Source: Alistipes sp. (GTDB lineage Bacteria > Bacteroidota > Bacteroidia > Bacteroidales > Rikenellaceae). From it: DNA of 64,000 nucleotides. The stretch covers positions 1 to 64,000 of the forward strand of contig JAFQAN010000023.1 in assembly GCA_017416915.1 (NCBI GenBank). Reading direction: 5' to 3'. The stretch's first letter is position 1; every line of letters starts with the position of its first letter. Both the position numbers and the translations under genes were made by a program. A model generated the notes under the pieces. It saw nothing but the letters and a program-made list of their open reading frames with translations. It was not told the DNA's origin and searched no databases. This document shows, one piece after another, positions 1 to 64,000 of this stretch.

Positions 1-119
1 CATACCCTTACAATGGTCAGTGGGTTTTAGCTAATGTAAAGTACAGGAAGAGTTTCTCTGGCAAGACCGAAGGGACTTACGGACTTGATATACATGTTCA
101 AACATTCCATAAACAATAA
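1..119 (+). CDS. C-terminal end of a truncated unknown protein
   Basis: A reading frame enters from the left edge (first full codon at base 3) and runs 38 codons to a TAA at 117-119. The residues are mixed and protein-like (start YPYNGQWVLANVKYRK, end TFHKQ) without low complexity, which suggests the true C-terminus of a gene that begins outside the window. No domain can be named from so short a tail. A competing frame (base 2, stop at 32-34) is much shorter. Confidence 0.4.
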   Translation, partial: YPYNGQWVLANVKYRKSFSGKTEGTYGLDIHVQTFHKQ

Positions 120-160
120 ATTCTACTACTATGGCATATTGAGGAAAGAAAGTAGGATAA

Positions 161-289
161 CTGATTGAAGAGGGTGTAAAGTTCTGTACTTCGTGCGGTA
201 CTCCTATGGGTGTGGCACAACAGCCACACCCCAGCCACAGGCTGCGGAGTAGCCAATCCCTCTCTCCGCTGAAAAACAAAAAAATATGA
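161..289 (+). pseudogene. Possible zinc-ribbon gene remnant
   Basis: Between an in-frame TAA (158-160) and a TGA (287-289) the plus strand reads LIEEGVKFCTSCGTPMG and then loses protein character. KFCTSCGTPM is the classic second half of a double zinc-ribbon (CxxC knuckle), but there is no start codon and no first CxxC half. This may be a decayed fragment; a chance match cannot be excluded in so short a stretch. Confidence 0.25.
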
Positions 290-321
290 GCCTGTCTAAC
301 AAGTTTTTTTGTTAGGCAGGC
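290..321. terminator. Bidirectional hairpin terminator
   Basis: A 13-base arm GCCTGTCTAACAA (290-302) pairs with 309-321 with one G-T wobble. On the minus strand it is followed by a T-rich stretch, so it can end the transcript of the Stealth-family gene that stops at 387. Confidence 0.75.
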
Positions 322-386
322 TTGTCTGTTTTTATGGTGTGTCGCTGTTGGCAAGCCACCGCACACATAGACACTCGCACAAATAT

Positions 387-1403
387 CTACTTCTCGAAGC
401 TCGACTTGGTGGGGAACATCCTATCCAAAAAGGCAACCATACGCTCACGGTCCTTATCGGCAGCTCGCTCATCATCGTTCATACAGAACATCAGCGGGTT
501 ATACTTAACGATAACCTTATTAAAATCGGGATGGGTGAGAGGTATGCAACGCGAATCCGTGGCATAGCGATTCTTCACAAAGGCAAGGAACTTGCTTATA
601 AAGCCGTCAATGCGGTTGTAGCGCCCCACCTTGCGCATCTCGGCTCGCTGCGACGCAATGGCATAGAGGCTGACAAAGCATCGTTGCATATCGTCGTCGT
701 GGCGAAAGCGGCGGAACGAGGTCTCCCTCCACGCCTCTCGCATAAGATTTACGCAGTACTCAAAGTCGCTCTTACGGTAGGCGTCAAAGTTGTGGTGCGG
801 GGCATAAGGTATCATCGTGCCTATGCGCTCATTCACAAGGTTTTGCATCCTATACAATACGCGCGTATAGTTACCCTTGTTTAGTGCCTTACGGCGGTTG
901 AAGCGCACCAAGCGCACGATGGGCTGACCACCATCCTTAAAGAAGACGTCGGGCGTAACGGGTGCGGCAAAGAGCGTGTCGTCGTTGCCCACGATGAAGT
1001 GTTCGCTAAGCTCGGGAATACGATATATGCAGCTCTCGATGGCGTGGCTGCTAAATACGGGCAGCGCCTCGGCATCAAGTATCTCGCTATGATCGACAAT
1101 ACGTATTTTGGGGTGCTGCGCACTAAGCCAACTCGGACACTGACCATCGGTAACGATAAATATACGATTTATCCACGGGGCAAACTTCTCTACCGAGCGC
1201 AACGAATATTTCAGCTCGTCGCACTCTCTCCAACGTGCCTCGGCAACCGACGCGACACTCTCTGCCTCAACACCTTCACTCGTTGGCACGACAGGAGCAT
1301 CGAGATAGCGGTTACGTTTAGCCTGCCACTCGGGGTCGTTACCATCGACCCAAAGATAGACCAAATCTATCGGGAAATTTATGTTTGCGGTCAGCTCAGC
1401 CAT
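387..1403 (-). CDS. Stealth-family sugar-phosphate transferase
   Basis: The 338-residue protein has the conserved regions of the Stealth family: CR1 with VYLWVDGNDPEW at residues 15-26, CR2 with SLRSVEKFAPWINRIFIVTDGQ (about 67-88) and HFIVGNDDTLF (135-145), and a CR3-like YAPHHNFDAYRKSDF block near 200-214. Members of this family transfer sugar-1-phosphate from nucleotide sugars to build phosphodiester-linked capsule or surface glycans, and act in the cytoplasm. There is no signal peptide or membrane segment. It lies 42 bases downstream of a GT2 glycosyltransferase on the same strand, which supports a surface-polysaccharide role. The acceptor cannot be told from the sequence. Confidence 0.85.
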   Translation of the reverse strand: MAELTANINFPIDLVYLWVDGNDPEWQAKRNRYLDAPVVPTSEGVEAESVASVAEARWRECDELKYSLRSVEKFAPWINRIFIVTDGQCPSWLSAQHPKIRIVDHSEILDAEALPVFSSHAIESCIYRIPELSEHFIVGNDDTLFAAPVTPDVFFKDGGQPIVRLVRFNRRKALNKGNYTRVLYRMQNLVNERIGTMIPYAPHHNFDAYRKSDFEYCVNLMREAWRETSFRRFRHDDDMQRCFVSLYAIASQRAEMRKVGRYNRIDGFISKFLAFVKNRYATDSRCIPLTHPDFNKVIVKYNPLMFCMNDDERAADKDRERMVAFLDRMFPTKSSFEK

Positions 1404-1445
1404 ATCTTTAAGTTTGGCTCTTAGGGTTTTACTATACAGGTTTGG

Positions 1446-2315
1446 TTATCTACGTTTATAGCACCACACGGGTAGCAAGTCAAACAGTCGCACCGTGCGC
1501 CACTTCTCCCCCTCCTTAATCTTCCAGAGGCATACACCACACAGCTCCTTATAGCGCACCGTGATATTGCGGTAGCGAGGTGCCACAAAGATACCGCGCG
1601 AAGTGAGGTAATCGACCATTGAGCGATGCGCCTCGTACCTCTGTCGCTGCTTGACAGCTGTCTGGCGCGACTTGACGGTCGAGTGCGGGTTTAGCACATA
1701 GCAGTACCACACATCCGCCACCGTAACCAATCGCCCACTCTCAGCAAGTGCGCGCGTTACGAACATAACATCCTCATACTGAACGCCCTCAGCAAAACGC
1801 AACTCGATGCTATCGAGCATCGCACGGCGGTAGAGTTTATTGACTGGGTGGAAATTTGGAGGACAGCTACACACCGTAAACTTCTCGGCAGCAGTGTCGA
1901 ATACTTCATTACGCTCGAAGCCAATAACACACTTATTACCAAGCGGTTTTTGCTTTACTATACCACATATTGCCATATCGGCATCCACCTCTTTGGCTGC
2001 CTCGTAGAGTCGCTCAAAGTACTCCACGGGGATATAGTCATCGCTGTCGATAAAGCCGATATACTCGCCCTTGGCGATAGCCATTCCCGCATTTCGCGCC
2101 TTACCCTGACGACCATTCGACTGATGGATAACCCTTATGCGGCTATCACGCGCCGCCCACTCGTTGAGAAGTCTCAGCGAGCCATCCGTCGAGCCGTCAT
2201 CGACGCATATAATCTCTATGTCGCTAAGAGTTTGTGCCACGACGCTCTCCAAGCATCGCGGCAACAGCGCCTCGGTGTTATATACTGGGATGATTACACT
2301 TACCTTCGCACTCAT
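1446..2315 (-). CDS. Family 2 glycosyltransferase
   Basis: The 289-residue protein starts with the GT-A nucleotide-sugar fold: VSVIIPVYNTE at residues 5-15, VDDGSTDGS near 38-46, and the metal-binding D-x-D in GFIDSDDY (88-94). These mark a GT2 enzyme that moves a sugar from a nucleotide donor to a growing glycan at the inner face of the membrane. The C-terminal half is basic and variable, as usual for acceptor-binding regions. It is the first gene of a two-gene unit with the Stealth-family gene. A promoter-like -7 box lies 22 bases upstream of the start. Sugar specificity is unknown. Confidence 0.9.
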   Translation of the reverse strand: MSAKVSVIIPVYNTEALLPRCLESVVAQTLSDIEIICVDDGSTDGSLRLLNEWAARDSRIRVIHQSNGRQGKARNAGMAIAKGEYIGFIDSDDYIPVEYFERLYEAAKEVDADMAICGIVKQKPLGNKCVIGFERNEVFDTAAEKFTVCSCPPNFHPVNKLYRRAMLDSIELRFAEGVQYEDVMFVTRALAESGRLVTVADVWYCYVLNPHSTVKSRQTAVKQRQRYEAHRSMVDYLTSRGIFVAPRYRNITVRYKELCGVCLWKIKEGEKWRTVRLFDLLPVWCYKRR

Positions 2316-2336
2316 AGCTTATACATTATAACTCAT

Positions 2337-2368
2337 ACAAAGGTAGTAAAATTATTCCTTATTTGCAA
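2337..2368 (-). promoter_or_regulatory. Promoter for the GT2-Stealth pair
   Basis: On the minus strand TACCTTTGT (2337-2345) matches the Bacteroidota -7 consensus TAnnTTTGY. A TTG lies 20 bases upstream (2366-2368), close to the expected -33 position. Confidence 0.55.
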
Positions 2369-2370
2369 TT

Positions 2371-3174
2371 TTAACAATCTACACCCACCATATCGAGTAT
2401 CGCCTCGGCGCACCGCTCTGGCTCTTCGTAGAAGCCCATATGTCCCGAATTTTCGAGCCATACAACACGTGCTTCGGGGTGCTTTGCTGCCAACTCTTCG
2501 GCAACATCCATTGGGATATAGTTGTCGTGCTTTCCAAAGATAAACATATGAGGCACAGGCGATTTACGCAACACCTCGTCGCGGTCTTTGCGCTCAATCA
2601 TACCTGCCAAGATAGCTATAACGCCCTCGTCTTCGGTTATCATTATCAGCTCCTCGACATCCTCAACACGATCGGCAAGACGTTTCAAATTTTGGGGAGC
2701 AAAGCCCGCGTGAGGTACCAAGTGCGCCAACATACTCTTCTTGCCAGCCTTGATAAGTTCAATCTCGCGGCGGCGACGGTCGCACTTCTCAACCGAGTCT
2801 GCCGATGTCGTCGAGCTGAGAAGCACCACCGAATCGAGTCTCTCGGCATACATCTCGCACATCGCCAACGCCACATAACCACCCATCGAGTGTCCTACAA
2901 CCGAGTAGCGCTCGATACCCAGCGCCTCCATAGTAAGCGCCACACATTCAGCCAGATACTCCATCGTATGTATCTCGCCGTTAATCGCTGATATGCCGTG
3001 TCCTGGCAGGTCGAGCGTAACTACACGCACCCTGTCGCGAAGCAGATAGGCAAACTCCTCCCACACAATCATCGACTCCAAGTAGCCGTGCAACAGCACC
3101 ACACACTTATCGCCCTTTTGGCTATCTGCCACGTGCATCGGCGTAGCGCCCGCCATAATGAATTTTTCGGTCAT
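2371..3174 (-). CDS. Alpha/beta hydrolase
   Basis: This 267-residue protein has the full alpha/beta-hydrolase catalytic set: oxyanion-hole LLHGYLES near residues 27-34, nucleophile elbow GHSMGG with Ser96, Asp217 in GKHDNYIP, and His245 in NSGHMGF. It is of usual length for small soluble esterases or lipases of the proline-iminopeptidase/BioH-like group and has no signal peptide, so it is cytoplasmic. The next minus-strand gene starts 55 bases downstream behind its own promoter, so it is probably transcribed alone. The substrate cannot be inferred. Confidence 0.85.
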
Positions 3175-3261
3175 TGTCGTAAATTTTATCTACAATATTA
3201 CAAAAAATTGGCGAGAAAAACAAATTCGGCGTACAAAATATCCCTAATATGGAGTTATAAT

Positions 3262-3293
3262 TTTGTAAGCGCAGAAATTATTTGTAACTTTGA
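3262..3293 (+). promoter_or_regulatory. Promoter for dapF
   Basis: TTTG at 3262-3265, 19 bases, then TAACTTTG at 3285-3292 exactly fits the spacing of the Bacteroidota sigma-AB promoter. The ninth base is A instead of a pyrimidine. The start codon of dapF follows about 90 bases downstream. Confidence 0.7.
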
Positions 3294-3385
3294 CCGATTG
3301 TAATCTTGTCGCAACCGAAGAGGGTTTAACACTTTGTGTTAATTTTCGGCTGACGACACATAGTTTAACCGCAAACACAGCCACA

Positions 3386-4336
3386 ATGCGCACTATCGAG
3401 ATTATCAAATGCCACGGCTCGGGCAACGACTTTGTAATGGTGGATGCCACCCGAGAGCAGCTTGACGGCATCGACCTCGGCGACTTTGCACGCCGCGTCT
3501 GCGACCGTGAGCGAGGCATCGGCAGCGACGGCATACTGCTCCTTGTACGCCACGACGACCGCGTATATGGTATGGATATGCTCAACCCCGACGGCACCCA
3601 CGCCGAGATGTGCGGCAATGGCATACGCTGTGTAGCACGTTTAGCCTTCGAGCGCGACTACGCCATTAACGGCATACTACGCTCGGGAGGTCGCGACTAC
3701 AACGTACGTCGTACAGTAGATATATTTGAGGGCATAGCCACGTTCAGCGTCGATATTCCGATACGTACACACAGCAACGACTTCGCCTTTTTCGGCGAGA
3801 AGGAGTGCTTCGTGGGTATAGTTATCGAGGCGTTGCACCCCGACCTACGCTTTACGGCACTTAATTTGGGTAATCCACATATCGTTGCGGCGGTGGAGAG
3901 CATAGACCTCACGCTCCTCGAAGCGTTAGGTAACAAGGTTAAGGATGATGCTACGTGCCGACAACTATTTCCGCACGGAGTAAACCTCTCGCTCTATGAG
4001 CGACGCTCCGAGCGAAGTATCTTTGTGGCGACCTTTGAACGTGGCGCAGGCATCACGCTCTCGTGCGGTACGGCGATGACAGCATCAAGCACCGCGGCGG
4101 CACTGCTTAACTTGGTCGAGGCAGGCAGCCACATTGAGGTATGCAACCGTGGAGGTATGGTGTATTGTACCACCACACTCTCAGATAACATCACCACACG
4201 CTTGGAGGGTAACGCCACCTTCGACTGGTGGGGAGAGTTAGATGTTGATAACGGCTACAACTACCGCATCACACGCTCCACCAACGAGGACGCCGCGTGG
4301 CAGAGATTTGTAGATAGCATAAATAACCGTAAATAG
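3386..4336 (+). CDS. dapF: Diaminopimelate epimerase
   Basis: DapF interconverts LL- and meso-diaminopimelate, the last step before lysine and the source of the peptidoglycan cross-link residue. The N-terminus KCHGSGNDFVMVD (residues 8-20) and the first catalytic cysteine in MCGNGIRC (Cys76) are canonical. The second catalytic cysteine is Cys227 in LSCGTAMTASS, where most homologues read CGTGACA, a mild deviation. I chose the ATG at 3386 because residues upstream of it in the open frame do not look like DapF. At 316 residues it is longer than the usual 270-280; the excess is a C-terminal tail of about 35 residues. The next gene begins 5 bases after the stop, so the two are co-transcribed. Confidence 0.92.
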   Translation: MRTIEIIKCHGSGNDFVMVDATREQLDGIDLGDFARRVCDRERGIGSDGILLLVRHDDRVYGMDMLNPDGTHAEMCGNGIRCVARLAFERDYAINGILRSGGRDYNVRRTVDIFEGIATFSVDIPIRTHSNDFAFFGEKECFVGIVIEALHPDLRFTALNLGNPHIVAAVESIDLTLLEALGNKVKDDATCRQLFPHGVNLSLYERRSERSIFVATFERGAGITLSCGTAMTASSTAAALLNLVEAGSHIEVCNRGGMVYCTTTLSDNITTRLEGNATFDWWGELDVDNGYNYRITRSTNEDAAWQRFVDSINNRK

Positions 4337-4341
4337 GGAGT

Positions 4342-6741
4342 ATGGCACAACCTAAGAGATACCAACTACTCGGCATCATCACCCTGCTCGTCGCGCTACT
4401 TAGCACGGCGTGTAATGTAGCGCGCTCACTGCCCGAGGGAGAGTATCTGCTGTCGAAGGTTACCATAGTCGAAGATAAGCAAGCACCGCGCGAGGAGCGT
4501 ATCACCGTCGATAACGACGCCATAGACAGCTACGTCAGACAGTCGCCCAACAAGAAGATTCTCGGTATGGACTTCTACGTATGGGTATATGAGCGTGCCA
4601 ACCCCGAGAAGGATAACTGGTGGAATAACTTTAAGCGTAAGATTGGAGAGGAGCCTGTGATACTCGATATGAGCCTTACGGAGAAATCGGTGCAGAACCT
4701 GCGCACCTACCTCCAAACACGCGGATACTTCGACTCTGAGGTTAGCTACTCGGTGGATACCACCCACCGTGCGCACCGCGCTGAGGTAACATACACCATA
4801 CACCAGGGGGCGCCGCTTCGCATCGACTCACTCGAATACTCCGTCATAGATAAGTCGCTCGAACCGCTGATATACGCCGACACGGCAAACTGCCTTCTGC
4901 AACGCGGCGACGTGATGGACATCACGCGTCTCGACGCCGAGCGCGAGCGTATAGCCGCCTCGCTGAACAACCGCGGATATTTCGACTTTACGGTAAACAA
5001 CATCTCCTACGAGGTAGATACGCTCAGTGGCAACGACAACGCCAATATCGAGATGATCATCCGACCCACGCTTGCGGGCTACAACGAGCGCGGTGTGCCT
5101 CAATGGGAGGACAACGCCGTATATCGCATCAGTCGCATCAACGTCTTTCCGACCTACGACCCGATGCTACGCTCAACAAACGGCTTTAAGGCGGATGCCG
5201 AGATTGACACCACCTCGTTCTACGGTCTTAACATCATCCGCGACATAAACTCTACGCCACAACTGCGCAACGCCGTATTGCGCCGTACCATACCCATCTT
5301 CCCGAGCTACATCTACAACGCCTCGCAGGTGGAACACACCTACAAGGAGCTGATGTCGTTGGGCTTCTTCCGCAACGCAAAGGTAGCCTTCTCACGTCTC
5401 GACCGCGAAAATAACTACGTATCGTACGTGGGTAAGGATGTCGATGAGGATAACCTACTCAATACGCGCGAGGAGTTCTTGGAGTGCAACATCTACTGCA
5501 CCCCCGCCCTAAAACAGAGTATGAAGGTGGAGTTGGAGGCATCGACAACCTCTACATTCTACGGTTTCAGCGCGACGCTCGGCTACTCGAACAACAACGT
5601 CTTCCGTGGCGCCGAGGCCTTCGACGTTGCGCTACGCTTAGGTTACGAGTTTATGTACGCCCCCGATGCCGCAAAGCGTAACGCACAGGAGATAGGTCTC
5701 ACGGCGGGTCTCTCGTTCCCGCGCTTCCTGCTACCCTTCCACCTATCGCCCAACAGCCGCGCCTCACAACCACGAACACGTTTGGAGCTGGCTTTCGACT
5801 ACCAAAATCGTCCGTACTACCGTCGCAACATCTCGACGCTACGCTGGGCTTATAGTTGGAAGCAGGGCGAACGCTCGACATTCGTACTACGCCCCGTGGA
5901 TATAAACTGGATAGATGTCAAGCACGTCGATCAGTCGTTCCTTGCCGACATCGACAACAAATATCTGCGTACCAGCTTCGAATCACAGCTAAACGCAGGT
6001 CTGTCGCTATCGTACGTATATAACACGCAGCGTAGCGACCTCGACCGAAACGTTACTGCCGTTCGCTTCAACTTGGAGAGCGCAGGTAACCTATTACAAG
6101 GCCTCGAAAGCCTCTTTTCGCACCACGCCGAGGGACACGACTACTACGAAATTCTCGGCGTAAGGTACTCGCAGTACATACGTGCCGACATCAACCTAAG
6201 CCATAAGATAGACCTCGGTCATAAGATGGCTCTTGCAGGACGTCTATTTGGCGGCGTGGGCGTTACGTATGGTAACTCCAAGGGGCGCTCTATACCCTTC
6301 GACCGTATGTTCTACTGCGGTGGCGCCAACTCGATGCGTGGCTGGGTGCCTCGCACCTTAGGCCCTGGTAACAAGCCCGAGGTGATAAACGCGCAGTACC
6401 CCTCACAGGTGGGTGATGTCCGCCTCGAAGCAAACCTCGAATTTCGCTTCCCCGTATGGTGGATATTCCACGGTGCTGTATTCCTCGATGCGGGTAACGT
6501 ATGGTACTTGCGCGATACGCAAGACAGCAACCCCGAGGAGGTATTCCACTTCGACAAGTTCTACAAGCAGCTCGGCTTCAACACGGGTTTAGGTCTGCGC
6601 ATCGACGCTACATTTGTCATCCTACGTCTCGACCTCGGCTTGCAGCTCCACAACCCTGGACGCCCCGAGGGTCAGCGCTGGATACACAACTTCAAGTGGG
6701 ATAATATGGCGCTCAACTTCGGCGTTGGCTATCCCTTCTAA
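4342..6741 (+). CDS. BamA/TamA-like outer-membrane lipoprotein
   Basis: This 799-residue protein begins with a lipoprotein signal whose lipobox ends at Cys24 (LLSTACNV). POTRA-like segments follow in the first half (NLRTYLQTRGYFDSEVSYSV and IAASLNNRGYFDFTV are typical repeats), and a C-terminal Omp85 16-strand barrel ends in aromatic GVGYPF. Motifs GRLFGGVGVTYGNS and the strand FDRMFYCGGANSMRGW match the surface-antigen (D15) domain, whose conserved loop carries the R-G-W motif. The likely role is insertion or secretion of outer-membrane proteins. Lipidated TamA-like proteins of this size are common in Bacteroidota. It sits 5 bases behind dapF. Confidence 0.88.
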   Translation: MAQPKRYQLLGIITLLVALLSTACNVARSLPEGEYLLSKVTIVEDKQAPREERITVDNDAIDSYVRQSPNKKILGMDFYVWVYERANPEKDNWWNNFKRKIGEEPVILDMSLTEKSVQNLRTYLQTRGYFDSEVSYSVDTTHRAHRAEVTYTIHQGAPLRIDSLEYSVIDKSLEPLIYADTANCLLQRGDVMDITRLDAERERIAASLNNRGYFDFTVNNISYEVDTLSGNDNANIEMIIRPTLAGYNERGVPQWEDNAVYRISRINVFPTYDPMLRSTNGFKADAEIDTTSFYGLNIIRDINSTPQLRNAVLRRTIPIFPSYIYNASQVEHTYKELMSLGFFRNAKVAFSRLDRENNYVSYVGKDVDEDNLLNTREEFLECNIYCTPALKQSMKVELEASTTSTFYGFSATLGYSNNNVFRGAEAFDVALRLGYEFMYAPDAAKRNAQEIGLTAGLSFPRFLLPFHLSPNSRASQPRTRLELAFDYQNRPYYRRNISTLRWAYSWKQGERSTFVLRPVDINWIDVKHVDQSFLADIDNKYLRTSFESQLNAGLSLSYVYNTQRSDLDRNVTAVRFNLESAGNLLQGLESLFSHHAEGHDYYEILGVRYSQYIRADINLSHKIDLGHKMALAGRLFGGVGVTYGNSKGRSIPFDRMFYCGGANSMRGWVPRTLGPGNKPEVINAQYPSQVGDVRLEANLEFRFPVWWIFHGAVFLDAGNVWYLRDTQDSNPEEVFHFDKFYKQLGFNTGLGLRIDATFVILRLDLGLQLHNPGRPEGQRWIHNFKWDNMALNFGVGYPF

Positions 6742-6808
6742 CGATTTTACCGCGTCGCGCTGTAAGATGCGGCAGTACTAATAATAAGCGTACATATTTA
6801 CCCAAAAA

Positions 6809-6840
6809 GATGGAGCGGTAGCACTTGCCACCGCTCCATC
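6809..6840. terminator. Bidirectional terminator between the BamA-like gene and rpoC
   Basis: GATGGAGCGGT (6809-6819) pairs with ACCGCTCCATC (6830-6840). The arms are flanked by A-rich and T-rich tracts on the two sides, so the hairpin can terminate both convergent transcripts. Confidence 0.85.
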
Positions 6841-6857
6841 TTTCATATATTCGCCTC

Positions 6858-9800
6858 CTATTGGAGTTCCATATCAGCTTTGAGACCTACGACCAAGTCG
6901 TCGTAGTCGCGAAGACCCGTACCACCAGGGATAGGATTACCCGTGATGACGTTCTCTTTGAGGTTCACCAGCTCGTCGGTCTTAGCCTGAATAGCTGCCT
7001 CGTTAAGCACCTTCGTAGTCTCCTGGAACGATGCTGCCGAGATGAAGCTCGACGTCTGCAATGCTGCACGTGTGATACCCTGCAACACCTGATTTGAGGT
7101 TGCGGGAACGATAGGACGTACCTCAACCAACGCCATATCACGACGCTTCAACGACGAGTTCTCGTCGCGGAGCTTACGCATCGAGATAATCTGGCCAGGC
7201 TGCACGTTCTGCGAGCCACCAGCAGCAGTAACAACCACCTTATCGTAAAGCTCATCATTAACGTCCATAAACTCCCACTTATCAACGACCTGATCCTCGA
7301 AGAAGCGAGTATCACCTGGATCCTCAATCTGTACCTTCGACATCATCTGACGTACGATAACCTCAAAGTGCTTATCGTTAATCTTCACACCCTGCATACG
7401 GTAAACCTCCTGTACCTCGTTCACGATGTACTCCTGAACCTTGGTAGGACCGAGGATACGCAAGATGTCGCTCGGCGTGATAGCGCCATCCGACAGAGCC
7501 ATACCTGCACGTACGTAGTCGTTCTCCTGAACGATGATCTGACGCGACAGAGGCACCAAGTAACGCTTAACATCGCCATCCTTCGAGGTGATGACAATCT
7601 CGCGGTTACCACGCTTAATCTTGCCGAATGTTACCTCACCATCAATCTCCGATACGATAGCGGGGTTCGACGGATTACGAGCCTCGAAGAGCTCGGTAAC
7701 ACGGGGAAGACCACCAGTGATATCGCCACCAGTCTTACCTACGGCACGAGGAATCTTGATTAGAATGTCGCCAGCGTGAATCTTGCCGTTGTTCTTAACC
7801 ATGATGTGCGCCGTAACGGGCAAGTTGTAGGCCTTAATCTCCAAGCCCTCCTTATTAACAATCTTAATAACAGGGTTCTTGGTCTTATCCTTCGACTCGA
7901 TAACGACACGCTCCGAAAGTCCCGTCTGCTCATCACGCTCCTCACGGTAGGTAACGCCCTCGATAATGCTATCATAGACAACCTTACCATCAGACTCGGC
8001 GATGATAACAGCGTTGTAGGGATCCCACTCACAAATCATATCGCCCTTCTTAACTGTCGAGCCATCCTTCATAAAGAGTGTTGCACCATAGGGCAGAGCG
8101 TGCGTATAAAGCACTATCTCGGTCTTAGGATCTACAATGCGGAACTCCGACTGACGCGACATAACAATATCGATAGTCTCGCCTGCCGAGTTCTTACCCT
8201 TGATAGTACGCAAATCGTCGATTTCGAGACGACCCTCATACTTCGACACAACGTTGGTCTCAACGGTCGAGCCACCTGCAACACCACCGACGTGGAACGT
8301 ACGAAGTGTAAGCTGCGTACCAGGCTCACCGATAGACTGTGCAGCGATAACGCCGACAACCTCACCCTTCTGCACCATACGCGCCGTAGCAAGGTTACGA
8401 CCATAACACTTAGCACATACACCGCGACGTGCCTCACACGTGAGTACCGAACGAATCTCAACAGACTCCAACGGCGACTTCTCGATAGCCTCGGCAATAT
8501 CCTCGGTAATCTCCTCGCCTGCACGACACATCACATCGCCCGTGAGCGGATGGATAATGTCGTTGAGAGCCGTACGACCCAAGATGCGGTCATAGAGAGT
8601 CTGAACAACATCGTCGTTACGCTTGATAGCCGTAGCGGTCAAACCACGCAACGTGCCGCAATCCTCCTCGTTGATGATGACATCCTGTGCCACATCCACC
8701 AGACGACGGGTCAGGTAACCTGCATCCGCCGTTTTAAGAGCGGTATCGGCAAGACCCTTACGCGCACCGTGCGTTGAGATAAAGTACTCCAACACCGACA
8801 AGCCCTCCTTGAAGTTCGACAAGATAGGGTTTTCGATAACCTGCTGACCACCCTCAACGCCTGACTTCTGGGGCTTAGCCATAAGACCACGCATACCCGA
8901 AAGCTGACGAATCTGCTCCTTAGAACCACGGGCGCCCGAATCAAGCATCATATATACGGGGTTGAAGCCATCCTGGTCATTCTTCAACGTGGTGATAACC
9001 TGATTTGTAAGCTTATTGTTGATGTTTGTCCAAATATCGACAATCTGGTTGTATCGCTCGTTGTTGGTGATAAGACCCATATTATAGTCGCCGATAACAG
9101 CATCAGCAGCGGCATAACCCTCATCGATAAACTTCTGCTTAACATCGGGGATAACCACAGCGTCGAGGTTAAACGACAGACCACCCTGGAATGCCATACG
9201 GTAACCCATATTCTTAATATCGTCCAAGAACTTGGCAACCTTATCGGCACCTGCCTTCTTCATCACTACGGCGATAATATCACGCAACGAACGCTTGGTA
9301 AGCACCTCATTGATGTAGCCTACCTCCGAAGGTACGTTCTGGTTGAAGAGGATACGACCGATAGTGGTCTCCTTCAACACGAACACCTCGTTGCCATTCT
9401 CGTCCAAGTCGCGAACAACGCACTTTACAACGGCGTGCAGGTCGGCACGCTTCTCGTTGTAGGCGATGATAGCCTCCTCAGGACCGTAGAATATCAGACC
9501 TGTACCCTTAACATTGGGACGTGGCTTTGTGATATAGTAAAGACCGAGGACCATATCCTGCGAAGGTACGGTAATAGGCGCACCGTTGGCAGGGTTAAGG
9601 ACGTTGTGCGAACCGAGCATAAGCAACTGCGCCTCCAAGATGGCGGCATTACCCAGAGGCAAGTGAACTGCCATCTGGTCGCCATCGAAGTCGGCGTTAA
9701 ATGCCGTACACGACAGCGGGTGGAGCTGCATTGCCTTACCCTCGATGAGCTTAGGCTGGAACGCCTGAATACCCAAACGGTGAAGGGTCGGGGCGCGGTT

Positions 9801-11105
9801 CATCAATACGGGGTGTCCCTTTATGACATTTTCGAGGATGCCCCAAATGACGGGGTCCTTACGGTCGATAATCTTCTTTGCCGACTTAACGGTCTTAACG
9901 ATGCCTCGCTCGATGAGCTTGCGGATAACAAACGGCTTGTAAAGCTCCGCCGCCATATCCTTAGGAATACCCATCTCGTGCATCTTCAACTCGGGACCTA
10001 CGACGATAACCGAACGAGCCGAGTAATCGACACGCTTACCGAGAAGGTTCTGACGGAAGCGTCCCTGCTTACCCTTCAACGAGTCCGACAACGACTTCAA
10101 CGGACGGTTCGACTCGTTCTTTACGGCATTGCTCTTGCGCGAGTTGTCGAACAACGAATCGACAGCCTCCTGCAACATACGCTTCTCGTTACGAAGAATC
10201 ACATCGGGAGCCTTAATCTCGATAAGACGCTTCAAACGGTTGTTACGGATGATAACACGACGGTAGAGGTCGTTCAAATCCGACGTAGCGAAACGTCCAC
10301 CATCCAGCGGCACCAAAGGACGCAACTCGGGCGGGATAACGGGAATATCGGTAAGCACCATCCACTCGGGGCGGTTCTTGCCATTCGAGGCACGGAACGA
10401 CTCGATGACGTTCAAACACTTCAACGCCTCGGTCTTACGCTGCTGCGACGACTCCTTAGAGGCACGGTCGCGCAAGGCGTACGACATAGAGTCCAAATCA
10501 ACCTCCTTCAAGAGGGTGAGGATAGCCTCGCCACCCATCTCGGCAACAAACTTCTCGGGGTCGTCGTTCGACAACGCCTGATTGCCCTTAGGAAGCTGCG
10601 ATACGATGTCGAGATACTCCTTCTCAGAGAGGGTCTGCAAGCGCTCTACGCCCTGTGCAGCAGCCTGTCCTGGGTTGATGACAACGTAACGCTCGTAGTA
10701 GATGATAGACTCCAACTTCTTAGAGGGAATACCCAGCAGGTAGCTAATCTTCGACGGCAACGAACGGAAGTACCAGATGTGTACCACGGGGACAACCAAC
10801 GAGATATGACCCATACGCTCACGACGTACCTTCTTCTCGGTAACCTCTACACCACAACGGTCGCAGACGATGCCCTTATAGCGGATGCGCTTGTACTTAC
10901 CGCAGTGGCACTCGTAGTCCTTCACAGGACCAAAGATGCGCTCGCAGAAGAGACCATCGCGCTCAGGCTTATAGGTGCGGTAGTTGATGGTTTCGGGTTT
11001 AAGCACCTCGCCGCTCGACTGGGCGCGAATCTCCTCGGGAGATGCCAAACCAATCGAGATACGGCTGTAACTGCTCATCTTATTATTATCTCTGTTAAAT
11101 GACAT
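6858..11105 (-). CDS. rpoC: RNA polymerase beta' subunit
   Basis: This is the 1415-residue beta' subunit of RNA polymerase. The first zinc site is [20 protein letters not shown] (Cys66, 68, 81, 84), the catalytic Mg-binding loop NADFDGDQM lies near residue 470, and the second zinc site is in [15 protein letters not shown]. The length is normal for Bacteroidota. It follows rpoB by 40 bases and ends the operon at the hairpin at 6809-6840. A very long open frame on the opposite strand is a codon-bias shadow. Confidence 0.99.
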
Positions 11106-11145
11106 AGTAGTCTAATTTTTAATCCGCATTAATACCTGCTCGGGC

Positions 11146-14100
11146 TTATTCGAGCTTTACCGACAGTGCCAAGCCGCGCAACTCGTGCAGCAACACGTTC
11201 ATCGCCTCAGGAACACCTGGACGCGGCAGGTTATCGCCCTTGACGATAGCCTCGTATGCCTTAGCACGTCCTACAACGTCGTCCGACTTGATGGTAAGAA
11301 TCTCCTGCAAGATGTTGGCAGCACCAAAGCCCTCCAATGCCCAAACCTCCATCTCACCGAAACGCTGACCACCGAACTGTGCCTTACCACCGAGCGGCTG
11401 CTGCGTGATGAGCGAGTAGGGACCGATAGAACGAGCGTGCATCTTGTCGTCAATCATATGGCCCAGCTTCAACATATAGATAACACCCACTGTTGCAGGC
11501 TGGTCAAAGCGCTCGCCCGTGCCACCATCATAGAGGTAGGTACGACCACTGCGAGGCACACCTGCCTGTGCGGTATATTCGTTAATCTGCTCCAATGAAG
11601 CACCATCGAAGATAGGCGTTGCGAACTTCAAGCCCAACTCGCGACCTGCCCAGCCGAGTACGGTCTCGTAAATCTGACCGAGGTTCATTCGCGAAGGCAC
11701 ACCAAGCGGGTTAAGACAGATGTCCACGATAGTACCATCCTCCAAGAAGGGCATATCCTCGTCGCGAACAACCTTTGCCACGATACCCTTGTTACCGTGA
11801 CGACCTGCCATCTTATCACCGACCTTCAACTTACGCTTCTTGGCGATATATACCTTAGCCATCTTGATAACACCCGATGTAGGTATCTCATCGCCGTTGG
11901 TGAGGTTGTACTTCTCGCGGTTTACGGCTGCTGCAACCTTCTTACACTCAATAATATAATTATTAATGGTAAGCGAGATTAGTGCATCGTCGTGCTCGTC
12001 GCCAGTCCAGCGTGTCTGACCAAGGTTCATATAACCGTTTGCCACACCCGTCTTGCTGTCGTGCGACGTAGCGGCAATCTCCTCCAACATACGTACCGAG
12101 AAGCTCTCACCAGGAGCCACCAACTCTACGTTGTAGTAGTCGTAGATGCCCGTGGTAGTCTTGCCTTCGAGCAGACGCCACAACTTCTCGACAAGCGTAT
12201 TTGTAAGGGCGCTTACCTTTGCTGCGTACTCCTCGTCAAGAAGCTCCATCTTACGCTTCTCGTCGGCGCGGTTGCGCTTACCCTCCTTCTGTGCGTGGCT
12301 ATACAGCTTAGTGTCAATGACCACACCGTGCAACGAGGGCTGTGCCTTCAACGAAGCATCCTTAACATCGCCCGCCTTGTCGCCGAAGATGGCACGTAGG
12401 AGCTTCTCCTCGGGCGAGGGATCACTCTCACCCTTAGGCGTAATCTTACCGATGAGGATGTCGCCAGGGGTAACCTTAGCACCTACGCGGATGATACCGT
12501 TGGCATCCAAATCCTTCGTAGCGTCCTCCGACACGTTAGGAATATCCGAGGTAAGCTCCTCTGAGCCTCGCTTGGTCTCGCGAACCTCCATAATATACTC
12601 ATCGACGTGTACCGAGGTGAAGATGTCCTCACGCTGGATACGCTCCGAGATAACGATAGCGTCCTCGAAGTTGTAACCCTTCCAGGGCATAAACGCCACT
12701 TTGAGGTTACGTCCCAACGCCAACTCACCCTTCTGTGTCGAGTAACCCTCGGTCAATATCTGACCCTTGGTTACGCGCTCGCCTGTGAGTACCGTAGGCT
12801 TCAACGTTACGGTAGTATTCTGGTTGGTACGGCGGTAACGAGGCAACTCATATACGGTAACCTCGGGAGCAAACGATGCTATCTGCTGATCCTCGTTGCG
12901 CTCGTAGCGTACCTCAATGCGCGTAGCGTCGGCAAAGACAACCTCGCCATCGCCATCAGCAACCACCTGAATACGGCTATCCACAATCATATCCTTCTCG
13001 ATGCCTGTGCCGACGATAGGTGCCTCACACGTTACCAAAGGTACTGCCTGACGCATCATGTTCGAACCCATCAACGCACGGTTAGCATCGTCGTGTTCGA
13101 GGAAGGGGATAAGGCTTGCTGCGATTGATGCCACCTGGTTAGGCGCCACATCGACCAAATCTACCTCCGTATCGTGAACAACGGGGAAGTCGGCACCCAG
13201 ACGAGCCTTGATACGCTCCTTATTAATAAAGTGTCCGTCGTCGCTAAGCTCCTCGTTCGACTGAGCTACAATGCGACCCTCCTCCTCCTCTGCCGAGTAG
13301 TAGCGGATATTGTCGTTGTTCAAATCGACAACACCCCCCTCTACCGAGCGGTAAGGAGTCTCGATGAAGCCCATATCCGAAATCTTGGCATATACGCACA
13401 ACGACGATATAAGACCGATGTTCGGACCCTCGGGCGACTCGATAGGACAGAGACGACCATAGTGTGTGTAGTGTACGTCTCGCACCTCGAAACCTGCACG
13501 GTCGCGCGACAGACCACCAGGACCCAACGCCGAGAGACGACGCTTGTGCGTAATCTCCGCCAAGGGGTTGATTTGGTCCATAAACTGCGACAGCTGGCTC
13601 GTGCCGAAGAACGAGTTTACTACGCTTGCCAAGGTCTTGGCATTAATCAAATCCTCGGGTGTGAACACCTCGTTGTCGCGTACGTTCATACGCTCACGTA
13701 TGGTACGTGCTATACGCTGCAAACCTACCGAGAACTGGTTTGCAAGCTGCTCACCCACGGTGCGTACACGACGATTCGACAAGTGGTCGATATCATCGAC
13801 ATCCGCCTTGGAGTTGATCAGCTGGATGAGGTATCGTATAATCTCGATGATGTCCTCACGTGTTAGCGTGCGGATGGCGGGATCTATCGACAGCTCCAGC
13901 TTCTTGTTGATACGGAAACGACCCACGTCGCCCAAGTCGTAGCGCTTGTCAGAGAAGAATAGCTTCTCAATGACGTCGCGAGCCGTAGCCTCATCGGGTG
14001 GCTCCGACGCGCGCAACTGCCTGTAAATATATACTACGGCCTCCTTCTCGGAGTTACACGGGTCTTTATGTAGTGTGTTGAAAATAATCGAAAAGTCGAT

Positions 14101-15003
14101 GCCCGAGGGGTTCTCGCTGTGCAGAAGGATGGTCTTGGCACCCGACTCAATAATCTGGTCGATATGCTCCTCCTGCAACTCTACCTCACGATCAACGATG
14201 ACGTTGTTACGCTCGATAGATACCACCTCGCCAGTATCCTCATCCACGAAGTCCTCCACCCACGTCGAAAGTACACGGGCAGCGAGCTTACGTCCGAGGC
14301 ACTTCTTTAAGTTTGCCTTCGTAACCTTTACCTCGTCGGCAAGGTCGAAGATCTCCAATATCTGTTGGTCAGTCTCGTAACCTATCGCGCGGAGCAGGGT
14401 CGTTACCGGCAACTTCTTCTTACGGTCGATGTAGGCATACATCACGTTGTTGATGTCGGTAGCAAACTCTATCCACGAACCCTTGAATGGGATGATACGA
14501 GCCGAGTAGAGCTTCGTGCCGTTGGTGTGCATACTCTGACCAAAGAACACGCCAGGTGAGCGGTGTAGCTGCGATACTACGACGCGCTCGGCGCCGTTGA
14601 AGATGAACGTACCACGCTCGGTCATATAGGGGATAAGACCGAAATATACATCCTGCACTACATCGTCAAAGTCCTCGTGTTCCTTGTCCTTGCACGATAG
14701 TTTTAGCTTTGCCTTAAGGGGTACACTATATGTCAGACCGCGCTCCAAGCACTCCTCGATAGAGTAGCGTGGCTGGTCGATATAATAGTCGATAAATTCC
14801 AGCTCGAAGTTGTTTCGCGTATCGGTGATAGGGAATACGTCTGAGAACACCTTGTAGAGACCCTCGCTTTTACGATTCTCGGCTGTGGTGTCAAGCTGGA
14901 AGAAGTCTCGGAATGATTTAAGCTGAATCTCCAACAAATCGGGATAAGGCACCCTGTTTTTGATGGTCGAAAAGCTTATTCGTTGTTGTTGTGTAGTGGA
15001 CAT
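11146..15003 (-). CDS. rpoB: RNA polymerase beta subunit
   Basis: This is the 1285-residue beta subunit. The rifampicin pocket reads [21 protein letters not shown] and continues [15 protein letters not shown]. Residues equivalent to E. coli Q513, F514, D516, H526, R529, S531 and L533 are kept, but the residue equivalent to N518 is Ile. The active-site segment [13 protein letters not shown] is intact. A 763-base spacer separates it from rplL, which is long for this operon and is filled with repeats. Production may therefore be tuned by processing, attenuation or a separate promoter there. Confidence 0.99.
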
Positions 15004-15766
15004 AAATCCAATGTTTTAGTTGAAGCAATTTACTCGTTAGACCACGGTCGTTACAGCGGCAACAGCACCGTCATAACTCACTTAGGTAGGTTTGGAGTCC
15101 GCATCGCGGCCTGCGCTTGTTGAGACGCTAATTCTCGGTTGTGTTCTCAGCAAGGCTAACTCTCAGTTGCACTTTTGCGCTCTTGGTTTGCGGTTTGCAC
15201 CCTCGGCGTCCCGTTCCGCACTCTCGGCGTCCCGTTCCGCACTCTCTGCAACGCCAAATCTCGCGCTTACAAGCAACCTCGATTCTCAGTTTGCAACTCT
15301 CGGCTTCCTGTCTCCGTTCTGCCCTCGGCTTCCCTTTCCGTTCCACCCTCGGCTTCCCTTTCCGTTCCACCTTCGGCTTCCCTTTCCGTTCCACCCTCGG
15401 CTTCCCTTTCCGTTCTGCCCTCGGCTTCCCTTTCCGTTCCACCTTCGGCTTCCCTTTCCGTTCTGTCCTCGGCTTCCCGACTCTTGGTTTGCCTCGTTGC
15501 TATGCTGAGCGATGTCTGACCCTCTACGTAAGAAACCTTGCCCCTCCCCCATATGCGGGGTCGCGGGCGGGTCTTGCGCGGGCGTTTAACTATCCCGCTA
15601 ATGCCCTCAGTGTCATATACATACACTCTGAGAGCATTCAAACTTCCAACATTCGGGCACAGCTCAACCAGGCACTCCCGAATATTAGACCACAAAAGGC
15701 ATAGAGCTTACCATACGTGTAAGCTCTACACCTCAGCTGTGAGAGACTTGCGTAAGTCCTTACGGA
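15004..15766 (-). other. Long rplL-rpoB intergenic spacer
   Basis: This 763-base gap inside an essential operon holds the 24-base tandem array and two stem-loops. One is an imperfect hairpin at about 15599-15637 (AATGCCCTCAG with its complement). The other is a 10-bp hairpin at 15702-15728 (TAGAGCTTAC / GTAAGCTCTA). A further palindrome CGTAAGTCCTTACG lies close to the rplL stop. I see no convincing gene: frames are open on both strands only through the repeat. The hairpins near rplL may act as attenuator or RNase sites, as the rplL-rpoB gap does in E. coli; that is inference. Confidence 0.6.
15299..15482. repeat. 24-base tandem repeat in the rplL-rpoB spacer
   Basis: Six complete contiguous 24-base units (15324-15467) begin CTCGGCTTCCC (or TTCGG) and alternate between endings TTCCACC and TTCTGCC. 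They are flanked by one degenerate unit on the left and a partial unit on the right. Shorter CTCGGCGTCCCGTTCCGCA copies lie at about 15200-15245. Units abut directly with no spacers. Because the period is a multiple of three, all six reading frames stay open across it; the minus-strand frame would encode GKPRVERK repeats. Confidence 0.9.
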
Positions 15767-16144
15767 TTACTTAAGCTCAACCTCTGCACCTGCCTCCTCG
15801 AGCTGACCCTTGATAGACTCAGCCTCCTCCTTAGAGATGCCCTCCTTAACGGCCTTAGGTGCACCGTCAACCAATGCCTTAGCATCGCCCAACGACAAAC
15901 CAGCTACCTCCTTAACAACCTTGATTACCTGGAGCTTAGCCTGACCAGCGCTCTTCAAGATTACGTCAAAAGTAGACTTCTCAGCAGCAGCAGCCTCACC
16001 AGCGCCAGCTGCGGGAGCTGCAACTGCAACAGCTGCAGCAGCAGGCTCAATACCATACTCCTCCTTGAGGATAGTAGCCAATTCGTTTACCTCCTTAACA
16101 GTCAAGTTAACCAACTCTTCTGCCAATACCTTTACATCTGCCAT
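15767..16144 (-). CDS. rplL: 50S ribosomal protein L7/L12
   Basis: This 125-residue acidic stalk protein has an N-terminal dimerisation helix, an alanine-rich hinge ([16 protein letters not shown] at about residues 34-49) and the C-terminal factor-binding domain with [13 protein letters not shown] and [19 protein letters not shown]. It recruits elongation factors to the ribosome. It lies 41 bases downstream of rplJ, as usual. Start and length match the family. Confidence 0.98.
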
Positions 16145-16185
16145 AGTTGTGTAATTTTATTAAATTTTGTTTTTGTTTCGTTTGA

Positions 16186-16710
16186 TTAATTGTTTCTCTC
16201 TTCGAGACTCTTAACAAGTCCCGCGATCTTCTGACCTGCATTTGATTGCAGAGCAGAGATGACATTCTTAGCAGGCGACTGCAAGAGCAATACGATATCG
16301 CCAATAAGCTCCTCGCGGCTCTTGATGTTGCAAAGAGTGTCAAGCTGATTGTCTCCGACATAGGTGCAACCCTCAACATACGCAGCCTTCAAAACGGGCT
16401 TCTCGCAGCTCTTGCGGAACTCCTTGATAAGCTGTGCGGGAGCTTTACCTACCTCAGTGAACATAATTGAGGTCGAACCCTTCAATACAGCAACCAAATC
16501 CTCGCTTGCCTTATCTACATTCTCCAATGCCTTGCCAAGCAACGTGTTCTTAACAACCACGAGCTTGATCTTCTGCTCGAAGCACTTGCGGCGCAACGCA
16601 GCAGTCTGCTCAGCATTCAAAGACTCGATATCAGCCAAGTAGAAGTGAGGGTACTGATTGAGCTGCTCGGTAAGACCGTTGATAACGGCCAACTTTTCTT
16701 GCTTTGTCAT
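16186..16710 (-). CDS. rplJ: 50S ribosomal protein L10
   Basis: L10 (174 residues) anchors L7/L12 dimers to the large subunit. It shows the expected N-terminal globular domain (EKLAVINGLTEQLNQYPHFY, VVVKNTLLGKALE) and a C-terminal helix ending LVKSLEERNN that binds L12. It lies between rplA and rplL in the conserved order, 21 bases from rplA. Confidence 0.98.
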   Translation of the reverse strand: MTKQEKLAVINGLTEQLNQYPHFYLADIESLNAEQTAALRRKCFEQKIKLVVVKNTLLGKALENVDKASEDLVAVLKGSTSIMFTEVGKAPAQLIKEFRKSCEKPVLKAAYVEGCTYVGDNQLDTLCNIKSREELIGDIVLLLQSPAKNVISALQSNAGQKIAGLVKSLEERNN

Positions 16711-16731
16711 AATCGTTTATCCTCCTTCTGA

Positions 16732-17427
16732 TTATTTGGTTTCTACTGACTTGGTATCAACCTCAACACCGGGGCTCATAGTTGTCGAGAGATAGATGCT
16801 CTTGACATAAGTACCCTTAGCTGCCGATGGCTTAAGCTTGATGATGGTGCTCATCACCTCCTTAGCGTTATCGACAATCTGCTCGGGGGTAAACGATACC
16901 TTACCGATTGAAGTGTGGATAATACCATACTTATCGACCTTGAAGTCAATCTTACCTGCCTTAACCTCCTGAACGGCCTTAGCTACGTCCATCGTAACAG
17001 TGCCAGTCTTAGGGTTAGGCATCAAGCCACGGGGACCCAAAATACGACCCAGCGCACCTACCTTACCCATTACGTTGGGAGTGGTAATGATGACATCTAC
17101 GTCGGTCCAACCGCCCTTGATCTTCTCTACGTACTCGTCGAGACCTACATAATCAGCGCCAGCGGCAGTTGCCTCAGCCTCCTTCTCAGGAGTACAAAGC
17201 ACCAACACACGTACAGTCTTACCTGTACCGTGGGGAAGTGTTACAACGCCACGAACCATCTGATTGGCCTTACGAGGATCTACGCCCAGACGCACGTCAA
17301 TATCTACCGAAGCATCGAATTTCGTAAAGGTAATTTCCTTTAGAAGAGCGGCAGCCTCAGAAAGCTTGTACGCCTTGTCTTCGACCTTTGCGTAGGCAAT
17401 CTTTTGATTTTTTGTCAACTTACTCAT
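16732..17427 (-). CDS. rplA: 50S ribosomal protein L1
   Basis: L1 (231 residues) builds the mobile stalk near the E site and commonly represses its own operon in bacteria. Typical blocks are [20 protein letters not shown], the [11 protein letters not shown] strand and [16 protein letters not shown]. It starts 14 bases after rplK, in the universal rplK-rplA pair. Confidence 0.98.
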
Positions 17428-17441
17428 TCTTGTAATTTTCG

Positions 17442-17882
17442 TTACATGTTAGGAAATTCACCAACTACGTTGATACCCATACTGCGTGCAGTACCAGCAA
17501 CCATACGCATAGCAGCCTCAACTGTGAAGCAGTTCATATCGGGCATCTTGCCCTCAGCAATCTCCTTGACCTGATCCCATGTTACCTGGCCGACCTTCTG
17601 ACGGTTAGGCTGTGCTGAACCTGCCTGGATCTTAGCTGCTTCCTTGAGCTGAATGGCTACGGGTGGCTGTTTAACTACGAAGTCAAACGACTTATCCGTG
17701 TAAACTGTGATGATGACTGGAAGTACCTTACCTGCCTTGTCCTGGGTGCGAGCATTAAACTGCTTGCAGAAGTCCATAATATTGACTCCCTTAGAACCCA
17801 AAGCCGGACCTACTGGAGGTGAGGGATTGGCAGCACCACCCTTGATCTGCAATTTAATAAATGCAGCAACCTCTTTTGCCAT
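17442..17882 (-). CDS. rplK: 50S ribosomal protein L11
   Basis: L11 (146 residues) binds the GTPase-associated centre of 23S rRNA. The N-terminal proline-rich [20 protein letters not shown] and the C-terminal [17 protein letters not shown] are diagnostic. The spacing to nusG is 16 bases, so it is part of the secE-nusG-rplKAJL run. Confidence 0.98.
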
Positions 17883-17898
17883 AATTTTCCTTGGTTAA

Positions 17899-18459
17899 TT
17901 ATTCTTTTTCAACTTGTGTAAAGCTCAACTCCATAGGAGTCTTGCGGCCAAAAATCTTCACACTCACGCTGAGTTTACGATGCTCGTTATCGACACTCTC
18001 AATGGTACCTTGGAAGCTTGAGAATGGACCATCTGTAACCTTGACGGTCTCGCCGACAAAGAACGGAACCTCGTTCTCCTCGTCCGCCTGACTCAGTTCA
18101 TCGACACGACCCAGAATACGGCTCACCTCGTGTGGACGTAGAGGTGTCGGATTCATCTTACGGCTGTCCTCCTTGGTATCACCCAAGAAACCGAGTACAT
18201 TTGGTATGTTGCGAATGATAATTGGTATTTGACCTACGAAGGCAGCCTCAATCAGGACATAACCTGGATATGAGACCTTCTCCTTAGATACTTTTTTTCC
18301 GTTACGAATTGTATAGACCTTCTCGGTCGGAATAAGTACTTGCGAGATGTAATCCTCCAAGTGGCTATGACGAACCTCGGCCTCGATATACTCCTTGACC
18401 TTCTTCTCCTTGCCACCTATGGCGCGAACTACATACCACTGCTTAGTAATCTCTCCCAT
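17899..18459 (-). CDS. nusG: Transcription antitermination factor NusG
   Basis: NusG (186 residues) binds RNA polymerase to modulate pausing and couple transcription to translation or Rho. The NGN domain begins KQWYVVRAIGGKEKKVKEYI and the C-terminal KOW domain reads FVGETVKVTDGPFSSFQGTI. I chose the ATG at 18459: the open frame extends 13 codons further upstream, but that would overlap secE and those residues do not fit the family. Confidence 0.97.
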   Translation of the reverse strand: MGEITKQWYVVRAIGGKEKKVKEYIEAEVRHSHLEDYISQVLIPTEKVYTIRNGKKVSKEKVSYPGYVLIEAAFVGQIPIIIRNIPNVLGFLGDTKEDSRKMNPTPLRPHEVSRILGRVDELSQADEENEVPFFVGETVKVTDGPFSSFQGTIESVDNEHRKLSVSVKIFGRKTPMELSFTQVEKE

Positions 18460-18475
18460 TGCTGTTAAAGCCTTA

Positions 18476-18661
18476 TTATCCCAACAAGTGGTAAACACCG
18501 TTCATGACACCCTCGAAAACAAGGTCCATAGCCAAAACAATCAGAGCAAAGATAACCGAGGCAACCATAACAACCTTTGTCGAGCCTGCAAGCTGCTCAA
18601 ACGAAGGCCAAGTTACCTTGTTTACCAACTCGTTGTATGCGTTCTTAAAGTACTTAATCAT
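18476..18661 (-). CDS. secE: Preprotein translocase subunit SecE
   Basis: This 61-residue protein has one membrane span (STKVVMVASVIFALIVLAMD, about residues 27-46) after the amphipathic stretch NELVNKVTWPSFEQL, the standard short form of SecE. It clamps SecY in the inner-membrane translocon. It lies between tRNA-Trp and nusG, its usual place. Confidence 0.96.
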   Translation of the reverse strand: MIKYFKNAYNELVNKVTWPSFEQLAGSTKVVMVASVIFALIVLAMDLVFEGVMNGVYHLLG

Positions 18662-18680
18662 AACTAATGCTTTTAATTAG

Positions 18681-18751
18681 CAGGAGCAGAGAGATTCGAA
18701 CTCCCATCAACGGTTTTGGAGACCGCTATTCTACCCTTGAACTATGCTCCT
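18681..18751 (-). tRNA. tRNA-Trp (CCA)
   Basis: The minus strand folds into a cloverleaf with acceptor AGGAGCA / TGCTCCT, discriminator G, anticodon loop CTCCAAA (anticodon CCA) and T-loop GTTCGAATC. The CCA end is not encoded. It lies between tuf and secE, the conserved location for this tRNA. Confidence 0.96.
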
Positions 18752-18803
18752 AAATGAGAGGCAAGGCTCGCTTGCCTCTCGGGGTTATTTTTGGTTAGTG
18801 AAA

Positions 18804-19991
18804 TTACTCAATAACCTTCAATACCTGACCTGCACCTACCGTACGACCACCCTCACGGATTGCGAAACGGAGACCCTCGTTCAATGCAACGGGGTAGATC
18901 AAGGTAACGGTGATAGTAACGTGGTCACCAGGCATCACCATATCTACGCCCTCGGGAAGCGATACCTCACCGGTAACGTCCATGGTACGGAGATAGAACT
19001 GGGGACGATACTTGTTGTGGAAAGGAGTATGACGACCACCCTCTTCCTTCTTCAAGATATACACCTCAGCGGTGAACTTAGTGTGAGGAGTGATTGAGCC
19101 AGGCTTAGCAACAACCATACCACGCTTAACCTCCTTCTTGTCGATACCACGCATCAAGAGACCTACGTTATCACCAGCCTCACCCTCATCGAGGAGCTTG
19201 CGGAACATCTCAACGCCAGTACATGTAGAAGTACGGATCTTCTCATCCAAACCGATAATCTCAACGGGATCACCTACGTGGATGATACCAGTCTCGATAC
19301 GACCAGTTACAACGGTACCACGACCAGTGATTGAGAATACGTCCTCAACAGGCATCAAGAAAGGCTTCTCGTTGTCACGAGGAGGAATCTGGATGTACTC
19401 GTCAACAGTTGACATAAGCTCCATAATCTTCTCCTCCCACTTGGCCTCGCCATTCAAGCCACCAAGTGCTGAACCACGGATAACGGGAGCGTTGTCGCCG
19501 TCGAAGTCGTACTTAGAAAGAAGGTCGCGAACCTCCATCTCAACGAGGTCAAGCATCTCGGGATCATCAACCATATCGCACTTGTTAAGGAAAACAACGA
19601 TACGGGGAACGTTCACCTGCTTAGCCAAAAGTACGTGCTCGTTGGTCTGGGGCATAGGACCATCAGTAGCAGCAACTACCAAGATAGCACCATCCATCTG
19701 AGCAGCACCAGTTACCATGTTCTTCACGTAGTCGGCGTGACCAGGGCAGTCAACGTGCGCATAGTGGCGGTTAGCTGTCTGATACTCAACGTGAGCAGTG
19801 TTGATGGTAATACCACGCTCCTTCTCCTCGGGTGCGTTGTCGATAGAGTCGAATGAACGAAGCTCTGAAAGACCTGCCTTAGCAAGAACGGTGGTGATAG
19901 CAGCAGTAAGAGTAGTCTTACCGTGGTCAACGTGTCCGATAGTACCGATGTTCACGTGCGGTTTCGAACGATCAAATTTTTCTTTTGCCAT
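18804..19991 (-). CDS. tuf: Elongation factor Tu
   Basis: EF-Tu (395 residues) brings aminoacyl-tRNA to the ribosome. GTPase motifs are GHVDHGKTT (G1), [12 protein letters not shown] (G3) and NKCD (G4). I chose the ATG at 19991 ([12 protein letters not shown]), the family start; the frame stays open 14 codons upstream but that part is AT-rich leader. It lies between three tRNA genes and tRNA-Trp. Confidence 0.99.
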
Positions 19992-20052
19992 AGTAATATA
20001 AGTATTTAAGTTTTTAAAGTTACTTTCTACCAATTAAACAATTCATAGATAG

Positions 20053-20094
20053 AGGCACAACACCATCCCCGTCATCGTCGATGACCGAGGTGTG
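20053..20094 (-). other. Stem-loop between tRNA-Gly and tuf
   Basis: Nested complementary segments GCACA-ACACC / GGTGTGC and GTCAT / ATGAC form a stable hairpin in the transcript leader of tuf. It could separate tRNA processing from the tuf mRNA or act as an attenuator; no T-run follows directly. The role is inference. Confidence 0.35.
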
Positions 20095-20110
20095 CTGCAC
20101 TCTATCGTAG

Positions 20111-20183
20111 AGCGGAAGACGAGGCTCAAACTCGCGACCCATAGCTTGGAAGGCTATTGCTCTATCAACTGAGCTACTTCCGC
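20111..20183 (-). tRNA. tRNA-Gly (TCC)
   Basis: The cloverleaf has acceptor GCGGAAG / CTTCCGC, discriminator T, D-arm AGCTCAGTTGATAGAGC, anticodon loop CTTCCAA (anticodon TCC) and a T-arm with the loop GTTTGAGCC. It is the third tRNA of the cluster in front of tuf. Confidence 0.95.
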
Positions 20184-20253
20184 AAAAATAAACCGCTTAG
20201 AGCTTGCTCTCACCTTAAAGTGAGATTTTGCAACTCCAACCGGCCTCATCAAG

Positions 20254-20336
20254 TGGGAAGAGATGGATTCGAACCACCGAAGGTAAAAACCAGCAGATTT
20301 ACAGTCTGCCCCATTTGGCCACTCTGGTATCTTCCC
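20254..20336 (-). tRNA. tRNA-Tyr (GTA)
   Basis: This class II tRNA has a long variable arm. Acceptor is GGGAAGA / TCTTCCC with discriminator A, anticodon loop CTGTAAA (anticodon GTA), and T-loop GTTCGAATC. Length is 83 bases. Confidence 0.95.
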
Positions 20337-20374
20337 AATATTTTCGCCCTGTTCGTCGAACTTCCGCGGCATCG

Positions 20375-20448
20375 AGCCGATGGAGGGATTCGAACCCCCG
20401 ACCAGCTGATTACAAATCAGCTGCTCTGGCCAACTGAGCTACATCGGC
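20375..20448 (-). tRNA. tRNA-Thr (TGT)
   Basis: The cloverleaf has acceptor GCCGATG / CATCGGC, discriminator T, D-arm AGCTCAGTTGGCCAGAGC, anticodon loop TTTGTAA (anticodon TGT) and T-arm GGGGGTTCGAATCCCTC. It is the first gene of the tRNA-tuf-secE-nusG run. Confidence 0.95.
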
Positions 20449-20465
20449 ATTAACCGTATCGGAGT

Positions 20466-20497
20466 GCAAAGATACGAACATTTTTTTTATCTGCAAA
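20466..20497 (-). promoter_or_regulatory. Promoter of the tRNA-tuf-secE cluster
   Basis: On the minus strand TTTG (20494-20497), exactly 19 bases, then TATCTTTGC (20466-20474) is a perfect match to the Bacteroidota promoter consensus. The tRNA-Thr gene begins 17 bases downstream. A second -7-like box, TAACTTTGC (20581-20589), lies further upstream. Confidence 0.85.
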
Positions 20498-20717
20498 TTT
20501 TTCCATAAAAAAGTTGCATAAAAAAAACTCGCATCCACTCTTTCAAAGAACTTACGTCAGATTTTGACGGAAAATCGAGGGCAAAGTTAAAACTTTTTTC
20601 TTAAATAGAAAACAGTATAGTGTTTTTTTTTGAGCGACAGCCACTTTTTTTGGCAAAATAGCAATTTTGAGGGTTATACCTATATATATAATATAAGGGC
20701 GTGAGCAGATTTTGCCT

Positions 20718-22013
20718 CTACTCCACTATTGCCGCTCCAACCAATGTTGCCACGCGCGAACGCAACTCAACAATATGCTCCGATGTTGTCCGATGCACCT
20801 TGTTCGTGAGTATGACAATCGCTAAGTCCAACTCGGGGTCGATAATTATCGACGTCCCCGTAGCGCCTGTATGTCCCACAGCGGACGAAGATAGTAGGTC
20901 GCCAGCTGTCGAAGAGTAGCCACGGAAGCTCTCCCAGCCCACGGTGCGATCCCACTGCTCGAAGCCGCGCGGCTCGTTGAGCAACACCTCAACGGAGCGT
21001 GGCGACAATAGCTCAACGCCACCCCACTTGCCACCATTGAGCATCATAGCCGAGAATTTCATTATGTCGTCGAGAGTCGAGAATAGCCCCGCATTACCCG
21101 AGACACCACCAAGCGCCTCACGCGAAAGGGGGTCGTGTACCACACCACGTAGCATCCCTCCCGAGCCATCGGGGGTTGTAGGTGCGCAACACTCGGCATA
21201 CTCGCTATCGGGCGTGAAACAGCTATTTGTCATGCCCAACGGCGCAAGGATATTATCCTCGACGTAGCTATCAAAGCTTACGCCCGTAGCGCGCTCGACA
21301 ATCTCCGAGAGAATCACGAAGTTAAGACAGCTGTATCGGCACTCCGTGCGCGGCTTCGACAGTCGCGGAAGGTGCGATATAAACTCAACCACCGTATCTC
21401 GATTGGGCAGCTCGACGTCGGGATGCATCTTCACTATCTGCTTCGGCGTGGCGTACGCTGGCAGCCCTGAATTATGCGTCAGCAGGTCAAGGATGCGTAT
21501 ATGCGTCGTATCACGCTTATCCTCCTCATCAACCCAGCCCTCAAAATTGGGGATATAGTTATCCACACGCTCGTTAAGACGTATCGTTCCGCGCTCGACA
21601 AGCTGCATTATCGCCGTAGCCGTAGCAATAGGCTTTGTCATCGAGGCGAGGTCGAAGCGTGTATCAAGTGTCATCGGCACCGACGCATCTACCACCTCGC
21701 GCAAGCCAAAAGCCTTGGCATAGACAATCTTATCGTGGCGCATAACACCCACAACAGCGCCTGGCACAAGCTCTCGTTCGAGATAGCGCTCTACAATGGC
21801 GTCGATACGTTCGAGACGCTCGGCATCGAGGCCTACGTCTGATGGGGCGGCATATACAAGCTGAGCTGGTAGCACCTCGTTAGGCTGCTCTACGGCGTTC
21901 TCGGGCGGTAGAATATCGCCACGTCCAACAACATATATGGCGCACCCGACAACAGCTACCGCCATCGCTACCCACGCAAATATCGAAAACCGCACCCTTA
22001 ATTTCTCGTTCAT
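20718..22013 (-). CDS. Serine hydrolase of the beta-lactamase/PBP-like family
   Basis: This 431-residue exported protein has an N-terminal membrane segment or signal (IFAWVAMAVAVVGCAIYVVG) and the class-C beta-lactamase-like fold. The nucleophile motif is S-x-x-K in LASMTKPIATA, the tyrosine motif is YSCLNF where penicillin-binding proteins have Y-x-N, and the third motif is GHTGATG. Such proteins act in the periplasm as esterases, D-amino-acid amidases or peptidoglycan hydrolases; a true beta-lactamase role is unlikely. It starts 2 bases after an SMR transporter gene, so the two form an operon. Confidence 0.85.
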   Translation of the reverse strand: MNEKLRVRFSIFAWVAMAVAVVGCAIYVVGRGDILPPENAVEQPNEVLPAQLVYAAPSDVGLDAERLERIDAIVERYLERELVPGAVVGVMRHDKIVYAKAFGLREVVDASVPMTLDTRFDLASMTKPIATATAIMQLVERGTIRLNERVDNYIPNFEGWVDEEDKRDTTHIRILDLLTHNSGLPAYATPKQIVKMHPDVELPNRDTVVEFISHLPRLSKPRTECRYSCLNFVILSEIVERATGVSFDSYVEDNILAPLGMTNSCFTPDSEYAECCAPTTPDGSGGMLRGVVHDPLSREALGGVSGNAGLFSTLDDIMKFSAMMLNGGKWGGVELLSPRSVEVLLNEPRGFEQWDRTVGWESFRGYSSTAGDLLSSSAVGHTGATGTSIIIDPELDLAIVILTNKVHRTTSEHIVELRSRVATLVGAAIVE

Positions 22014-22015
22014 AA

Positions 22016-22348
22016 TCAGTGAATTGCCGTTTTAGAGCCAAGATGTAACACCAACACGCCCGCCACAATCAGCATCAGACCGATGATGGCAGCAAGGTCG
22101 AGATGTTGGCGTAGCACCACCACGCCGAGCAGCGTGATAAGCACCATACCCGACCCCGCCCACACGGCATAGGCTATCGCCACAGGCATCGTGCGCACCG
22201 TGAGGCTCAAAAAGTAGAGCGCAGCAAGGTAGGTAACGACGGTCGCCACCGTAGGCCATAGGCGCGTGAAATGCTCGGTATATTTTAGAAGTATAGCCCA
22301 CGCCACCTCAAATATTATGGCAAGGGCAAGAAAAAGATACTGTTTCAT
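22016..22348 (-). CDS. Small multidrug resistance transporter, EmrE-like
   Basis: This 110-residue protein has four membrane helices and the essential Glu14 (FLALAIIFEVAWA). The block YAVWAGSGMVLITLLGVVVL and the C-terminal LDLAAIIGLMLIVAGVLVL resemble EmrE/Qac members more than Gdx/SugE. It would work as a dimer exchanging protons for cationic compounds across the inner membrane. A terminator-like hairpin lies upstream and the serine hydrolase follows by 2 bases. Confidence 0.9.
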   Translation of the reverse strand: MKQYLFLALAIIFEVAWAILLKYTEHFTRLWPTVATVVTYLAALYFLSLTVRTMPVAIAYAVWAGSGMVLITLLGVVVLRQHLDLAAIIGLMLIVAGVLVLHLGSKTAIH

Positions 22349-22374
22349 CCCTACGCAAACTTTGTAAAGATAGA

Positions 22375-22408
22375 ACGGCGGGACACCACTTCACATAGGT
22401 CCCGCCGT
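22375..22408 (-). terminator. Terminator after the PLP enzyme gene
   Basis: A 10-bp perfect stem ACGGCGGGAC / GTCCCGCCGT (22375-22384 with 22399-22408) lies between the PLP enzyme and the SMR gene. The T tail is weak (TTCTATCTTT). Confidence 0.6.
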
Positions 22409-22433
22409 CAAATTAGCGACTATCTCTCTGCGA

Positions 22434-23702
22434 TTAACGCACCTTGAAGTCGGGATCAGCCATCTGAGGAATAGGCTTGATATACTCGCCACGCTCGAAC
22501 TTATCGCGCACAGCCTTGAAGGTATTGATAGTGTACTCCACATCCTCCATAGTGTGTGCCGCGGTAGGTATCACGCGCAGGATAATCTCTCCCTTAGGAA
22601 TAACGGGGTAGATTACGATAGAGCAGAACAGACCGTAGTTTTCGCGCAAATCGACGATAAGGTTGGTACCCTCCTCGTTACCGCCCTTCATATAGATAGG
22701 CGTTACGGGCGACTGCGTTACACCGATGTTGAAGCCGTTGTCGGTAAGACCCTTCTGCAAAGCGCGGGTAATCTCCCACAACTTCTCCTGATACTCGGGG
22801 TGCTTGCGGATAAGGTCGAGACGCTTCAAAGCACCGATAACCATAGGCATAGGCAGCGACTTAGCATAGAGCTGCGAACGCATATTGTAACGGAACAAGT
22901 TGATCAACCAACGGGGACCCGACACAAATGCGCCAATACCTGCCATCGACTTAGCGAAGGTGTTGAACAACACGTCGATTTGGTCCTGTACGCCGAAGTG
23001 ATCGCCTGTACCACGACCACCCTTACCCATAGTACCGAAGCCGTGAGCATCATCCACCAAGAGACGGAAGTCGAAGTCCTTCTTACACTTAACAATCACA
23101 TCAAGGAAGCCGAGGTCGCCCTTCATACCGAATACACCCTCGGTGATAACCAAGACACCACCGCGCTGCTCCTCAGCAAGCTCGGTAGCGTGTTTGAGCT
23201 GCAAACGCAACGACTCCTCGTCGTTATGAGCGTAGGTAAATCGCTTACCTGGGTGCATACGCAGACCGTCGATAATACAAGCGTGGCACTCCTTATCATA
23301 GACCACAACGTCGCGGGGAGTGAGCAAGCAGTCGATAATCGAAATCATACCCTGATAGCCGTAGTTGAGAAGGAAGGCGTCCTCCTTGCCTACGAACTCA
23401 GCAAGCTCACGCTCGAGCTGCTCGTGGTACTTGGTCTGACCCGACATCATACGAGCGCCCATAGGATATGCCATACCGAACTCGGCACCGCCCTTAGCAT
23501 CTGCCTCACGCACCTCGGGGTGGTTAGCCAAGCCGAGGTAGTTGTTCAAGCTCCAATTCAACACGGGCTTGCCACGGAAAATCATGTGAGGACCAAGCTC
23601 TCCCTCCAACTTGGGGAATGCAAAATAGCCGTGAACAGCCGACATATACTGACCGATAGGACCGCCAGCATTCTTCGATAAACGATCAAAAATATCTACC
23701 AT
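22434..23702 (-). CDS. Alpha-oxoamine-synthase-family PLP enzyme
   Basis: This 422-residue fold-type I PLP enzyme belongs with serine palmitoyltransferase, 8-amino-7-oxononanoate synthase and 2-amino-3-ketobutyrate CoA ligase. Family marks are NNYLGLANHP, the LVDDAHGFGTMG block and the PLP lysine near residue 251 in NTFAKSMAGIG. All these condense an amino acid with an acyl-CoA and release CO2. I chose the ATG at 23702 (MVDIFDRLSKN); upstream codons are AT-rich leader. No biotin gene is nearby. Sphingolipid synthesis is a reasonable guess for a Bacteroidales cell, but the N-terminus (YMSAVHGYFAFPKLEGEL) differs from characterised SPTs, so the substrate stays open. Confidence 0.8.
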   Translation of the reverse strand: MVDIFDRLSKNAGGPIGQYMSAVHGYFAFPKLEGELGPHMIFRGKPVLNWSLNNYLGLANHPEVREADAKGGAEFGMAYPMGARMMSGQTKYHEQLERELAEFVGKEDAFLLNYGYQGMISIIDCLLTPRDVVVYDKECHACIIDGLRMHPGKRFTYAHNDEESLRLQLKHATELAEEQRGGVLVITEGVFGMKGDLGFLDVIVKCKKDFDFRLLVDDAHGFGTMGKGGRGTGDHFGVQDQIDVLFNTFAKSMAGIGAFVSGPRWLINLFRYNMRSQLYAKSLPMPMVIGALKRLDLIRKHPEYQEKLWEITRALQKGLTDNGFNIGVTQSPVTPIYMKGGNEEGTNLIVDLRENYGLFCSIVIYPVIPKGEIILRVIPTAAHTMEDVEYTINTFKAVRDKFERGEYIKPIPQMADPDFKVR

Positions 23703-23841
23703 TGTATCTGTTATTTTGGTTAAAATTTTCCTGTTTCGCGGTGCGCCATAACTCTCCGTCGTAGCGCACACCTACCCAAAATAGGCATACAAAGGTAGTG
23801 ATTTTTTTGGTTATTTTGCCCCCGACAGAGCAAAAACTACT

Positions 23842-23886
23842 CGCGCCCGCGCGAAATAAGTAGAAATACTTACTCACGCGGGCGCG
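23842..23886 (-). terminator. Long GC-rich terminator hairpin
   Basis: CGCGCCCGCG (23842-23851) pairs perfectly with CGCGGGCGCG (23877-23886), and an inner TAAGTA/TACTTA stem carries a GAAA loop. On the minus strand a TTTTT run follows after six bases. It lies about 20 bases beyond the TAG that ends the coding-like tail of the HdeD-like gene. Confidence 0.8.
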
Positions 23887-23906
23887 TGGCAAGAGCCATT
23901 GACAAT

Positions 23907-24044
23907 CTATCGAATATCGCCTCGGTCGATAGGCAGATGCCAGCCATCGACCACCGCGCCATCCACGGCGATTGTCTCTAACGGGCATAGTATCAGCTGC
24001 TTGCCGTCTGTTGCAAGTAGCTCGCTGCCCAAGACTATGACACT
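23907..24044 (-). pseudogene. Coding-like 45-codon tail in frame after the HdeD-like stop
   Basis: Directly after the TGA of the HdeD-like gene the same frame continues 45 codons to a TAG (23907-23909). The residues look like real protein (VIVLGSELLATDGKQL and later VVDGWHLPIDRGDIR). No ATG starts it; a TTG at codon 5 is the only plausible alternative start. It may be a remnant of a gene whose front was lost, a read-through extension, or a short TTG-started peptide. No known family was recognised. Confidence 0.35.
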
Positions 24045-24626
24045 TCACATAACCGAACGTGCGCGACGATGCACATCGTAGAGGCGATATGCAAGCGACA
24101 CCTGCGACACGCCGTAGGTGATAAATGCGATAGCGACAAACAGCACAACAGCCTCAACGCCAATGGTCGTGGGAAGCCATAGCACCGCCAAGGAGATGGC
24201 GATAGTCAGCACAGCGCCGAAGATAACCCATCCCGCATCGCGCACATTATAGCTTCGCATATCGAGACCCTGCATAAAGAGTACTATACCGCGGTAGAAG
24301 AGCCACGCTCCAAGCAGGATAGGCATCACATAGGCGGACAGCACAAGATTGAACATTAGCACCAAGCCGATAACGATGTCGGCAATGGCGGCGACAATAA
24401 TCCAGCCGCGACGCACAAAGTAGTTGTGCGACGTAAGGCTCTGAATAAGGTTAAGCACACCCGAGATAAGTATTGCCACGCCCAACCATAGGGAGAACGT
24501 AAAGTAACTCTCGGCGGGGTTTACCAGCACCACAAAGCCTATGGCAACCGCAACAACCCCGATAATTAGCGACAGCCACCAATGGTCAATAAGTCGCTCA
24601 CACCTGTCGTAGATAGTCTGTTTCAT
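24045..24626 (-). CDS. HdeD-like (DUF308) membrane protein
   Basis: This 193-residue protein has about six hydrophobic helices arranged in pairs (WLSLIIGVVAVAIGFVVLVN, FSLWLGVAILISGVLNLIQS and so on), the DUF308/HdeD repeat pattern, and charged C-terminal residues. HdeD of E. coli is linked to acid resistance, but the function in this phylum is unknown. I chose the ATG at 24626 (MKQTIYDRCERL) over an upstream in-frame start. The stop is TGA and the frame continues with coding-like sequence. Confidence 0.8.
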   Translation of the reverse strand: MKQTIYDRCERLIDHWWLSLIIGVVAVAIGFVVLVNPAESYFTFSLWLGVAILISGVLNLIQSLTSHNYFVRRGWIIVAAIADIVIGLVLMFNLVLSAYVMPILLGAWLFYRGIVLFMQGLDMRSYNVRDAGWVIFGAVLTIAISLAVLWLPTTIGVEAVVLFVAIAFITYGVSQVSLAYRLYDVHRRARSVM

Positions 24627-24738
24627 AATATGAGTATTTTGCCCGCAGCAGAGCAACAACCGTGCAAAATCAGAAAACGAGTACTAAGCCTTCTTCAAAA
24701 AAATATCGCAACGTATAGCAACATCGCTATTTTTTACT

Positions 24739-24747
24739 TACCTTTGT
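24739..24747 (+). promoter_or_regulatory. -7 box of the TPR protein gene
   Basis: TACCTTTGT matches TAnnTTTGY and lies 25 bases before the ATG at 24773. No clear -33 TTTG was found at the right distance. Confidence 0.5.
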
Positions 24748-24772
24748 AATAATCCGAAAAAAATATTCCACT

Positions 24773-26797
24773 ATGCGACGACTATTTGCAATACTTATAG
24801 CTCTACTCATAGCGCTACCCACAATGGCACAGACGCAACGCGTCGTTGTTAAGACTCCTGGACGCCAACAAGACGACGGCTCAATTACGAAAGGAAAGCC
24901 TATCGCCGAAGCATACGTTTCGGTGCAGGATGGCAATACCTACGAGAGCGATGATAGTGGAGAGCTACACATTGCCAAGCCTGCGTCGGGGAGATACTAT
25001 TTTTCGGATGTTCGCAAGACGGGATACTCTCTCTCCGACGCAGACTTTCTCTCACGTGAATATACCTACTCACCGTCCAACGCACTATATATTGCTATGG
25101 ATAGCGATGAGCAGATGCAGGCACTCAGGCGCAAAATAGAGAGTAAGGTGCGCCGCAACTATATGGTACAACTACAAGCAAAGAGCGACGAGGTAGAGCG
25201 TCTGCAAGAGGAGGGAGATGCCGCACGAGAGGAGATTTTACGCTTGCAAGGGGAGATTGATGCCGCGTGGGACAACCTCGAAAAGGAGGTCGAGGATAAG
25301 GCGCGGACCTATCTATCAATTGATTTCGACCTTACAGATGACTTTAAGAGCGAGATTAGCTACTACATCATCAATGGCGAGTTGCAGAAAGCGGACTCGA
25401 TGCTTGCTACGCGTGGCGACCTCGCGGAGCGTATCGACCGTAATATACAACTGCAAAAGCAGGTTACCAGGGAGCAAAGTGCGCTTGCCGAAGAGTGCCT
25501 TTACAAGCACGACATCTGCCGTCAGCGACTACAAGCAGACTCGGCAGCCTACTGGCTCGAACGTCGCGCAGAACTCGACCAAGAGAATGTGGAGTGGCAA
25601 ATAGAGTTAGCAGAATATATTCGCGACTATTTGGCTGATTATAATCGGGCATTGGAGATACTTAATAAGGTCAAAGATTTATTCGATTCGACCGACAACA
25701 CTTTCGGTTTGGAGAGGATGAATTTATACGATGATATTGCTCTATGCTATATATGTTTGGGAGATAACCAAAAGTTGGTAAGGATGCATATTTATTCGGG
25801 AACATCTTATCTATTTTATGGAATGTCTTGTTTCGATAATGCGGATTATGAAAAAGCATTGGAGTTTTTCATAATGGCATCAGCAAATTTGGAGGAGAGA
25901 TATGGGACGGAACACCCCCTAACCGCGGTTTTGCACACCTATTTTGGCAAGTGTTATATGGCTATGTGTGATTACGATACGGCGTTGGAGTATTTCAATA
26001 CGGCATCGACAATCTGCGAAAAGGTATTAGGAGCAAGACATCACGTAACAGCAAAATCGTATAGCGACATCGGTGCGTGCTATTACGCTAAGGGCAACCA
26101 CCAAACGGCTTGGGAATACTATAATACAGCTATTAAAATTCAAGAAAAAGCGTTAGACGTAGCATCTGCCGATACTGCCATAACGTATGACCGTATTGGA
26201 GAGTACTATTGCTATTTTGGCAACTACGATGCAGCCCTTGATTTTTATAATAAGGCTTTGACTCTACGCGAGAAGTATTTTGGCGTAAATCATAGCGAAA
26301 CTGCCATCTCGTTTGAGAACATAGGTAACTGCTACAAGTGTTGTGGTAATTACGAAAAAGCATTGGAGTACCACACCAAGGCTATGACAATACGAGAGAA
26401 AAGCATTAAAACGGCACCCGTGAAGATTATGTTTAAGAATTACGTCAATGACGTAACATTTCGAGAAAAAGAGTATGGAACGATATACAAGCAACAGCAA
26501 ATAGCTTTATCGTGCAATAACATAGCAGAGTGCTACCTTGGTTTGGGCGAATATGACACGGCATCGGAGTATCTCGATAAGGCGTTAAAGATTCGTAAAA
26601 GGGGATTGGGCGTCAAGCATCCCGTCACCGCCGAGACAATCGCAAATATAGGTATGTATTATCGCTACTTAGGAAACGATACAAAGGCTCTGAGACACCT
26701 TCGTAAAGCACATAAAATTTTATTGAATAGCTACCCAGCGGAACACCCCTCACTTGTCAGCATATCCAAAGAGATTGAGGCTATTGAGGCAAAATAG
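24773..26797 (+). CDS. Secreted TPR-repeat protein
   Basis: The 674-residue protein begins with a signal peptide (MRRLFAILIALLIALPTMAQ). An N-terminal region of about 80 residues looks like a carboxypeptidase-regulatory-like beta fold (GKPIAEAYVSVQDG, SGRYYFSDVRKTGYSL). A long charged helical segment follows (about 115-260), and then an array of kinesin-light-chain-type TPRs from about residue 290 to the end; ALEYFNTASTICEKVLG and ALDFYNKALTLREKYFG are typical units. The codon use becomes more AT-rich from about 25.6 kb onward, in the TPR part. Such proteins act as periplasmic or outer-membrane scaffolds; no partner is evident. Confidence 0.8.
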   Translation: MRRLFAILIALLIALPTMAQTQRVVVKTPGRQQDDGSITKGKPIAEAYVSVQDGNTYESDDSGELHIAKPASGRYYFSDVRKTGYSLSDADFLSREYTYSPSNALYIAMDSDEQMQALRRKIESKVRRNYMVQLQAKSDEVERLQEEGDAAREEILRLQGEIDAAWDNLEKEVEDKARTYLSIDFDLTDDFKSEISYYIINGELQKADSMLATRGDLAERIDRNIQLQKQVTREQSALAEECLYKHDICRQRLQADSAAYWLERRAELDQENVEWQIELAEYIRDYLADYNRALEILNKVKDLFDSTDNTFGLERMNLYDDIALCYICLGDNQKLVRMHIYSGTSYLFYGMSCFDNADYEKALEFFIMASANLEERYGTEHPLTAVLHTYFGKCYMAMCDYDTALEYFNTASTICEKVLGARHHVTAKSYSDIGACYYAKGNHQTAWEYYNTAIKIQEKALDVASADTAITYDRIGEYYCYFGNYDAALDFYNKALTLREKYFGVNHSETAISFENIGNCYKCCGNYEKALEYHTKAMTIREKSIKTAPVKIMFKNYVNDVTFREKEYGTIYKQQQIALSCNNIAECYLGLGEYDTASEYLDKALKIRKRGLGVKHPVTAETIANIGMYYRYLGNDTKALRHLRKAHKILLNSYPAEHPSLVSISKEIEAIEAK

Positions 26798-26836
26798 TGT
26801 AGGTATATTATTGCAACTATCATCGAAAATCGAGGT

Positions 26837-26868
26837 TTTGCAGATTATAAAAAAATTTGTACCTTTGT
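26837..26868 (+). promoter_or_regulatory. Promoter of the GH20 gene
   Basis: TTTG (26837-26840), 19 bases, TACCTTTGT (26860-26868): an exact consensus match. The start codon is 68 bases downstream. Confidence 0.8.
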
Positions 26869-26936
26869 TCCAAACCAAACAACATTAACAGAATATACCA
26901 ACTATTCGAGATATTATTAACCTTTTAGTACCAAAT

Positions 26937-28529
26937 ATGAAACGACTTTTCACACTTTTGGTTGCCTCGCTTGCGGTGGCACTCGCTACACCTACGTCTG
27001 AGGCATCGGCTCGTGAGCTACACATCGTCCCCGCCCCCACATATATCGACCTCGATAGTGAGGGCAGTTACACCGTAACACCCAAGACCACCATCGTTGT
27101 CGAGGACGACGCTTGGAATGCCGCCGACCGCTTTGCCGAGGATATGCAGAGCTACTACGGCAGCAAGAAGCCTTTGCGCACCGCCAAGCGCGGCAAGGGC
27201 ATCAAGGTACGTATCGACCGTTTTGTACCTGAGGAGGGCTACGAGATGACCATCAACGACGAGGGCATCCTTATCATTGGCGGCTCGGAGGCGGGCATCT
27301 ACTACGGCTTGCAGACGCTGCGTCAGATTATCGTAACCAACAACAGTGTAGTGCCATACGGCTTTATCGCCGACGAGCCTACCTTTACCTACCGCGGCGC
27401 CCACCTCGACGTGTCGCGCCACTTCTTCTCGGTGGAGGATGTGAAGCGATTTATCGACATCATTGCAGCACACAAGCTCAACCGCCTACATTGGCACCTC
27501 ACCGACGACCAGGGCTGGCGTATCGAGATTAAGCGCTACCCCGAGCTTACCGAGAAGGGGTCGGAGCGCAAGGAGACGCTTATAGGTCACGGTCTTACGC
27601 CCACCGAGTGGGATGGCACGCCCTACGGCGGCTACTACACGCAGGAGCAGGTAAAGGAGGTCATCGCCTATGCCGCAGAGCGCTACATAACCATCATCCC
27701 CGAGATTGAGATGCCTGGACACGCACAGGCGGCACTCCACGCCCTGCCGTGGCTCGGTTGCGAGGAGCAGACGGTGGACGTATGGACGACTTGGGGCGTA
27801 ACACCCGAGGTGATGTGTGCTGGTAAGGAGACGACATACACGTTCCTCGAAAATGTGCTTATGGAGGTTATGGAGCTATTCCCGAGCGAGCTGATACACA
27901 TCGGCGGCGACGAGTGTCCGAAGGATCGTTGGAAGGAGTGCGACCACTGTCAGGCAAAGATGAAGGAGCTTGGCTTGGAGAACGAGGAGCAGCTGCAAGG
28001 CTATTTAGTGGCACGTATCGAGAAGTTCCTCAATGCCAACGGTCGCAAGATGATTGGCTGGGACGAGATATTAGACGGTGGCGTAACACCTACCGCTACG
28101 GTGATGTCGTGGCGTGGCACGGAGGGAGGCATCTACGCCGCAGAGCGTGGCAACGACGTAGTGATGACACCTATGAAGCTATGCTATCTCAACTTCTACC
28201 AGACCGAGAGCCGCGAGGGAGAGGGTCTGCACATCGGCGGACATATCCCCTTCGAGATGATTTATGCTTGGGACCCATACGAGGGTATGAGCGACACTGC
28301 TAAGAGACATATCATTGGTGTTCAGTGCAATATGTGGACCGAGTACATCAAGAATATGGAGACTATCGAGACTATGCTGCTGCCACGTCTGGCAGCTATG
28401 TCGGAGGTGCAGTGGGCGTGCGACCGTCGCGACGAGAGTACTATACGTGAACGTATGACAACACTCCGCCGCTTCTACGAGGCAAACGGCTGGAACTATG
28501 CACCCTACTACTTCGAGGGCAGAAAATAG
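26937..28529 (+). CDS. Beta-N-acetylhexosaminidase, family GH20
   Basis: This 530-residue secreted enzyme has a signal peptide (MKRLFTLLVASLAVALATPTSEASA), an N-terminal GH20b domain (about residues 27-145) and the GH20 TIM barrel (about 150-500). The substrate-assisted catalytic pair is Asp325-Glu326 in HIGGDECPK. Other marks are HWHLTDDQGWRIEIK, the active-site tryptophan in MSWRGTEGG and WDPYEG. It releases terminal GlcNAc or GalNAc from glycans, probably mucin or N-glycan sugars in a gut setting. No SusC/SusD pair is adjacent, so this is not a standard polysaccharide-utilisation locus. Confidence 0.95.
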   Translation: MKRLFTLLVASLAVALATPTSEASARELHIVPAPTYIDLDSEGSYTVTPKTTIVVEDDAWNAADRFAEDMQSYYGSKKPLRTAKRGKGIKVRIDRFVPEEGYEMTINDEGILIIGGSEAGIYYGLQTLRQIIVTNNSVVPYGFIADEPTFTYRGAHLDVSRHFFSVEDVKRFIDIIAAHKLNRLHWHLTDDQGWRIEIKRYPELTEKGSERKETLIGHGLTPTEWDGTPYGGYYTQEQVKEVIAYAAERYITIIPEIEMPGHAQAALHALPWLGCEEQTVDVWTTWGVTPEVMCAGKETTYTFLENVLMEVMELFPSELIHIGGDECPKDRWKECDHCQAKMKELGLENEEQLQGYLVARIEKFLNANGRKMIGWDEILDGGVTPTATVMSWRGTEGGIYAAERGNDVVMTPMKLCYLNFYQTESREGEGLHIGGHIPFEMIYAWDPYEGMSDTAKRHIIGVQCNMWTEYIKNMETIETMLLPRLAAMSEVQWACDRRDESTIRERMTTLRRFYEANGWNYAPYYFEGRK

Positions 28530-28560
28530 AGTTCGATAATATCCTATCATTCATCGAGAT

Positions 28561-29457
28561 ATGAAAAAGCTATTTTGGTTATTACCTCTGGTGATTACCC
28601 TATTGACGGCAGCAGGTTGCTCGTCGAAACAACAAAAGGAGCCTCTGCGTGAATATCGGTATGTGGCTGTTGTGGATGATTTGGACCTATTCACCAATCG
28701 CTACTCCACCAAGTACGAGGATGAAGAGACCATTATGGCTGCAAACGATAGCGTTGCATATTGCGAGGCATACAACAACTTTATGATTAGCAAGGCTGTC
28801 AATGAGATGATAGACAATGAATATACCATTCCGCGCGATTTTCAGCTATACGACGACAAGGGCAACAGAGTCCTACAAAACGTGAGTGATGCGACGCTGC
28901 TCGACATCGAAAAGGATGTCTATGATATGGTGTTCCGCGACGACCCAAACTATCAGCAGAACGAGAAAGTCGTTATTGACAGCGCCAAAATTGAGGAGTT
29001 AAAGCCCTACTTCGACTTCTCGAAAGATGACTTTGACCCTCGCGGTATCACGTGGATTCAGCCTAAGAGTCGCCCCAGCAACCTACGCTCGAACCATATA
29101 TACTGCTACTTTATGCAGGAGGGCGAGAGTGTAAAGAATTTTAGAATCAAGATTCAATACTACGCCGACGATTGGCTCTTTATCAACAAGTATCAGTTTG
29201 CCATTGATGGTAATGCCTATGAGTACACCCCTTCAAGTCCCGAAAGAGACCACAGCGGAGGTATGATTTGGGAGTGGAGCGACGAGGCTGCATCACTTAA
29301 AGAGTACGACCTAATTATGGCACTTGCCAATGGCGAGGATGCCCGAATAAAGTATATCGGAAACCAGTATCACAATATTAGGACAATACCCGCATCACAA
29401 TTAACGTCTATCCGCCAAACGGTTGAGCTATACCGCGCTATGGGTGGAAAATTCTAA
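28561..29457 (+). CDS. Hypothetical lipoprotein
   Basis: This 298-residue protein starts with a clear lipoprotein signal (LLPLVITLLTAAGCSSK, Cys20). The mature part is acidic and aromatic and mentions no family I recognise; motifs such as KIQYYADDWLFINKYQFAIDG and GMIWEWSDEAASL suggest a beta-rich ligand- or surface-binding fold. It starts 31 bases behind the GH20 gene and is probably co-transcribed, ending at a strong hairpin at 29474-29507. Confidence 0.75.
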   Translation: MKKLFWLLPLVITLLTAAGCSSKQQKEPLREYRYVAVVDDLDLFTNRYSTKYEDEETIMAANDSVAYCEAYNNFMISKAVNEMIDNEYTIPRDFQLYDDKGNRVLQNVSDATLLDIEKDVYDMVFRDDPNYQQNEKVVIDSAKIEELKPYFDFSKDDFDPRGITWIQPKSRPSNLRSNHIYCYFMQEGESVKNFRIKIQYYADDWLFINKYQFAIDGNAYEYTPSSPERDHSGGMIWEWSDEAASLKEYDLIMALANGEDARIKYIGNQYHNIRTIPASQLTSIRQTVELYRAMGGKF

Positions 29458-29473
29458 GGGTTGATACTACAAA

Positions 29474-29507
29474 AAGAGCGTCCGACGAGTGTTCGTCGGA
29501 CGCTCTT
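29474..29507 (+). terminator. Terminator of the GH20-lipoprotein unit
   Basis: A perfect 15-bp stem AAGAGCGTCCGACGA with loop GTGT and its complement lies 16 bases after the stop. It is followed by GTTATT, a short T tail. Confidence 0.8.
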
Positions 29508-29622
29508 GTTATTACTAAACGTCGAAAAAACCGACCATCTGCACATACTATCTCGAAAAATTTAGTGTTTGTATGTCAGAAATACCTACCTTTGGTGTCG
29601 TATAGGTGAACAAGCAGACAAA

Positions 29623-30108
29623 ATGACTAACTCCGAATTCGAAATATTCGCCCGCCAAAACCGCGACGATATGTTACACACCGCAAAGAGGCTGTTGCAA
29701 ACTATCGACGATGCGGAAGATGCTGTGCAGGAGGCGCTACTGAGGCTTTTCGCACTGCGCGACAAGCTTTCGGAATATCGCAAGCCCGAGGCATTGGCGC
29801 AGGTAGTCGTAAAGCGCATAGCACTAAACCTGTTGCGCAGCAGCAAGCGGCACCCAGTAGTCGAACTGCGCGAACAGAGCCTATACGAGGATGACGACCG
29901 AGAGCAGCGCGAACTATTGGACGAGGTGCTGAAACGTATGGATGAGTTGCCATCGAAACAGCAGATGGTACTACGGATGAAACACCTCGACAATATGGAG
30001 ATTGAGGAGATTGCCGAAACGGTGCAGATGAGCCGCGAGGCTGTATATCAAAATCTCAGCCGCGCACGCCGCGCCATCTTAGAACAGTTCAAAACAGCGA
30101 AGCTATGA
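29623..30108 (+). CDS. ECF-type RNA polymerase sigma factor
   Basis: This 161-residue sigma-70-family factor has region 2 (FARQNRDDMLHTAKRLLQ, DAEDAVQEALLRLFAL) and region 4 with an HTH (MEIEEIAETVQMSREAVYQNLSRARRAI). I chose the ATG at 29623 (MTNSEFEIFARQ); the in-frame start at 29569 adds an unlikely N-terminus that would overlap the promoter area. It overlaps the next gene by four bases (ATGA), a usual sign of a sigma/anti-sigma pair. It probably directs the four-gene unit 29.6-31.9 kb, including itself. Confidence 0.92.
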   Translation: MTNSEFEIFARQNRDDMLHTAKRLLQTIDDAEDAVQEALLRLFALRDKLSEYRKPEALAQVVVKRIALNLLRSSKRHPVVELREQSLYEDDDREQRELLDEVLKRMDELPSKQQMVLRMKHLDNMEIEEIAETVQMSREAVYQNLSRARRAILEQFKTAKL

Positions 30109-30569
30109 GACAACTTTCCGACATACAGGCTCTTGTAGAGCGATTCTTAGAGGGGCAGACATCCAATGCCGAGGAGCGCGAGCTATATGCGTGGTTTGCC
30201 GAAAACGATGTACCCGACGAGTGGCAGCACTTAAAGCAGATGTTTGCTTGGTATGCCGCAGGTATGCCCGAGCAGAGCAACGAACAGAGCAACGAGCCGC
30301 AACAAACAATAACGCATCGACCTACTCGCTCGTATCGCGTACGGCTGCGTTGGGCTGTGGGGGCTGCGGCAGTAGTCGCCGTGGTGGTGGCAACGGTGCT
30401 ACGCCCCGAGAGCGAGACGACAAACATATACGACGGCAGCTACATCATAAAAGATGGCGTGAGGTATGAAAACCTATCGCTTATCGAAGATGACATTGAG
30501 GCAACCATACAACGTGCCGACGCCATTGAACATCGCGCCAACGAACTACTCGCTTGGGCAGATATGTAA
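30105..30569 (+). CDS. Putative membrane anti-sigma factor
   Basis: This 154-residue protein has a cytoplasmic N-terminal helical region (IQALVERFLEGQTSNAEERELYAWF pattern, read from residue 7), one membrane span (AVGAAAVVAVVVATVL, about residues 81-96) and a periplasmic tail of about 55 residues. The E-G-x-T-s-n-A-E-E-R-E-L-Y-A-W-F pattern is common in Bacteroidota anti-sigma and FecR-like N-termini. The four-base overlap with the sigma gene supports the assignment. Confidence 0.75.
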   Translation: MRQLSDIQALVERFLEGQTSNAEERELYAWFAENDVPDEWQHLKQMFAWYAAGMPEQSNEQSNEPQQTITHRPTRSYRVRLRWAVGAAAVVAVVVATVLRPESETTNIYDGSYIIKDGVRYENLSLIEDDIEATIQRADAIEHRANELLAWADM

Positions 30570-30619
30570 AAGTTTTGAGAGTACTCTAAACCAAATATGA
30601 ACATTAAAAACAGTTGAAT

Positions 30620-31021
30620 ATGAAACGATTAGTGATATTAGCAATACTTCTGATAGTCTCCTTTGCGGAGTGTAGCGCACAGGAGAACATAGAGGCGCTG
30701 CTAAACCGCAACATCAGCAACAACAAGTATGGCTCAACGCTGCGTTCCGCCATAAAGCGCGACCCCGAGACGGGCGAGATTATCAAGCGCGTCTATGAGG
30801 TTACCGCAATAAGCAACCGCGCGTTAGGCAAAGAGTTTAAGGCGGCGTTCAAGAGCGACTGCGCCACGGCAGACGTCTGCGAAGAGGTCGCAAATGGGAG
30901 CCTGTACGATGTTACAGCTGTATGGACAAACCCCAAGAGGATATACACCCTCTCGCTAAATGGCTCAATAGTCGTATTTACGGCACAGATAATCTATCAG
31001 GAAGAGAAAAAGAGTAAATAA
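30620..31021 (+). CDS. Small secreted protein, DUF5024-like
   Basis: This 133-residue protein has a signal peptide (MKRLVILAILLIVSFAECSAQ). The mature part (IEALLNRNISNNKYGSTLRSAI, DPETGEIIKRVYEV) resembles small DUF5024-type proteins found behind sigma/anti-sigma pairs in Bacteroidales; the family name is from memory and uncertain. I chose the ATG at 30620 over a TTG two codons upstream. It lies 50 bases after the anti-sigma gene and 20 bases before the GIN-domain gene. Confidence 0.7.
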   Translation: MKRLVILAILLIVSFAECSAQENIEALLNRNISNNKYGSTLRSAIKRDPETGEIIKRVYEVTAISNRALGKEFKAAFKSDCATADVCEEVANGSLYDVTAVWTNPKRIYTLSLNGSIVVFTAQIIYQEEKKSK

Positions 31022-31041
31022 CTTAAAAAACAGATATTAGT

Positions 31042-31860
31042 ATGAAAAAGATGATAACGGCCATCGTACTGATGGCGGCAATGGTGTATGGTGTCTCGGC
31101 ACAAAGTACCAAGCGCATAATCTTAACGCAGGATACATCTGCAAATAACATTGTAGCGATAGACCCCACCGACGAAGACGCAGTAGAGTACACGAGTATC
31201 AACCTCTCGGCTCCCGACATAAAGTACATAACATCGTCCCTACCCGCCGAGATAGCACTCGTTGAGGGCGAAGAGGGCAGCATCACGATAAGCTACCCCA
31301 CTGTCGAGGAGGAGTACGTAAAATTCGCCGTAAAGGGTGGCGAGCTTATAATGGGGCGCAACGGCGATGTCAAGATACCGAAAAATACGATACTCAGCGA
31401 GTTGGTACCCATCAAGGTTACTATTGCGGCATCAAACATCTCAAAGATACACTCCCTCGAAACAGACTTGGAGCTAAGCATCGAGCACGACAAGTTTGCC
31501 TCGTCGTTGGAGATTATAGCTTCGGGCGCGGTAGGCATCAACGGCGAGAGCATCACAGCCGACAAGAGCATCAATATAGTGAGTTTTGGCACTATGACCC
31601 TACACGTTAAAGAGTTGAAAACACATAAATTAGAGATTGCCAATCAGTCGTATCTGCACATCGACGCAAGCACCACGGCACAAGATATAGAGCATATCAG
31701 CCACGGCATCGACAGCATCACTCTTGATGTTGATTGCAAGAAGCTACTAATCGTATCCAACGGTGCAGGCGTTGTAACCTACACGGGAAGCGCCGAAAAT
31801 CTCGATGTGATAGCCCGCGGCAAGGCGACAATATCAACCTCGGAACTCAATATGGAGTAA
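31042..31860 (+). CDS. Secreted head-GIN-domain-like protein (DUF2807-like)
   Basis: This 272-residue protein has a signal peptide (MKKMITAIVLMAAMVYGVSAQ). The mature part is a run of short beta-strands with S-x-x-V/I-x-x-x-G alternation (LEIIASGAVGINGESITADKS-like rungs, NLDVIARGKATISTSEL at the end), the right-handed beta-helix pattern of head-GIN/DUF2807 proteins. The partner or ligand is unknown. It is the last gene of the ECF sigma operon and ends at a long hairpin at 31896-31940. Confidence 0.7.
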   Translation: MKKMITAIVLMAAMVYGVSAQSTKRIILTQDTSANNIVAIDPTDEDAVEYTSINLSAPDIKYITSSLPAEIALVEGEEGSITISYPTVEEEYVKFAVKGGELIMGRNGDVKIPKNTILSELVPIKVTIAASNISKIHSLETDLELSIEHDKFASSLEIIASGAVGINGESITADKSINIVSFGTMTLHVKELKTHKLEIANQSYLHIDASTTAQDIEHISHGIDSITLDVDCKKLLIVSNGAGVVTYTGSAENLDVIARGKATISTSELNME

Positions 31861-31895
31861 ACCATAAGCAACACACCATAACTTACAACAGTATT

Positions 31896-31940
31896 GAAGC
31901 GACCCCAAAAGTTTTTTGTCCAAACTTTTGGGGTCGCTTC
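31896..31940. terminator. Bidirectional terminator
   Basis: A 19-bp perfect stem (31896-31914 with 31922-31940, beginning GAAGCGACCCC) with a 7-base loop sits between the convergent GIN-domain gene and aspS. Confidence 0.8.
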
Positions 31941-31974
31941 ATATTGTATATAGCTCTACTTGTAGCCTGCTACC

Positions 31975-33732
31975 CTACTCTGGCTTTACCAGCGACAAGT
32001 ACAACTCGTCGAGTTGTGCCTGTGCCACGGGCGACGGACCATCGAGCATAACATCACGACCAGCGTTGTTCTTCGGGAAGGCGATGTAGTCGCGGATAGA
32101 GTCCGAGCCGCCAAAGAGTGAGCATAGACGGTCGAAGCCGAATGCCAAGCCACCGTGAGGGGGCGCTCCGTACTTAAAGGCGTTCATCAGGAAGCCGAAC
32201 TGCTCCTCGGCAGCCTCCGCAGTGAAGCCCAGAGCGTTGAAAACCTTAGCTTGTAGCTCGGCGTCGTGGATACGTATAGAGCCGCCACCAATCTCCGTGC
32301 CGTTACATACGAAGTCGTAGGCATTGGCGCGCATCTTGCCCAACTCGCCCGTATCGAAGTACTTAGCATCCTCGGGTTTAGGCGAGGTAAAGGGGTGGTG
32401 CATAGCGTAGAAACGCTGCGTCTCTTCATCCCACTCGAACATCGGAAAATCGACAACCCACAGCGGCGCAAACTTCTTAGGATCGCGCAGACCGAGACGC
32501 TCGGCAACCTCCAAACGTAGTGTGCAGAGCTGCGTGAGGGTCTTGAACTTCTCGCCACACAACACCAAGACCATATCGCCAGCCTTAGCTCCTGTGCGCT
32601 CGGCAATCTTTTTAAGGTCGTCTGCCGAGAAGAACTTATCGATAGATGACTTGCAGTTGCCCGCCTCGTCAATCTTAATCCATACCAGACCCTTAGCACC
32701 CACCTGAGGACGCTTCACGAACTCGGTAAGTTCGTCTATCTGCTTACGTGTGTACGATGCACAGCCCGTAGCGGCAAAGCCCACTACATACTCAGCCGAG
32801 TCGAATACGACAAAGTCGTGGCCGTGTGCGAGGTCCGTAATGTCGGCGAAGGTCATACCGAAGCGCAAGTCGGGCTTATCCGAGCCATACTTCTCCATAG
32901 CCTCAATCCAGGGCATACGCTGGAAAGGCTCGCTGAACTCGACATCCATAACCTCCTTGAACATATAGCGCGCCCAACGCTCGAATATTTCGAGTACGTC
33001 CTCCTGCTCGACAAACGACATCTCGCAGTCGATCTGCGTGAACTCGGGCTGACGGTCGGCACGAAGGTCCTCGTCGCGGAAGCAACGCACAATCTGGAAG
33101 TAACGGTCGTAGCCCGCAACCATAAGTAGCTGCTTCAACGTCTGGGGCGACTGAGGCAGGGCATAGAACTGGTTGGGGTTCATACGCGAAGGCACGATAA
33201 AGTCGCGCGCACCCTCGGGGGTAGATTTGATGAGGTAGGGTGTCTCAATCTCCAAGAAGCCCTCCTTATCGAGGAACTGACGCACCGCCTGTGCCATACG
33301 GTGGCGCAGTATCATTGCGCGCTGCAACGGCGGACGACGAAGGTCCAAGTAACGATACTTCATACGCAGGTCGTCGCCACCATCCGACTCCTCCTCGATA
33401 GTGAAGGGGGGTGTTACGGCGCGGTTGAGGATGGTAATCTCCGAGGCGCTAATCTCGATGTCGCCCGTGGGCATCTTAGCATTCTTCGACTGGCGCTCGA
33501 TAACCGTACCCTTTACCTGCAATACATATTCGCGACCCACCTGCTGCGCAGCAGCACGTGCAGCCTCGGGCGAATGCTCCTCGACGGTAATCTGTGTTAT
33601 GCCATAGCGGTCGCGCAGGTCGATGAATGTCATTGCGCCGAGGTTGCGTACCTTCTGTACCCATCCTGCAAGCGTTACCTGCTGACCTACCTGTTCGATG
33701 CGGAGTTCTCCGCAAGAGTGTGTCCTATACAT
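31975..33732 (-). CDS. aspS: Aspartate-tRNA ligase
   Basis: AspRS (585 residues) charges tRNA-Asp. It has the N-terminal OB-fold anticodon domain ([23 protein letters not shown], read from residue 19), class II motif 2 ([18 protein letters not shown]), the bacterial GAD insertion (about 290-410) and motif 3 ([15 protein letters not shown]). Length is typical of the bacterial type. It is convergent with the GIN-domain gene and divergent from tadA. Confidence 0.98.
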
Positions 33733-33772
33733 TGTAGTTATGTTGTTATATTGTTTTGCGTAGTTAAAGCGT

Positions 33773-33781
33773 ACAAAGTTA
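33773..33781 (-). promoter_or_regulatory. -7 box of aspS
   Basis: On the minus strand TAACTTTGT matches TAnnTTTGY about 40 bases before the aspS ATG. Confidence 0.55.
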
Positions 33782-33837
33782 GCGATTTTTCTGCTTATTA
33801 TCCATAGACAACTACCAAAATTGCAAAAAATTTATAC

Positions 33838-33846
33838 TAACTTTGC
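33838..33846 (+). promoter_or_regulatory. -7 box of tadA
   Basis: TAACTTTGC matches TAnnTTTGY and lies 18 bases before the tadA ATG, so the leader is very short. Confidence 0.55.
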
Positions 33847-33864
33847 CACATAAAGCTGCGAACA

Positions 33865-34314
33865 ATGGAAAATCAGTTGTCCAAAGATGAAAAATTTATG
33901 CGTATGGCACTAAACGAGGCTATGCGTGCGTTAGATAAGAGGGAGGTACCCATCGGGGCTGTTGTCGTTGCAGGCGACAGGATAGTAGGTCGCGGACACA
34001 ACCTCGTGGAGACCCTTGGCGACGCCACGGCACACGCCGAGATGCAGGCGATAACCGCGGCTATGTCGTCGCTCGGCGGCAAGTACCTTAATGACTGTAC
34101 GCTATACGTTACGGTAGAGCCGTGCGTGATGTGCGGAGGGGCGTTGGCGTGGAGCCAGATAGGACGTGTAGTGTGGGGCGCCGACGACGCCAAACGTGGC
34201 TACACGAGCTTCTCGGAGCGTATTATGCACCCACGAACAAGCGTCCATAGGGGCGTTTTGAGAGAGGAGTGCGAGGCACTTATGAGCGAGTTTTTTGCGT
34301 CGCTGAGAAAATAA
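33865..34314 (+). CDS. tadA: tRNA-specific adenosine deaminase
   Basis: TadA (149 residues) converts adenosine 34 of tRNA-Arg(ACG) to inosine. The zinc-binding cytidine-deaminase signature is complete: His57-Ala-Glu59 in TAHAEMQAI and Cys87/Cys90 in EPCVMCGGAL. RVVWGADDAKRGYTSF is typical of TadA rather than of other deaminases. The ATG at 33865 gives normal length. Confidence 0.93.
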   Translation: MENQLSKDEKFMRMALNEAMRALDKREVPIGAVVVAGDRIVGRGHNLVETLGDATAHAEMQAITAAMSSLGGKYLNDCTLYVTVEPCVMCGGALAWSQIGRVVWGADDAKRGYTSFSERIMHPRTSVHRGVLREECEALMSEFFASLRK

Positions 34315-34328
34315 TCGACCGACAAGCA

Positions 34329-34360
34329 CTTGTAAATGCAAAAAAAATTAGTACATTTGC
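34329..34360 (+). promoter_or_regulatory. Promoter of the secreted TPR protein gene
   Basis: TACATTTGC (34352-34360) fits TAnnTTTGY, and CTTG (34329-34332) lies 19 bases upstream, near consensus for -33. The start codon follows at 34450, leaving a leader of about 80 bases. Confidence 0.6.
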
Positions 34361-34449
34361 GTTTGGCTTGTGCCAAAAAGCGGTGAACGCAGAGACAAAT
34401 AGTGCTGACACAAATAATAAAAATATAAACTAAAACCATAACAAAGACT

Positions 34450-35397
34450 ATGAAAAAACTCATTTTGACCGTTGTAGCCCTTATGGGTGCAACATCTCTC
34501 TTCGCTCAGAGCGAGTTGGTTGTAAACTTCCAGCAGGGCTTGGCAAACGCTAAGGCTGGCAACTACACCGAGGCTATTGCTCAGTTCCAGGCAGTTATCG
34601 ACGCAAGCTTCGATGTTGAGACCGAGGACCCCAACGACTTGAAGGCTATCGCAGGCTCTAAGAAGTTCATCGTTACCTGCTACAATAAGATGGGTATCGC
34701 AGCTGTGAATGCCAAGGATTACGAGAACGCTATTGCCAACTTTACCGAGGCAGCTAACTACGCTGAGCTATACGAGGATATTGCAAATATGAACAAGAAT
34801 CGCACCTATATCGGTCAGGTATATGAGGTGCAGGGTGGCGACGCCTTCAACTCGGGCGACTACGCTACCGCTATCTCAGTATTCTCGAAGGGCTATGAGG
34901 CAGACCCCCGCAATACGAGTATGGCACTCCACCTTGCAGAGAGCTACTTCCGCAGCGATATGTACACCGACGGTATGAGCATTTGCAGCGCAATTATGGC
35001 ACTCAACCCCGACAAGTATGCAGAGGCACAGAGCGAGGCTCAGGCAAAGATTGATATGTACACCAACAATCAGGTTGCTAAGTTGCAGATGGCCAACGAC
35101 TATGACGGCATTATCGCTATGGCAGAGCAGCTTGACGATGCAGCTATCGCACAGAAGATTACTATGCAGGCATACTACGGCAAGAAGGACTACAACAAGA
35201 TGATTGAGCTTTCGGAGGCAGCTCTTGCAGCGCAGACCACCGATGAGGGTCGTAGCGACATCTACTACCTACTTGGTGTAGCCTACAACGAGAAGGGTCA
35301 GTTTGAGCAGGCTATCGCAGCAATGAAGAGTGTAACGGCAGGCAACAACGTCGAGAACGCTGCTGCTGTTATCAAGGCGCTCACCCCCGCACAGTAA
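34450..35397 (+). CDS. Secreted TPR-repeat protein
   Basis: The 315-residue protein has a signal peptide (MKKLILTVVALMGATSLFAQ) and tetratricopeptide repeats throughout the mature part (AGNYTEAIAQFQAVID, GDYATAISVFSKGYEADP, GQFEQAIAAMKSV). It is periplasmic or outer-membrane associated and probably a scaffold. Codon use is that of highly expressed genes, like mutAB and rpsA (many GCT/GCA, CGT and AAG codons), so it may be abundant. No catalytic domain is present. Confidence 0.85.
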   Translation: MKKLILTVVALMGATSLFAQSELVVNFQQGLANAKAGNYTEAIAQFQAVIDASFDVETEDPNDLKAIAGSKKFIVTCYNKMGIAAVNAKDYENAIANFTEAANYAELYEDIANMNKNRTYIGQVYEVQGGDAFNSGDYATAISVFSKGYEADPRNTSMALHLAESYFRSDMYTDGMSICSAIMALNPDKYAEAQSEAQAKIDMYTNNQVAKLQMANDYDGIIAMAEQLDDAAIAQKITMQAYYGKKDYNKMIELSEAALAAQTTDEGRSDIYYLLGVAYNEKGQFEQAIAAMKSVTAGNNVENAAAVIKALTPAQ

Positions 35398-35426
35398 TCA
35401 TAAGTAGGCATAGTGCTTGACTTTTA

Positions 35427-35454
35427 GGGCTGACCTTCGAGTCGGTCCTTTTTT
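35427..35454 (+). terminator. Terminator of the TPR gene
   Basis: An 8-bp stem GGGCTGAC with two wobble pairs and a CTTCGA loop is followed by six T (35449-35454). It lies 30 bases after the stop codon. Confidence 0.75.
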
Positions 35455-35479
35455 GTGAGCAGGAGTGCCTAAGAACGAC

Positions 35480-35664
35480 TGATGGCGACTGAGAAAGACT
35501 GGGAACGGCTGAGAAAGACTGGGATGCGCGCCAACGGGACCACGAGACTGCGGAACTGCGGGACAACGGGACAACGGGACAACGGGACAACGGGACAACG
35601 GGACAACGAGACTGCTGAAAAACACAGGCATTCTCAGGCATTCTCAGTTGTGCGAGGCTGTGCG
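35480..35664. repeat. Composite repeat locus A: flanking repeats and 8-base array
   Basis: From left to right: CTGAGAAAGACTGGGAACGG-type repeats, GCGCGCC, ten contiguous 8-base units at 35533-35612 (consensus NNCGRGAC, mostly AACGGGAC), then AAAAACACAGGC and inverted CATTCTCAG copies. The module at 35671-35796 follows. The whole lies between convergent genes and adjoins the 3' end of glnN. Confidence 0.85.
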
Positions 35665-35670
35665 AGGCAA

Positions 35671-35796
35671 CTTGGTGTCAGAAGGGTGCCGAGTGCTACA
35701 CTCGGCAAAAATGCCGTCGATGGGTAGTACTTGAACGTACGTCCCATTGACGGCATTTTTTGTTAGGGGACGCAATCGACCCCTTATCACGCCAAG
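35671..35796 (-). repeat. Hairpin module A (3' of glnN)
   Basis: A 126-base module bounded by CTTGGTGTCAG and ATCACGCCAAG. It contains a GCCGAGTG hairpin, a 54-base palindrome (35707-35760: AAAAATGCCGTC... with inner GTAC-TTGAAC-GTAC), and a third AGGGG/CCCCT hairpin. Its right boundary is 6 bases from the glnN stop codon. The T-run on the minus strand lets it work as terminator for glnN. Confidence 0.85.
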
Positions 35797-35802
35797 TGCA
35801 AT

Positions 35803-37977
35803 TTATTTGAGGAACAACAACTCTCTATATTTAGGTAGGGGCCATAGCTGGTCATCGACAATCTCCTCCAACTTGTCAATATGATGACGTATCTGGTCGA
35901 GATATACCGCTACGGTGTCGTGGTAGGCTATCGCCTTGGCGCGCTGATCGTCAATGCGGTTGGCTACCTTGCGGCGCTCAATCATCTCGGCGGTGAGGCT
36001 CTGTATCTGCGCTGTGTGATGCTGTATGCGCTGTATAAGCTCGATGTCGGTTGTTGCCGATAAGCCCAACTCTTTGAGCTTCCACGCCTTATCGAGCAGA
36101 ATACCCTCATACTTCGAGGCGATAGGGATGATATTATTCATCGCTATATCGCCCAACACACGCGCCTCTATCTGTATCTTCTTGGTGTATGTCTCCCACT
36201 TTACCTCGGTACGCGCCTCGACCTCGACGGGTGTATAAACGCCCACCGAACGAAACATATCGATAGTCGTCTTATCCAGGTAGCGGTCGAAGATTAGCGG
36301 TGTGGAGGTCTCGCAGTCCAAGCCACGACGTGCCGCCTCCAAGCGCCACTCCTCCGAGTAGCCGTTGCCATCGAAGTGTATCGCCCGAGACTCCTTGATA
36401 AGGCGTTTGAGCACCTCGTATATCGCCTTCTCCTTGCGCATACCAGACTCAATCTTGGCATCTACATCGCGCTTGAAGCGATTTAGCTGCTCGGCGACGA
36501 TAGAGTTGATGACGATTACCGCCTCGGCGCAGTTTGCCGACGAACCCACAGCGCGGAACTCGAAACGGTTGCCCGTAAAGGCAAAGGGCGAGGTGCGGTT
36601 GCGGTCGGTATTATCCAAAAATATCGAGGGCAGATGTTGCACACCGCTCATCTTAAAGACGTTCTTGGCGTCGAAACGTATGGCATCCTCGCTCTTGCTG
36701 CGCTCCAACTTATCGAGTACGGTGGATAGCTGCGTACCGAGGAAGGTGGAGATGATGGCGGGAGGTGCCTCGTTAGCGCCCAAGCGATGCTCGTTTGTGG
36801 CGCTCATAATCGTCGCTTTGAGTAGTCCGTTGTGGCGATGTACTGCCGCAATGACATTCACCAGAAAGACGATGAATTGGAGATTCTCCTGCGGCGTACG
36901 CCCCGGACCGATAAGGTTTATGCCCGTGTCGGTACCTATCGACCAGTTGCAGTGCTTGCCCGAGCCATTGACGCCCTTGAAGGGCTTCTCGTGGAGCAGG
37001 ACACGGAAGTTGTGGCGACGTGCCACCTTGTCCATAATGGTCATCAGCAGCTGGTTATGGTCGTTGGCGAGGTTTGCCTCCTCATATACGGGAGCAAGTT
37101 CAAACTGGTTGGGCGCCACCTCGTTATGGCGTGTTTTTAGGGGTATGCCGAGCATCAGTGACTCATACTCCAAGTCGCGCATAAATGCCATAACACGCTC
37201 GGGGATAGCGCCAAAGTAGTGATCTTCGAGCTGCTGATTCTTCGCCGACTCGTGCCCCATTAGCGTACGCCCCGTGAGCATAAGGTCGGAGCGCACAGCC
37301 CACAAGCCCTCATCCACGAGGAAGTACTCCTGCTCCCAGCCCAAGTAGGTCTTCACACGGCTGACGCTCTTGTCGAAGTATTGACATACGGCGGTCGCGG
37401 CGCTGTCGATAGCTGCCAACGAGCGTAACAGAGGCATCTTATAGTCGAGCGCCTCGCCCGTGTATGATATAAATATGGTGGGGATACATAGTGTCGTGCC
37501 AACGATAAAGGCGGGCGATGCGGGGTCCCACGCCGAGTAGCCACGCGCCTCGAAGGTGTTGCGTATGCCCCCATTGGGGAATGACGAGGCGTCGGGTTCC
37601 TGCTGCACAAGCAGCTTACCCGAAAACTCCTCCAACACGCCTCCCCTACCGTCAGGCTCCGAGAAGGAGTCGTGCTTCTCGGCAGTACCTCCCGTCAGCG
37701 GCTGAAACCAGTGGGTGTAGTGGTCGGCTCCATTATCCAACGCCCATTGGCGCATACCCGCAGCGATGCTGTCGGCGATGTCCGCCGTGAGGGGCGTACC
37801 ACTCTCCATAGTGTCGATTAGCGCATCGTAGGTCTGACGATTGAGATACTTGCGCATCGCATTGCGCCCGAACACCTTACGACCGTAGTAGTCCGAGGGT
37901 TGTGAGGCGGGAGCATTAACGTCGATAGCTTTATTGTTGATGGCACGTTCGACCATTTTGAAACGTAATAGAGACAT
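35803..37977 (-). CDS. glnN: Glutamine synthetase, type III
   Basis: GlnN (724 residues) makes glutamine from glutamate, ammonia and ATP and is the large dodecameric GSIII found in Bacteroidota. Marks are the N-terminal YYGRKVFGRNAMRKYL, the substrate-binding KGVNGSGKHCNWSIGTDTG, and EVAPNQFELAPVYEEANLA. Length fits GSIII and excludes types I and II. It is transcribed alone from a -7 box at 38030-38038 and ends next to hairpin module A. Confidence 0.96.
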   Translation of the reverse strand: MSLLRFKMVERAINNKAIDVNAPASQPSDYYGRKVFGRNAMRKYLNRQTYDALIDTMESGTPLTADIADSIAAGMRQWALDNGADHYTHWFQPLTGGTAEKHDSFSEPDGRGGVLEEFSGKLLVQQEPDASSFPNGGIRNTFEARGYSAWDPASPAFIVGTTLCIPTIFISYTGEALDYKMPLLRSLAAIDSAATAVCQYFDKSVSRVKTYLGWEQEYFLVDEGLWAVRSDLMLTGRTLMGHESAKNQQLEDHYFGAIPERVMAFMRDLEYESLMLGIPLKTRHNEVAPNQFELAPVYEEANLANDHNQLLMTIMDKVARRHNFRVLLHEKPFKGVNGSGKHCNWSIGTDTGINLIGPGRTPQENLQFIVFLVNVIAAVHRHNGLLKATIMSATNEHRLGANEAPPAIISTFLGTQLSTVLDKLERSKSEDAIRFDAKNVFKMSGVQHLPSIFLDNTDRNRTSPFAFTGNRFEFRAVGSSANCAEAVIVINSIVAEQLNRFKRDVDAKIESGMRKEKAIYEVLKRLIKESRAIHFDGNGYSEEWRLEAARRGLDCETSTPLIFDRYLDKTTIDMFRSVGVYTPVEVEARTEVKWETYTKKIQIEARVLGDIAMNNIIPIASKYEGILLDKAWKLKELGLSATTDIELIQRIQHHTAQIQSLTAEMIERRKVANRIDDQRAKAIAYHDTVAVYLDQIRHHIDKLEEIVDDQLWPLPKYRELLFLK

Positions 37978-38468
37978 AAAAGTATTGGGATTAGTCTAAA
38001 AATAAATTATTTTTCATTTTTATCACACCACAAAGCTACGTCTATTTTATCGGACTTTTACAGAATTTGTCGTATTTTTATCAACATCTTATAAAAAACA
38101 GCACACTTTTTCCGAAAATAGGCTGTGAAATTATGGCATTTCCAGAAAAACACACCTAAATTTTCAGCAAATAGTAAAAATTCGCAATTTTGATTTTTGC
38201 ACAATTTTATTCTTTAATAGTAGAATTTTGGAGTATTCGCCTATAATAGAGTTTTACAAACAGGAAAAAGCCTCCAAAAAATTTGCTTTTCGCGGGGTTA
38301 TTTTGTAACTTTGTTGAGTTTTACGGGCGCGCATTGGCGCGTTAGCGCGAGGATACGACACTCGACGAGCAGATAGTAGCCTGATACAGAGCCGCCTCGC
38401 AACAACAAAACAGAGAATAACTAAGGTAAAATATCATTCACTTAAAACACTTAAACTCTAAAACAATT
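37978..38468. other. Divergent promoter region of glnN and mutA
   Basis: A 491-base AT-rich gap without a gene. It holds a -7 box for glnN on the minus strand (TAGCTTTGT, 38030-38038) and a promoter for mutA on the plus strand (38282-38314). The mutA leader of about 150 bases has a GC-rich stem-loop (GGCGCGTTAGCGCG region near 38335-38350). I looked for a cobalamin riboswitch because the downstream enzyme needs B12, but the conserved B12-box was not seen. Confidence 0.6.
38282..38314 (+). promoter_or_regulatory. Promoter of mutA-mutB
   Basis: TTTG (38282-38285), 20 bases, TAACTTTGT (38306-38314). The spacing is one base longer than the usual 19. Confidence 0.7.
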
Positions 38469-40319
38469 ATGGCTAATACCAAAGAAAAGTTGTTCACGGA
38501 GTTCCCACCAGTAAGCACTGAGCAGTGGGAGGCCGTCATCACAACTGACCTTAAAGGCGCAGACTATGAGCGCAAATTGGTATGGAAGACCGGTGAGGGT
38601 TTCAATGTAAAGCCCTACTATCGTGCTGAGAACCTTGCAGATGTAGAGTTCCTTGCAACTGAGGCCGGTGAATTCCCCTTCGTACGCGGTGTCCGCAACG
38701 ACAACACTTGGCGCGTACATCAGACTATCTCGGTTGAGTGTGCAGCAACTGCCAACCAGACAGCCTTGAAACTTCTCAACTCGGGCGTTGATTCGCTCGG
38801 CTTCTGCTTCTGCAAGAGCTGTGCTTGCGAGGTAGATGTCGATACGCTGTTGAAGGACATCGTTCCTACGGCTGTTGAGCTTACCTTCTGCGGCTCTAAC
38901 GTCAAGGGCTTGGCAGCATTGGCTGAGAAGGTTTTGGCGAAGTATGCCGACGTAGAGAAGGATGCTCTGCGTCTGAACTTCTGCATCGACCCCATTATGA
39001 AGAACCTCTCTACGGAGGGCGACTTCTGCTGCAAGACCGGCGACGAGTGCTTCGACATTATCGCCAAGCTCGTTAAAGCTACCGCCGACTACAAGCACGT
39101 ACGCGTAGTTAATGTATCAGGCTCGACCTTCTCGAACGCAGGTTCGACAATCGTCGAGGAGCTTGCCTTCACCCTGTCGGCAGCTCACGAGTACTTGGTT
39201 AAGCTTATGGAGCGCGGTCTGTCGATTGACGAGGCTGCTCGCAAGATTCGCTTTACCTTTGCCGTTACCTCTAACTACTTTATGGAGATGGCAAAGTTCC
39301 GTGCAGCACGTATGTTGTGGGCTAACATCGTTAAGACCTACAACCCTGCTAAGAACTGCGCTTGCAAGATGTTTGCACACGCCGTTACCTCGTCGTGGAA
39401 CCAGACCGTTTACGACCCCTATGTAAATATGTTGCGTGGCACTACCGAGGCTATGTCGGCAGCTATTGCTGGCGTACACTCATTGGAGGTATTGCCCTTC
39501 GACTACGCTTTCGAGGCTCCCACCGAGTTCTCTATGCGTATAGCTCGTAACTCGGAGCTTCTGTTGAAGTATGAGTCGCACTTCGACCAGGTTGTTGATC
39601 CCGCTGGTGGTTCTTACTTCATCGAGAGCCTTACCAAGAACATCGCAACCGAGGCTTGGGCGCTCTTCCGCGAGATTGAGGATAAGGGTGGCTACATCGA
39701 GGCATTCCGCTCGGGCGTTATCGTCGAGAAGGTTAAGGCTTCGGCAGCTCTCAAAGATAAGAACATCGCTACACGCCGTCTCATCCTGTTGGGTGCCAAC
39801 CAGTACCCCAACTTTACGGAGGTTGCCGACGCAGCTATCAGCGAGGAGTCGGTAACACGCAAGGCAGCCGAGGGTAACGTACTTGTTCCCTACCGTGGTG
39901 CTATGGCATTCGAGGCTATGCGCTTGAAGGTTGATCGTTCGGGCAAGGCGCCTAAGGCATTTATGCTCACTTGCGGCTCGTTGGCAATGGCTCGCGCTCG
40001 CGCACAGTTCTCTTGCAACTTCTTCGCTTGCGCAGGTATCCGCGTTCAGGACAACACCTTCTTCAAGTCTATCGAGGAGGGCGTAGAGGCAGCTTTGGCC
40101 TCTAAGGCAGAGATCGTTGTGGTATGTGCTTCGGACGATGACTACGCAGAGGCAGCTCCTAAGGTTAAGGCTCTGTTGGGCGACAAGGCTATCCTTGTTG
40201 TGGCAGGCGCTCCCGCATGCGCTCCCGAGTTGGAGGCCCAGGGCATTACCAACTTCATCAACGTCAAGAGCAACGTATTGGAGACCTTGAAGGATTATTT
40301 GAACAAGTTGGGTATTTAA
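38469..40319 (+). CDS. mutA: Methylmalonyl-CoA mutase small subunit
   Basis: This 616-residue subunit pairs with MutB to interconvert methylmalonyl-CoA and succinyl-CoA on the propionate route. It has the mutase barrel ([22 protein letters not shown] near the start, WAQ-like [21 protein letters not shown] later). The C-terminal cobalamin-like domain lacks the DxHxxG lower-ligand motif, as expected for the non-catalytic subunit. mutB begins 13 bases after the stop. Confidence 0.96.
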
Positions 40320-40332
40320 TCAGTTTGAAGCA

Positions 40333-42462
<2,130 letters not shown>

Positions 42463-42478
42463 TCACACTCTTCTATGG

Positions 42479-42558
42479 CTATGCTCGGCAGGCGAGCCTG
42501 CCGAGCATAGTTCCAAAAGCTGCCGCCATAGCGAGGTAAAACCTCTGCTATGGCGGCA
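42479..42558 (+). terminator. Two tandem terminator hairpins after mutB
   Basis: The first is a perfect 15-bp stem (42479-42510, CTATGCTCGGCAGGC with a two-base loop). The second (42521-42558) combines a 12-bp outer stem TGCCGCCATAGC and an inner GAGGT/ACCTC stem, then CTGCTTTTT. Confidence 0.85.
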
Positions 42559-42599
42559 CTGCTTTTTAGAGAGTGAAGGACGGAGAGATTACGTGACGA

Positions 42600-42699
42600 C
42601 AGGACTGAGAAAGGCTGGGTGCATTGTCAGCAACCACGAAAAAACACAGGCGTTCTCAGGCATTCTCAGTCGTTCTCAGTCGTGCGTGGCAGTGCGAGG
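42600..42699. repeat. Composite repeat locus B: flanking repeats
   Basis: A reduced copy: one CTGAGAAAGGCTGGG stretch on the left, no 8-base array beyond ACGACAGGAC, then AAAAAACACAGGC and inverted CATTCTCAG / CGTTCTCAG copies. The hairpin module follows at 42703-42807. Confidence 0.75.
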
Positions 42700-42702
42700 C
42701 GG

Positions 42703-42807
42703 CTTGTTGTCAGAGTGGTGCAGCAGTACCGCCGATAAAGAGATTGGGCTGGATGGATAGTACTTTGACGTACATTCGATTGAGGCGGCGCTGATGCGCC
42801 GCTATCA
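42703..42807 (-). repeat. Hairpin module B (3' of lipoprotein 1)
   Basis: The left boundary GCTTGTTGTCAGAGTGG is present; the right boundary has decayed to TATCACAAAA. Hairpin 1 has the core AGTACTTTGACGTAC but a weakened stem (GGATGGA / TTCGATT). Hairpin 2 is GCGGCGC-TGAT-GCGCCGC. The right end is 6 bases from the stop of the lipoprotein gene. Confidence 0.75.
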
Positions 42808-42813
42808 CAAAAA

Positions 42814-44736
42814 TTACAGGTATTTTGAGGCATCCGCTACCGCATTATGCTCCTTCTGCCAATCGAGGAAGAGCTGCGCATCACTCACACCATCACGCGT
42901 AACGGGGAAACGGTTGAGGAAGTGCTCCGAGTAGTTGCCATCCTCATCCTTAGCGATAGCGCCGATAACAGCCTCAGTATCATACTCGATTATTGTCCAA
43001 AGATAGTTGGGACGCTCGCCCCACCACAACATACGGCCAAGACGGTTTTCGTCGGTGAGCCACTCGGGGTCGCTATCGGGGGTCATACACCACGCATAGT
43101 AGTAGAGTGTTGCATCCTCATCGGTCGCCTCTATCTCAACGGGATAGGCGGCAAAGTCATTGGCATAGTCCATAAAGCCAAAAGAGGGGTCAAGAGCGTT
43201 TATCGCGGCAATATCGAAGTAGCCGATATGCTTGACGCTCACAGCAACCTGCGACTGCTCGTCGGGCAGGGTGGTAACCTCCTTGAAGAATATCTGCGTG
43301 GTAACAACGCCACCGTAGTAGCCGAAGGCGAAGAAGACGTAGCTCGTCTCGGGGGTCAGGTGGCGGTCGATACGCAACTCCTGATCGCCATAGCAGAAGT
43401 TCTCCTCGGTAAAGGTTGTCTGCTTGAAGATGCCGTCGAGGCGCGAGCTGTCGGTAACGCCAAAGCTATCCCAATTCTGCTTTGTGGTGTAGCCTATAAC
43501 GTAGCGGTCGGTAGTGTTGCTCGCAATAAAGAGTGCGCGGACGCCCACGGCAGTAAGATCGACGAAGCTGATGTCTATCTGTAACCCTGCCTGAGCCACC
43601 GCCTCCGTGCGGAATGTCTCGAAATCGGGCACCGAGGCGCATACAACGCCATCATTTACCGCCAACGCAAAGGCGTAGTATTCGGTATCGGCAAGCAGCT
43701 CGACACTCATCGAGTCGGTGCCATACGAGCAGTAGTTTTGTAGAATAAGGTATGCAGGAGTGCCATTTTTGGACATATCATCGGCAACGGTCTTGTTCCA
43801 CCACTGCTCGAAGAACTCCTCGGGAGTGCAGCCCAACTCGGCGCACTGCTCCTCGACGAGCGGACGGGGCATAACGTCGAAGTAGTAGGCTCCCGTATAG
43901 TCTTCGGGTGTCGCTGTGATGGTGGCATTAGGACCATCTACCGAGAAGTCGAAGTTGAACTCCACCTCGGTAAGTGCCTCCAACGAAGCAGCCTTGACGG
44001 TATATGTAGTCAGTTCGGAGATACGCTGACCCGTCGTCTTGTCGTAGTAGTAGCATAAGATGACAGCCTCGCCACCAGGTCTTAGACCGCTACACTTAAC
44101 GCCATACTGAGCGCCCTTTTTTGCCTTGCTGTCCAACAAGCTTTTGAGCGATGTACCGCCCAACCCCGCAAGGTACTCCTGATAACCGCGATGCTCCTCA
44201 TATAGTTTCTCGTTGCTATCGATGCCATTCTCGTTAAGGTAGTCCACCGAGTAGAGGTCCATAATGAAGTAGGTGTCGCCATTTGCGGGATAGACATCCA
44301 CCTTGCAGGCGTAGTAGCCCTGCTCTACGGTCTCGAAGGTAAAGGTGAAGTCCGAGGGGTCGCCCGCCTCCTGTGTTACGGTAAAGTAACCATCGTCGGC
44401 ATTGCGATAGGTCAGCTTTACGGTCGTCTCCCGCTCCTCGTCCACCTCGTTCTCAGCTACGACGAAGCGCACAACACCCGCCTCCGAGAGATCGAACTCG
44501 CCGATCCACTCCGCATCACACTGCGCTGTAACAACCTCACCCTCAATGGGGTTGGTAATGGTATAGTTTGCCGTATATTCGCCCCCTGACGAGTCGGCAA
44601 CGACGGTCGCCGTCTTGATGTTTATCTGAGACTTTGTGGTGGGGGTATCCACTTCGCCCGAATCATTACATCCTGCCACGAACACTACGCAGAGCATAAG
44701 CAGCATCGTTTGCCAAAGGGTCTTAATCTTATTCAT
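42814..44736 (-). CDS. BACON-like domain lipoprotein 1
   Basis: This 640-residue lipoprotein (signal to Cys23, MLCVVFVAGCNDSG) has an N-terminal BACON-like domain (about residues 35-125: SGGEYTANYTITNP, AEWIGEFDLSEAG, ETTVKLTYRNADD, YFTVTQEAG), then repeated beta-rich segments each ending in YYFDVM- or YYAFALAV-like strands. BACON domains are usually carbohydrate- or mucin-binding surface modules. It is paralogous to the protein at 51105-53219: same order of blocks (YPANGD, CAELGCTPEEFFE, DTEYYAFALAV, YVFFAFGYYGGVVTT). Probably a surface-exposed protein. Confidence 0.8.
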   Translation of the reverse strand: MNKIKTLWQTMLLMLCVVFVAGCNDSGEVDTPTTKSQINIKTATVVADSSGGEYTANYTITNPIEGEVVTAQCDAEWIGEFDLSEAGVVRFVVAENEVDEERETTVKLTYRNADDGYFTVTQEAGDPSDFTFTFETVEQGYYACKVDVYPANGDTYFIMDLYSVDYLNENGIDSNEKLYEEHRGYQEYLAGLGGTSLKSLLDSKAKKGAQYGVKCSGLRPGGEAVILCYYYDKTTGQRISELTTYTVKAASLEALTEVEFNFDFSVDGPNATITATPEDYTGAYYFDVMPRPLVEEQCAELGCTPEEFFEQWWNKTVADDMSKNGTPAYLILQNYCSYGTDSMSVELLADTEYYAFALAVNDGVVCASVPDFETFRTEAVAQAGLQIDISFVDLTAVGVRALFIASNTTDRYVIGYTTKQNWDSFGVTDSSRLDGIFKQTTFTEENFCYGDQELRIDRHLTPETSYVFFAFGYYGGVVTTQIFFKEVTTLPDEQSQVAVSVKHIGYFDIAAINALDPSFGFMDYANDFAAYPVEIEATDEDATLYYYAWCMTPDSDPEWLTDENRLGRMLWWGERPNYLWTIIEYDTEAVIGAIAKDEDGNYSEHFLNRFPVTRDGVSDAQLFLDWQKEHNAVADASKYL

Positions 44737-44766
44737 AATATTTAGGTTTTGTTATTTATCGAAAAA

Positions 44767-44848
44767 GCACTCATACAAAGTTAATATTTTTCATAGTGCT
44801 TATTTTGGTTTATATAGCAAAGTTAGTAATATTATCGAAAAACGCAAA
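44767..44848 (-). promoter_or_regulatory. Promoter region of lipoprotein 1, duplicated
   Basis: On the minus strand TTTG (44845-44848), 19 bases, TAACTTTGC (44817-44825) is a perfect promoter; a second -7 box TAACTTTGT lies at 44775-44783. The region is a near copy, in permuted order, of 45705-45786. It retains an ATGAAAAAT start like that of the DUF1566-like gene, followed at once by a stop. Confidence 0.7.
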
Positions 44849-44984
44849 ACCTAATCGCAGATATTGTACTGAAGAGGCAGATTAATGCAGTGAAGATAGA
44901 GATATTCAGCAGTGTTCCCATTCGGGGATTTGATTGAAGCGTCGATAAGCGCCACTTTTTGCATCATTACCTGAACAAAAAAAA

Positions 44985-45008
44985 TCCTCGCGCCCCAAAG
45001 CGCGAGGA
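44985..45008 (-). terminator. Terminator of the DUF1566-like gene
   Basis: Stem TCCTCGCG / CGCGAGGA with loop CCCCAAAG; on the minus strand eight T follow directly. It lies 40 bases after the stop codon. Confidence 0.85.
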
Positions 45009-45048
45009 GAAAGAGTAAAGCTGTGGTCGCAACCGACAAGCCTAAATC

Positions 45049-45711
45049 TTAAAAAGCTGAGACAGCGCGCACAGAGTTGGGGTAGTACTTACTGCCGATG
45101 GGGATGGCGCGACTGCTCATAACGACAATCCACACGCAAAACTTAGGGTCATCTTCATACTCCGTTGACGACCAATAATAACCTTTTATCAGTTCAGCAT
45201 TGTATTCAGCCAATGTGGAATTAATTGCTGAATTATTACTGTTTATGGCTATTAACTCATCAAAAGCTGGCAGATACCAATCTGCACCCTTATTGCGACA
45301 CCAAACAAAGGCGAGATATTGGTCGCTATCTCCTCGCTGCATCACCTTATCTGTATTCGCCTTGCCATCGCTCTTATTTGTCAAACCTAATGCAATTCCC
45401 TTATCAGATTGCTCATGAGTACACCACTGCAAAACTGTTTTATCTAAACTAACTATCTTGCCATGACGACCATTATCCCAAACCTCGAAGACAACACCCT
45501 GCTTGCCATTCTCGTTGTAGTAGTCTCCAACCTTGTAAGGGGCTGTTGTATCCTGGTGTGCGCAGGGTTGTGTAACATTAATAGTTAAATGTTGGTCGCA
45601 ATACTCGTGGTCGTTAATAGTGTAAGACGGTGTGCGTTGTGCAGAGGCATCGCTAATGGTGCTCGTTAGCATAACGCCTACGAGTGTTAATAGAAGATAG
45701 ATATTTTTCAT
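45049..45711 (-). CDS. Secreted DUF1566-like protein
   Basis: This 220-residue protein has a signal peptide (MKNIYLLLTLVGVMLTSTISDASAQ). The C-terminal half matches the DUF1566/Lcl-C pattern: FVWCRNKGADWYLPAFDEL, then GYYWSSTEYEDD and a final RAVSAF. The first half includes GKQGVVFEVWDNGRHGKIVSL, typical of related Bacteroidetes surface proteins with a C-type-lectin-like fold. Its function is unknown. Its start codon and upstream 75 bases are repeated in front of lipoprotein 1. Confidence 0.75.
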   Translation of the reverse strand: MKNIYLLLTLVGVMLTSTISDASAQRTPSYTINDHEYCDQHLTINVTQPCAHQDTTAPYKVGDYYNENGKQGVVFEVWDNGRHGKIVSLDKTVLQWCTHEQSDKGIALGLTNKSDGKANTDKVMQRGDSDQYLAFVWCRNKGADWYLPAFDELIAINSNNSAINSTLAEYNAELIKGYYWSSTEYEDDPKFCVWIVVMSSRAIPIGSKYYPNSVRAVSAF

Positions 45712-45786
45712 AGTGCTTATTTTGGTTTATTTAACAAAGTTAGTAATATTATCGAAAAGCACTCATACAAAGTTAATATTTTTCTT
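45705..45786 (-). promoter_or_regulatory. Promoter region of the DUF1566-like gene
   Basis: Contains two -7-like boxes on the minus strand, TAACTTTGT at 45734-45742 and at 45767-45775. It shares about 75 bases with 44767-44848, the two halves being in swapped order. Confidence 0.6.
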
Positions 45787-45836
45787 GGGATTATGCACAC
45801 AGAGGCAAAGTTTTTTCATCAAACTAAAATTTATAC

Positions 45837-45845
45837 TATCTTTGC
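45837..45845 (+). promoter_or_regulatory. -7 box of the small lipoprotein gene
   Basis: TATCTTTGC matches TAnnTTTGY, 40 bases before the ATG at 45885. Confidence 0.55.
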
Positions 45846-45884
45846 ACCCGACACGTTATAATTAGGAACTAAAACTTTGATGAT

Positions 45885-46343
45885 ATGAAATTTATAAAAC
45901 TGCTGATTGCTGCCGTGGCACTCTTTACCGCCGCAGCGTGCGAGGAGGAGATTCCCGAGAAGAAGTTGGAGACGCTCGATAACATCGAACTCACCGACTG
46001 GTACTGCACTGGCGAGAAGTCGGAGGGCGTATATATCTATTACACACTATCTTTCGGCGCCGAGGGTCAAGGTACGCTGACAGGCTACGACGCCAAAGAG
46101 GATGGCAATGTGGAGAGCATCGAGACATTTACCTATACCCATACACGCAACAACAACGACATCGCCGTAACACTCCTTTTCACCGACGGCGACACCTATG
46201 CAGGGTATGTCATCCCGAAGGGAGCTATCACGGTGGACTACAAGGATGTCTTCGTATTGCAGCTCTTCAAAGTCGATGAAGATGGTATGCCTATTGAGGA
46301 TATGTATGGCAACTACGATACGATGATGTTCTGGAAAGAGTAA
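45885..46343 (+). CDS. Small hypothetical lipoprotein
   Basis: This 152-residue protein has a lipoprotein signal (LLIAAVALFTAAACEEE, Cys20). The mature part has alternating beta-strands (LTDWYCTGEK, YYTLSFGAEGQGTLTGYD, IAVTLLFTDGDTYAGYV) like lipocalin-type small lipoproteins of Bacteroidales. Function is unknown. It is transcribed alone in front of rpsA. Confidence 0.7.
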   Translation: MKFIKLLIAAVALFTAAACEEEIPEKKLETLDNIELTDWYCTGEKSEGVYIYYTLSFGAEGQGTLTGYDAKEDGNVESIETFTYTHTRNNNDIAVTLLFTDGDTYAGYVIPKGAITVDYKDVFVLQLFKVDEDGMPIEDMYGNYDTMMFWKE

Positions 46344-46404
46344 CTACGTGTAGCAAAAATAGATACGACTGACATCGGGAGGTGCTTTTTTTTAGGCAAA
46401 TCTC

Positions 46405-46436
46405 TTTGTCAGTCATTTTTTTTTGCTTACCTTTGC
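46405..46436 (+). promoter_or_regulatory. Promoter of rpsA
   Basis: TTTG (46405-46408), exactly 19 bases, TACCTTTGC (46428-46436): a perfect consensus promoter. The leader to the ATG at 46545 is about 100 bases. Confidence 0.85.
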
Positions 46437-46544
46437 AGTCCCTATGTGCGTACGCGCGTACCTTCAGTATAAAGCACCGCGCATAAGGATTAACCAATTT
46501 ATTAACTTTTAACGAGCGATTGTATCGCAAAACTTATTTCCATT

Positions 46545-48329
46545 ATGGAGCAGAACAAAATTGTAGCGAACGAGAATTTCGATTGGAATGCGTTCGAGAA
46601 CGACCTTGGCGTGTATAACCAGTCGAAGGAGGAGATTGCCGAGGCTTATGGCAAGACCATGTCTAACGTAGCTGTGGGCGAGGTTGTTGAGGGTACTGTT
46701 ACCGAGATCAACAAGCGCGAGATCACTGTAAACATTGGCTACAAGTCAGAGGGTCTTATCGCGGCAACCGAGTTCCGTTACAACCCCGACTTGACCGTAG
46801 GCGAGAAGGTAGAGGTTTACGTTGAGTCAGTAGAGGACAAGGGTGGCCAGTTGGCACTCTCACACAAGAAGGCACGTCAGTTGAAGAGCTGGGATCGTGT
46901 TAATGAGGCTCTTAACAACGACGAGATTATCAAGGGTTACGTTAAGTGTCGCACTAAGGGTGGTATGATTGTCGATGTATTTGGTATCGAGGCATTCTTG
47001 CCTGGTTCACAGATCGACGTTAAGCCTATCCGCGACTACGATGTATATGTTGATAAGACTATGGAGTTCAAGGTTGTTAAGATCAACCAGGAGTTCCGCA
47101 ACGTAGTAGTATCACACAAGGCATTGATCGAGGCAGAGCTTGAAGCTCAGAAGCAGATTATCATGTCTAAGTTGGAGAAGGGTCAGATTCTCGAAGGTAC
47201 TGTTAAGAACATCACCTCATACGGCGTATTCATCGACCTCGGTGGCGTTGATGGTCTTATCCACATTACCGACCTTTCGTGGGGCCGCGTAAACAACCCC
47301 GAGGAGGTTGTTGCTTTGGACCAGAAGTTGCAGGTTGTTATCCTCGACTTCGATGAGGCTAAGAAGCGTATCGCTTTGGGCTTGAAGCAGCTTACCGCAC
47401 ATCCTTGGGAGGCTCTCGATGCCAACCTCAAAGTAGGCGACAAGGTTACTGGTAAGGTTGTTGTTATGGCCGACTATGGCGCATTCGTTGAGATTGCACC
47501 TGGCGTTGAGGGTCTTATCCACGTATCGGAGATGTCTTGGAGCCAGCCCCTGCGCTCAGCACAGGAGTTTATGAAGGTTGGCGACGAGATTGAGGCTGTT
47601 GTCTTGACTCTCGACCGCGAGGAGCGCAAGATGTCGTTGGGCGTTAAGCAGCTCACTCCCGATCCTTGGGCAGAGATCGAGAAGAAGTACCCCGCAGGCA
47701 CAAAGTGTACTGCACGTGTACGCAACTTCTCTAACTTCGGCGTATTCGTAGAGATCGAGGATGGTATCGAGGGCTTGGTACACATCTCAGACCTCAGCTG
47801 GACTAAGAAGGTTAAGCACCCCAGCGAGTTCACCCAGATTGGTGCAGAGTTGGAGGTTGTAGTATTGGAGATCAACAAGGAGAACCGTCGTCTGTCGCTT
47901 GGCCACAAGCAGCTCGAGGAGAATCCTTGGAATGGCTTCGAGAGCCAGTATGGCGTTGATAGCATCCACGAGGGTACTGTATCGGAGGTTACCGAGAAGG
48001 GCGCTATCGTAGCTCTTGGCGAGAACATCGAGGGCTTCTGCCCCGCACGCCACCTCGTTAAGGAGGATGGCACAACATTGAAGGCTGGCGACAAGGCTGA
48101 CTTCAAGGTGTTGGAGTTCTCTAAGGCTACTAAGCGTATCACCCTCTCTCACAGCCGCATCTTCGAGGAGGCTAAGCGCGCCGCAGACGCTGCTGAGAAG
48201 GCAGAGCGTCGTGCAGCTGCTGATGCTACCAAATCAACCGTTAAGAAGATTAACGCTTCGGTTGAGAAGACCACTCTTGGCGACATCGCAGGTCTTGCAG
48301 AGTTGAAGGCTCAGATGGAGAATAAGTAA
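46545..48329 (+). CDS. rpsA: 30S ribosomal protein S1
   Basis: S1 (594 residues) holds mRNA on the small subunit. Six S1/OB repeats are visible: EVVEGTVTEINKREITVNIG, NDEIIKGYVKCRTKGGMIVD, GQILEGTVKNITSYGVFID, DKVTGKVVVMADYGAFVEI, TKCTARVRNFSNFGVFVEI and IHEGTVSEVTEKGAIVAL. A charged alanine-rich tail follows. In Bacteroidota, where Shine-Dalgarno sites are mostly missing, S1 is thought to be important for initiation. A strong terminator follows at 48352-48379. Confidence 0.97.
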   Translation: MEQNKIVANENFDWNAFENDLGVYNQSKEEIAEAYGKTMSNVAVGEVVEGTVTEINKREITVNIGYKSEGLIAATEFRYNPDLTVGEKVEVYVESVEDKGGQLALSHKKARQLKSWDRVNEALNNDEIIKGYVKCRTKGGMIVDVFGIEAFLPGSQIDVKPIRDYDVYVDKTMEFKVVKINQEFRNVVVSHKALIEAELEAQKQIIMSKLEKGQILEGTVKNITSYGVFIDLGGVDGLIHITDLSWGRVNNPEEVVALDQKLQVVILDFDEAKKRIALGLKQLTAHPWEALDANLKVGDKVTGKVVVMADYGAFVEIAPGVEGLIHVSEMSWSQPLRSAQEFMKVGDEIEAVVLTLDREERKMSLGVKQLTPDPWAEIEKKYPAGTKCTARVRNFSNFGVFVEIEDGIEGLVHISDLSWTKKVKHPSEFTQIGAELEVVVLEINKENRRLSLGHKQLEENPWNGFESQYGVDSIHEGTVSEVTEKGAIVALGENIEGFCPARHLVKEDGTTLKAGDKADFKVLEFSKATKRITLSHSRIFEEAKRAADAAEKAERRAAADATKSTVKKINASVEKTTLGDIAGLAELKAQMENK

Positions 48330-48351
48330 TTGCGATAACACGCATAGCGTG

Positions 48352-48379
48352 AAGGCTGTCGGTTTTTGCCGACAGCCTT
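48352..48379 (+). terminator. Terminator of rpsA
   Basis: An 11-bp stem AAGGCTGTCGG / CCGACAGCCTT with a TTTTTG loop, followed by TTATTATAT. Confidence 0.85.
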
Positions 48380-48439
48380 TTATTATATATATTATATAGG
48401 TATGGCGTGGCGTTGCGATAGGTTGCACACGATAAATGA

Positions 48440-48760
48440 GTCGACTGAGAATGGCTGAGAGGGGCGCGCCAACAAGACGACGGGACTGCGAGACTGCGAG
48501 ACAACAAGTCCGCGAGACGACGAGACCGCGGGATAACGAGACTACGAGTCCGCGAGACGACGAGAACACCAGACCACGAGTCCGCGGGATAACGAGACTA
48601 CGAGTTCGCGGGACAACAAAAAAAATGCGGGCATCGCCCGCAATATCCCGAAGTCCCGAAGTCCCAAAGTCCCGTCGTCCCGAAGTCCCCTGAAAAACAC
48701 AGTCTTTCTCAGCCATTCTCAGCCATTCTCAGTCATTCTCAGTCGTTCTCAGCCGTGCGT
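48440..48760. repeat. Composite repeat locus C: inverted 8-base arrays
   Basis: After a short CTGAGAATGGCTGAGAG stretch and GGCGCGCC come 18 direct 8-base units (48471-48614, NNCGRGAC). A perfect hairpin TGCGGGC-ATC-GCCCGCA (48626-48642) follows, and then six units of the same 8-mer in inverse orientation (48645-48692, GTCCCGAA type). Inverted CATTCTCAG repeats close the block. This copy is therefore largely palindromic. Confidence 0.85.
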
Positions 48761-48789
48761 GGCAGCTCGCTATCGAACGTGGTTGATTA

Positions 48790-48950
48790 GTGAATTTAGG
48801 GAAATTAGGGAGTTTAGGGATGTGCGGGCGATGCCCGCTACAAACCAAGTATCTGACGTCATACCGCTAAATCGAGCGGCGCGCTCCCGAGCCTCTCTAA
48901 ATTCTCTAATCTCACTAAACTCCCTAATAACTGCGCGCTATCGCCACGCT
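48790..48950. repeat. Second inverted tandem repeat in locus C
   Basis: GAATTTAGGGAAATTAGGGAG-like 9-base repeats (about 48791-48819) face their complements CTCTAAATTCTCTAA and CTAAACTCCCTAA (about 48895-48932). In between lies a GCGGGC-GAT-GCCCGC hairpin. No gene is visible here. Confidence 0.6.
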
Positions 48951-48963
48951 CCCAAGCGAGATT

Positions 48964-49091
48964 GCTTGGCGTCAGAGTGGTGCAGATGTGGTGCCAAGTC
49001 GAAGTTTGGCTGGATGGGGGTGTACTTGGGCGTACATCCCCATTCAGACGAACGAGCTTGGTGCCGCAGATGCGCCGCTATCACGCCAAGC
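48964..49091 (-). repeat. Hairpin module C1
   Basis: This is the best preserved copy: perfect 9-base terminal inverted repeats GCTTGGCGT (48964-48972) and ACGCCAAGC (49083-49091). Hairpin 1 pairs TGGATGGGGGTGTAC with GTACATCCCCATTCA around TTGGGC (49011-49046). Hairpin 2 is the GCCGCAGATGCGCCGC segment before CTATCACG. Confidence 0.85.
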
Positions 49092-49106
49092 TAAAAGCAA
49101 AAAAAG

Positions 49107-49185
49107 AAGCACCACGGAACAGTACTTGACGTACAGCCCGTGGTGCTTTACGGTTGGGATGTGCCGCAGATTGCGGCTTATCTCA
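49107..49185 (-). repeat. Hairpin module C2 (3' of the OmpA-family gene)
   Basis: A shorter module lying directly after C1. Hairpin 1 is an 11-bp stem AAGCACCACGG (49107-49117) paired with 49138-49148, with the core AGTACTTGACGTAC in its loop. Hairpin 2 is GCCGCA-GAT-TGCGGC. The end TATCTCA lies 3 bases from the stop of the OmpA-family gene. Confidence 0.8.
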
Positions 49186-49188
49186 AAA

Positions 49189-50391
49189 TTACTTGATTAC
49201 TACGCAACGGTTAGTCTTAGGAGCGTGAGGATCCTCGAACGCCTTAACGGTGTCGCCCTTCCAGTCAACAGTGATGCGGTCCTCAGCTACGCCATTCTCA
49301 ACGAGGAATGCCTTAACGTTCTCAGCGCGCTCCTTAGAGAGACGCTCGTTCCAAGTAGGATTACCTGTCTCCTTATCAGCGTAACCAGTAACGGTAAGCT
49401 TAGCGTTGGTATCCTTAACCAAAGCGATGTAGCTCTCCAAAGTAGCCTTAGTGTAACCAGTGAGGTTAGACTTGTCGATGTTGAAGAATACTACGGTCTC
49501 GGGAGCAACCTCCTCAACAACCTTAGCGTTCTTGCACTCCTCAAGCTCCTTGCGCAAGTTATCGTTCTCGCCGTCGAGATCGTTAATCTTGTTGTTAGCG
49601 TCGCCGAGCTTGTTGTTAGCGTCGTTGAGCTTGTTGTTTAAGTCATCAACAACAGCGATGTAGCCGTCGATGTCGCTCTGAGTGTAAGCACGGTTCCAGT
49701 CGCGCTTGTTGAAGCGGTAAGCAACACCTACTGATGCAGAGAAGGTGCAAGCATAAGTACCACCGTTCTTAATCTCAGGTGCGAGAGCCTCCTCGGGCAA
49801 TACCCAAGTGCGGAGGTCGAGCTGGATGTCGAGCTGCTTGCAAACGCGGAACTTGTTCAATAAACCGAAAGTAGTAGCGAACTCACCATCGTAAGACTTG
49901 ATAGAGTCCTTAGTCCAAGTCATAGCGGTATAACCGAAACCTACGTAAGGAATAGCGTAGTAAACGCGATCCTCACGGTAGCCACCAATCCAGTTAGACA
50001 AGTTTACAAGAACATCACCGTGAACAAATACATAGGGGGTCTGGAAGAGATCGCCACCATATACAGAGGGGTTGTTCGAGTAGTTCTGGTACTGACCGCC
50101 ATCGAGCTGCAAGCGCATACCGACGATAGGCACGAACCACTTAGTTACAGCGAAGTTAGCGTTCCAGCTGTTACGATCAAAGAACTTACCAGGATCGCCA
50201 TCGCCCTTAACCTTGGTATTAACATCGAGATAAGAGCTACCGAAGCCAGCAGAAATCTCCCAGTTATCCCAGAACTTGTTTGTCTCATGACCCTTCCAAC
50301 GGAGCTTCTCGCTCTTAGTCTCCTGAGCCATCACATTCGTAGAAGCCAAAGCAAATACGGCTACTAACAAAGATAATAGAACTTTTTTCAT
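49189..50391 (-). CDS. OmpA-family outer-membrane protein
   Basis: This 400-residue protein has a signal peptide (MKKVLLSLLVAVFALASTNVMAQ), an N-terminal eight-strand barrel region (about 35-235, WEISAGFGSSYLDVN to SASVGVAYRFNKRDWNRAY), a heptad coiled-coil linker (LNNKLNDANNKLGDANNKI, about 255-290) and a C-terminal OmpA domain (TVVFFNIDKSNLTGYTKATL, VTGYADKETGNPTWNERLS, NRCVVIK) that binds peptidoglycan. It ties the outer membrane to the wall. Codon use suggests high expression. Confidence 0.92.
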   Translation of the reverse strand: MKKVLLSLLVAVFALASTNVMAQETKSEKLRWKGHETNKFWDNWEISAGFGSSYLDVNTKVKGDGDPGKFFDRNSWNANFAVTKWFVPIVGMRLQLDGGQYQNYSNNPSVYGGDLFQTPYVFVHGDVLVNLSNWIGGYREDRVYYAIPYVGFGYTAMTWTKDSIKSYDGEFATTFGLLNKFRVCKQLDIQLDLRTWVLPEEALAPEIKNGGTYACTFSASVGVAYRFNKRDWNRAYTQSDIDGYIAVVDDLNNKLNDANNKLGDANNKINDLDGENDNLRKELEECKNAKVVEEVAPETVVFFNIDKSNLTGYTKATLESYIALVKDTNAKLTVTGYADKETGNPTWNERLSKERAENVKAFLVENGVAEDRITVDWKGDTVKAFEDPHAPKTNRCVVIK

Positions 50392-50469
50392 GTTGTTTTA
50401 ATTAAAATTTATATTACACTTTTTCTTCCTATTCAGCCGACATCTCGACATTTTTACACATTTGGACTG

Positions 50470-50478
50470 ACAAATATA
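50470..50478 (-). promoter_or_regulatory. -7 box of the OmpA-family gene
   Basis: On the minus strand TATATTTGT matches TAnnTTTGY, 79 bases before the ATG. The surrounding leader is very AT-rich. Confidence 0.5.
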
Positions 50479-50639
50479 CAAATAATATACAAATAAACCA
50501 CACTTTTATACTTTTTTTTACTCTTTCGCGCCATTTTTTACGCATCTATGGGTAGATATGGTATAAATATATGCGATTTAGGAAGTTGCAATGACGCAGA
50601 ACAGCAAGACTACAAGCAGCTAAGAGGGCGGCGCGATTG

Positions 50640-50820
50640 GCTGGGAAAGACTGAGAACGCCTGAGAATGACTGAGAATGACTGGGTGGCGCGCCAACGAG
50701 ACTGCGAGACGACGGAACTGCGGGACGACGAGACCGCGGGACTACGGGACTACGAGACTGCGAGACTGCGAGAACACTTAAAAACCCAGGCGTTCTCAGG
50801 CATTCTCAGTCGTTCTCAGC
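50640..50820. repeat. Composite repeat locus D: flanking repeats and 8-base array
   Basis: Four CTGAGAAYGMC repeats on the left, GGCGCGCC, ten 8-base units (50695-50774, NNCGRGAC), AAAAACCCAGGC, then CGTTCTCAGGCATTCTCAG copies in the inverse orientation. Two hairpin modules follow. Confidence 0.85.
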
Positions 50821-50841
50821 TGCGCGTGGCAGTGCGTGGTA

Positions 50842-50968
50842 GCTTGGGCGTCAGAGTGGTGCAGATGTGGTGCCAAGTCGAAGTTTGGCTGGATGGGGGT
50901 GTACTTGGCGTACATCCCCATTCAGACGAACGAGCTTGGTGCCGCAGATGCGCCGCTATCACGACAAG
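50842..50968 (-). repeat. Hairpin module D1
   Basis: Nearly identical to module C1, with GCTTGGGCGTCAGAGTGG on the left, hairpin 1 with GGGGTGTAC-TTGGC-GTACATCCCC, and ACGACAAG on the right. Confidence 0.8.
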
Positions 50969-50969
50969 A

Positions 50970-51097
50970 GCTTGGCGTCAGAAGGGCGCCGAGTGCTACA
51001 CTCGGCAAAAATGCCGTCGATGGGTAGTACTAAGGCGTACGTCCCATTGACGGCATTTTTTGTTAGGGGACGCAATCGACCCCTTATCACGTCAAGC
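50970..51097 (-). repeat. Hairpin module D2 (3' of lipoprotein 2)
   Basis: Nearly identical to module A, except for the loop (GTAC-TAAGGC-GTAC). The large palindrome spans 51007-51060. Terminal repeats are GCTTGGCGT and ACGTCAAGC. Its right end is 7 bases from the stop of lipoprotein 2. Confidence 0.85.
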
Positions 51098-51104
51098 TAA
51101 GTGG

Positions 51105-53219
51105 CTACTCTCTTGCTACCAAACAATCAACTGGCAACTTCTTCTCACCCTCTGCGATAGTGGTAAGAGAGTGCTTCTTACCGCTCTTCTTTGCAGGGGC
51201 AACAGCCTGTGCCTGTGAAAGTGCAGGAAGCTCAACGGGAGTGTTGTCATAAACTGCACTTGGCACCAAAGCATTAGACTTGTTCTGCTGATCATAGAAC
51301 CACTCTGCGAAGATAGAGCCATCAGGATTTGCACCCTCGATAGTAGGCTCAAAAATCCTCTCATAGATACTTGTGTAGTAACCATCTGTATCCAATGCCA
51401 TTGCCCAAGTGTATGATTCAAGACCTGCTGATGCCATACTTACGTGCAGATATGGCGACATTGGACCATCGTTAAGAACCATCTTCACAATATTCTCGGG
51501 ACTATTCCATTCAGAAGGAGCTGAGGGGTTCTCAATCCAGTTAGTGAAGAAGAAGCTCTGCAACATCGATGGATCTGAGAAAGTTACCTCAAATGGAGCT
51601 ACAAATGGATAGTCTGTGTAGTTATCGAAGAAGTCTGCCACATAAGCATCGCTAGCCTTGATAGCATCGATGTGGAAATAGCCCAACTCCTCATTTACGA
51701 TAAGCTTCATATGCGACTCACGATCCTCCAATGTTGAGAAGGTTGTAGAGAAGAGGTCGGTAGTAACCACACCACCGCGGTAACCAAATGCGAATACTAC
51801 GTACTCAGTAGCGGGATCGAAATACACGGGAGCCTCGTCCTCGGAAGCTCCTGGATAGTAAGTGCTATCGCCACTAAGCACCGCTGGAGCTTCCATTGTA
51901 CTGAGCAAGCCCTGAAGCTTCTGATTATCAGTAGAGCCAAGGCTATCCCAATATTCCTTAGTAACGTAACCAGCAATATAAGGATCGTCATTTACGGTCT
52001 TCCACATAATCTTAGCCGACATTGTGGTAATATCCTGTACTATGATTACAAACTCGTTATCAGACATCTCAACAGGATCAGTCTTTACAACCTCAAAGAC
52101 AGGCACTGTCGCACACAAACCCTCCTCGGTTACAGCAAACGCATAGAGATAGTACTCAGTGTCTGAGAGACAGTCGAAGGTGTAGTCATCGCTAACATAC
52201 GAGCAGAACTCTTGAATATAACCAGCAGCAGTATAACTGCTGTTAGAAAGTCTATTAGCAACAAAAGTGTTGTTATAAAGCTCAAAGTAGCGAGCAGGCT
52301 CTATACCGAGCTGCGCACACTCCGAATCAACAATTGACTTCTGGAAAACATCGAAATAGAATGCATCGAGATATGTAGTAGGAGCCGTTACTGTAGCAGT
52401 AAGCTCATTCTGATCGACAGAGGTCTCGAAGGTAAAGTCCATATCGCTCAGAGGTACCTTAGCGGTAGTGAACTTGAAGCGATAGATGTCCGAAAGACGC
52501 TCGCAAGTATCGATATCGTAGTAATAAGCAATCAGGTAGTAGTCCGACTCAGGTGCCAAGCCCGTAGGCTCTACGTCATAGCTATTACCCCACTTTGCAC
52601 GAGCCTCAGCCACGTCCTTCCACGAGATACCATTCCAATAGCCAAGAGCCTGGAAGTACTCCACCTCATACTGGAACAGAGCCTCATCGGTCTGCAAGTT
52701 GTTTGCCTCAATCTCAGCGGGAGTATAGATACCATAGATGTATGCCAAATCGCTGTTGGCAGGATAGACGTCTAATACGCACGAGAGATACTTCTGCTCA
52801 GTAACCTCTATCTCGAAGGTAAGGTCCTGGTTCATAGCAGCCGCCTGCTTAACGGTAAATGTCTTCTTCTCAGCACCCTTGTAGCTTACGTCCACGGTAG
52901 TCTCACGAGGGGTCTCCGCAGAGTTACGCTCAACGCTAAACTTGATAACACCCGGGGTAGCAACGTCGATGTCAGATACCCAATCCTCAGCAGGCACAAC
53001 AGTAACATTCTCGCCCTCAATGGGGTTAGTGAGAGTGTAGTTCACGGTGTAGTCGCCACCATTAGCTGAGGCATTAACAGTCTCGCTTTTGAGGTTGATT
53101 GTAACATCACCTGGGTTTGGAGCTGGCTCTGGCTCAGGCTCATCGTTGTTACAACCTACAAAAATGAACACGCTCAACAAGGGGAGCAATGCCCACAACA
53201 TTTTTGAAAGTTTGTTCAT
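51105..53219 (-). CDS. BACON-like domain lipoprotein 2
   Basis: This 704-residue lipoprotein (MLWALLPLLSVFIFVGCNNDEPEPEP, Cys23) has an acidic Pro-Glu linker, a BACON-like domain (about 40-130: NGGDYTVNYTLTNPIEGE, ETTVDVSYKGAEKKTFTVKQ) and long beta-rich repeats paralogous to lipoprotein 1 (CAQLGIEPARYFELY, DTEYYLYAFAVTEEG, YVVFAFGYRGGVVTT). It is about 64 residues longer, mainly at the C-terminus, which ends in a basic KKSGKKHSL segment. It is probably surface-exposed. Confidence 0.8.
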   Translation of the reverse strand: MNKLSKMLWALLPLLSVFIFVGCNNDEPEPEPAPNPGDVTINLKSETVNASANGGDYTVNYTLTNPIEGENVTVVPAEDWVSDIDVATPGVIKFSVERNSAETPRETTVDVSYKGAEKKTFTVKQAAAMNQDLTFEIEVTEQKYLSCVLDVYPANSDLAYIYGIYTPAEIEANNLQTDEALFQYEVEYFQALGYWNGISWKDVAEARAKWGNSYDVEPTGLAPESDYYLIAYYYDIDTCERLSDIYRFKFTTAKVPLSDMDFTFETSVDQNELTATVTAPTTYLDAFYFDVFQKSIVDSECAQLGIEPARYFELYNNTFVANRLSNSSYTAAGYIQEFCSYVSDDYTFDCLSDTEYYLYAFAVTEEGLCATVPVFEVVKTDPVEMSDNEFVIIVQDITTMSAKIMWKTVNDDPYIAGYVTKEYWDSLGSTDNQKLQGLLSTMEAPAVLSGDSTYYPGASEDEAPVYFDPATEYVVFAFGYRGGVVTTDLFSTTFSTLEDRESHMKLIVNEELGYFHIDAIKASDAYVADFFDNYTDYPFVAPFEVTFSDPSMLQSFFFTNWIENPSAPSEWNSPENIVKMVLNDGPMSPYLHVSMASAGLESYTWAMALDTDGYYTSIYERIFEPTIEGANPDGSIFAEWFYDQQNKSNALVPSAVYDNTPVELPALSQAQAVAPAKKSGKKHSLTTIAEGEKKLPVDCLVARE

Positions 53220-53294
53220 TGTTAAAATTGTTTTAAGTTATTGTTAATAAATGTATTAGCCTCATCAATATAAACACACTATACTCTTTATACT

Positions 53295-53303
53295 GCAAAT
53301 ATA
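53295..53303 (-). promoter_or_regulatory. -7 box of lipoprotein 2
   Basis: On the minus strand TATATTTGC matches TAnnTTTGY, 76 bases before the ATG. Confidence 0.5.
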
Positions 53304-53431
53304 CGAAATAAAACATAAAAAACAATAGTTATGGCTATTTTTTTTGACAACTTTTAGGTAGGGTTAGGGTTATGCAGAGAGAAGTTTCGCAACTGTAAAA
53401 GAACGAGTAAGATTAAGTAGGGCGCACGATT

Positions 53432-53880
53432 GACTGGGAAAAACTGAGAATAACTGGGAACGACTGAGAATAACTGGGAACGACTGGGAACGACTGGGAA
53501 GCGCGCCTACGAGACGGCGGGACGACGGGACTGCGAGACCGCGGGACTGCGGGACTACGAGACGGCAGGACGACGGGACTGCGAGACTGCGGGACCGCGG
53601 GACCGCGGGACGACGAGACTGCGGGACCACGGGACCGCGGGACCACGGGACCACGGGACCGCGAGACCGCGAGACCGCGGGACGACGGGACTGCGAGACC
53701 GCGAGACCGCGAGACGGCGGAACGACGAGACTGCGAGACCGCGAGACCGCGAGACCGCGGGACGACGAGACTGCGAGACGACGGGACTACGAGACGGCGG
53801 GACGACGAGACTACTGAAAAACCCAGGCGTTCTCAGGCGTTCTCAGCCATTCTCAGGCGTTCTCAGTCATTCTCAGCTGT
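53432..53880. repeat. Composite repeat locus E: 38-unit 8-base array
   Basis: Left flank: alternating ACTGGGAA and ACTGAGAA units (53432-53500). Then GCGCGCC and the largest array, 53508-53811, exactly 304 bases or 38 units of NNCGRGAC. The first two bases of each unit vary (GA, TG, CG, TA, GG, CA) while CG-R-GAC is kept in almost every unit. AAAAACCCAGGC and inverted CGTTCTCAG copies follow (53816-53878). Confidence 0.9.
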
Positions 53881-53888
53881 GCGTGGCA

Positions 53889-54013
53889 GCTTGGCGTCAG
53901 AGTGGTGCAGCAGTACCGCCGATAAAGAGATTGGGCTGGATGGATAGTACTGAGCGTACATTCCATTCAGCCCAATGATTGAGGCGGCGCTGATGCGCCG
54001 CTATCACGACAAG
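53889..54013 (-). repeat. Hairpin module E (3' of nrdJ)
   Basis: Terminal segments GCTTGGCGTCAG and ACGACAAG. Hairpin 1 (53930-53976) pairs ATTGGGCTGGATGGA with TTCCATTCAGCCCAAT around AGTACTGAGCGTAC, and hairpin 2 is GCGGCGC-TGAT-GCGCCGC. The right end is 6 bases from the nrdJ stop. It is the intact form of module B. Confidence 0.85.
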
Positions 54014-54019
54014 ACCAAA

Positions 54020-56575
54020 TTAACCGCACTTCGAATAACCACACGACATACAAGTCAAGCAGCCATTCTGATATGCCATATTCTCCTGGCCACACTGCGG
54101 ACAACGACCCTTGCCGCGAGTGCCATCCTTGATATACTGCTTCAAGGCGCGCTCAACACCATTCTTCCAGGTGTTGATGGTCTCGCTGTCGAGGTGCAGA
54201 CCATCGACAAGCTGAACAACCTTGTCGATAGGCATACCATAGCGCAATACGCCCGAGATAAGCTTCGCATAGTTCCAGAACTCCTCGTCGAAGAGGCGCG
54301 AGATACCACCGATGGTGTTGATATAGCCGTAGCGGTCCTGATACTGGAAGTCGTAACGCTTGTTACCATCCTTCTCGCACACCTTCAAGATATGACCGTG
54401 AGTGATGGTCTTGGGGATATACATTGCATCCTCCTCAATCTTACCAGTGAATATCTCGTAGGGGCGGTCATCCTGCTTGCCAACGAAGGCAATCCAATCC
54501 TCTGTGCCATTCTTGAAGCGCACAATGTCGGCAGGGATAGACTCGGGACGACGTATAGACTCGCTACCCTGGCAGTTCTTCTTCGTAGCGCCTCCCTTAG
54601 ACTTAACGTCGAGAAGTACGCCATCACGACAGCCATCGCGATATACGGTAACACCCTTACAGCCACACTCCCACGCTGTGCGATATACCTCAGCAACAAG
54701 CTCCTCGGTAACCTCGTTGGGGAGATTTACGGTAACCGAAATAGAGTGATCTACCCACTTTTGGATAGCACCCTGCATCTTCACCTTAGCAACCCAGTCG
54801 ATGTCGTTAGCCGTAGCCTTGTGGTAGGGCGATGCTTGGAGCCACTTATCAAGCTCCTCGTCCGAGATAGTCTGCAAACGCGACGTGTCAAAGCCGTTAA
54901 GCGACAGCCACTTAACAAACTGATGATGATATACGTAGTACTCGATAAACTTCTCGCCAGTCTCATCCACAAACGACGCCACCTGGTCCTTATCCGAAGG
55001 GTTAATCTTACGACGACGCTTATAGACGGGGCGGAAGACAGGCTCGATACCCGATGTTGTCTGCGACATAAGCGACGTGGTACCCGTAGGTGCGATGGTG
55101 AGCATCGCGATATTACGGCGGCCATACTTCTGCATAAGCTCTGCAAGCTCGGGAGCCTCAGCGAGGATACGCTGTATCATCGGGTTATTCTGCTCCTTAG
55201 CATAGTCGAAGACGCCAAAAGCACCACGATCCTTCGCCATATCTACCGAGGCGCGGTATGCCTCCACGGCGAGGGTCTTGTGTACGTTCACTGCAAAGTC
55301 GATAGCCTCATCCGAGCCGTAGCGCAAGCCCAACGCAGCGAGCATATCGCCCTCGGCGGTGATGCCCAGACCCGTACGGCGACCTTTGAGTGCCATATCC
55401 TTAATCTTGTGCCACAACTCCAACTCTACGCGGCGTACATCCTGATCCTCGGGGTCAGAGGCAATCTTGTTGATGATAAGATCGACCTTCTCCAACTCCA
55501 AGTCGATGATGTCATCCATAAGGTGCATAGCCTTGTGGATGTGCTGCTTGAACTTATCGAAGTTGAACGTAGCGTTCTTAGTAAATGGCTCATCCACATA
55601 TCCCAAGAGGTTGAGAGCCAACAGACGGCAGCTGTCGTAGGGGCATAGCGGAATCTCGCCACAAGGGTTGGTAGATACCGTGCGGAAGCCCTCGTCGGCG
55701 TAGCAGTCGGGGACACTCTCGCGGATGATGGTATCCCAGAACAATACGCCAGGCTCAGCCGACTTCCAGGCGTTATGGATAATCTTGTTCCACAACTTCT
55801 TAGCATCGACATCCTGCACCACCATAGGCTCCTTAGCGCCCACGGGGAACTGCTGACGATAGGTGCGACCTTCGATAGCAGCGCGCATAAAGTCGTCGTC
55901 AATCTTGATAGATACGTTAGCGCCAGTAACCTTGCCTGTATCAACCTTTGCGTCGATGAAACGCTCGGCGTCGGGGTGCTTGATAAGCAACGAGAGCATC
56001 AGCGCACCACGGCGACCATCCTGAGCCACCTCACGTGTAGAGTTCGAGTAGCGCTCCATGAAGGGCACGATACCCGTCGAGGTGAGTGCCGAGTTTAGCA
56101 CGGGGCTACCCGTAGGACGGATGTGCGAGAGGTCGTGTCCCACGCCACCGCGACGCTTCATAAGCTGCACCTGCTCCTCGTCCATACGGAAGATACCACC
56201 GTACGAGTCGGCGGGGTTCTTATGTCCGATAACGAAGCAGTTAGAGAGCGATGCCACCTGCATATTGTTGCCAATACCAGTCATCGGTCCGCCCTGCGGA
56301 ATGACATAGCGGAAGTGGTCGAGCAGGTCGAATATCTCCTTCTCGTCCAACGGATTAGGATAGTTACGCTCGATGCGCGCAAGCTCCTTAGCGATACGGT
56401 TGTGCATATCGACAGGAGTAGTCTCGTAGATGTTGCCAAACGAGTCTTTGAGAGCATACTTGCTCACCCACACCGTCGCCGCGAGGTCATCGCCTAAGAA
56501 GTACTCCTTGGTAGCAGCTACGGCATCGTCGTACTTCACCTTGTTGAGTTGTTCAGGTTTAGGTTGTTTAGTCAT
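54020..56575 (-). CDS. nrdJ: Adenosylcobalamin-dependent ribonucleotide reductase (class II)
   Basis: This 851-residue class II reductase makes deoxyribonucleotides using adenosylcobalamin instead of a tyrosyl radical, so it works with or without oxygen. Marks are the substrate-site NPCGEIPLCPYDSC, the TIAPTGTTSLMSQTTSGIEP loop and a C-terminal zinc-ribbon CPQCGQENMAYQNGCLTCMS with further cysteines. I chose the ATG at 56575 (MTKQPKPEQLNK) rather than one six codons upstream. A leader hairpin (56621-56642) is present, but no B12 riboswitch was recognised. It ends beside hairpin module E. Confidence 0.95.
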   Translation of the reverse strand: MTKQPKPEQLNKVKYDDAVAATKEYFLGDDLAATVWVSKYALKDSFGNIYETTPVDMHNRIAKELARIERNYPNPLDEKEIFDLLDHFRYVIPQGGPMTGIGNNMQVASLSNCFVIGHKNPADSYGGIFRMDEEQVQLMKRRGGVGHDLSHIRPTGSPVLNSALTSTGIVPFMERYSNSTREVAQDGRRGALMLSLLIKHPDAERFIDAKVDTGKVTGANVSIKIDDDFMRAAIEGRTYRQQFPVGAKEPMVVQDVDAKKLWNKIIHNAWKSAEPGVLFWDTIIRESVPDCYADEGFRTVSTNPCGEIPLCPYDSCRLLALNLLGYVDEPFTKNATFNFDKFKQHIHKAMHLMDDIIDLELEKVDLIINKIASDPEDQDVRRVELELWHKIKDMALKGRRTGLGITAEGDMLAALGLRYGSDEAIDFAVNVHKTLAVEAYRASVDMAKDRGAFGVFDYAKEQNNPMIQRILAEAPELAELMQKYGRRNIAMLTIAPTGTTSLMSQTTSGIEPVFRPVYKRRRKINPSDKDQVASFVDETGEKFIEYYVYHHQFVKWLSLNGFDTSRLQTISDEELDKWLQASPYHKATANDIDWVAKVKMQGAIQKWVDHSISVTVNLPNEVTEELVAEVYRTAWECGCKGVTVYRDGCRDGVLLDVKSKGGATKKNCQGSESIRRPESIPADIVRFKNGTEDWIAFVGKQDDRPYEIFTGKIEEDAMYIPKTITHGHILKVCEKDGNKRYDFQYQDRYGYINTIGGISRLFDEEFWNYAKLISGVLRYGMPIDKVVQLVDGLHLDSETINTWKNGVERALKQYIKDGTRGKGRCPQCGQENMAYQNGCLTCMSCGYSKCG

Positions 56576-56782
56576 AGTTATATCTTTTATCAATTACTTG
56601 TCGTACATTGACAGCAACTGCCGCCCTTAGGTATAAAGGCGGAGTTTGGGATTACAAAATTCGTGATTTTTTGTGGTAATAAAAAATGTGATAACTACTA
56701 TTTTTTCGACAGTTTATTCACAATAATTAAAAAGATGCGTCAGAGATACATCTAACACGTTTTTACGCCAAAAATATTTTTG

Positions 56783-57364
56783 TTACCCTCTTTTTCTCTT
56801 CATTATATAGCGGAACATCGCCACCGACAGAAGCCCCGTGAAAGTACCTACGCCCGCACCCAATAGGATGTCTTGCGGGAAATGGCAAGCAAGGTAAATA
56901 CGTGAGTAACAGTACAGTAGCGACACCACAATCATCACCACCGTAAGCCAGCGGCGCTGCACGACCATCGCCGAGAGCAGCGCAAGCGAGACAATCGTTG
57001 CGGCGTGTGCCGACACCGTGCCGAACTCGCCGTGTTCGTACGACGGCACGTGGATATTCTCGATGCCATCGCTCCACATTGGACGTGGACGCGCAGGAAA
57101 CGACGCCCACACATCTTTCAGAGGTCCCGAGTGCTTAAAAATACCCGCTATCACATCGGCAAGTCCCATCGCCACAGCTGCCGCCACGACAAAGAGCAGC
57201 AGACCGCGCCACGCGTAGCGACGCCATACCATATATAATATTAGCGCGTAGAGCGGCAGCCACATTGCCACGCCCGACACAGCACTCATAAAGCTATCCA
57301 TCGCCTTGCCACCATCGAAATTGAGAGCCTCAAACAGAGCTACATCCCACGTTGTACCATTCAT
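56783..57364 (-). CDS. PAP2-family membrane phosphatase
   Basis: This 193-residue integral membrane protein carries the three PAP2 motifs: Lys83 with R-P at 92-93 (KDVWASFPARPRP), the Ser-x-His block SAH (118-120), and SR-x5-H-x3-D (Ser154-Arg155, His161, Asp165). Members remove phosphate from undecaprenyl pyrophosphate, lipid A or phosphatidyl lipids at the periplasmic face. It is the last gene of a five-gene envelope operon, 14 bases after the MBOAT gene. Confidence 0.85.
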   Translation of the reverse strand: MNGTTWDVALFEALNFDGGKAMDSFMSAVSGVAMWLPLYALILYMVWRRYAWRGLLLFVVAAAVAMGLADVIAGIFKHSGPLKDVWASFPARPRPMWSDGIENIHVPSYEHGEFGTVSAHAATIVSLALLSAMVVQRRWLTVVMIVVSLLYCYSRIYLACHFPQDILLGAGVGTFTGLLSVAMFRYIMKRKRG

Positions 57365-57378
57365 AAGCTAAACTTAAA

Positions 57379-58911
57379 TTAAAATGCCGCATACATCGGT
57401 AGCGCACCACCGCCGTCCGCCGTTGCCGTAAGCAACATATCGCACTGCATAACAAGCCATACGGCGACCACCATAACAACCAGCTGCACCACGAAGCCGC
57501 CGCGCGTAATAGCTCCGCGTACCGCAGCGTCAAAGCTACGAGGCATAAGGTGCATAAGATAGCCCAGCGCCATAACCACAAAGAACGCACCGTGGCTCTC
57601 GACCAACGCTCTGAGGTCGGCAATAGCGAAGCTATGGGCAATGCTATGGAGCATATCCTTTACCGTCGTCATACTGTCAGCAGCAAAGAGTAGCCAGCCA
57701 AAAGCGACGATATGGAAGCATAGAACGATGCCACAAACTCTCCAAATCGGCTTCATATCACGCCCAACGACCTTCGCATTCGGCACAACCGCAAGCCACA
57801 CCTTATGTAGTGCCAACGCTATGCCGTGCAACGCTCCCCACGCAAGGAAGGTCATACCTACACCGTGCCACAGACCACCGAGCAGCATTGTGATAAAAAG
57901 GTTTAGGTATGTACGTACCCTGCCGCGACGGTTGCCGCCCAACGGGATGTAGAGGTAGTCGCGTAGCCACGACGAGAGCGATATATGCCATCTGCGCCAA
58001 AACTCCGTGATGGTGGCAGACTTATACGGAGCATCGAAGTTGTCGGGGAGTCGGAAGCCGAGCAGCAACGCAACGCCCACCGCAATATCGGAGTATCCCG
58101 AGAAGTCGCAGTATATCTGCAACGTGAAGCCGTATATTGCCACAAGTGCCACGGCACCACTATCGCCCAGCTCACCCGCAAAGGCAGGTGTAACAAACAG
58201 TACGCCGAGCGACTTGCTTATCACGGCATACTTCAACAGACCGCCCGCAATGAGCGTTACGGCACGTCCCAGCTCCTCGCGCGAAAGCGTAGGACGGGGC
58301 GACTCTATCTGCGGGATGAACTCCTTGGCACGTACCAACGGGCCAAGAAACATCTTCGGGAAGAAGCTGAGCAGAAAAAGATAGTCGCTAAAACGTCTCA
58401 ACGGAGCGATAGTGCCGCGCGAGACATCCACCACATAGGCAATAGACTGAAAGACGAAGAACGAGACACCAGCAGGCACCACCAACGCCTCGATATTGAA
58501 TATTCCGCCTTCAAAGAGAGTCGCTAAGAGGTCGGCTACAAGGGACGACGCCTTAAAGACGACAAGTATCGCAACATTTATCACCACACTCAGCGCCACC
58601 CAGCCACGACCACGGTGACCACGGCGCTGCGACCTCGCCACAAGGCGAGCTATGGTATAGTCGCTAAGTGCCACGAAGAGCAGCAGAAGCAGATACGCCC
58701 CCGAGAGTTTATAGTAGAAGTATAGCGAGAAGAGTACGACATAGAGTGTACGCAGCGTTCGGTGGTTGCGTACAGCGAGGTAACCCACACCAAATACCAA
58801 AAAGGCGAAGAGAAAGAGAGCGCTGACCAGGCTTATAGGCTGCGCAGCATCGTACTCCAAGAGCGACAGCAGCCGCTCCCATACGCCATTATCGAAGTGT
58901 AGGTAGTCCAT
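57379..58911 (-). CDS. MBOAT-family O-acyltransferase (AlgI/DltB-like)
   Basis: This 510-residue polytopic protein is an MBOAT acyltransferase. Marks are the FFPKMFLGPLVRAKEFIPQI region, the FSGYSDIAVGVALLLGFRLPDNF block, TEFWRRWHISLSSWLRDYLY, and the catalytic-His block LLGGLWHGVGMTFLAWGALH. Such proteins pass acyl (often acetyl) groups across the membrane to extracytoplasmic partners. The gene 3 bases upstream encodes an SGNH protein, the usual partner that carries the acyl group to a surface glycan. Confidence 0.92.
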   Translation of the reverse strand: MDYLHFDNGVWERLLSLLEYDAAQPISLVSALFLFAFLVFGVGYLAVRNHRTLRTLYVVLFSLYFYYKLSGAYLLLLLFVALSDYTIARLVARSQRRGHRGRGWVALSVVINVAILVVFKASSLVADLLATLFEGGIFNIEALVVPAGVSFFVFQSIAYVVDVSRGTIAPLRRFSDYLFLLSFFPKMFLGPLVRAKEFIPQIESPRPTLSREELGRAVTLIAGGLLKYAVISKSLGVLFVTPAFAGELGDSGAVALVAIYGFTLQIYCDFSGYSDIAVGVALLLGFRLPDNFDAPYKSATITEFWRRWHISLSSWLRDYLYIPLGGNRRGRVRTYLNLFITMLLGGLWHGVGMTFLAWGALHGIALALHKVWLAVVPNAKVVGRDMKPIWRVCGIVLCFHIVAFGWLLFAADSMTTVKDMLHSIAHSFAIADLRALVESHGAFFVVMALGYLMHLMPRSFDAAVRGAITRGGFVVQLVVMVVAVWLVMQCDMLLTATADGGGALPMYAAF

Positions 58912-58914
58912 ACG

Positions 58915-60513
58915 TTACTCGCTTAGCGAAGTTGTTGTCTGCAAAGAGCTAATGGGCGGCACGATAGTCGATATTGCCTCTATATGATTATTGAGGCGTT
59001 GCTGGCGCTGCTGCTCGAATATGAGCAGCTCGGCTTGCTGGCGCGCAGCAGCCTCCTCGCGGCTCTTTAATAGCTCATAGACAGGCTGACGCAGTGCCGC
59101 TGCGAGTTGATGCGCTATACGACGACCACCCGCATAGTTGATATGCGTATAGTCGCCCGCTGCCCAGCCATTAGCCACAAAGCCGCGTATGCCGCCATAG
59201 TTTGCCATCGCCCGCGAGGTATTCCAGAACGCCACACGGCAGCTATCTGCCGCAGCACGCTGATACGACGTGAGAGCATCTACCGAGCCAATAGGAACAT
59301 AGCCACCCGCCTCTTCGCTCTTTATCCAGCGGTCGCTCACACCAAGCACCAATACGGCAGCCTCGGGGAAGCAGCGCTCCACATAGGCAATCATATCGCG
59401 TAGCTGGTCACGGTACTTCGAGAAGTTACGCTGATTGGGCAACATTATGTTGAGTCCGTATTGCAGCACCACAAGGTCGTAGTTGAGCATATCGTTTGCC
59501 TGACGATTTATCGTGGCGCTCGTACCAAAGATAGCGTGTCCGTTGTTGCTGCGCACCGAGAAGTTATCGACCGTAACGCCACCAGCACCCTCCATCGAGA
59601 CACCGTAGCAGATGACACTGCCCGACAGCACCTTTATAGCCAACGAGTTATATGGTGCGTCGATATGTATCTCACGCAAGCGCTCATCGCCCTCGATAGC
59701 GATTGTATGTTTGAGCGTATCGCTAAGCGTAAGCTCCACGCTGCTATCGTCGCGGCTAATGAGCAGCAGTCGCGCCTGTGTGCAAGAGTCGATATGTTTT
59801 GCAGCATCGGTGGTCTGCCAACGCGTATTAGCACCCGCCACGCCGCTCGATAGGTAGCCCGACACAAAGAAGCTATTGCGCAGAGCCTCGGGCGCCGCCT
59901 TGGGCTTCATAATACTATACGACGACCACCCCTTCGAGCTGCGCTTGATACTCTTGCGCACCGTCGCGTAGGGGATGTCGCACGGCACAAAGCCTACGCC
60001 ACGACCGCCGAAGAGCGTTTGTAGCTCCTCGCGCAAATCGACCGTTACAATATCGCCCTCGACAAACGAATCACCCATAAAGGCGATACGCACCGACTCG
60101 CCGTTAGCAAGTTTTTCAATAAGACGTTCAAAGCGCGTGGTTGCGAGGGTGTCGAAGTCCTCGATGGGGATAATATTCAGTGTGCTATCGGGGCGCACGT
60201 CATCGCTACTCAGCCTACGTGGCTGATACTCCGTGCGGCTTACTACCCACTCGTAGCGTTGCGGCACGACGTGCTGTAACGTGTCGGCAGCAGCCTCAGC
60301 CATAGCCAGCTCCTGCTCCAAGCGCTCCAAATCGGCTTCGTACTCAACGACCTCCTCCGAAAGAGGCTCGACACGGAGCGTACTAAACACATCTACGCGT
60401 CCAAGCTCCAAACCGAAGACCTTAACGGTGGGGATATAGCCCAACGCCACAACCGCCAACGCCAACGCCAACGTAAGCAACCAGCCCTTAGCAATATAGT
60501 TCTTCTGTTTCAT
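58915..60513 (-). CDS. Membrane-anchored SGNH/GDSL hydrolase-like protein
   Basis: This 532-residue protein has an N-terminal anchor (WLLTLALALAVVALGYIP), a coiled-coil stretch (about 55-80) and an SGNH domain: nucleophile Ser149 in IAFMGDSFVEGD, a later N-containing block LQYGLNIMLPNQRN, and the D-x-x-H motif Asp454-Tyr-Thr-His457. The domain would be periplasmic. Paired with the MBOAT gene, it most likely transfers acetyl groups to, or removes them from, cell-envelope glycans. A glutamine-rich helical tail of about 75 residues is unusual. Confidence 0.85.
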   Translation of the reverse strand: MKQKNYIAKGWLLTLALALAVVALGYIPTVKVFGLELGRVDVFSTLRVEPLSEEVVEYEADLERLEQELAMAEAAADTLQHVVPQRYEWVVSRTEYQPRRLSSDDVRPDSTLNIIPIEDFDTLATTRFERLIEKLANGESVRIAFMGDSFVEGDIVTVDLREELQTLFGGRGVGFVPCDIPYATVRKSIKRSSKGWSSYSIMKPKAAPEALRNSFFVSGYLSSGVAGANTRWQTTDAAKHIDSCTQARLLLISRDDSSVELTLSDTLKHTIAIEGDERLREIHIDAPYNSLAIKVLSGSVICYGVSMEGAGGVTVDNFSVRSNNGHAIFGTSATINRQANDMLNYDLVVLQYGLNIMLPNQRNFSKYRDQLRDMIAYVERCFPEAAVLVLGVSDRWIKSEEAGGYVPIGSVDALTSYQRAAADSCRVAFWNTSRAMANYGGIRGFVANGWAAGDYTHINYAGGRRIAHQLAAALRQPVYELLKSREEAAARQQAELLIFEQQRQQRLNNHIEAISTIVPPISSLQTTTSLSE

Positions 60514-60516
60514 CCT

Positions 60517-61293
60517 CTAATCGCGACGTGAATTGATAATCGAGATATAGTACAATATCGTGGCGATAGCACTCAGCGCCGCCACAAGGTATGTACGTGC
60601 CGCCCAACGTAGCGACACTCGCGCACCCTCAATCTCCGACCCCTGCAACGTGCCACTACGCTGCAACCACTCCAACGCACGATCCGAGGCGTTATACTCC
60701 ACAGGCAGCGTAACGATTGAGAATACCGCCGACATAGCCACCAAACCGATACCTATCCAGCAGACCACAGCGCTACTTGTCGCCGCCATAATGGCGATGC
60801 CGATAAGGATAACCCACGTGGCGAGCTGCGACGAGAAGTTTACGATAGGTACTAACTGCGAGCGCAACTTAATGGGAGCATAGCCCACAGCGTGCTGCAC
60901 GGCGTGTCCGCACTCGTGGCAGGCAACTGCCGCAGCAGCTACCGAACGCGACGAATAGACGCTGTCGCTGAGGTTCACGGTCATCGTGGCGGGGTTAAAG
61001 TGGTCGGTAAGATGCCCCTTGACGTGGGTAACTTTGACATTATAGATGCCGTGGTCGTGTAGCATACGCTCGGCAAGCTCCGCGCCAGTCATACCCCCAG
61101 GCGACAACACCTTCGAGTACTTCGTAAAGACGCTCTGCAAGCGGGCTTGCACGACGTAGCCCACAATGGCGATAACTATCATTAGCACCATAGAGCCACC
61201 CGTTGATACTCCCGCAAAGATACCATCCGAGGCACTTGCAGCAGCCGACGACTCCGTAGCGTAGGTTTGCAACAACTCTATCATAATCAGCAA
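60517..61293 (-). CDS. Membrane zinc metallopeptidase (YugP-like)
   Basis: This 258-residue protein has an N-terminal membrane helix (about 35-50), the zinc motif His126-Glu-x-x-His130 in ACHECGHAVQHAVGY, and two further hydrophobic helices (about 150-195). It matches the small Zn_peptidase_2/YugP group of neutral zinc peptidases. An in-frame ATG three codons in is an equally possible start. It is the second gene of the envelope operon, 3 bases after the exchanger gene. Confidence 0.85.
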   Translation of the reverse strand: MLIMIELLQTYATESSAAASASDGIFAGVSTGGSMVLMIVIAIVGYVVQARLQSVFTKYSKVLSPGGMTGAELAERMLHDHGIYNVKVTHVKGHLTDHFNPATMTVNLSDSVYSSRSVAAAAVACHECGHAVQHAVGYAPIKLRSQLVPIVNFSSQLATWVILIGIAIMAATSSAVVCWIGIGLVAMSAVFSIVTLPVEYNASDRALEWLQRSGTLQGSEIEGARVSLRWAARTYLVAALSAIATILYYISIINSRRD

Positions 61294-61296
61294 TTT

Positions 61297-62238
61297 TTAT
61301 AATAACACGTAGAGATATGCGGCATAGCACGCCAAGAACAGCAGACCCTCGAAGCGCGTAATCTTGTCGCGACCGATGACGTATGCCGAGAGCAGTAGTA
61401 GAACAACACCTGCCACAGCGACATATATATCAAACATCCTAACATTACCCATCGTAAGCGGTGTGATAGTCGAGCAGGCACCCAATATGAGCAGGATGTT
61501 TGCGATATTCGAGCCAAGCACATTACCCAACGCCAACGAGGCACGTCCCTTAAATATTGACACGAGGCTTGATGCCAACTCGGGCAGTGAAGTACCTCCT
61601 GCAACGAGCGTAATGGCTATTGTCGCCTCCGATACACCGAGCTGACGCGCTATCTCCGTTGCGCTATCGACACAGAGGTTACCACCATAGATAAGACCTC
61701 CCAGACCCGCAATAATCCACACAGCAATACGCCACATCGCCATCTTGGGTGCGGGATTTTCGACAGCCTCGGCAGCAGGAGCAGTCGCCATCGTCCTCCT
61801 ATCGGAGCGTATCATAAGCACAATCATCACCACATAACCCACTAAAAGCAAGGCGCCCTCGAAGCGAGTAATATCCTCGTTGAACGCCGTTACAGCCAGA
61901 AGAGCCATCGACGCGAGAATACATACGGGGATGTCGCGACGCACATTAGAGCGGGTGAAGACCACAGGCGCAAAAATTGCGCAGACGCCCAAAACTGCAA
62001 ATATATTGAAGATATTCGAGCCTATCACATTACCGATAGCCATCTCGCCACTGCCACTGAGCGCCGAGAGGAAGCTCACAACAAATTCGGGCATAGACGT
62101 ACCCACAGCAACAATGGTAAGACCCACGATAAACTCGGGTATCTTGAAACGTTCGGCAAGAGCCACCGAGCCGTCGGTAAGCATCGAGGCACCGATGATA
62201 ATCAATGCAAGACCAGCTACAAGAAATAGATACTCCAT
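61297..62238 (-). CDS. Sodium/calcium exchanger family protein (YrbG-like)
   Basis: This 313-residue protein has two inverted repeats of the CaCA family. Alpha-1 is VGTSMPEFVVSFLSALSG with GNVIGSNIFNI, and alpha-2 is AGGTSLPELASSLVSI with GNVLGSNIANI. About ten helices span the inner membrane. It exchanges sodium or protons for calcium. It is the first gene of the operon, from a promoter at 62284-62315. Confidence 0.93.
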   Translation of the reverse strand: MEYLFLVAGLALIIIGASMLTDGSVALAERFKIPEFIVGLTIVAVGTSMPEFVVSFLSALSGSGEMAIGNVIGSNIFNIFAVLGVCAIFAPVVFTRSNVRRDIPVCILASMALLAVTAFNEDITRFEGALLLVGYVVMIVLMIRSDRRTMATAPAAEAVENPAPKMAMWRIAVWIIAGLGGLIYGGNLCVDSATEIARQLGVSEATIAITLVAGGTSLPELASSLVSIFKGRASLALGNVLGSNIANILLILGACSTITPLTMGNVRMFDIYVAVAGVVLLLLSAYVIGRDKITRFEGLLFLACYAAYLYVLL

Positions 62239-62283
62239 AATCTCAGTAACGTTTTTTTTGATGTCAATTATTTTATAATTGCG

Positions 62284-62315
62284 GCAAAGTTACAAAACAA
62301 TTCATAAATAGCAAT
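62284..62315 (-). promoter_or_regulatory. Promoter of the envelope operon
   Basis: On the minus strand TAACTTTGC (62284-62292) is a full -7 match. ATTG lies 19 bases upstream (62312-62315), one mismatch from TTTG. Confidence 0.65.
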
Positions 62316-62373
62316 ACAGAGTGCAATATTTGCCATTTTTGACCCAACAAGAGTACTTATAACAAAAAAAAGA

Positions 62374-62398
62374 GGGTACGAGACATCTGCTCGTACCC
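62374..62398 (-). terminator. Terminator of the mqn operon
   Basis: Nine-bp stem GGGTACGAG / CTCGTACCC. On the minus strand CTC and eight T follow. It lies 4 bases after the mqnD stop codon. Confidence 0.9.
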
Positions 62399-62402
62399 GC
62401 CA

Positions 62403-63185
62403 TTACATCGTGCCACACACTCTTCTCATCGCTTCGCGACCCTCATCCCCCAGACTAAGAGAGTAGTCATTCACAAAGAGGGCTATATGTCTATCTATGA
62501 CATCGTCATCCATCTCCTGAGCGTGGCTACGTATAAACTCTCGCGACACCGACGGATGCGCAAAGGCGTACTCGATACTACGGCGTAACAGAGCCTCAAA
62601 CGCCATCACATCCCCCTCATCGAGGTCCCTCGCCGCGACGATAGCACCCAACGGCAGCGGCAACCCTGTGCGCCGCTCCCACTCCACGCCAAGGTCGGCA
62701 ACAAGGCTGAGGTTGCGCTCCTGATAGACAAAGCGCCCCTCGTGTATCAGCACACCGCCATCATACTCGCCGCGCTCGACAGCCTCGGCAATTTCGGAGA
62801 AGAGCCTCGGCTCACGCTGCTCGATGTGCGGGAATAGCCTCTCGACAAGGGCATTTGCCGTAGTGTGTAGCCCTGGCACGGCGATACGCCTCAGAGGCGT
62901 GTTGTCGCCCGTGCGACGTACCAATAGAGGACCATTGCCACGTCCCAACGCCGCGCCACTATCGAGCAGCGTATAGCTCTGCGCAATAGCGGGCAGCAGC
63001 GCTGCACTACACTTCGAGAAGTCGGCATAGCGGCTTAGCGCCCTGTCATTAAGCTGCTCGATATCAAGGTATTCGACATCGAACGACATACCCCCCAAGT
63101 CGATGCGACGATTGATTATCGCATCGAACATAAAGGTATCGTTGGGACAGGGCGATATGGCAAGCTTAAAGCTGCGCTGTGCCAT
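62403..63185 (-). CDS. mqnD: 1,4-dihydroxy-6-naphthoate synthase
   Basis: MqnD (260 residues) acts in the futalosine route to menaquinone, turning cyclic dehypoxanthinyl futalosine into 1,4-dihydroxy-6-naphthoate. The N-terminus ISPCPNDTFMFDAIINRRID (residues 10-29) with the PCPNDTF motif is diagnostic, and the periplasmic-binding-like fold fits the length. It starts 4 bases after a small membrane-protein gene and shares an operon with mqnB. Confidence 0.93.
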   Translation of the reverse strand: MAQRSFKLAISPCPNDTFMFDAIINRRIDLGGMSFDVEYLDIEQLNDRALSRYADFSKCSAALLPAIAQSYTLLDSGAALGRGNGPLLVRRTGDNTPLRRIAVPGLHTTANALVERLFPHIEQREPRLFSEIAEAVERGEYDGGVLIHEGRFVYQERNLSLVADLGVEWERRTGLPLPLGAIVAARDLDEGDVMAFEALLRRSIEYAFAHPSVSREFIRSHAQEMDDDVIDRHIALFVNDYSLSLGDEGREAMRRVCGTM

Positions 63186-63189
63186 CTGT

Positions 63190-63408
63190 CTATCTGTTAT
63201 TTTTTAGCTTTGCAGCCTCCTGGTCCTCCGCCTTACGACGCGAGAAGCGACCCATAAGCCAACCAGCACCAAATACCGTAGCCATAAGCACCAACCAGCA
63301 AACAGCGCTGATAATCTCCTCCTTGAAGAAGTGCCATACAAGCCACAGACATACGATGGCGAGAACTACGCCACCCAGATATAGCCAAAATACCTTTTTG
63401 CTATCCAT
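63190..63408 (-). CDS. Small two-helix membrane protein
   Basis: This 72-residue protein has two hydrophobic helices (about residues 7-27 and 33-53) and a charged C-terminal tail (RFSRRKAEDQEAAKLKNNR). It lies between mqnB (19 bases) and mqnD (4 bases) on the same strand, which suggests co-transcription. I recognise no family. A role near menaquinone synthesis is only inferred from position. Confidence 0.65.
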   Translation of the reverse strand: MDSKKVFWLYLGGVVLAIVCLWLVWHFFKEEIISAVCWLVLMATVFGAGWLMGRFSRRKAEDQEAAKLKNNR

Positions 63409-63427
63409 ACGTTTTATTTTATAATGG

Positions 63428-63961
63428 TTAATTACCTGTTATGCAACTTATTAGAGCGGATGCCAACACCTCCGTAGCCTCCTCGAAATGCCACTTCTCA
63501 AACTCCTCTCCCACACGGTTGGATATGGCGCGTAGCTCCGTGGCACAGATATTCATCGCAGATGCCACGGCGTAGAGTGCCGCCCCCTCCATATTTTCAA
63601 CCTCGGCATCTGAGGTCGCACAACCCGCCCCGTGTACCGTCGCAGAGCGTACGCTCCGCAGCGTCGATATACGACACGTGGCGTTGTAGGTCTGCCGAAA
63701 GCGCTCGGGCAGCTCCACGCAACACTCACTCGCCACCTCGACAACATCACCCACGGCAATACTATCAGTGTAGCTGCCTGCAACTCCTGCAAGCACCACA
63801 CAGCAACCTCTCTCGCGCACATCATCGCGCTGCGCGAGATGTGCTACGGTCGCCGCCGTCGCCGCCATACCGACGCCCGAAATCAGCACTTCCGCCTCGG
63901 GCGCAAGACGCCGAAATGGAGCAGCCTCCGCCTCCGTAGGGAATATGAATAAATAGTCCAT
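63428..63961 (-). CDS. mqnB: Futalosine hydrolase
   Basis: MqnB (177 residues) splits hypoxanthine from futalosine in the menaquinone route. It has the nucleoside-phosphorylase fold: ISGVGMAATAATVAHLAQ near residues 27-44, VLAGVAGSYTDSIAVGDVV, and NMEGAALYAVAS, whose Glu and Met contact the nucleoside. It is short for the family (usually about 200 or more). The frame is open to the window edge, but the ATG at 63961 fits the family start. It lies in an operon with mqnD. Confidence 0.85.
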   Translation of the reverse strand: MDYLFIFPTEAEAAPFRRLAPEAEVLISGVGMAATAATVAHLAQRDDVRERGCCVVLAGVAGSYTDSIAVGDVVEVASECCVELPERFRQTYNATCRISTLRSVRSATVHGAGCATSDAEVENMEGAALYAVASAMNICATELRAISNRVGEEFEKWHFEEATEVLASALISCITGN

Positions 63962-63966
63962 AAGCT

Positions 63967-64000
63967 CTATACTTTGTGTGCCTTCAACAGCAGTGCTTTT
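63967..64000 (-). CDS. C-terminal end of an upstream gene (partial)
   Basis: On the minus strand a frame entering from the right edge reads KALLLKAHKV and stops at TAG (63967-63969), 5 bases before the mqnB start. It is probably the last residues of a co-transcribed gene; too little is present to identify it. Confidence 0.3.
   Translation of the reverse strand, partial: KALLLKAHKV

What the first reader, a model, noticed from the sequence alone, without database searches (positions are those of the whole stretch)
35671..54013. A family of structured modules fixed to the 3' ends of minus-strand genes
Seven modules of about 105-130 bases (C2 shorter) lie at 35671-35796, 42703-42807, 48964-49091, 49107-49185, 50842-50968, 50970-51097 and 53889-54013. 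Seen: ends CTTGGCGT...ACGCCAAG, then two hairpins. In all five loci the nearest module ends 3-7 bases beyond the stop codon of a gene on the minus strand (glnN, lipoprotein 1, ompA-like, lipoprotein 2, nrdJ), always in the same orientation. Unrelated genes sharing such an exact placement suggests a 3'-UTR RNA element (terminator, processing or stability signal) or a repeat that inserts at terminators. I know of no named class that matches.
Basis: partly seen in the sequence, partly recalled or inferred. Interest (0 to 1): 0.8.

Follow-up and report, generated by a model that had tools for sequence, protein, structure and literature searches.

The report
Stop-codon-anchored hairpin repeats in Alistipes
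A gut bacterium carries scores of copies of a 125-base hairpin-forming repeat that mostly sits right behind the stop codons of unrelated genes and points along the direction of DNA replication; it resembles the known REP repeats in style but is far larger, and no enzyme that moves it was found.

Summary
The window's modules belong to a high-copy repeat family of this Alistipes genome. In 788 kb (40% of the genome) there are 79 modules in 55 arrays. 42 of 55 arrays start -13 to +19 nt from a same-strand stop codon (35 within 0-20 nt; random intergenic placement by that criterion: mean 2.8, maximum 10). 52 of 55 point with the leading strand as judged by GC3 skew, although genes are about balanced; 29 of 70 convergent and 0 of 70 divergent junctions are occupied. 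At one orthologous stop codon some species carry a module and others a plain terminator. A covariance model finds the family in 38 of 60 other Alistipes genomes; a broader one finds cousins in 27 of 383 other genomes of the order. The element is a rod-like hairpin with covarying stems that folds best on the strand OPPOSITE to the preceding gene. No Rfam family matches; no REP transposase or integron integrase was found. Best reading: REP-like non-autonomous mobile repeats that settle at gene ends, some subtypes taking over terminator duty. Movement and function are inferred; no RNA data were available.

The parts
35671..35796 (-). module, subtype A, behind glnN
   Evidence: R1 99.6 bits; 33 further places at 94% identity or more over at least 78 nt in this genome
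42703..42813 (-). module, subtype D (internally shortened), behind lipoprotein-like gene 42814-44736
   Evidence: R1 72.2 bits
48964..49091 (-). module, subtype B, downstream of the truncated E copy
   Evidence: R1 106.6 bits
49107..49185 (-). 3'-truncated module, subtype E (terminator-like), behind OmpA-like gene 49189-50391
   Evidence: alignment to G004 copy; fold
50842..50968 (-). module, subtype B, second in tandem array
   Evidence: R1 93.8 bits
50970..51097 (-). module, subtype A, first in tandem array behind gene 51105-53219
   Evidence: R1 98.4 bits
53889..54013 (-). module, subtype D, behind nrdJ-like gene 54020-56593
   Evidence: R1 110.7 bits
35532..35612 (-). octamer array of the tail behind module A
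   Evidence: TRF period 8
42647..42683 (-). decamer array of the tail
   Evidence: TRF period 10
48484..48754 (-). octamer and decamer arrays of the tail (48484-48617, 48646-48689, 48706-48754)
   Evidence: TRF
50641..50819 (-). tail: decamers 50787-50819, octamers 50697-50773, inverted decamers 50641-50683
   Evidence: TRF
53432..53876 (-). tail: decamers 53824-53876, octamers 53513-53811, inverted decamers 53432-53500
   Evidence: TRF
35803..37977 (-). host gene: type III glutamine synthetase (glnN)
   Evidence: Pfam GSIII_N
42814..44736 (-). host gene: BACON-domain protein
   Evidence: Pfam
49189..50391 (-). host gene: OmpA family
   Evidence: Pfam
51105..53219 (-). host gene: BACON-like (below the curated cut-off)
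   Evidence: Pfam
54020..56593 (-). host gene: ribonucleotide reductase large chain
   Evidence: Pfam

Best explanation
A family of REP-like, non-autonomous mobile repeats. Each unit is a ~125-nt imperfect hairpin: a rod with an outer stem, a small interior loop near its base, in many copies a 2x2 G.A loop about nine pairs further in, and an apex closed by GTAC/GTAC. The unit spreads by an unidentified trans-acting enzyme that acts on the folded single strand opposite to the preceding gene (inferred from the strand-specific G.T pairing). It is found at and directly behind stop codons, chiefly of genes transcribed with the replication fork and at convergent gene ends, where the host tolerates it, helped by subtypes (A above all, which stands first in 26 of 28 mixed arrays) that bring a terminator-like hairpin and T-run in the mRNA sense. 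Units pile up in ordered arrays with short tandem-repeat tails. Shown: copy number, placement, orientation, covariation, strand asymmetry, differences in occupancy between species, taxonomic spread. Inferred: mobility through a folded single strand, the cause of the replication polarity, terminator duty. Not explained: why the join is so exactly at the stop codon.
For: Copies: 118 in 78 arrays in 69 fetched islands of the own genome; 19 of those 78 arrays lie within 60 nt of a contig end, as repeats that break assemblies do. Placement and orientation. Relative G064, 302 kb: all 13 arrays found start -10 to +4 nt from a same-strand stop; 10 of 13 point with the positive-skew strand although genes are 95 + and 136 -. 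Other Alistipes loci: first module 1-17 nt behind a same-strand stop in 19 of 26 loci (my count). Occupancy: 34 reciprocal-best orthologue pairs G000/G064, module in one only in 6, in both in 1, in neither in 27; phosphofructokinase orthologues in 30 genomes, module at the stop in 8 by eye (G082 among them, whose last codons differ), one doubtful (G065), short hairpins in the other 21. Structure: RNAalifold on 24 copies under 80% alike, opposite strand -32.7 kcal/mol, 35 pairs, 25 with compensatory changes; gene strand -20.0, 24 pairs, 14. Strand: with a structure chosen on Watson-Crick pairs only, 88 G.T against 30 C.A cells on the opposite strand (866 Watson-Crick, 103 other), 20 of 24 sequences G.T-rich, 2 C.A-rich, 2 ties; opposite strand folds lower in 117 of 131 copies, mean difference -15.8 kcal/mol against -5.5 (sd 4.2) for shuffles.
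Against: No enzyme was found: Y1_Tnp 0 of 26 genomes; reverse transcriptase in 6 of 15 module-rich and 5 of 11 module-free genomes and not in the own genome; other transposase families were not searched. No closely related filled/empty pair was available, so exact insertion boundaries and a target duplication were not seen. The exactness at the stop codon is not expected of simple insertion plus tolerance. The folding strand lies on the leading-strand template, not on the lagging-strand template where a single-strand transposon would be expected to jump (recalled). 13 of 55 arrays break the stop rule and 3 of 55 the polarity. In the wider cousins 21 of 40 copies lie behind a same-strand stop by a crude ORF call, 19 do not.
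Confidence: 0.55

Rival explanations
1. Functional 3'-UTR/insulator RNA element: the repeat is kept because it ends transcription of the preceding gene and, read from the other side, folds into a very stable hairpin that stops or trims antisense read-through from the convergent gene exactly at the neighbour's stop codon.
For: 29 of 70 convergent junctions occupied against 22 of 458 tandem and 0 of 70 divergent; the fold faces the gene on the far side, whose stop points at the array in 39 of 54 arrays with a gene there. T-run after the apical hairpin in subtype A, a short one in D. Distant cousins: in 25 of 38 copies with a gene on that side it points at them (my count).
Against: 15 of 42 stop-anchored arrays have no convergent partner; occupancy differs between orthologues; leading-strand orientation also holds for 8 of 8 arrays whose 5' neighbour is on the opposite strand, which a gene-end function does not predict; subtype B lacks a T-run.
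Confidence: 0.27
2. Folded single-strand recombination sites that work like integron attC sites, used by an unknown tyrosine recombinase.
For: Similar size (attC of Vibrio about 120 nt, recalled), position behind stop codons, folding of the strand opposite to the gene, and that strand on the leading-strand template, as reported for chromosomal integrons (PMC11023631, passages).
Against: No attC R-box consensus at either end (consensus recalled; ends); integron-integrase model above its cut-off in 0 of 15 genomes, only partial tyrosine-recombinase hits of a kind that also ring in 14 of 14 control genomes (no control exceeds the cut-off either, so there was no positive control); the host genes looked at are core genes scattered over the chromosome, not a cassette array.
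Confidence: 0.06
3. Polar chromosome-organisation or replication-transcription conflict sequence (in the manner of gyrase-binding BIMEs or FtsK-orienting motifs, recalled), kept because it is polar along the replichore.
For: 52 of 55 arrays in one orientation relative to the mean GC3 skew in six stretches.
Against: Sequence differs between species of one genus; no match in 22 of 60 other Alistipes genomes at the threshold used; polarity weaker in G064 (10 of 13); such motifs need not sit at stop codons.
Confidence: 0.08

Closest known systems
REP / BIME repeats (GTAG- and CGTC-tagged palindromes; PMC3733652, passages seen)
   Same: High-copy extragenic palindromes, mainly between convergent or unidirectional genes, often touching or supplying the stop codon, G.T pairing in stems, clusters; CGTC repeats also lack a dedicated transposase.
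   Different: About 125 nt instead of 20-40; no GTAG or CGTC end tag shared across species; head-to-tail arrays in one orientation; conserved interior loops; fold stronger on the strand opposite to the gene; orientation follows replication; no RAYT-type Y1_Tnp in 26 genomes.
Integron attC sites (PMC11023631, passages seen)
   Same: Behind stop codons (recalled), bottom-strand folding, folding strand on the leading-strand template.
   Different: No R boxes, no integron integrase above cut-off, no cassette array, core genes as hosts.
Intrinsic terminators, and palindromic Bacteroidetes candidate RNAs of PMC8040213 (passages seen; four named there, 80-132 bp)
   Same: Hairpin near gene ends; subtypes A and E carry a T-run; similar length to some of those candidates.
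   Different: Repeated, covarying rod; subtype B without T-run; orthologous genes elsewhere use short hairpins. The sequences of those candidates are in supplements that could not be opened here, so whether one of them is this family was not tested.
Group IIC introns (recalled)
   Same: Favour gene ends/terminators and replication polarity.
   Different: No reverse transcriptase match in the own genome; intron structure was not looked for.

Membership tests
REP/BIME | palindromic unit of 20-40 bp | tested here: not met
   units of about 112-130 nt
REP/BIME | high copy, extragenic, 3' of genes, convergent/unidirectional junctions | tested here: met
REP/BIME | GTAG or CGTC tag at one end | tested here: not met
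   ends differ between species: CTTGGCG, TTTGTTG, TTTCTTG and others
REP/BIME (GTAG) | RAYT (Y1_Tnp) in the genome | tested here: not met
   0 of 26 Alistipes genomes; control rings in 5 of 14 named genomes
REP/BIME | G.T pairs in the stem | tested here: met
integron attC | R boxes RYYYAAC / GTTRRRY at the ends | tested here: not met
   end sequences read by eye against the recalled consensus
integron attC | integron integrase in the genome | tested here: not met
   TIGR02249 over cut-off in 0 of 15; no positive control among the 14 control genomes
integron attC | bottom strand folds and is on the leading-strand template | tested here: met
   (leading strand judged from mean GC3 skew, no origin mapped)
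intrinsic terminator | GC hairpin followed by T-run in the mRNA sense | tested here: inconclusive
   A 34/36, D 31/31 by a loose pattern (TCTTT), B 3/33; the simple scan calls none of the modules
intrinsic terminator | transcripts end there | not testable with these tools
   no RNA-seq
known Rfam family | match to a covariance model | tested here: not met
   no match on a module in the window at gathering scores, nor in 20 further loci up to E 1
MITE | target duplication and matching transposase | tested here: inconclusive
   junctions are palindromic (AATT, AGCT), so a duplication cannot be told from the stem; only Y1 and RT families searched

The most novel reading that the evidence does not exclude
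An order-wide Bacteroidales class of strand-specific folded elements (about 110-130 nt, conserved rod with interior-loop and apex motifs) that is mobilised as a folded single strand by an unknown recombinase or transposase and, in Alistipes, is delivered precisely to stop codons of genes co-directional with replication, that is, a second, non-integron system that uses folded DNA strands as recombination substrate.
Probability: 0.15. Interest if true: 0.88.

Novelty: new variant of a known kind. Interest (0 to 1): 0.7.

Why it matters
It is an abundant structured repeat in a common gut genus (matches in 38 of 60 other genomes sampled), without an Rfam match, that often ends contigs (19 of 78 arrays) and adds structured sequence to the 3' ends of core genes. 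The exact join to the stop codon, the fold on the opposite strand and the replication polarity make clear, testable predictions about transcript ends and about what moves it. If a trans-acting enzyme is found, it would open a new folded-strand mobile system; if not, it is a striking case of recurrent replacement of gene ends.

Tried and rejected
Looked for a REP transposase, a reverse transcriptase and an integron integrase: none explains the family. Considered chance similarity (rejected), gene-strand bias as the cause of uniform orientation (rejected: 315 co-directional against 289 head-on genes), an attC identity (defining features not met), and a kink-turn/box C-D reading of the GTGATA...CTGA loop (from memory, not tested, not claimed). 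A coding origin was not pursued. Rfam with a permissive threshold gave only hits elsewhere in locus L374 and one in L375, none on a module. R1 and R2 score higher on the opposite strand at each place listed on both strands, but they were built on that strand, so this was not used as evidence. The simple terminator scan found 17 sites against 15.0 in shuffles and none on a module. Intergenic GC skew, modules but not tails left out, had the sign opposite to the assigned leading strand in four of six stretches (C20, C5, C21, C7); the tails are strongly skewed themselves, which I think explains it, but I did not test that. The tail of decamers and octamers was counted but not explained. Gene calls in my scripts are ORF-based with a hexamer score, not a curated annotation. 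One search scored at most 57 candidates per genome and at most 9, so copy numbers there are lower bounds.
Full report
What was checked. The genes are unrelated: glutamine synthetase III, two BACON-like genes (the second below the curated cut-off), an OmpA-family gene and a ribonucleotide reductase. Aligning the seven shows three full-length subtypes, which I call A, B and D, and a truncated one, E. E (49107-49185) is a 3'-truncated member of a subtype found whole in relative G004.

Genome-wide. The twenty best glnN relatives in the named collection are titled Alistipes (18) or Rikenellaceae (2), at 76-80% amino-acid identity, so I place it in Alistipes. Searches with A, B and D gave dozens of near-identical copies. 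In 69 fetched islands there are 118 copies in 78 arrays, and 19 of the 78 arrays lie within 60 nt of a contig end. For a count not drawn from hits I took five whole contigs and the window (788 kb, 40% of the genome) and searched them with a covariance model: 79 modules, 55 arrays. 42 of 55 arrays start -13 to +19 nt from a same-strand stop; 35 of them lie 0-19 nt behind it. Placing 55 arrays at random in intergenic DNA, with 0-20 nt behind a same-strand stop as the criterion, gives a mean of 2.8 and a maximum of 10 in 2000 draws. Against the rule: 13 of 55 arrays (two at contig ends without a 5' neighbour, three 75-445 nt away, one of these with the E copy in between, and eight with an opposite-strand 5' neighbour).

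Replication polarity. Genes are roughly balanced on the five contigs (for example 80 + and 70 - on C20, 58 + and 82 - on C5) and 31 - and 15 + in the window. I judged the leading strand from GC skew at third codon positions, averaged over genes of the two strands: the mean is +0.08 on C20 and C17 and -0.06 to -0.08 on the other four stretches. The two gene strands agree in sign in five of six (on C7 they differ, and on C5, C21 and the window the minus-strand genes are near zero). 52 of 55 arrays have the module's gene-sense on the strand so assigned. The intergenic skew does not support the assignment: its sign is opposite in four of six stretches, perhaps because of the skewed tails. No origin was mapped. 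Independently of the skew, orientation is nearly uniform on each contig (12 of 13, 13 of 14, 5 of 5, 7 of 7, 7 of 7, 8 of 9). Stop codons of co-directional genes are occupied in 39 of 315 cases, of head-on genes in 3 of 289 (Fisher P 7e-9). The eight arrays with an opposite-strand 5' neighbour keep the polarity (8 of 8). The three exceptions sit 0, 0 and 7 nt behind head-on genes. Occupied junctions: convergent 29 of 70, tandem co-directional 14 of 242, tandem head-on 8 of 216, divergent 0 of 70. In relative G064 (302 kb of one contig) all 13 arrays found sit at stops, 10 of 13 in the positive-skew direction, so polarity is weaker there.

Occupancy between species. Of 34 reciprocal-best orthologue pairs between 432 kb of this genome and 302 kb of G064, seven carry a module in at least one species and only one in both. 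At the phosphofructokinase stop codon in 30 genomes, 8 carry a module (by eye; G082's last codons differ from the query), one (G065) a doubtful diverged hairpin, and the other 21 a short hairpin roughly 10-40 nt behind the stop; the subtype differs between carriers. Most of 24 glnN loci printed from the named collection also show a short hairpin, by eye. Among 80 glnN loci R2 finds two: A. montrealensis kh20 right behind glnN (E 1.3e-5) and an apex-only match about 110 nt behind glnN in a Rikenellaceae record (E 9e-5).

Structure and strand. In carriers of the genus the outer stem is species-specific but pairs in nearly every copy, and it begins at the stop codon (TAA|TTTGTTG ... CAACAAATT and the like). 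On 24 copies less than 80% alike, the strand opposite to the gene gives a consensus of 35 pairs, 25 with compensatory changes (-32.7 kcal/mol), against 24 pairs, 14 with such changes, and -20.0 on the gene strand. With a structure chosen by Watson-Crick pairs alone, which favours neither strand, the opposite strand shows 88 G.T and 30 C.A cells, with 103 other mismatches. Single-copy folds agree (117 of 131); shuffles with the same dinucleotides explain about a third of the difference (-5.5 of -15.8 kcal/mol). The sequences are related, so these cells are not independent. The window copies are more stable than their shuffles on both strands (z -2.7 to -8.0 on the gene strand, -3.2 to -11.3 on the other).

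Range. Model R1 hits 39 of 61 Alistipes genomes including the own and weakly 3 of 197 other genomes of the order. The six loci looked at from those three were the same rod with other letters; the two G088 loci do not sit behind a same-strand stop. A model including four of them, R2, hits 28 of 384 genomes (27 besides the own) in 17 families by the tool's labels, the own family included; several of these are weak (best E 1e-4 to 1e-6 in a few genomes) and the E-values are rough. Of 40 cousins fetched from nine genomes, the opposite strand folds lower in 38 (one tie at the printed rounding, one the other way); 21 of 40 lie behind a same-strand stop by a crude ORF call (-25 to +60 nt) and 19 do not. 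So tight stop anchoring is a trait of Alistipes and perhaps some others, not of the whole class. R2 includes members found by R1, so its hits extend rather than independently test the class.

Composite. In this genome 48 of 54 arrays with enough downstream sequence are followed by decamers (CTGRGAA core), 40 by octamers (GTCYCGNN), and 20 by inverted decamers after the octamers; the 40 octamer runs near modules are all on the module's strand, five runs are elsewhere; no such runs occur in the 302 kb of G064. Arrays are ordered: A stands before B/D in 26 of 28 arrays that hold both (from the 78 arrays).

Reading. Near-identical copies, species-specific ends, patchy presence at orthologous stops and contig breaks speak for spreading repeats. 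Placement behind stops, preference for convergent junctions and G.T pairing are features reported for REPs (PMC3733652, passages), which makes REP-like repeats the nearest kind, but size, end tag, lack of RAYT, array orientation, strand-specific fold and polarity set them apart. The parallel with attC sites (opposite-strand fold, that strand on the leading template; PMC11023631, passages) is worth a test but membership fails. The T-run after the apical hairpin in A (34 of 36), the short one in D (31 of 31 by a loose pattern) and its lack in B (3 of 33) suggest that some units serve as terminators; this is inference. E. coli REPs close to stop codons are said to stall ribosomes (recalled, no call).

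Print and databases. No match in Rfam 15 on any module. Paper searches for Alistipes or Bacteroidetes/Bacteroidales, or for REPs at stop codons (two of them returned nothing), showed in titles, abstract starts and the passages I saw no description of this family. PMC8040213 (passages) names palindromic candidate RNAs of 80-132 bp in Bacteroidetes whose sequences I could not compare, so the family may be among them unnamed. The library holds only open-licence PMC papers.

Noticed in passing
window 48484-48754, 50641-50819, 53432-53876, 35532-35612: Tails of period-10 and period-8 repeats, with inverted period-10 repeats closing the octamer block in some; units differ mainly by transitions (CTGAGAA/CTGGGAA, GTCTCG/GTCCCG). 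11 of 77 decamer runs in 788 kb are not within 900 nt of a module.
   Followed up: partly
window 44763-44841 and 45690-45784: Two stretches near the starts of two minus-strand genes are nearly identical (69 nt at 90%, 30 nt at 100%).
   Followed up: no
window 15197-15478: Tandem repeats of period 21 and 24.
   Followed up: no
G000 C21:23581, C20:168400, C11:9514, C5:46300 and others: Short 5' remnants of a module (such as CTTGGCGTGATAG) stand directly before an intact module, as if hairpins had been lost by slippage or new units had landed in old ones.
   Followed up: no
L340-L353 (G403, G249): In these genomes the copies are followed on their gene-sense side by a second hairpin (CAATCTTGC...GCAAGATTG) that I did not see behind the Alistipes modules (by eye).
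   Followed up: no
L317, L321 (G088 C20:24229-24578): Two cousins 225 nt apart, nearly alike with nearly alike flanks, do not sit behind a same-strand stop.
   Followed up: no
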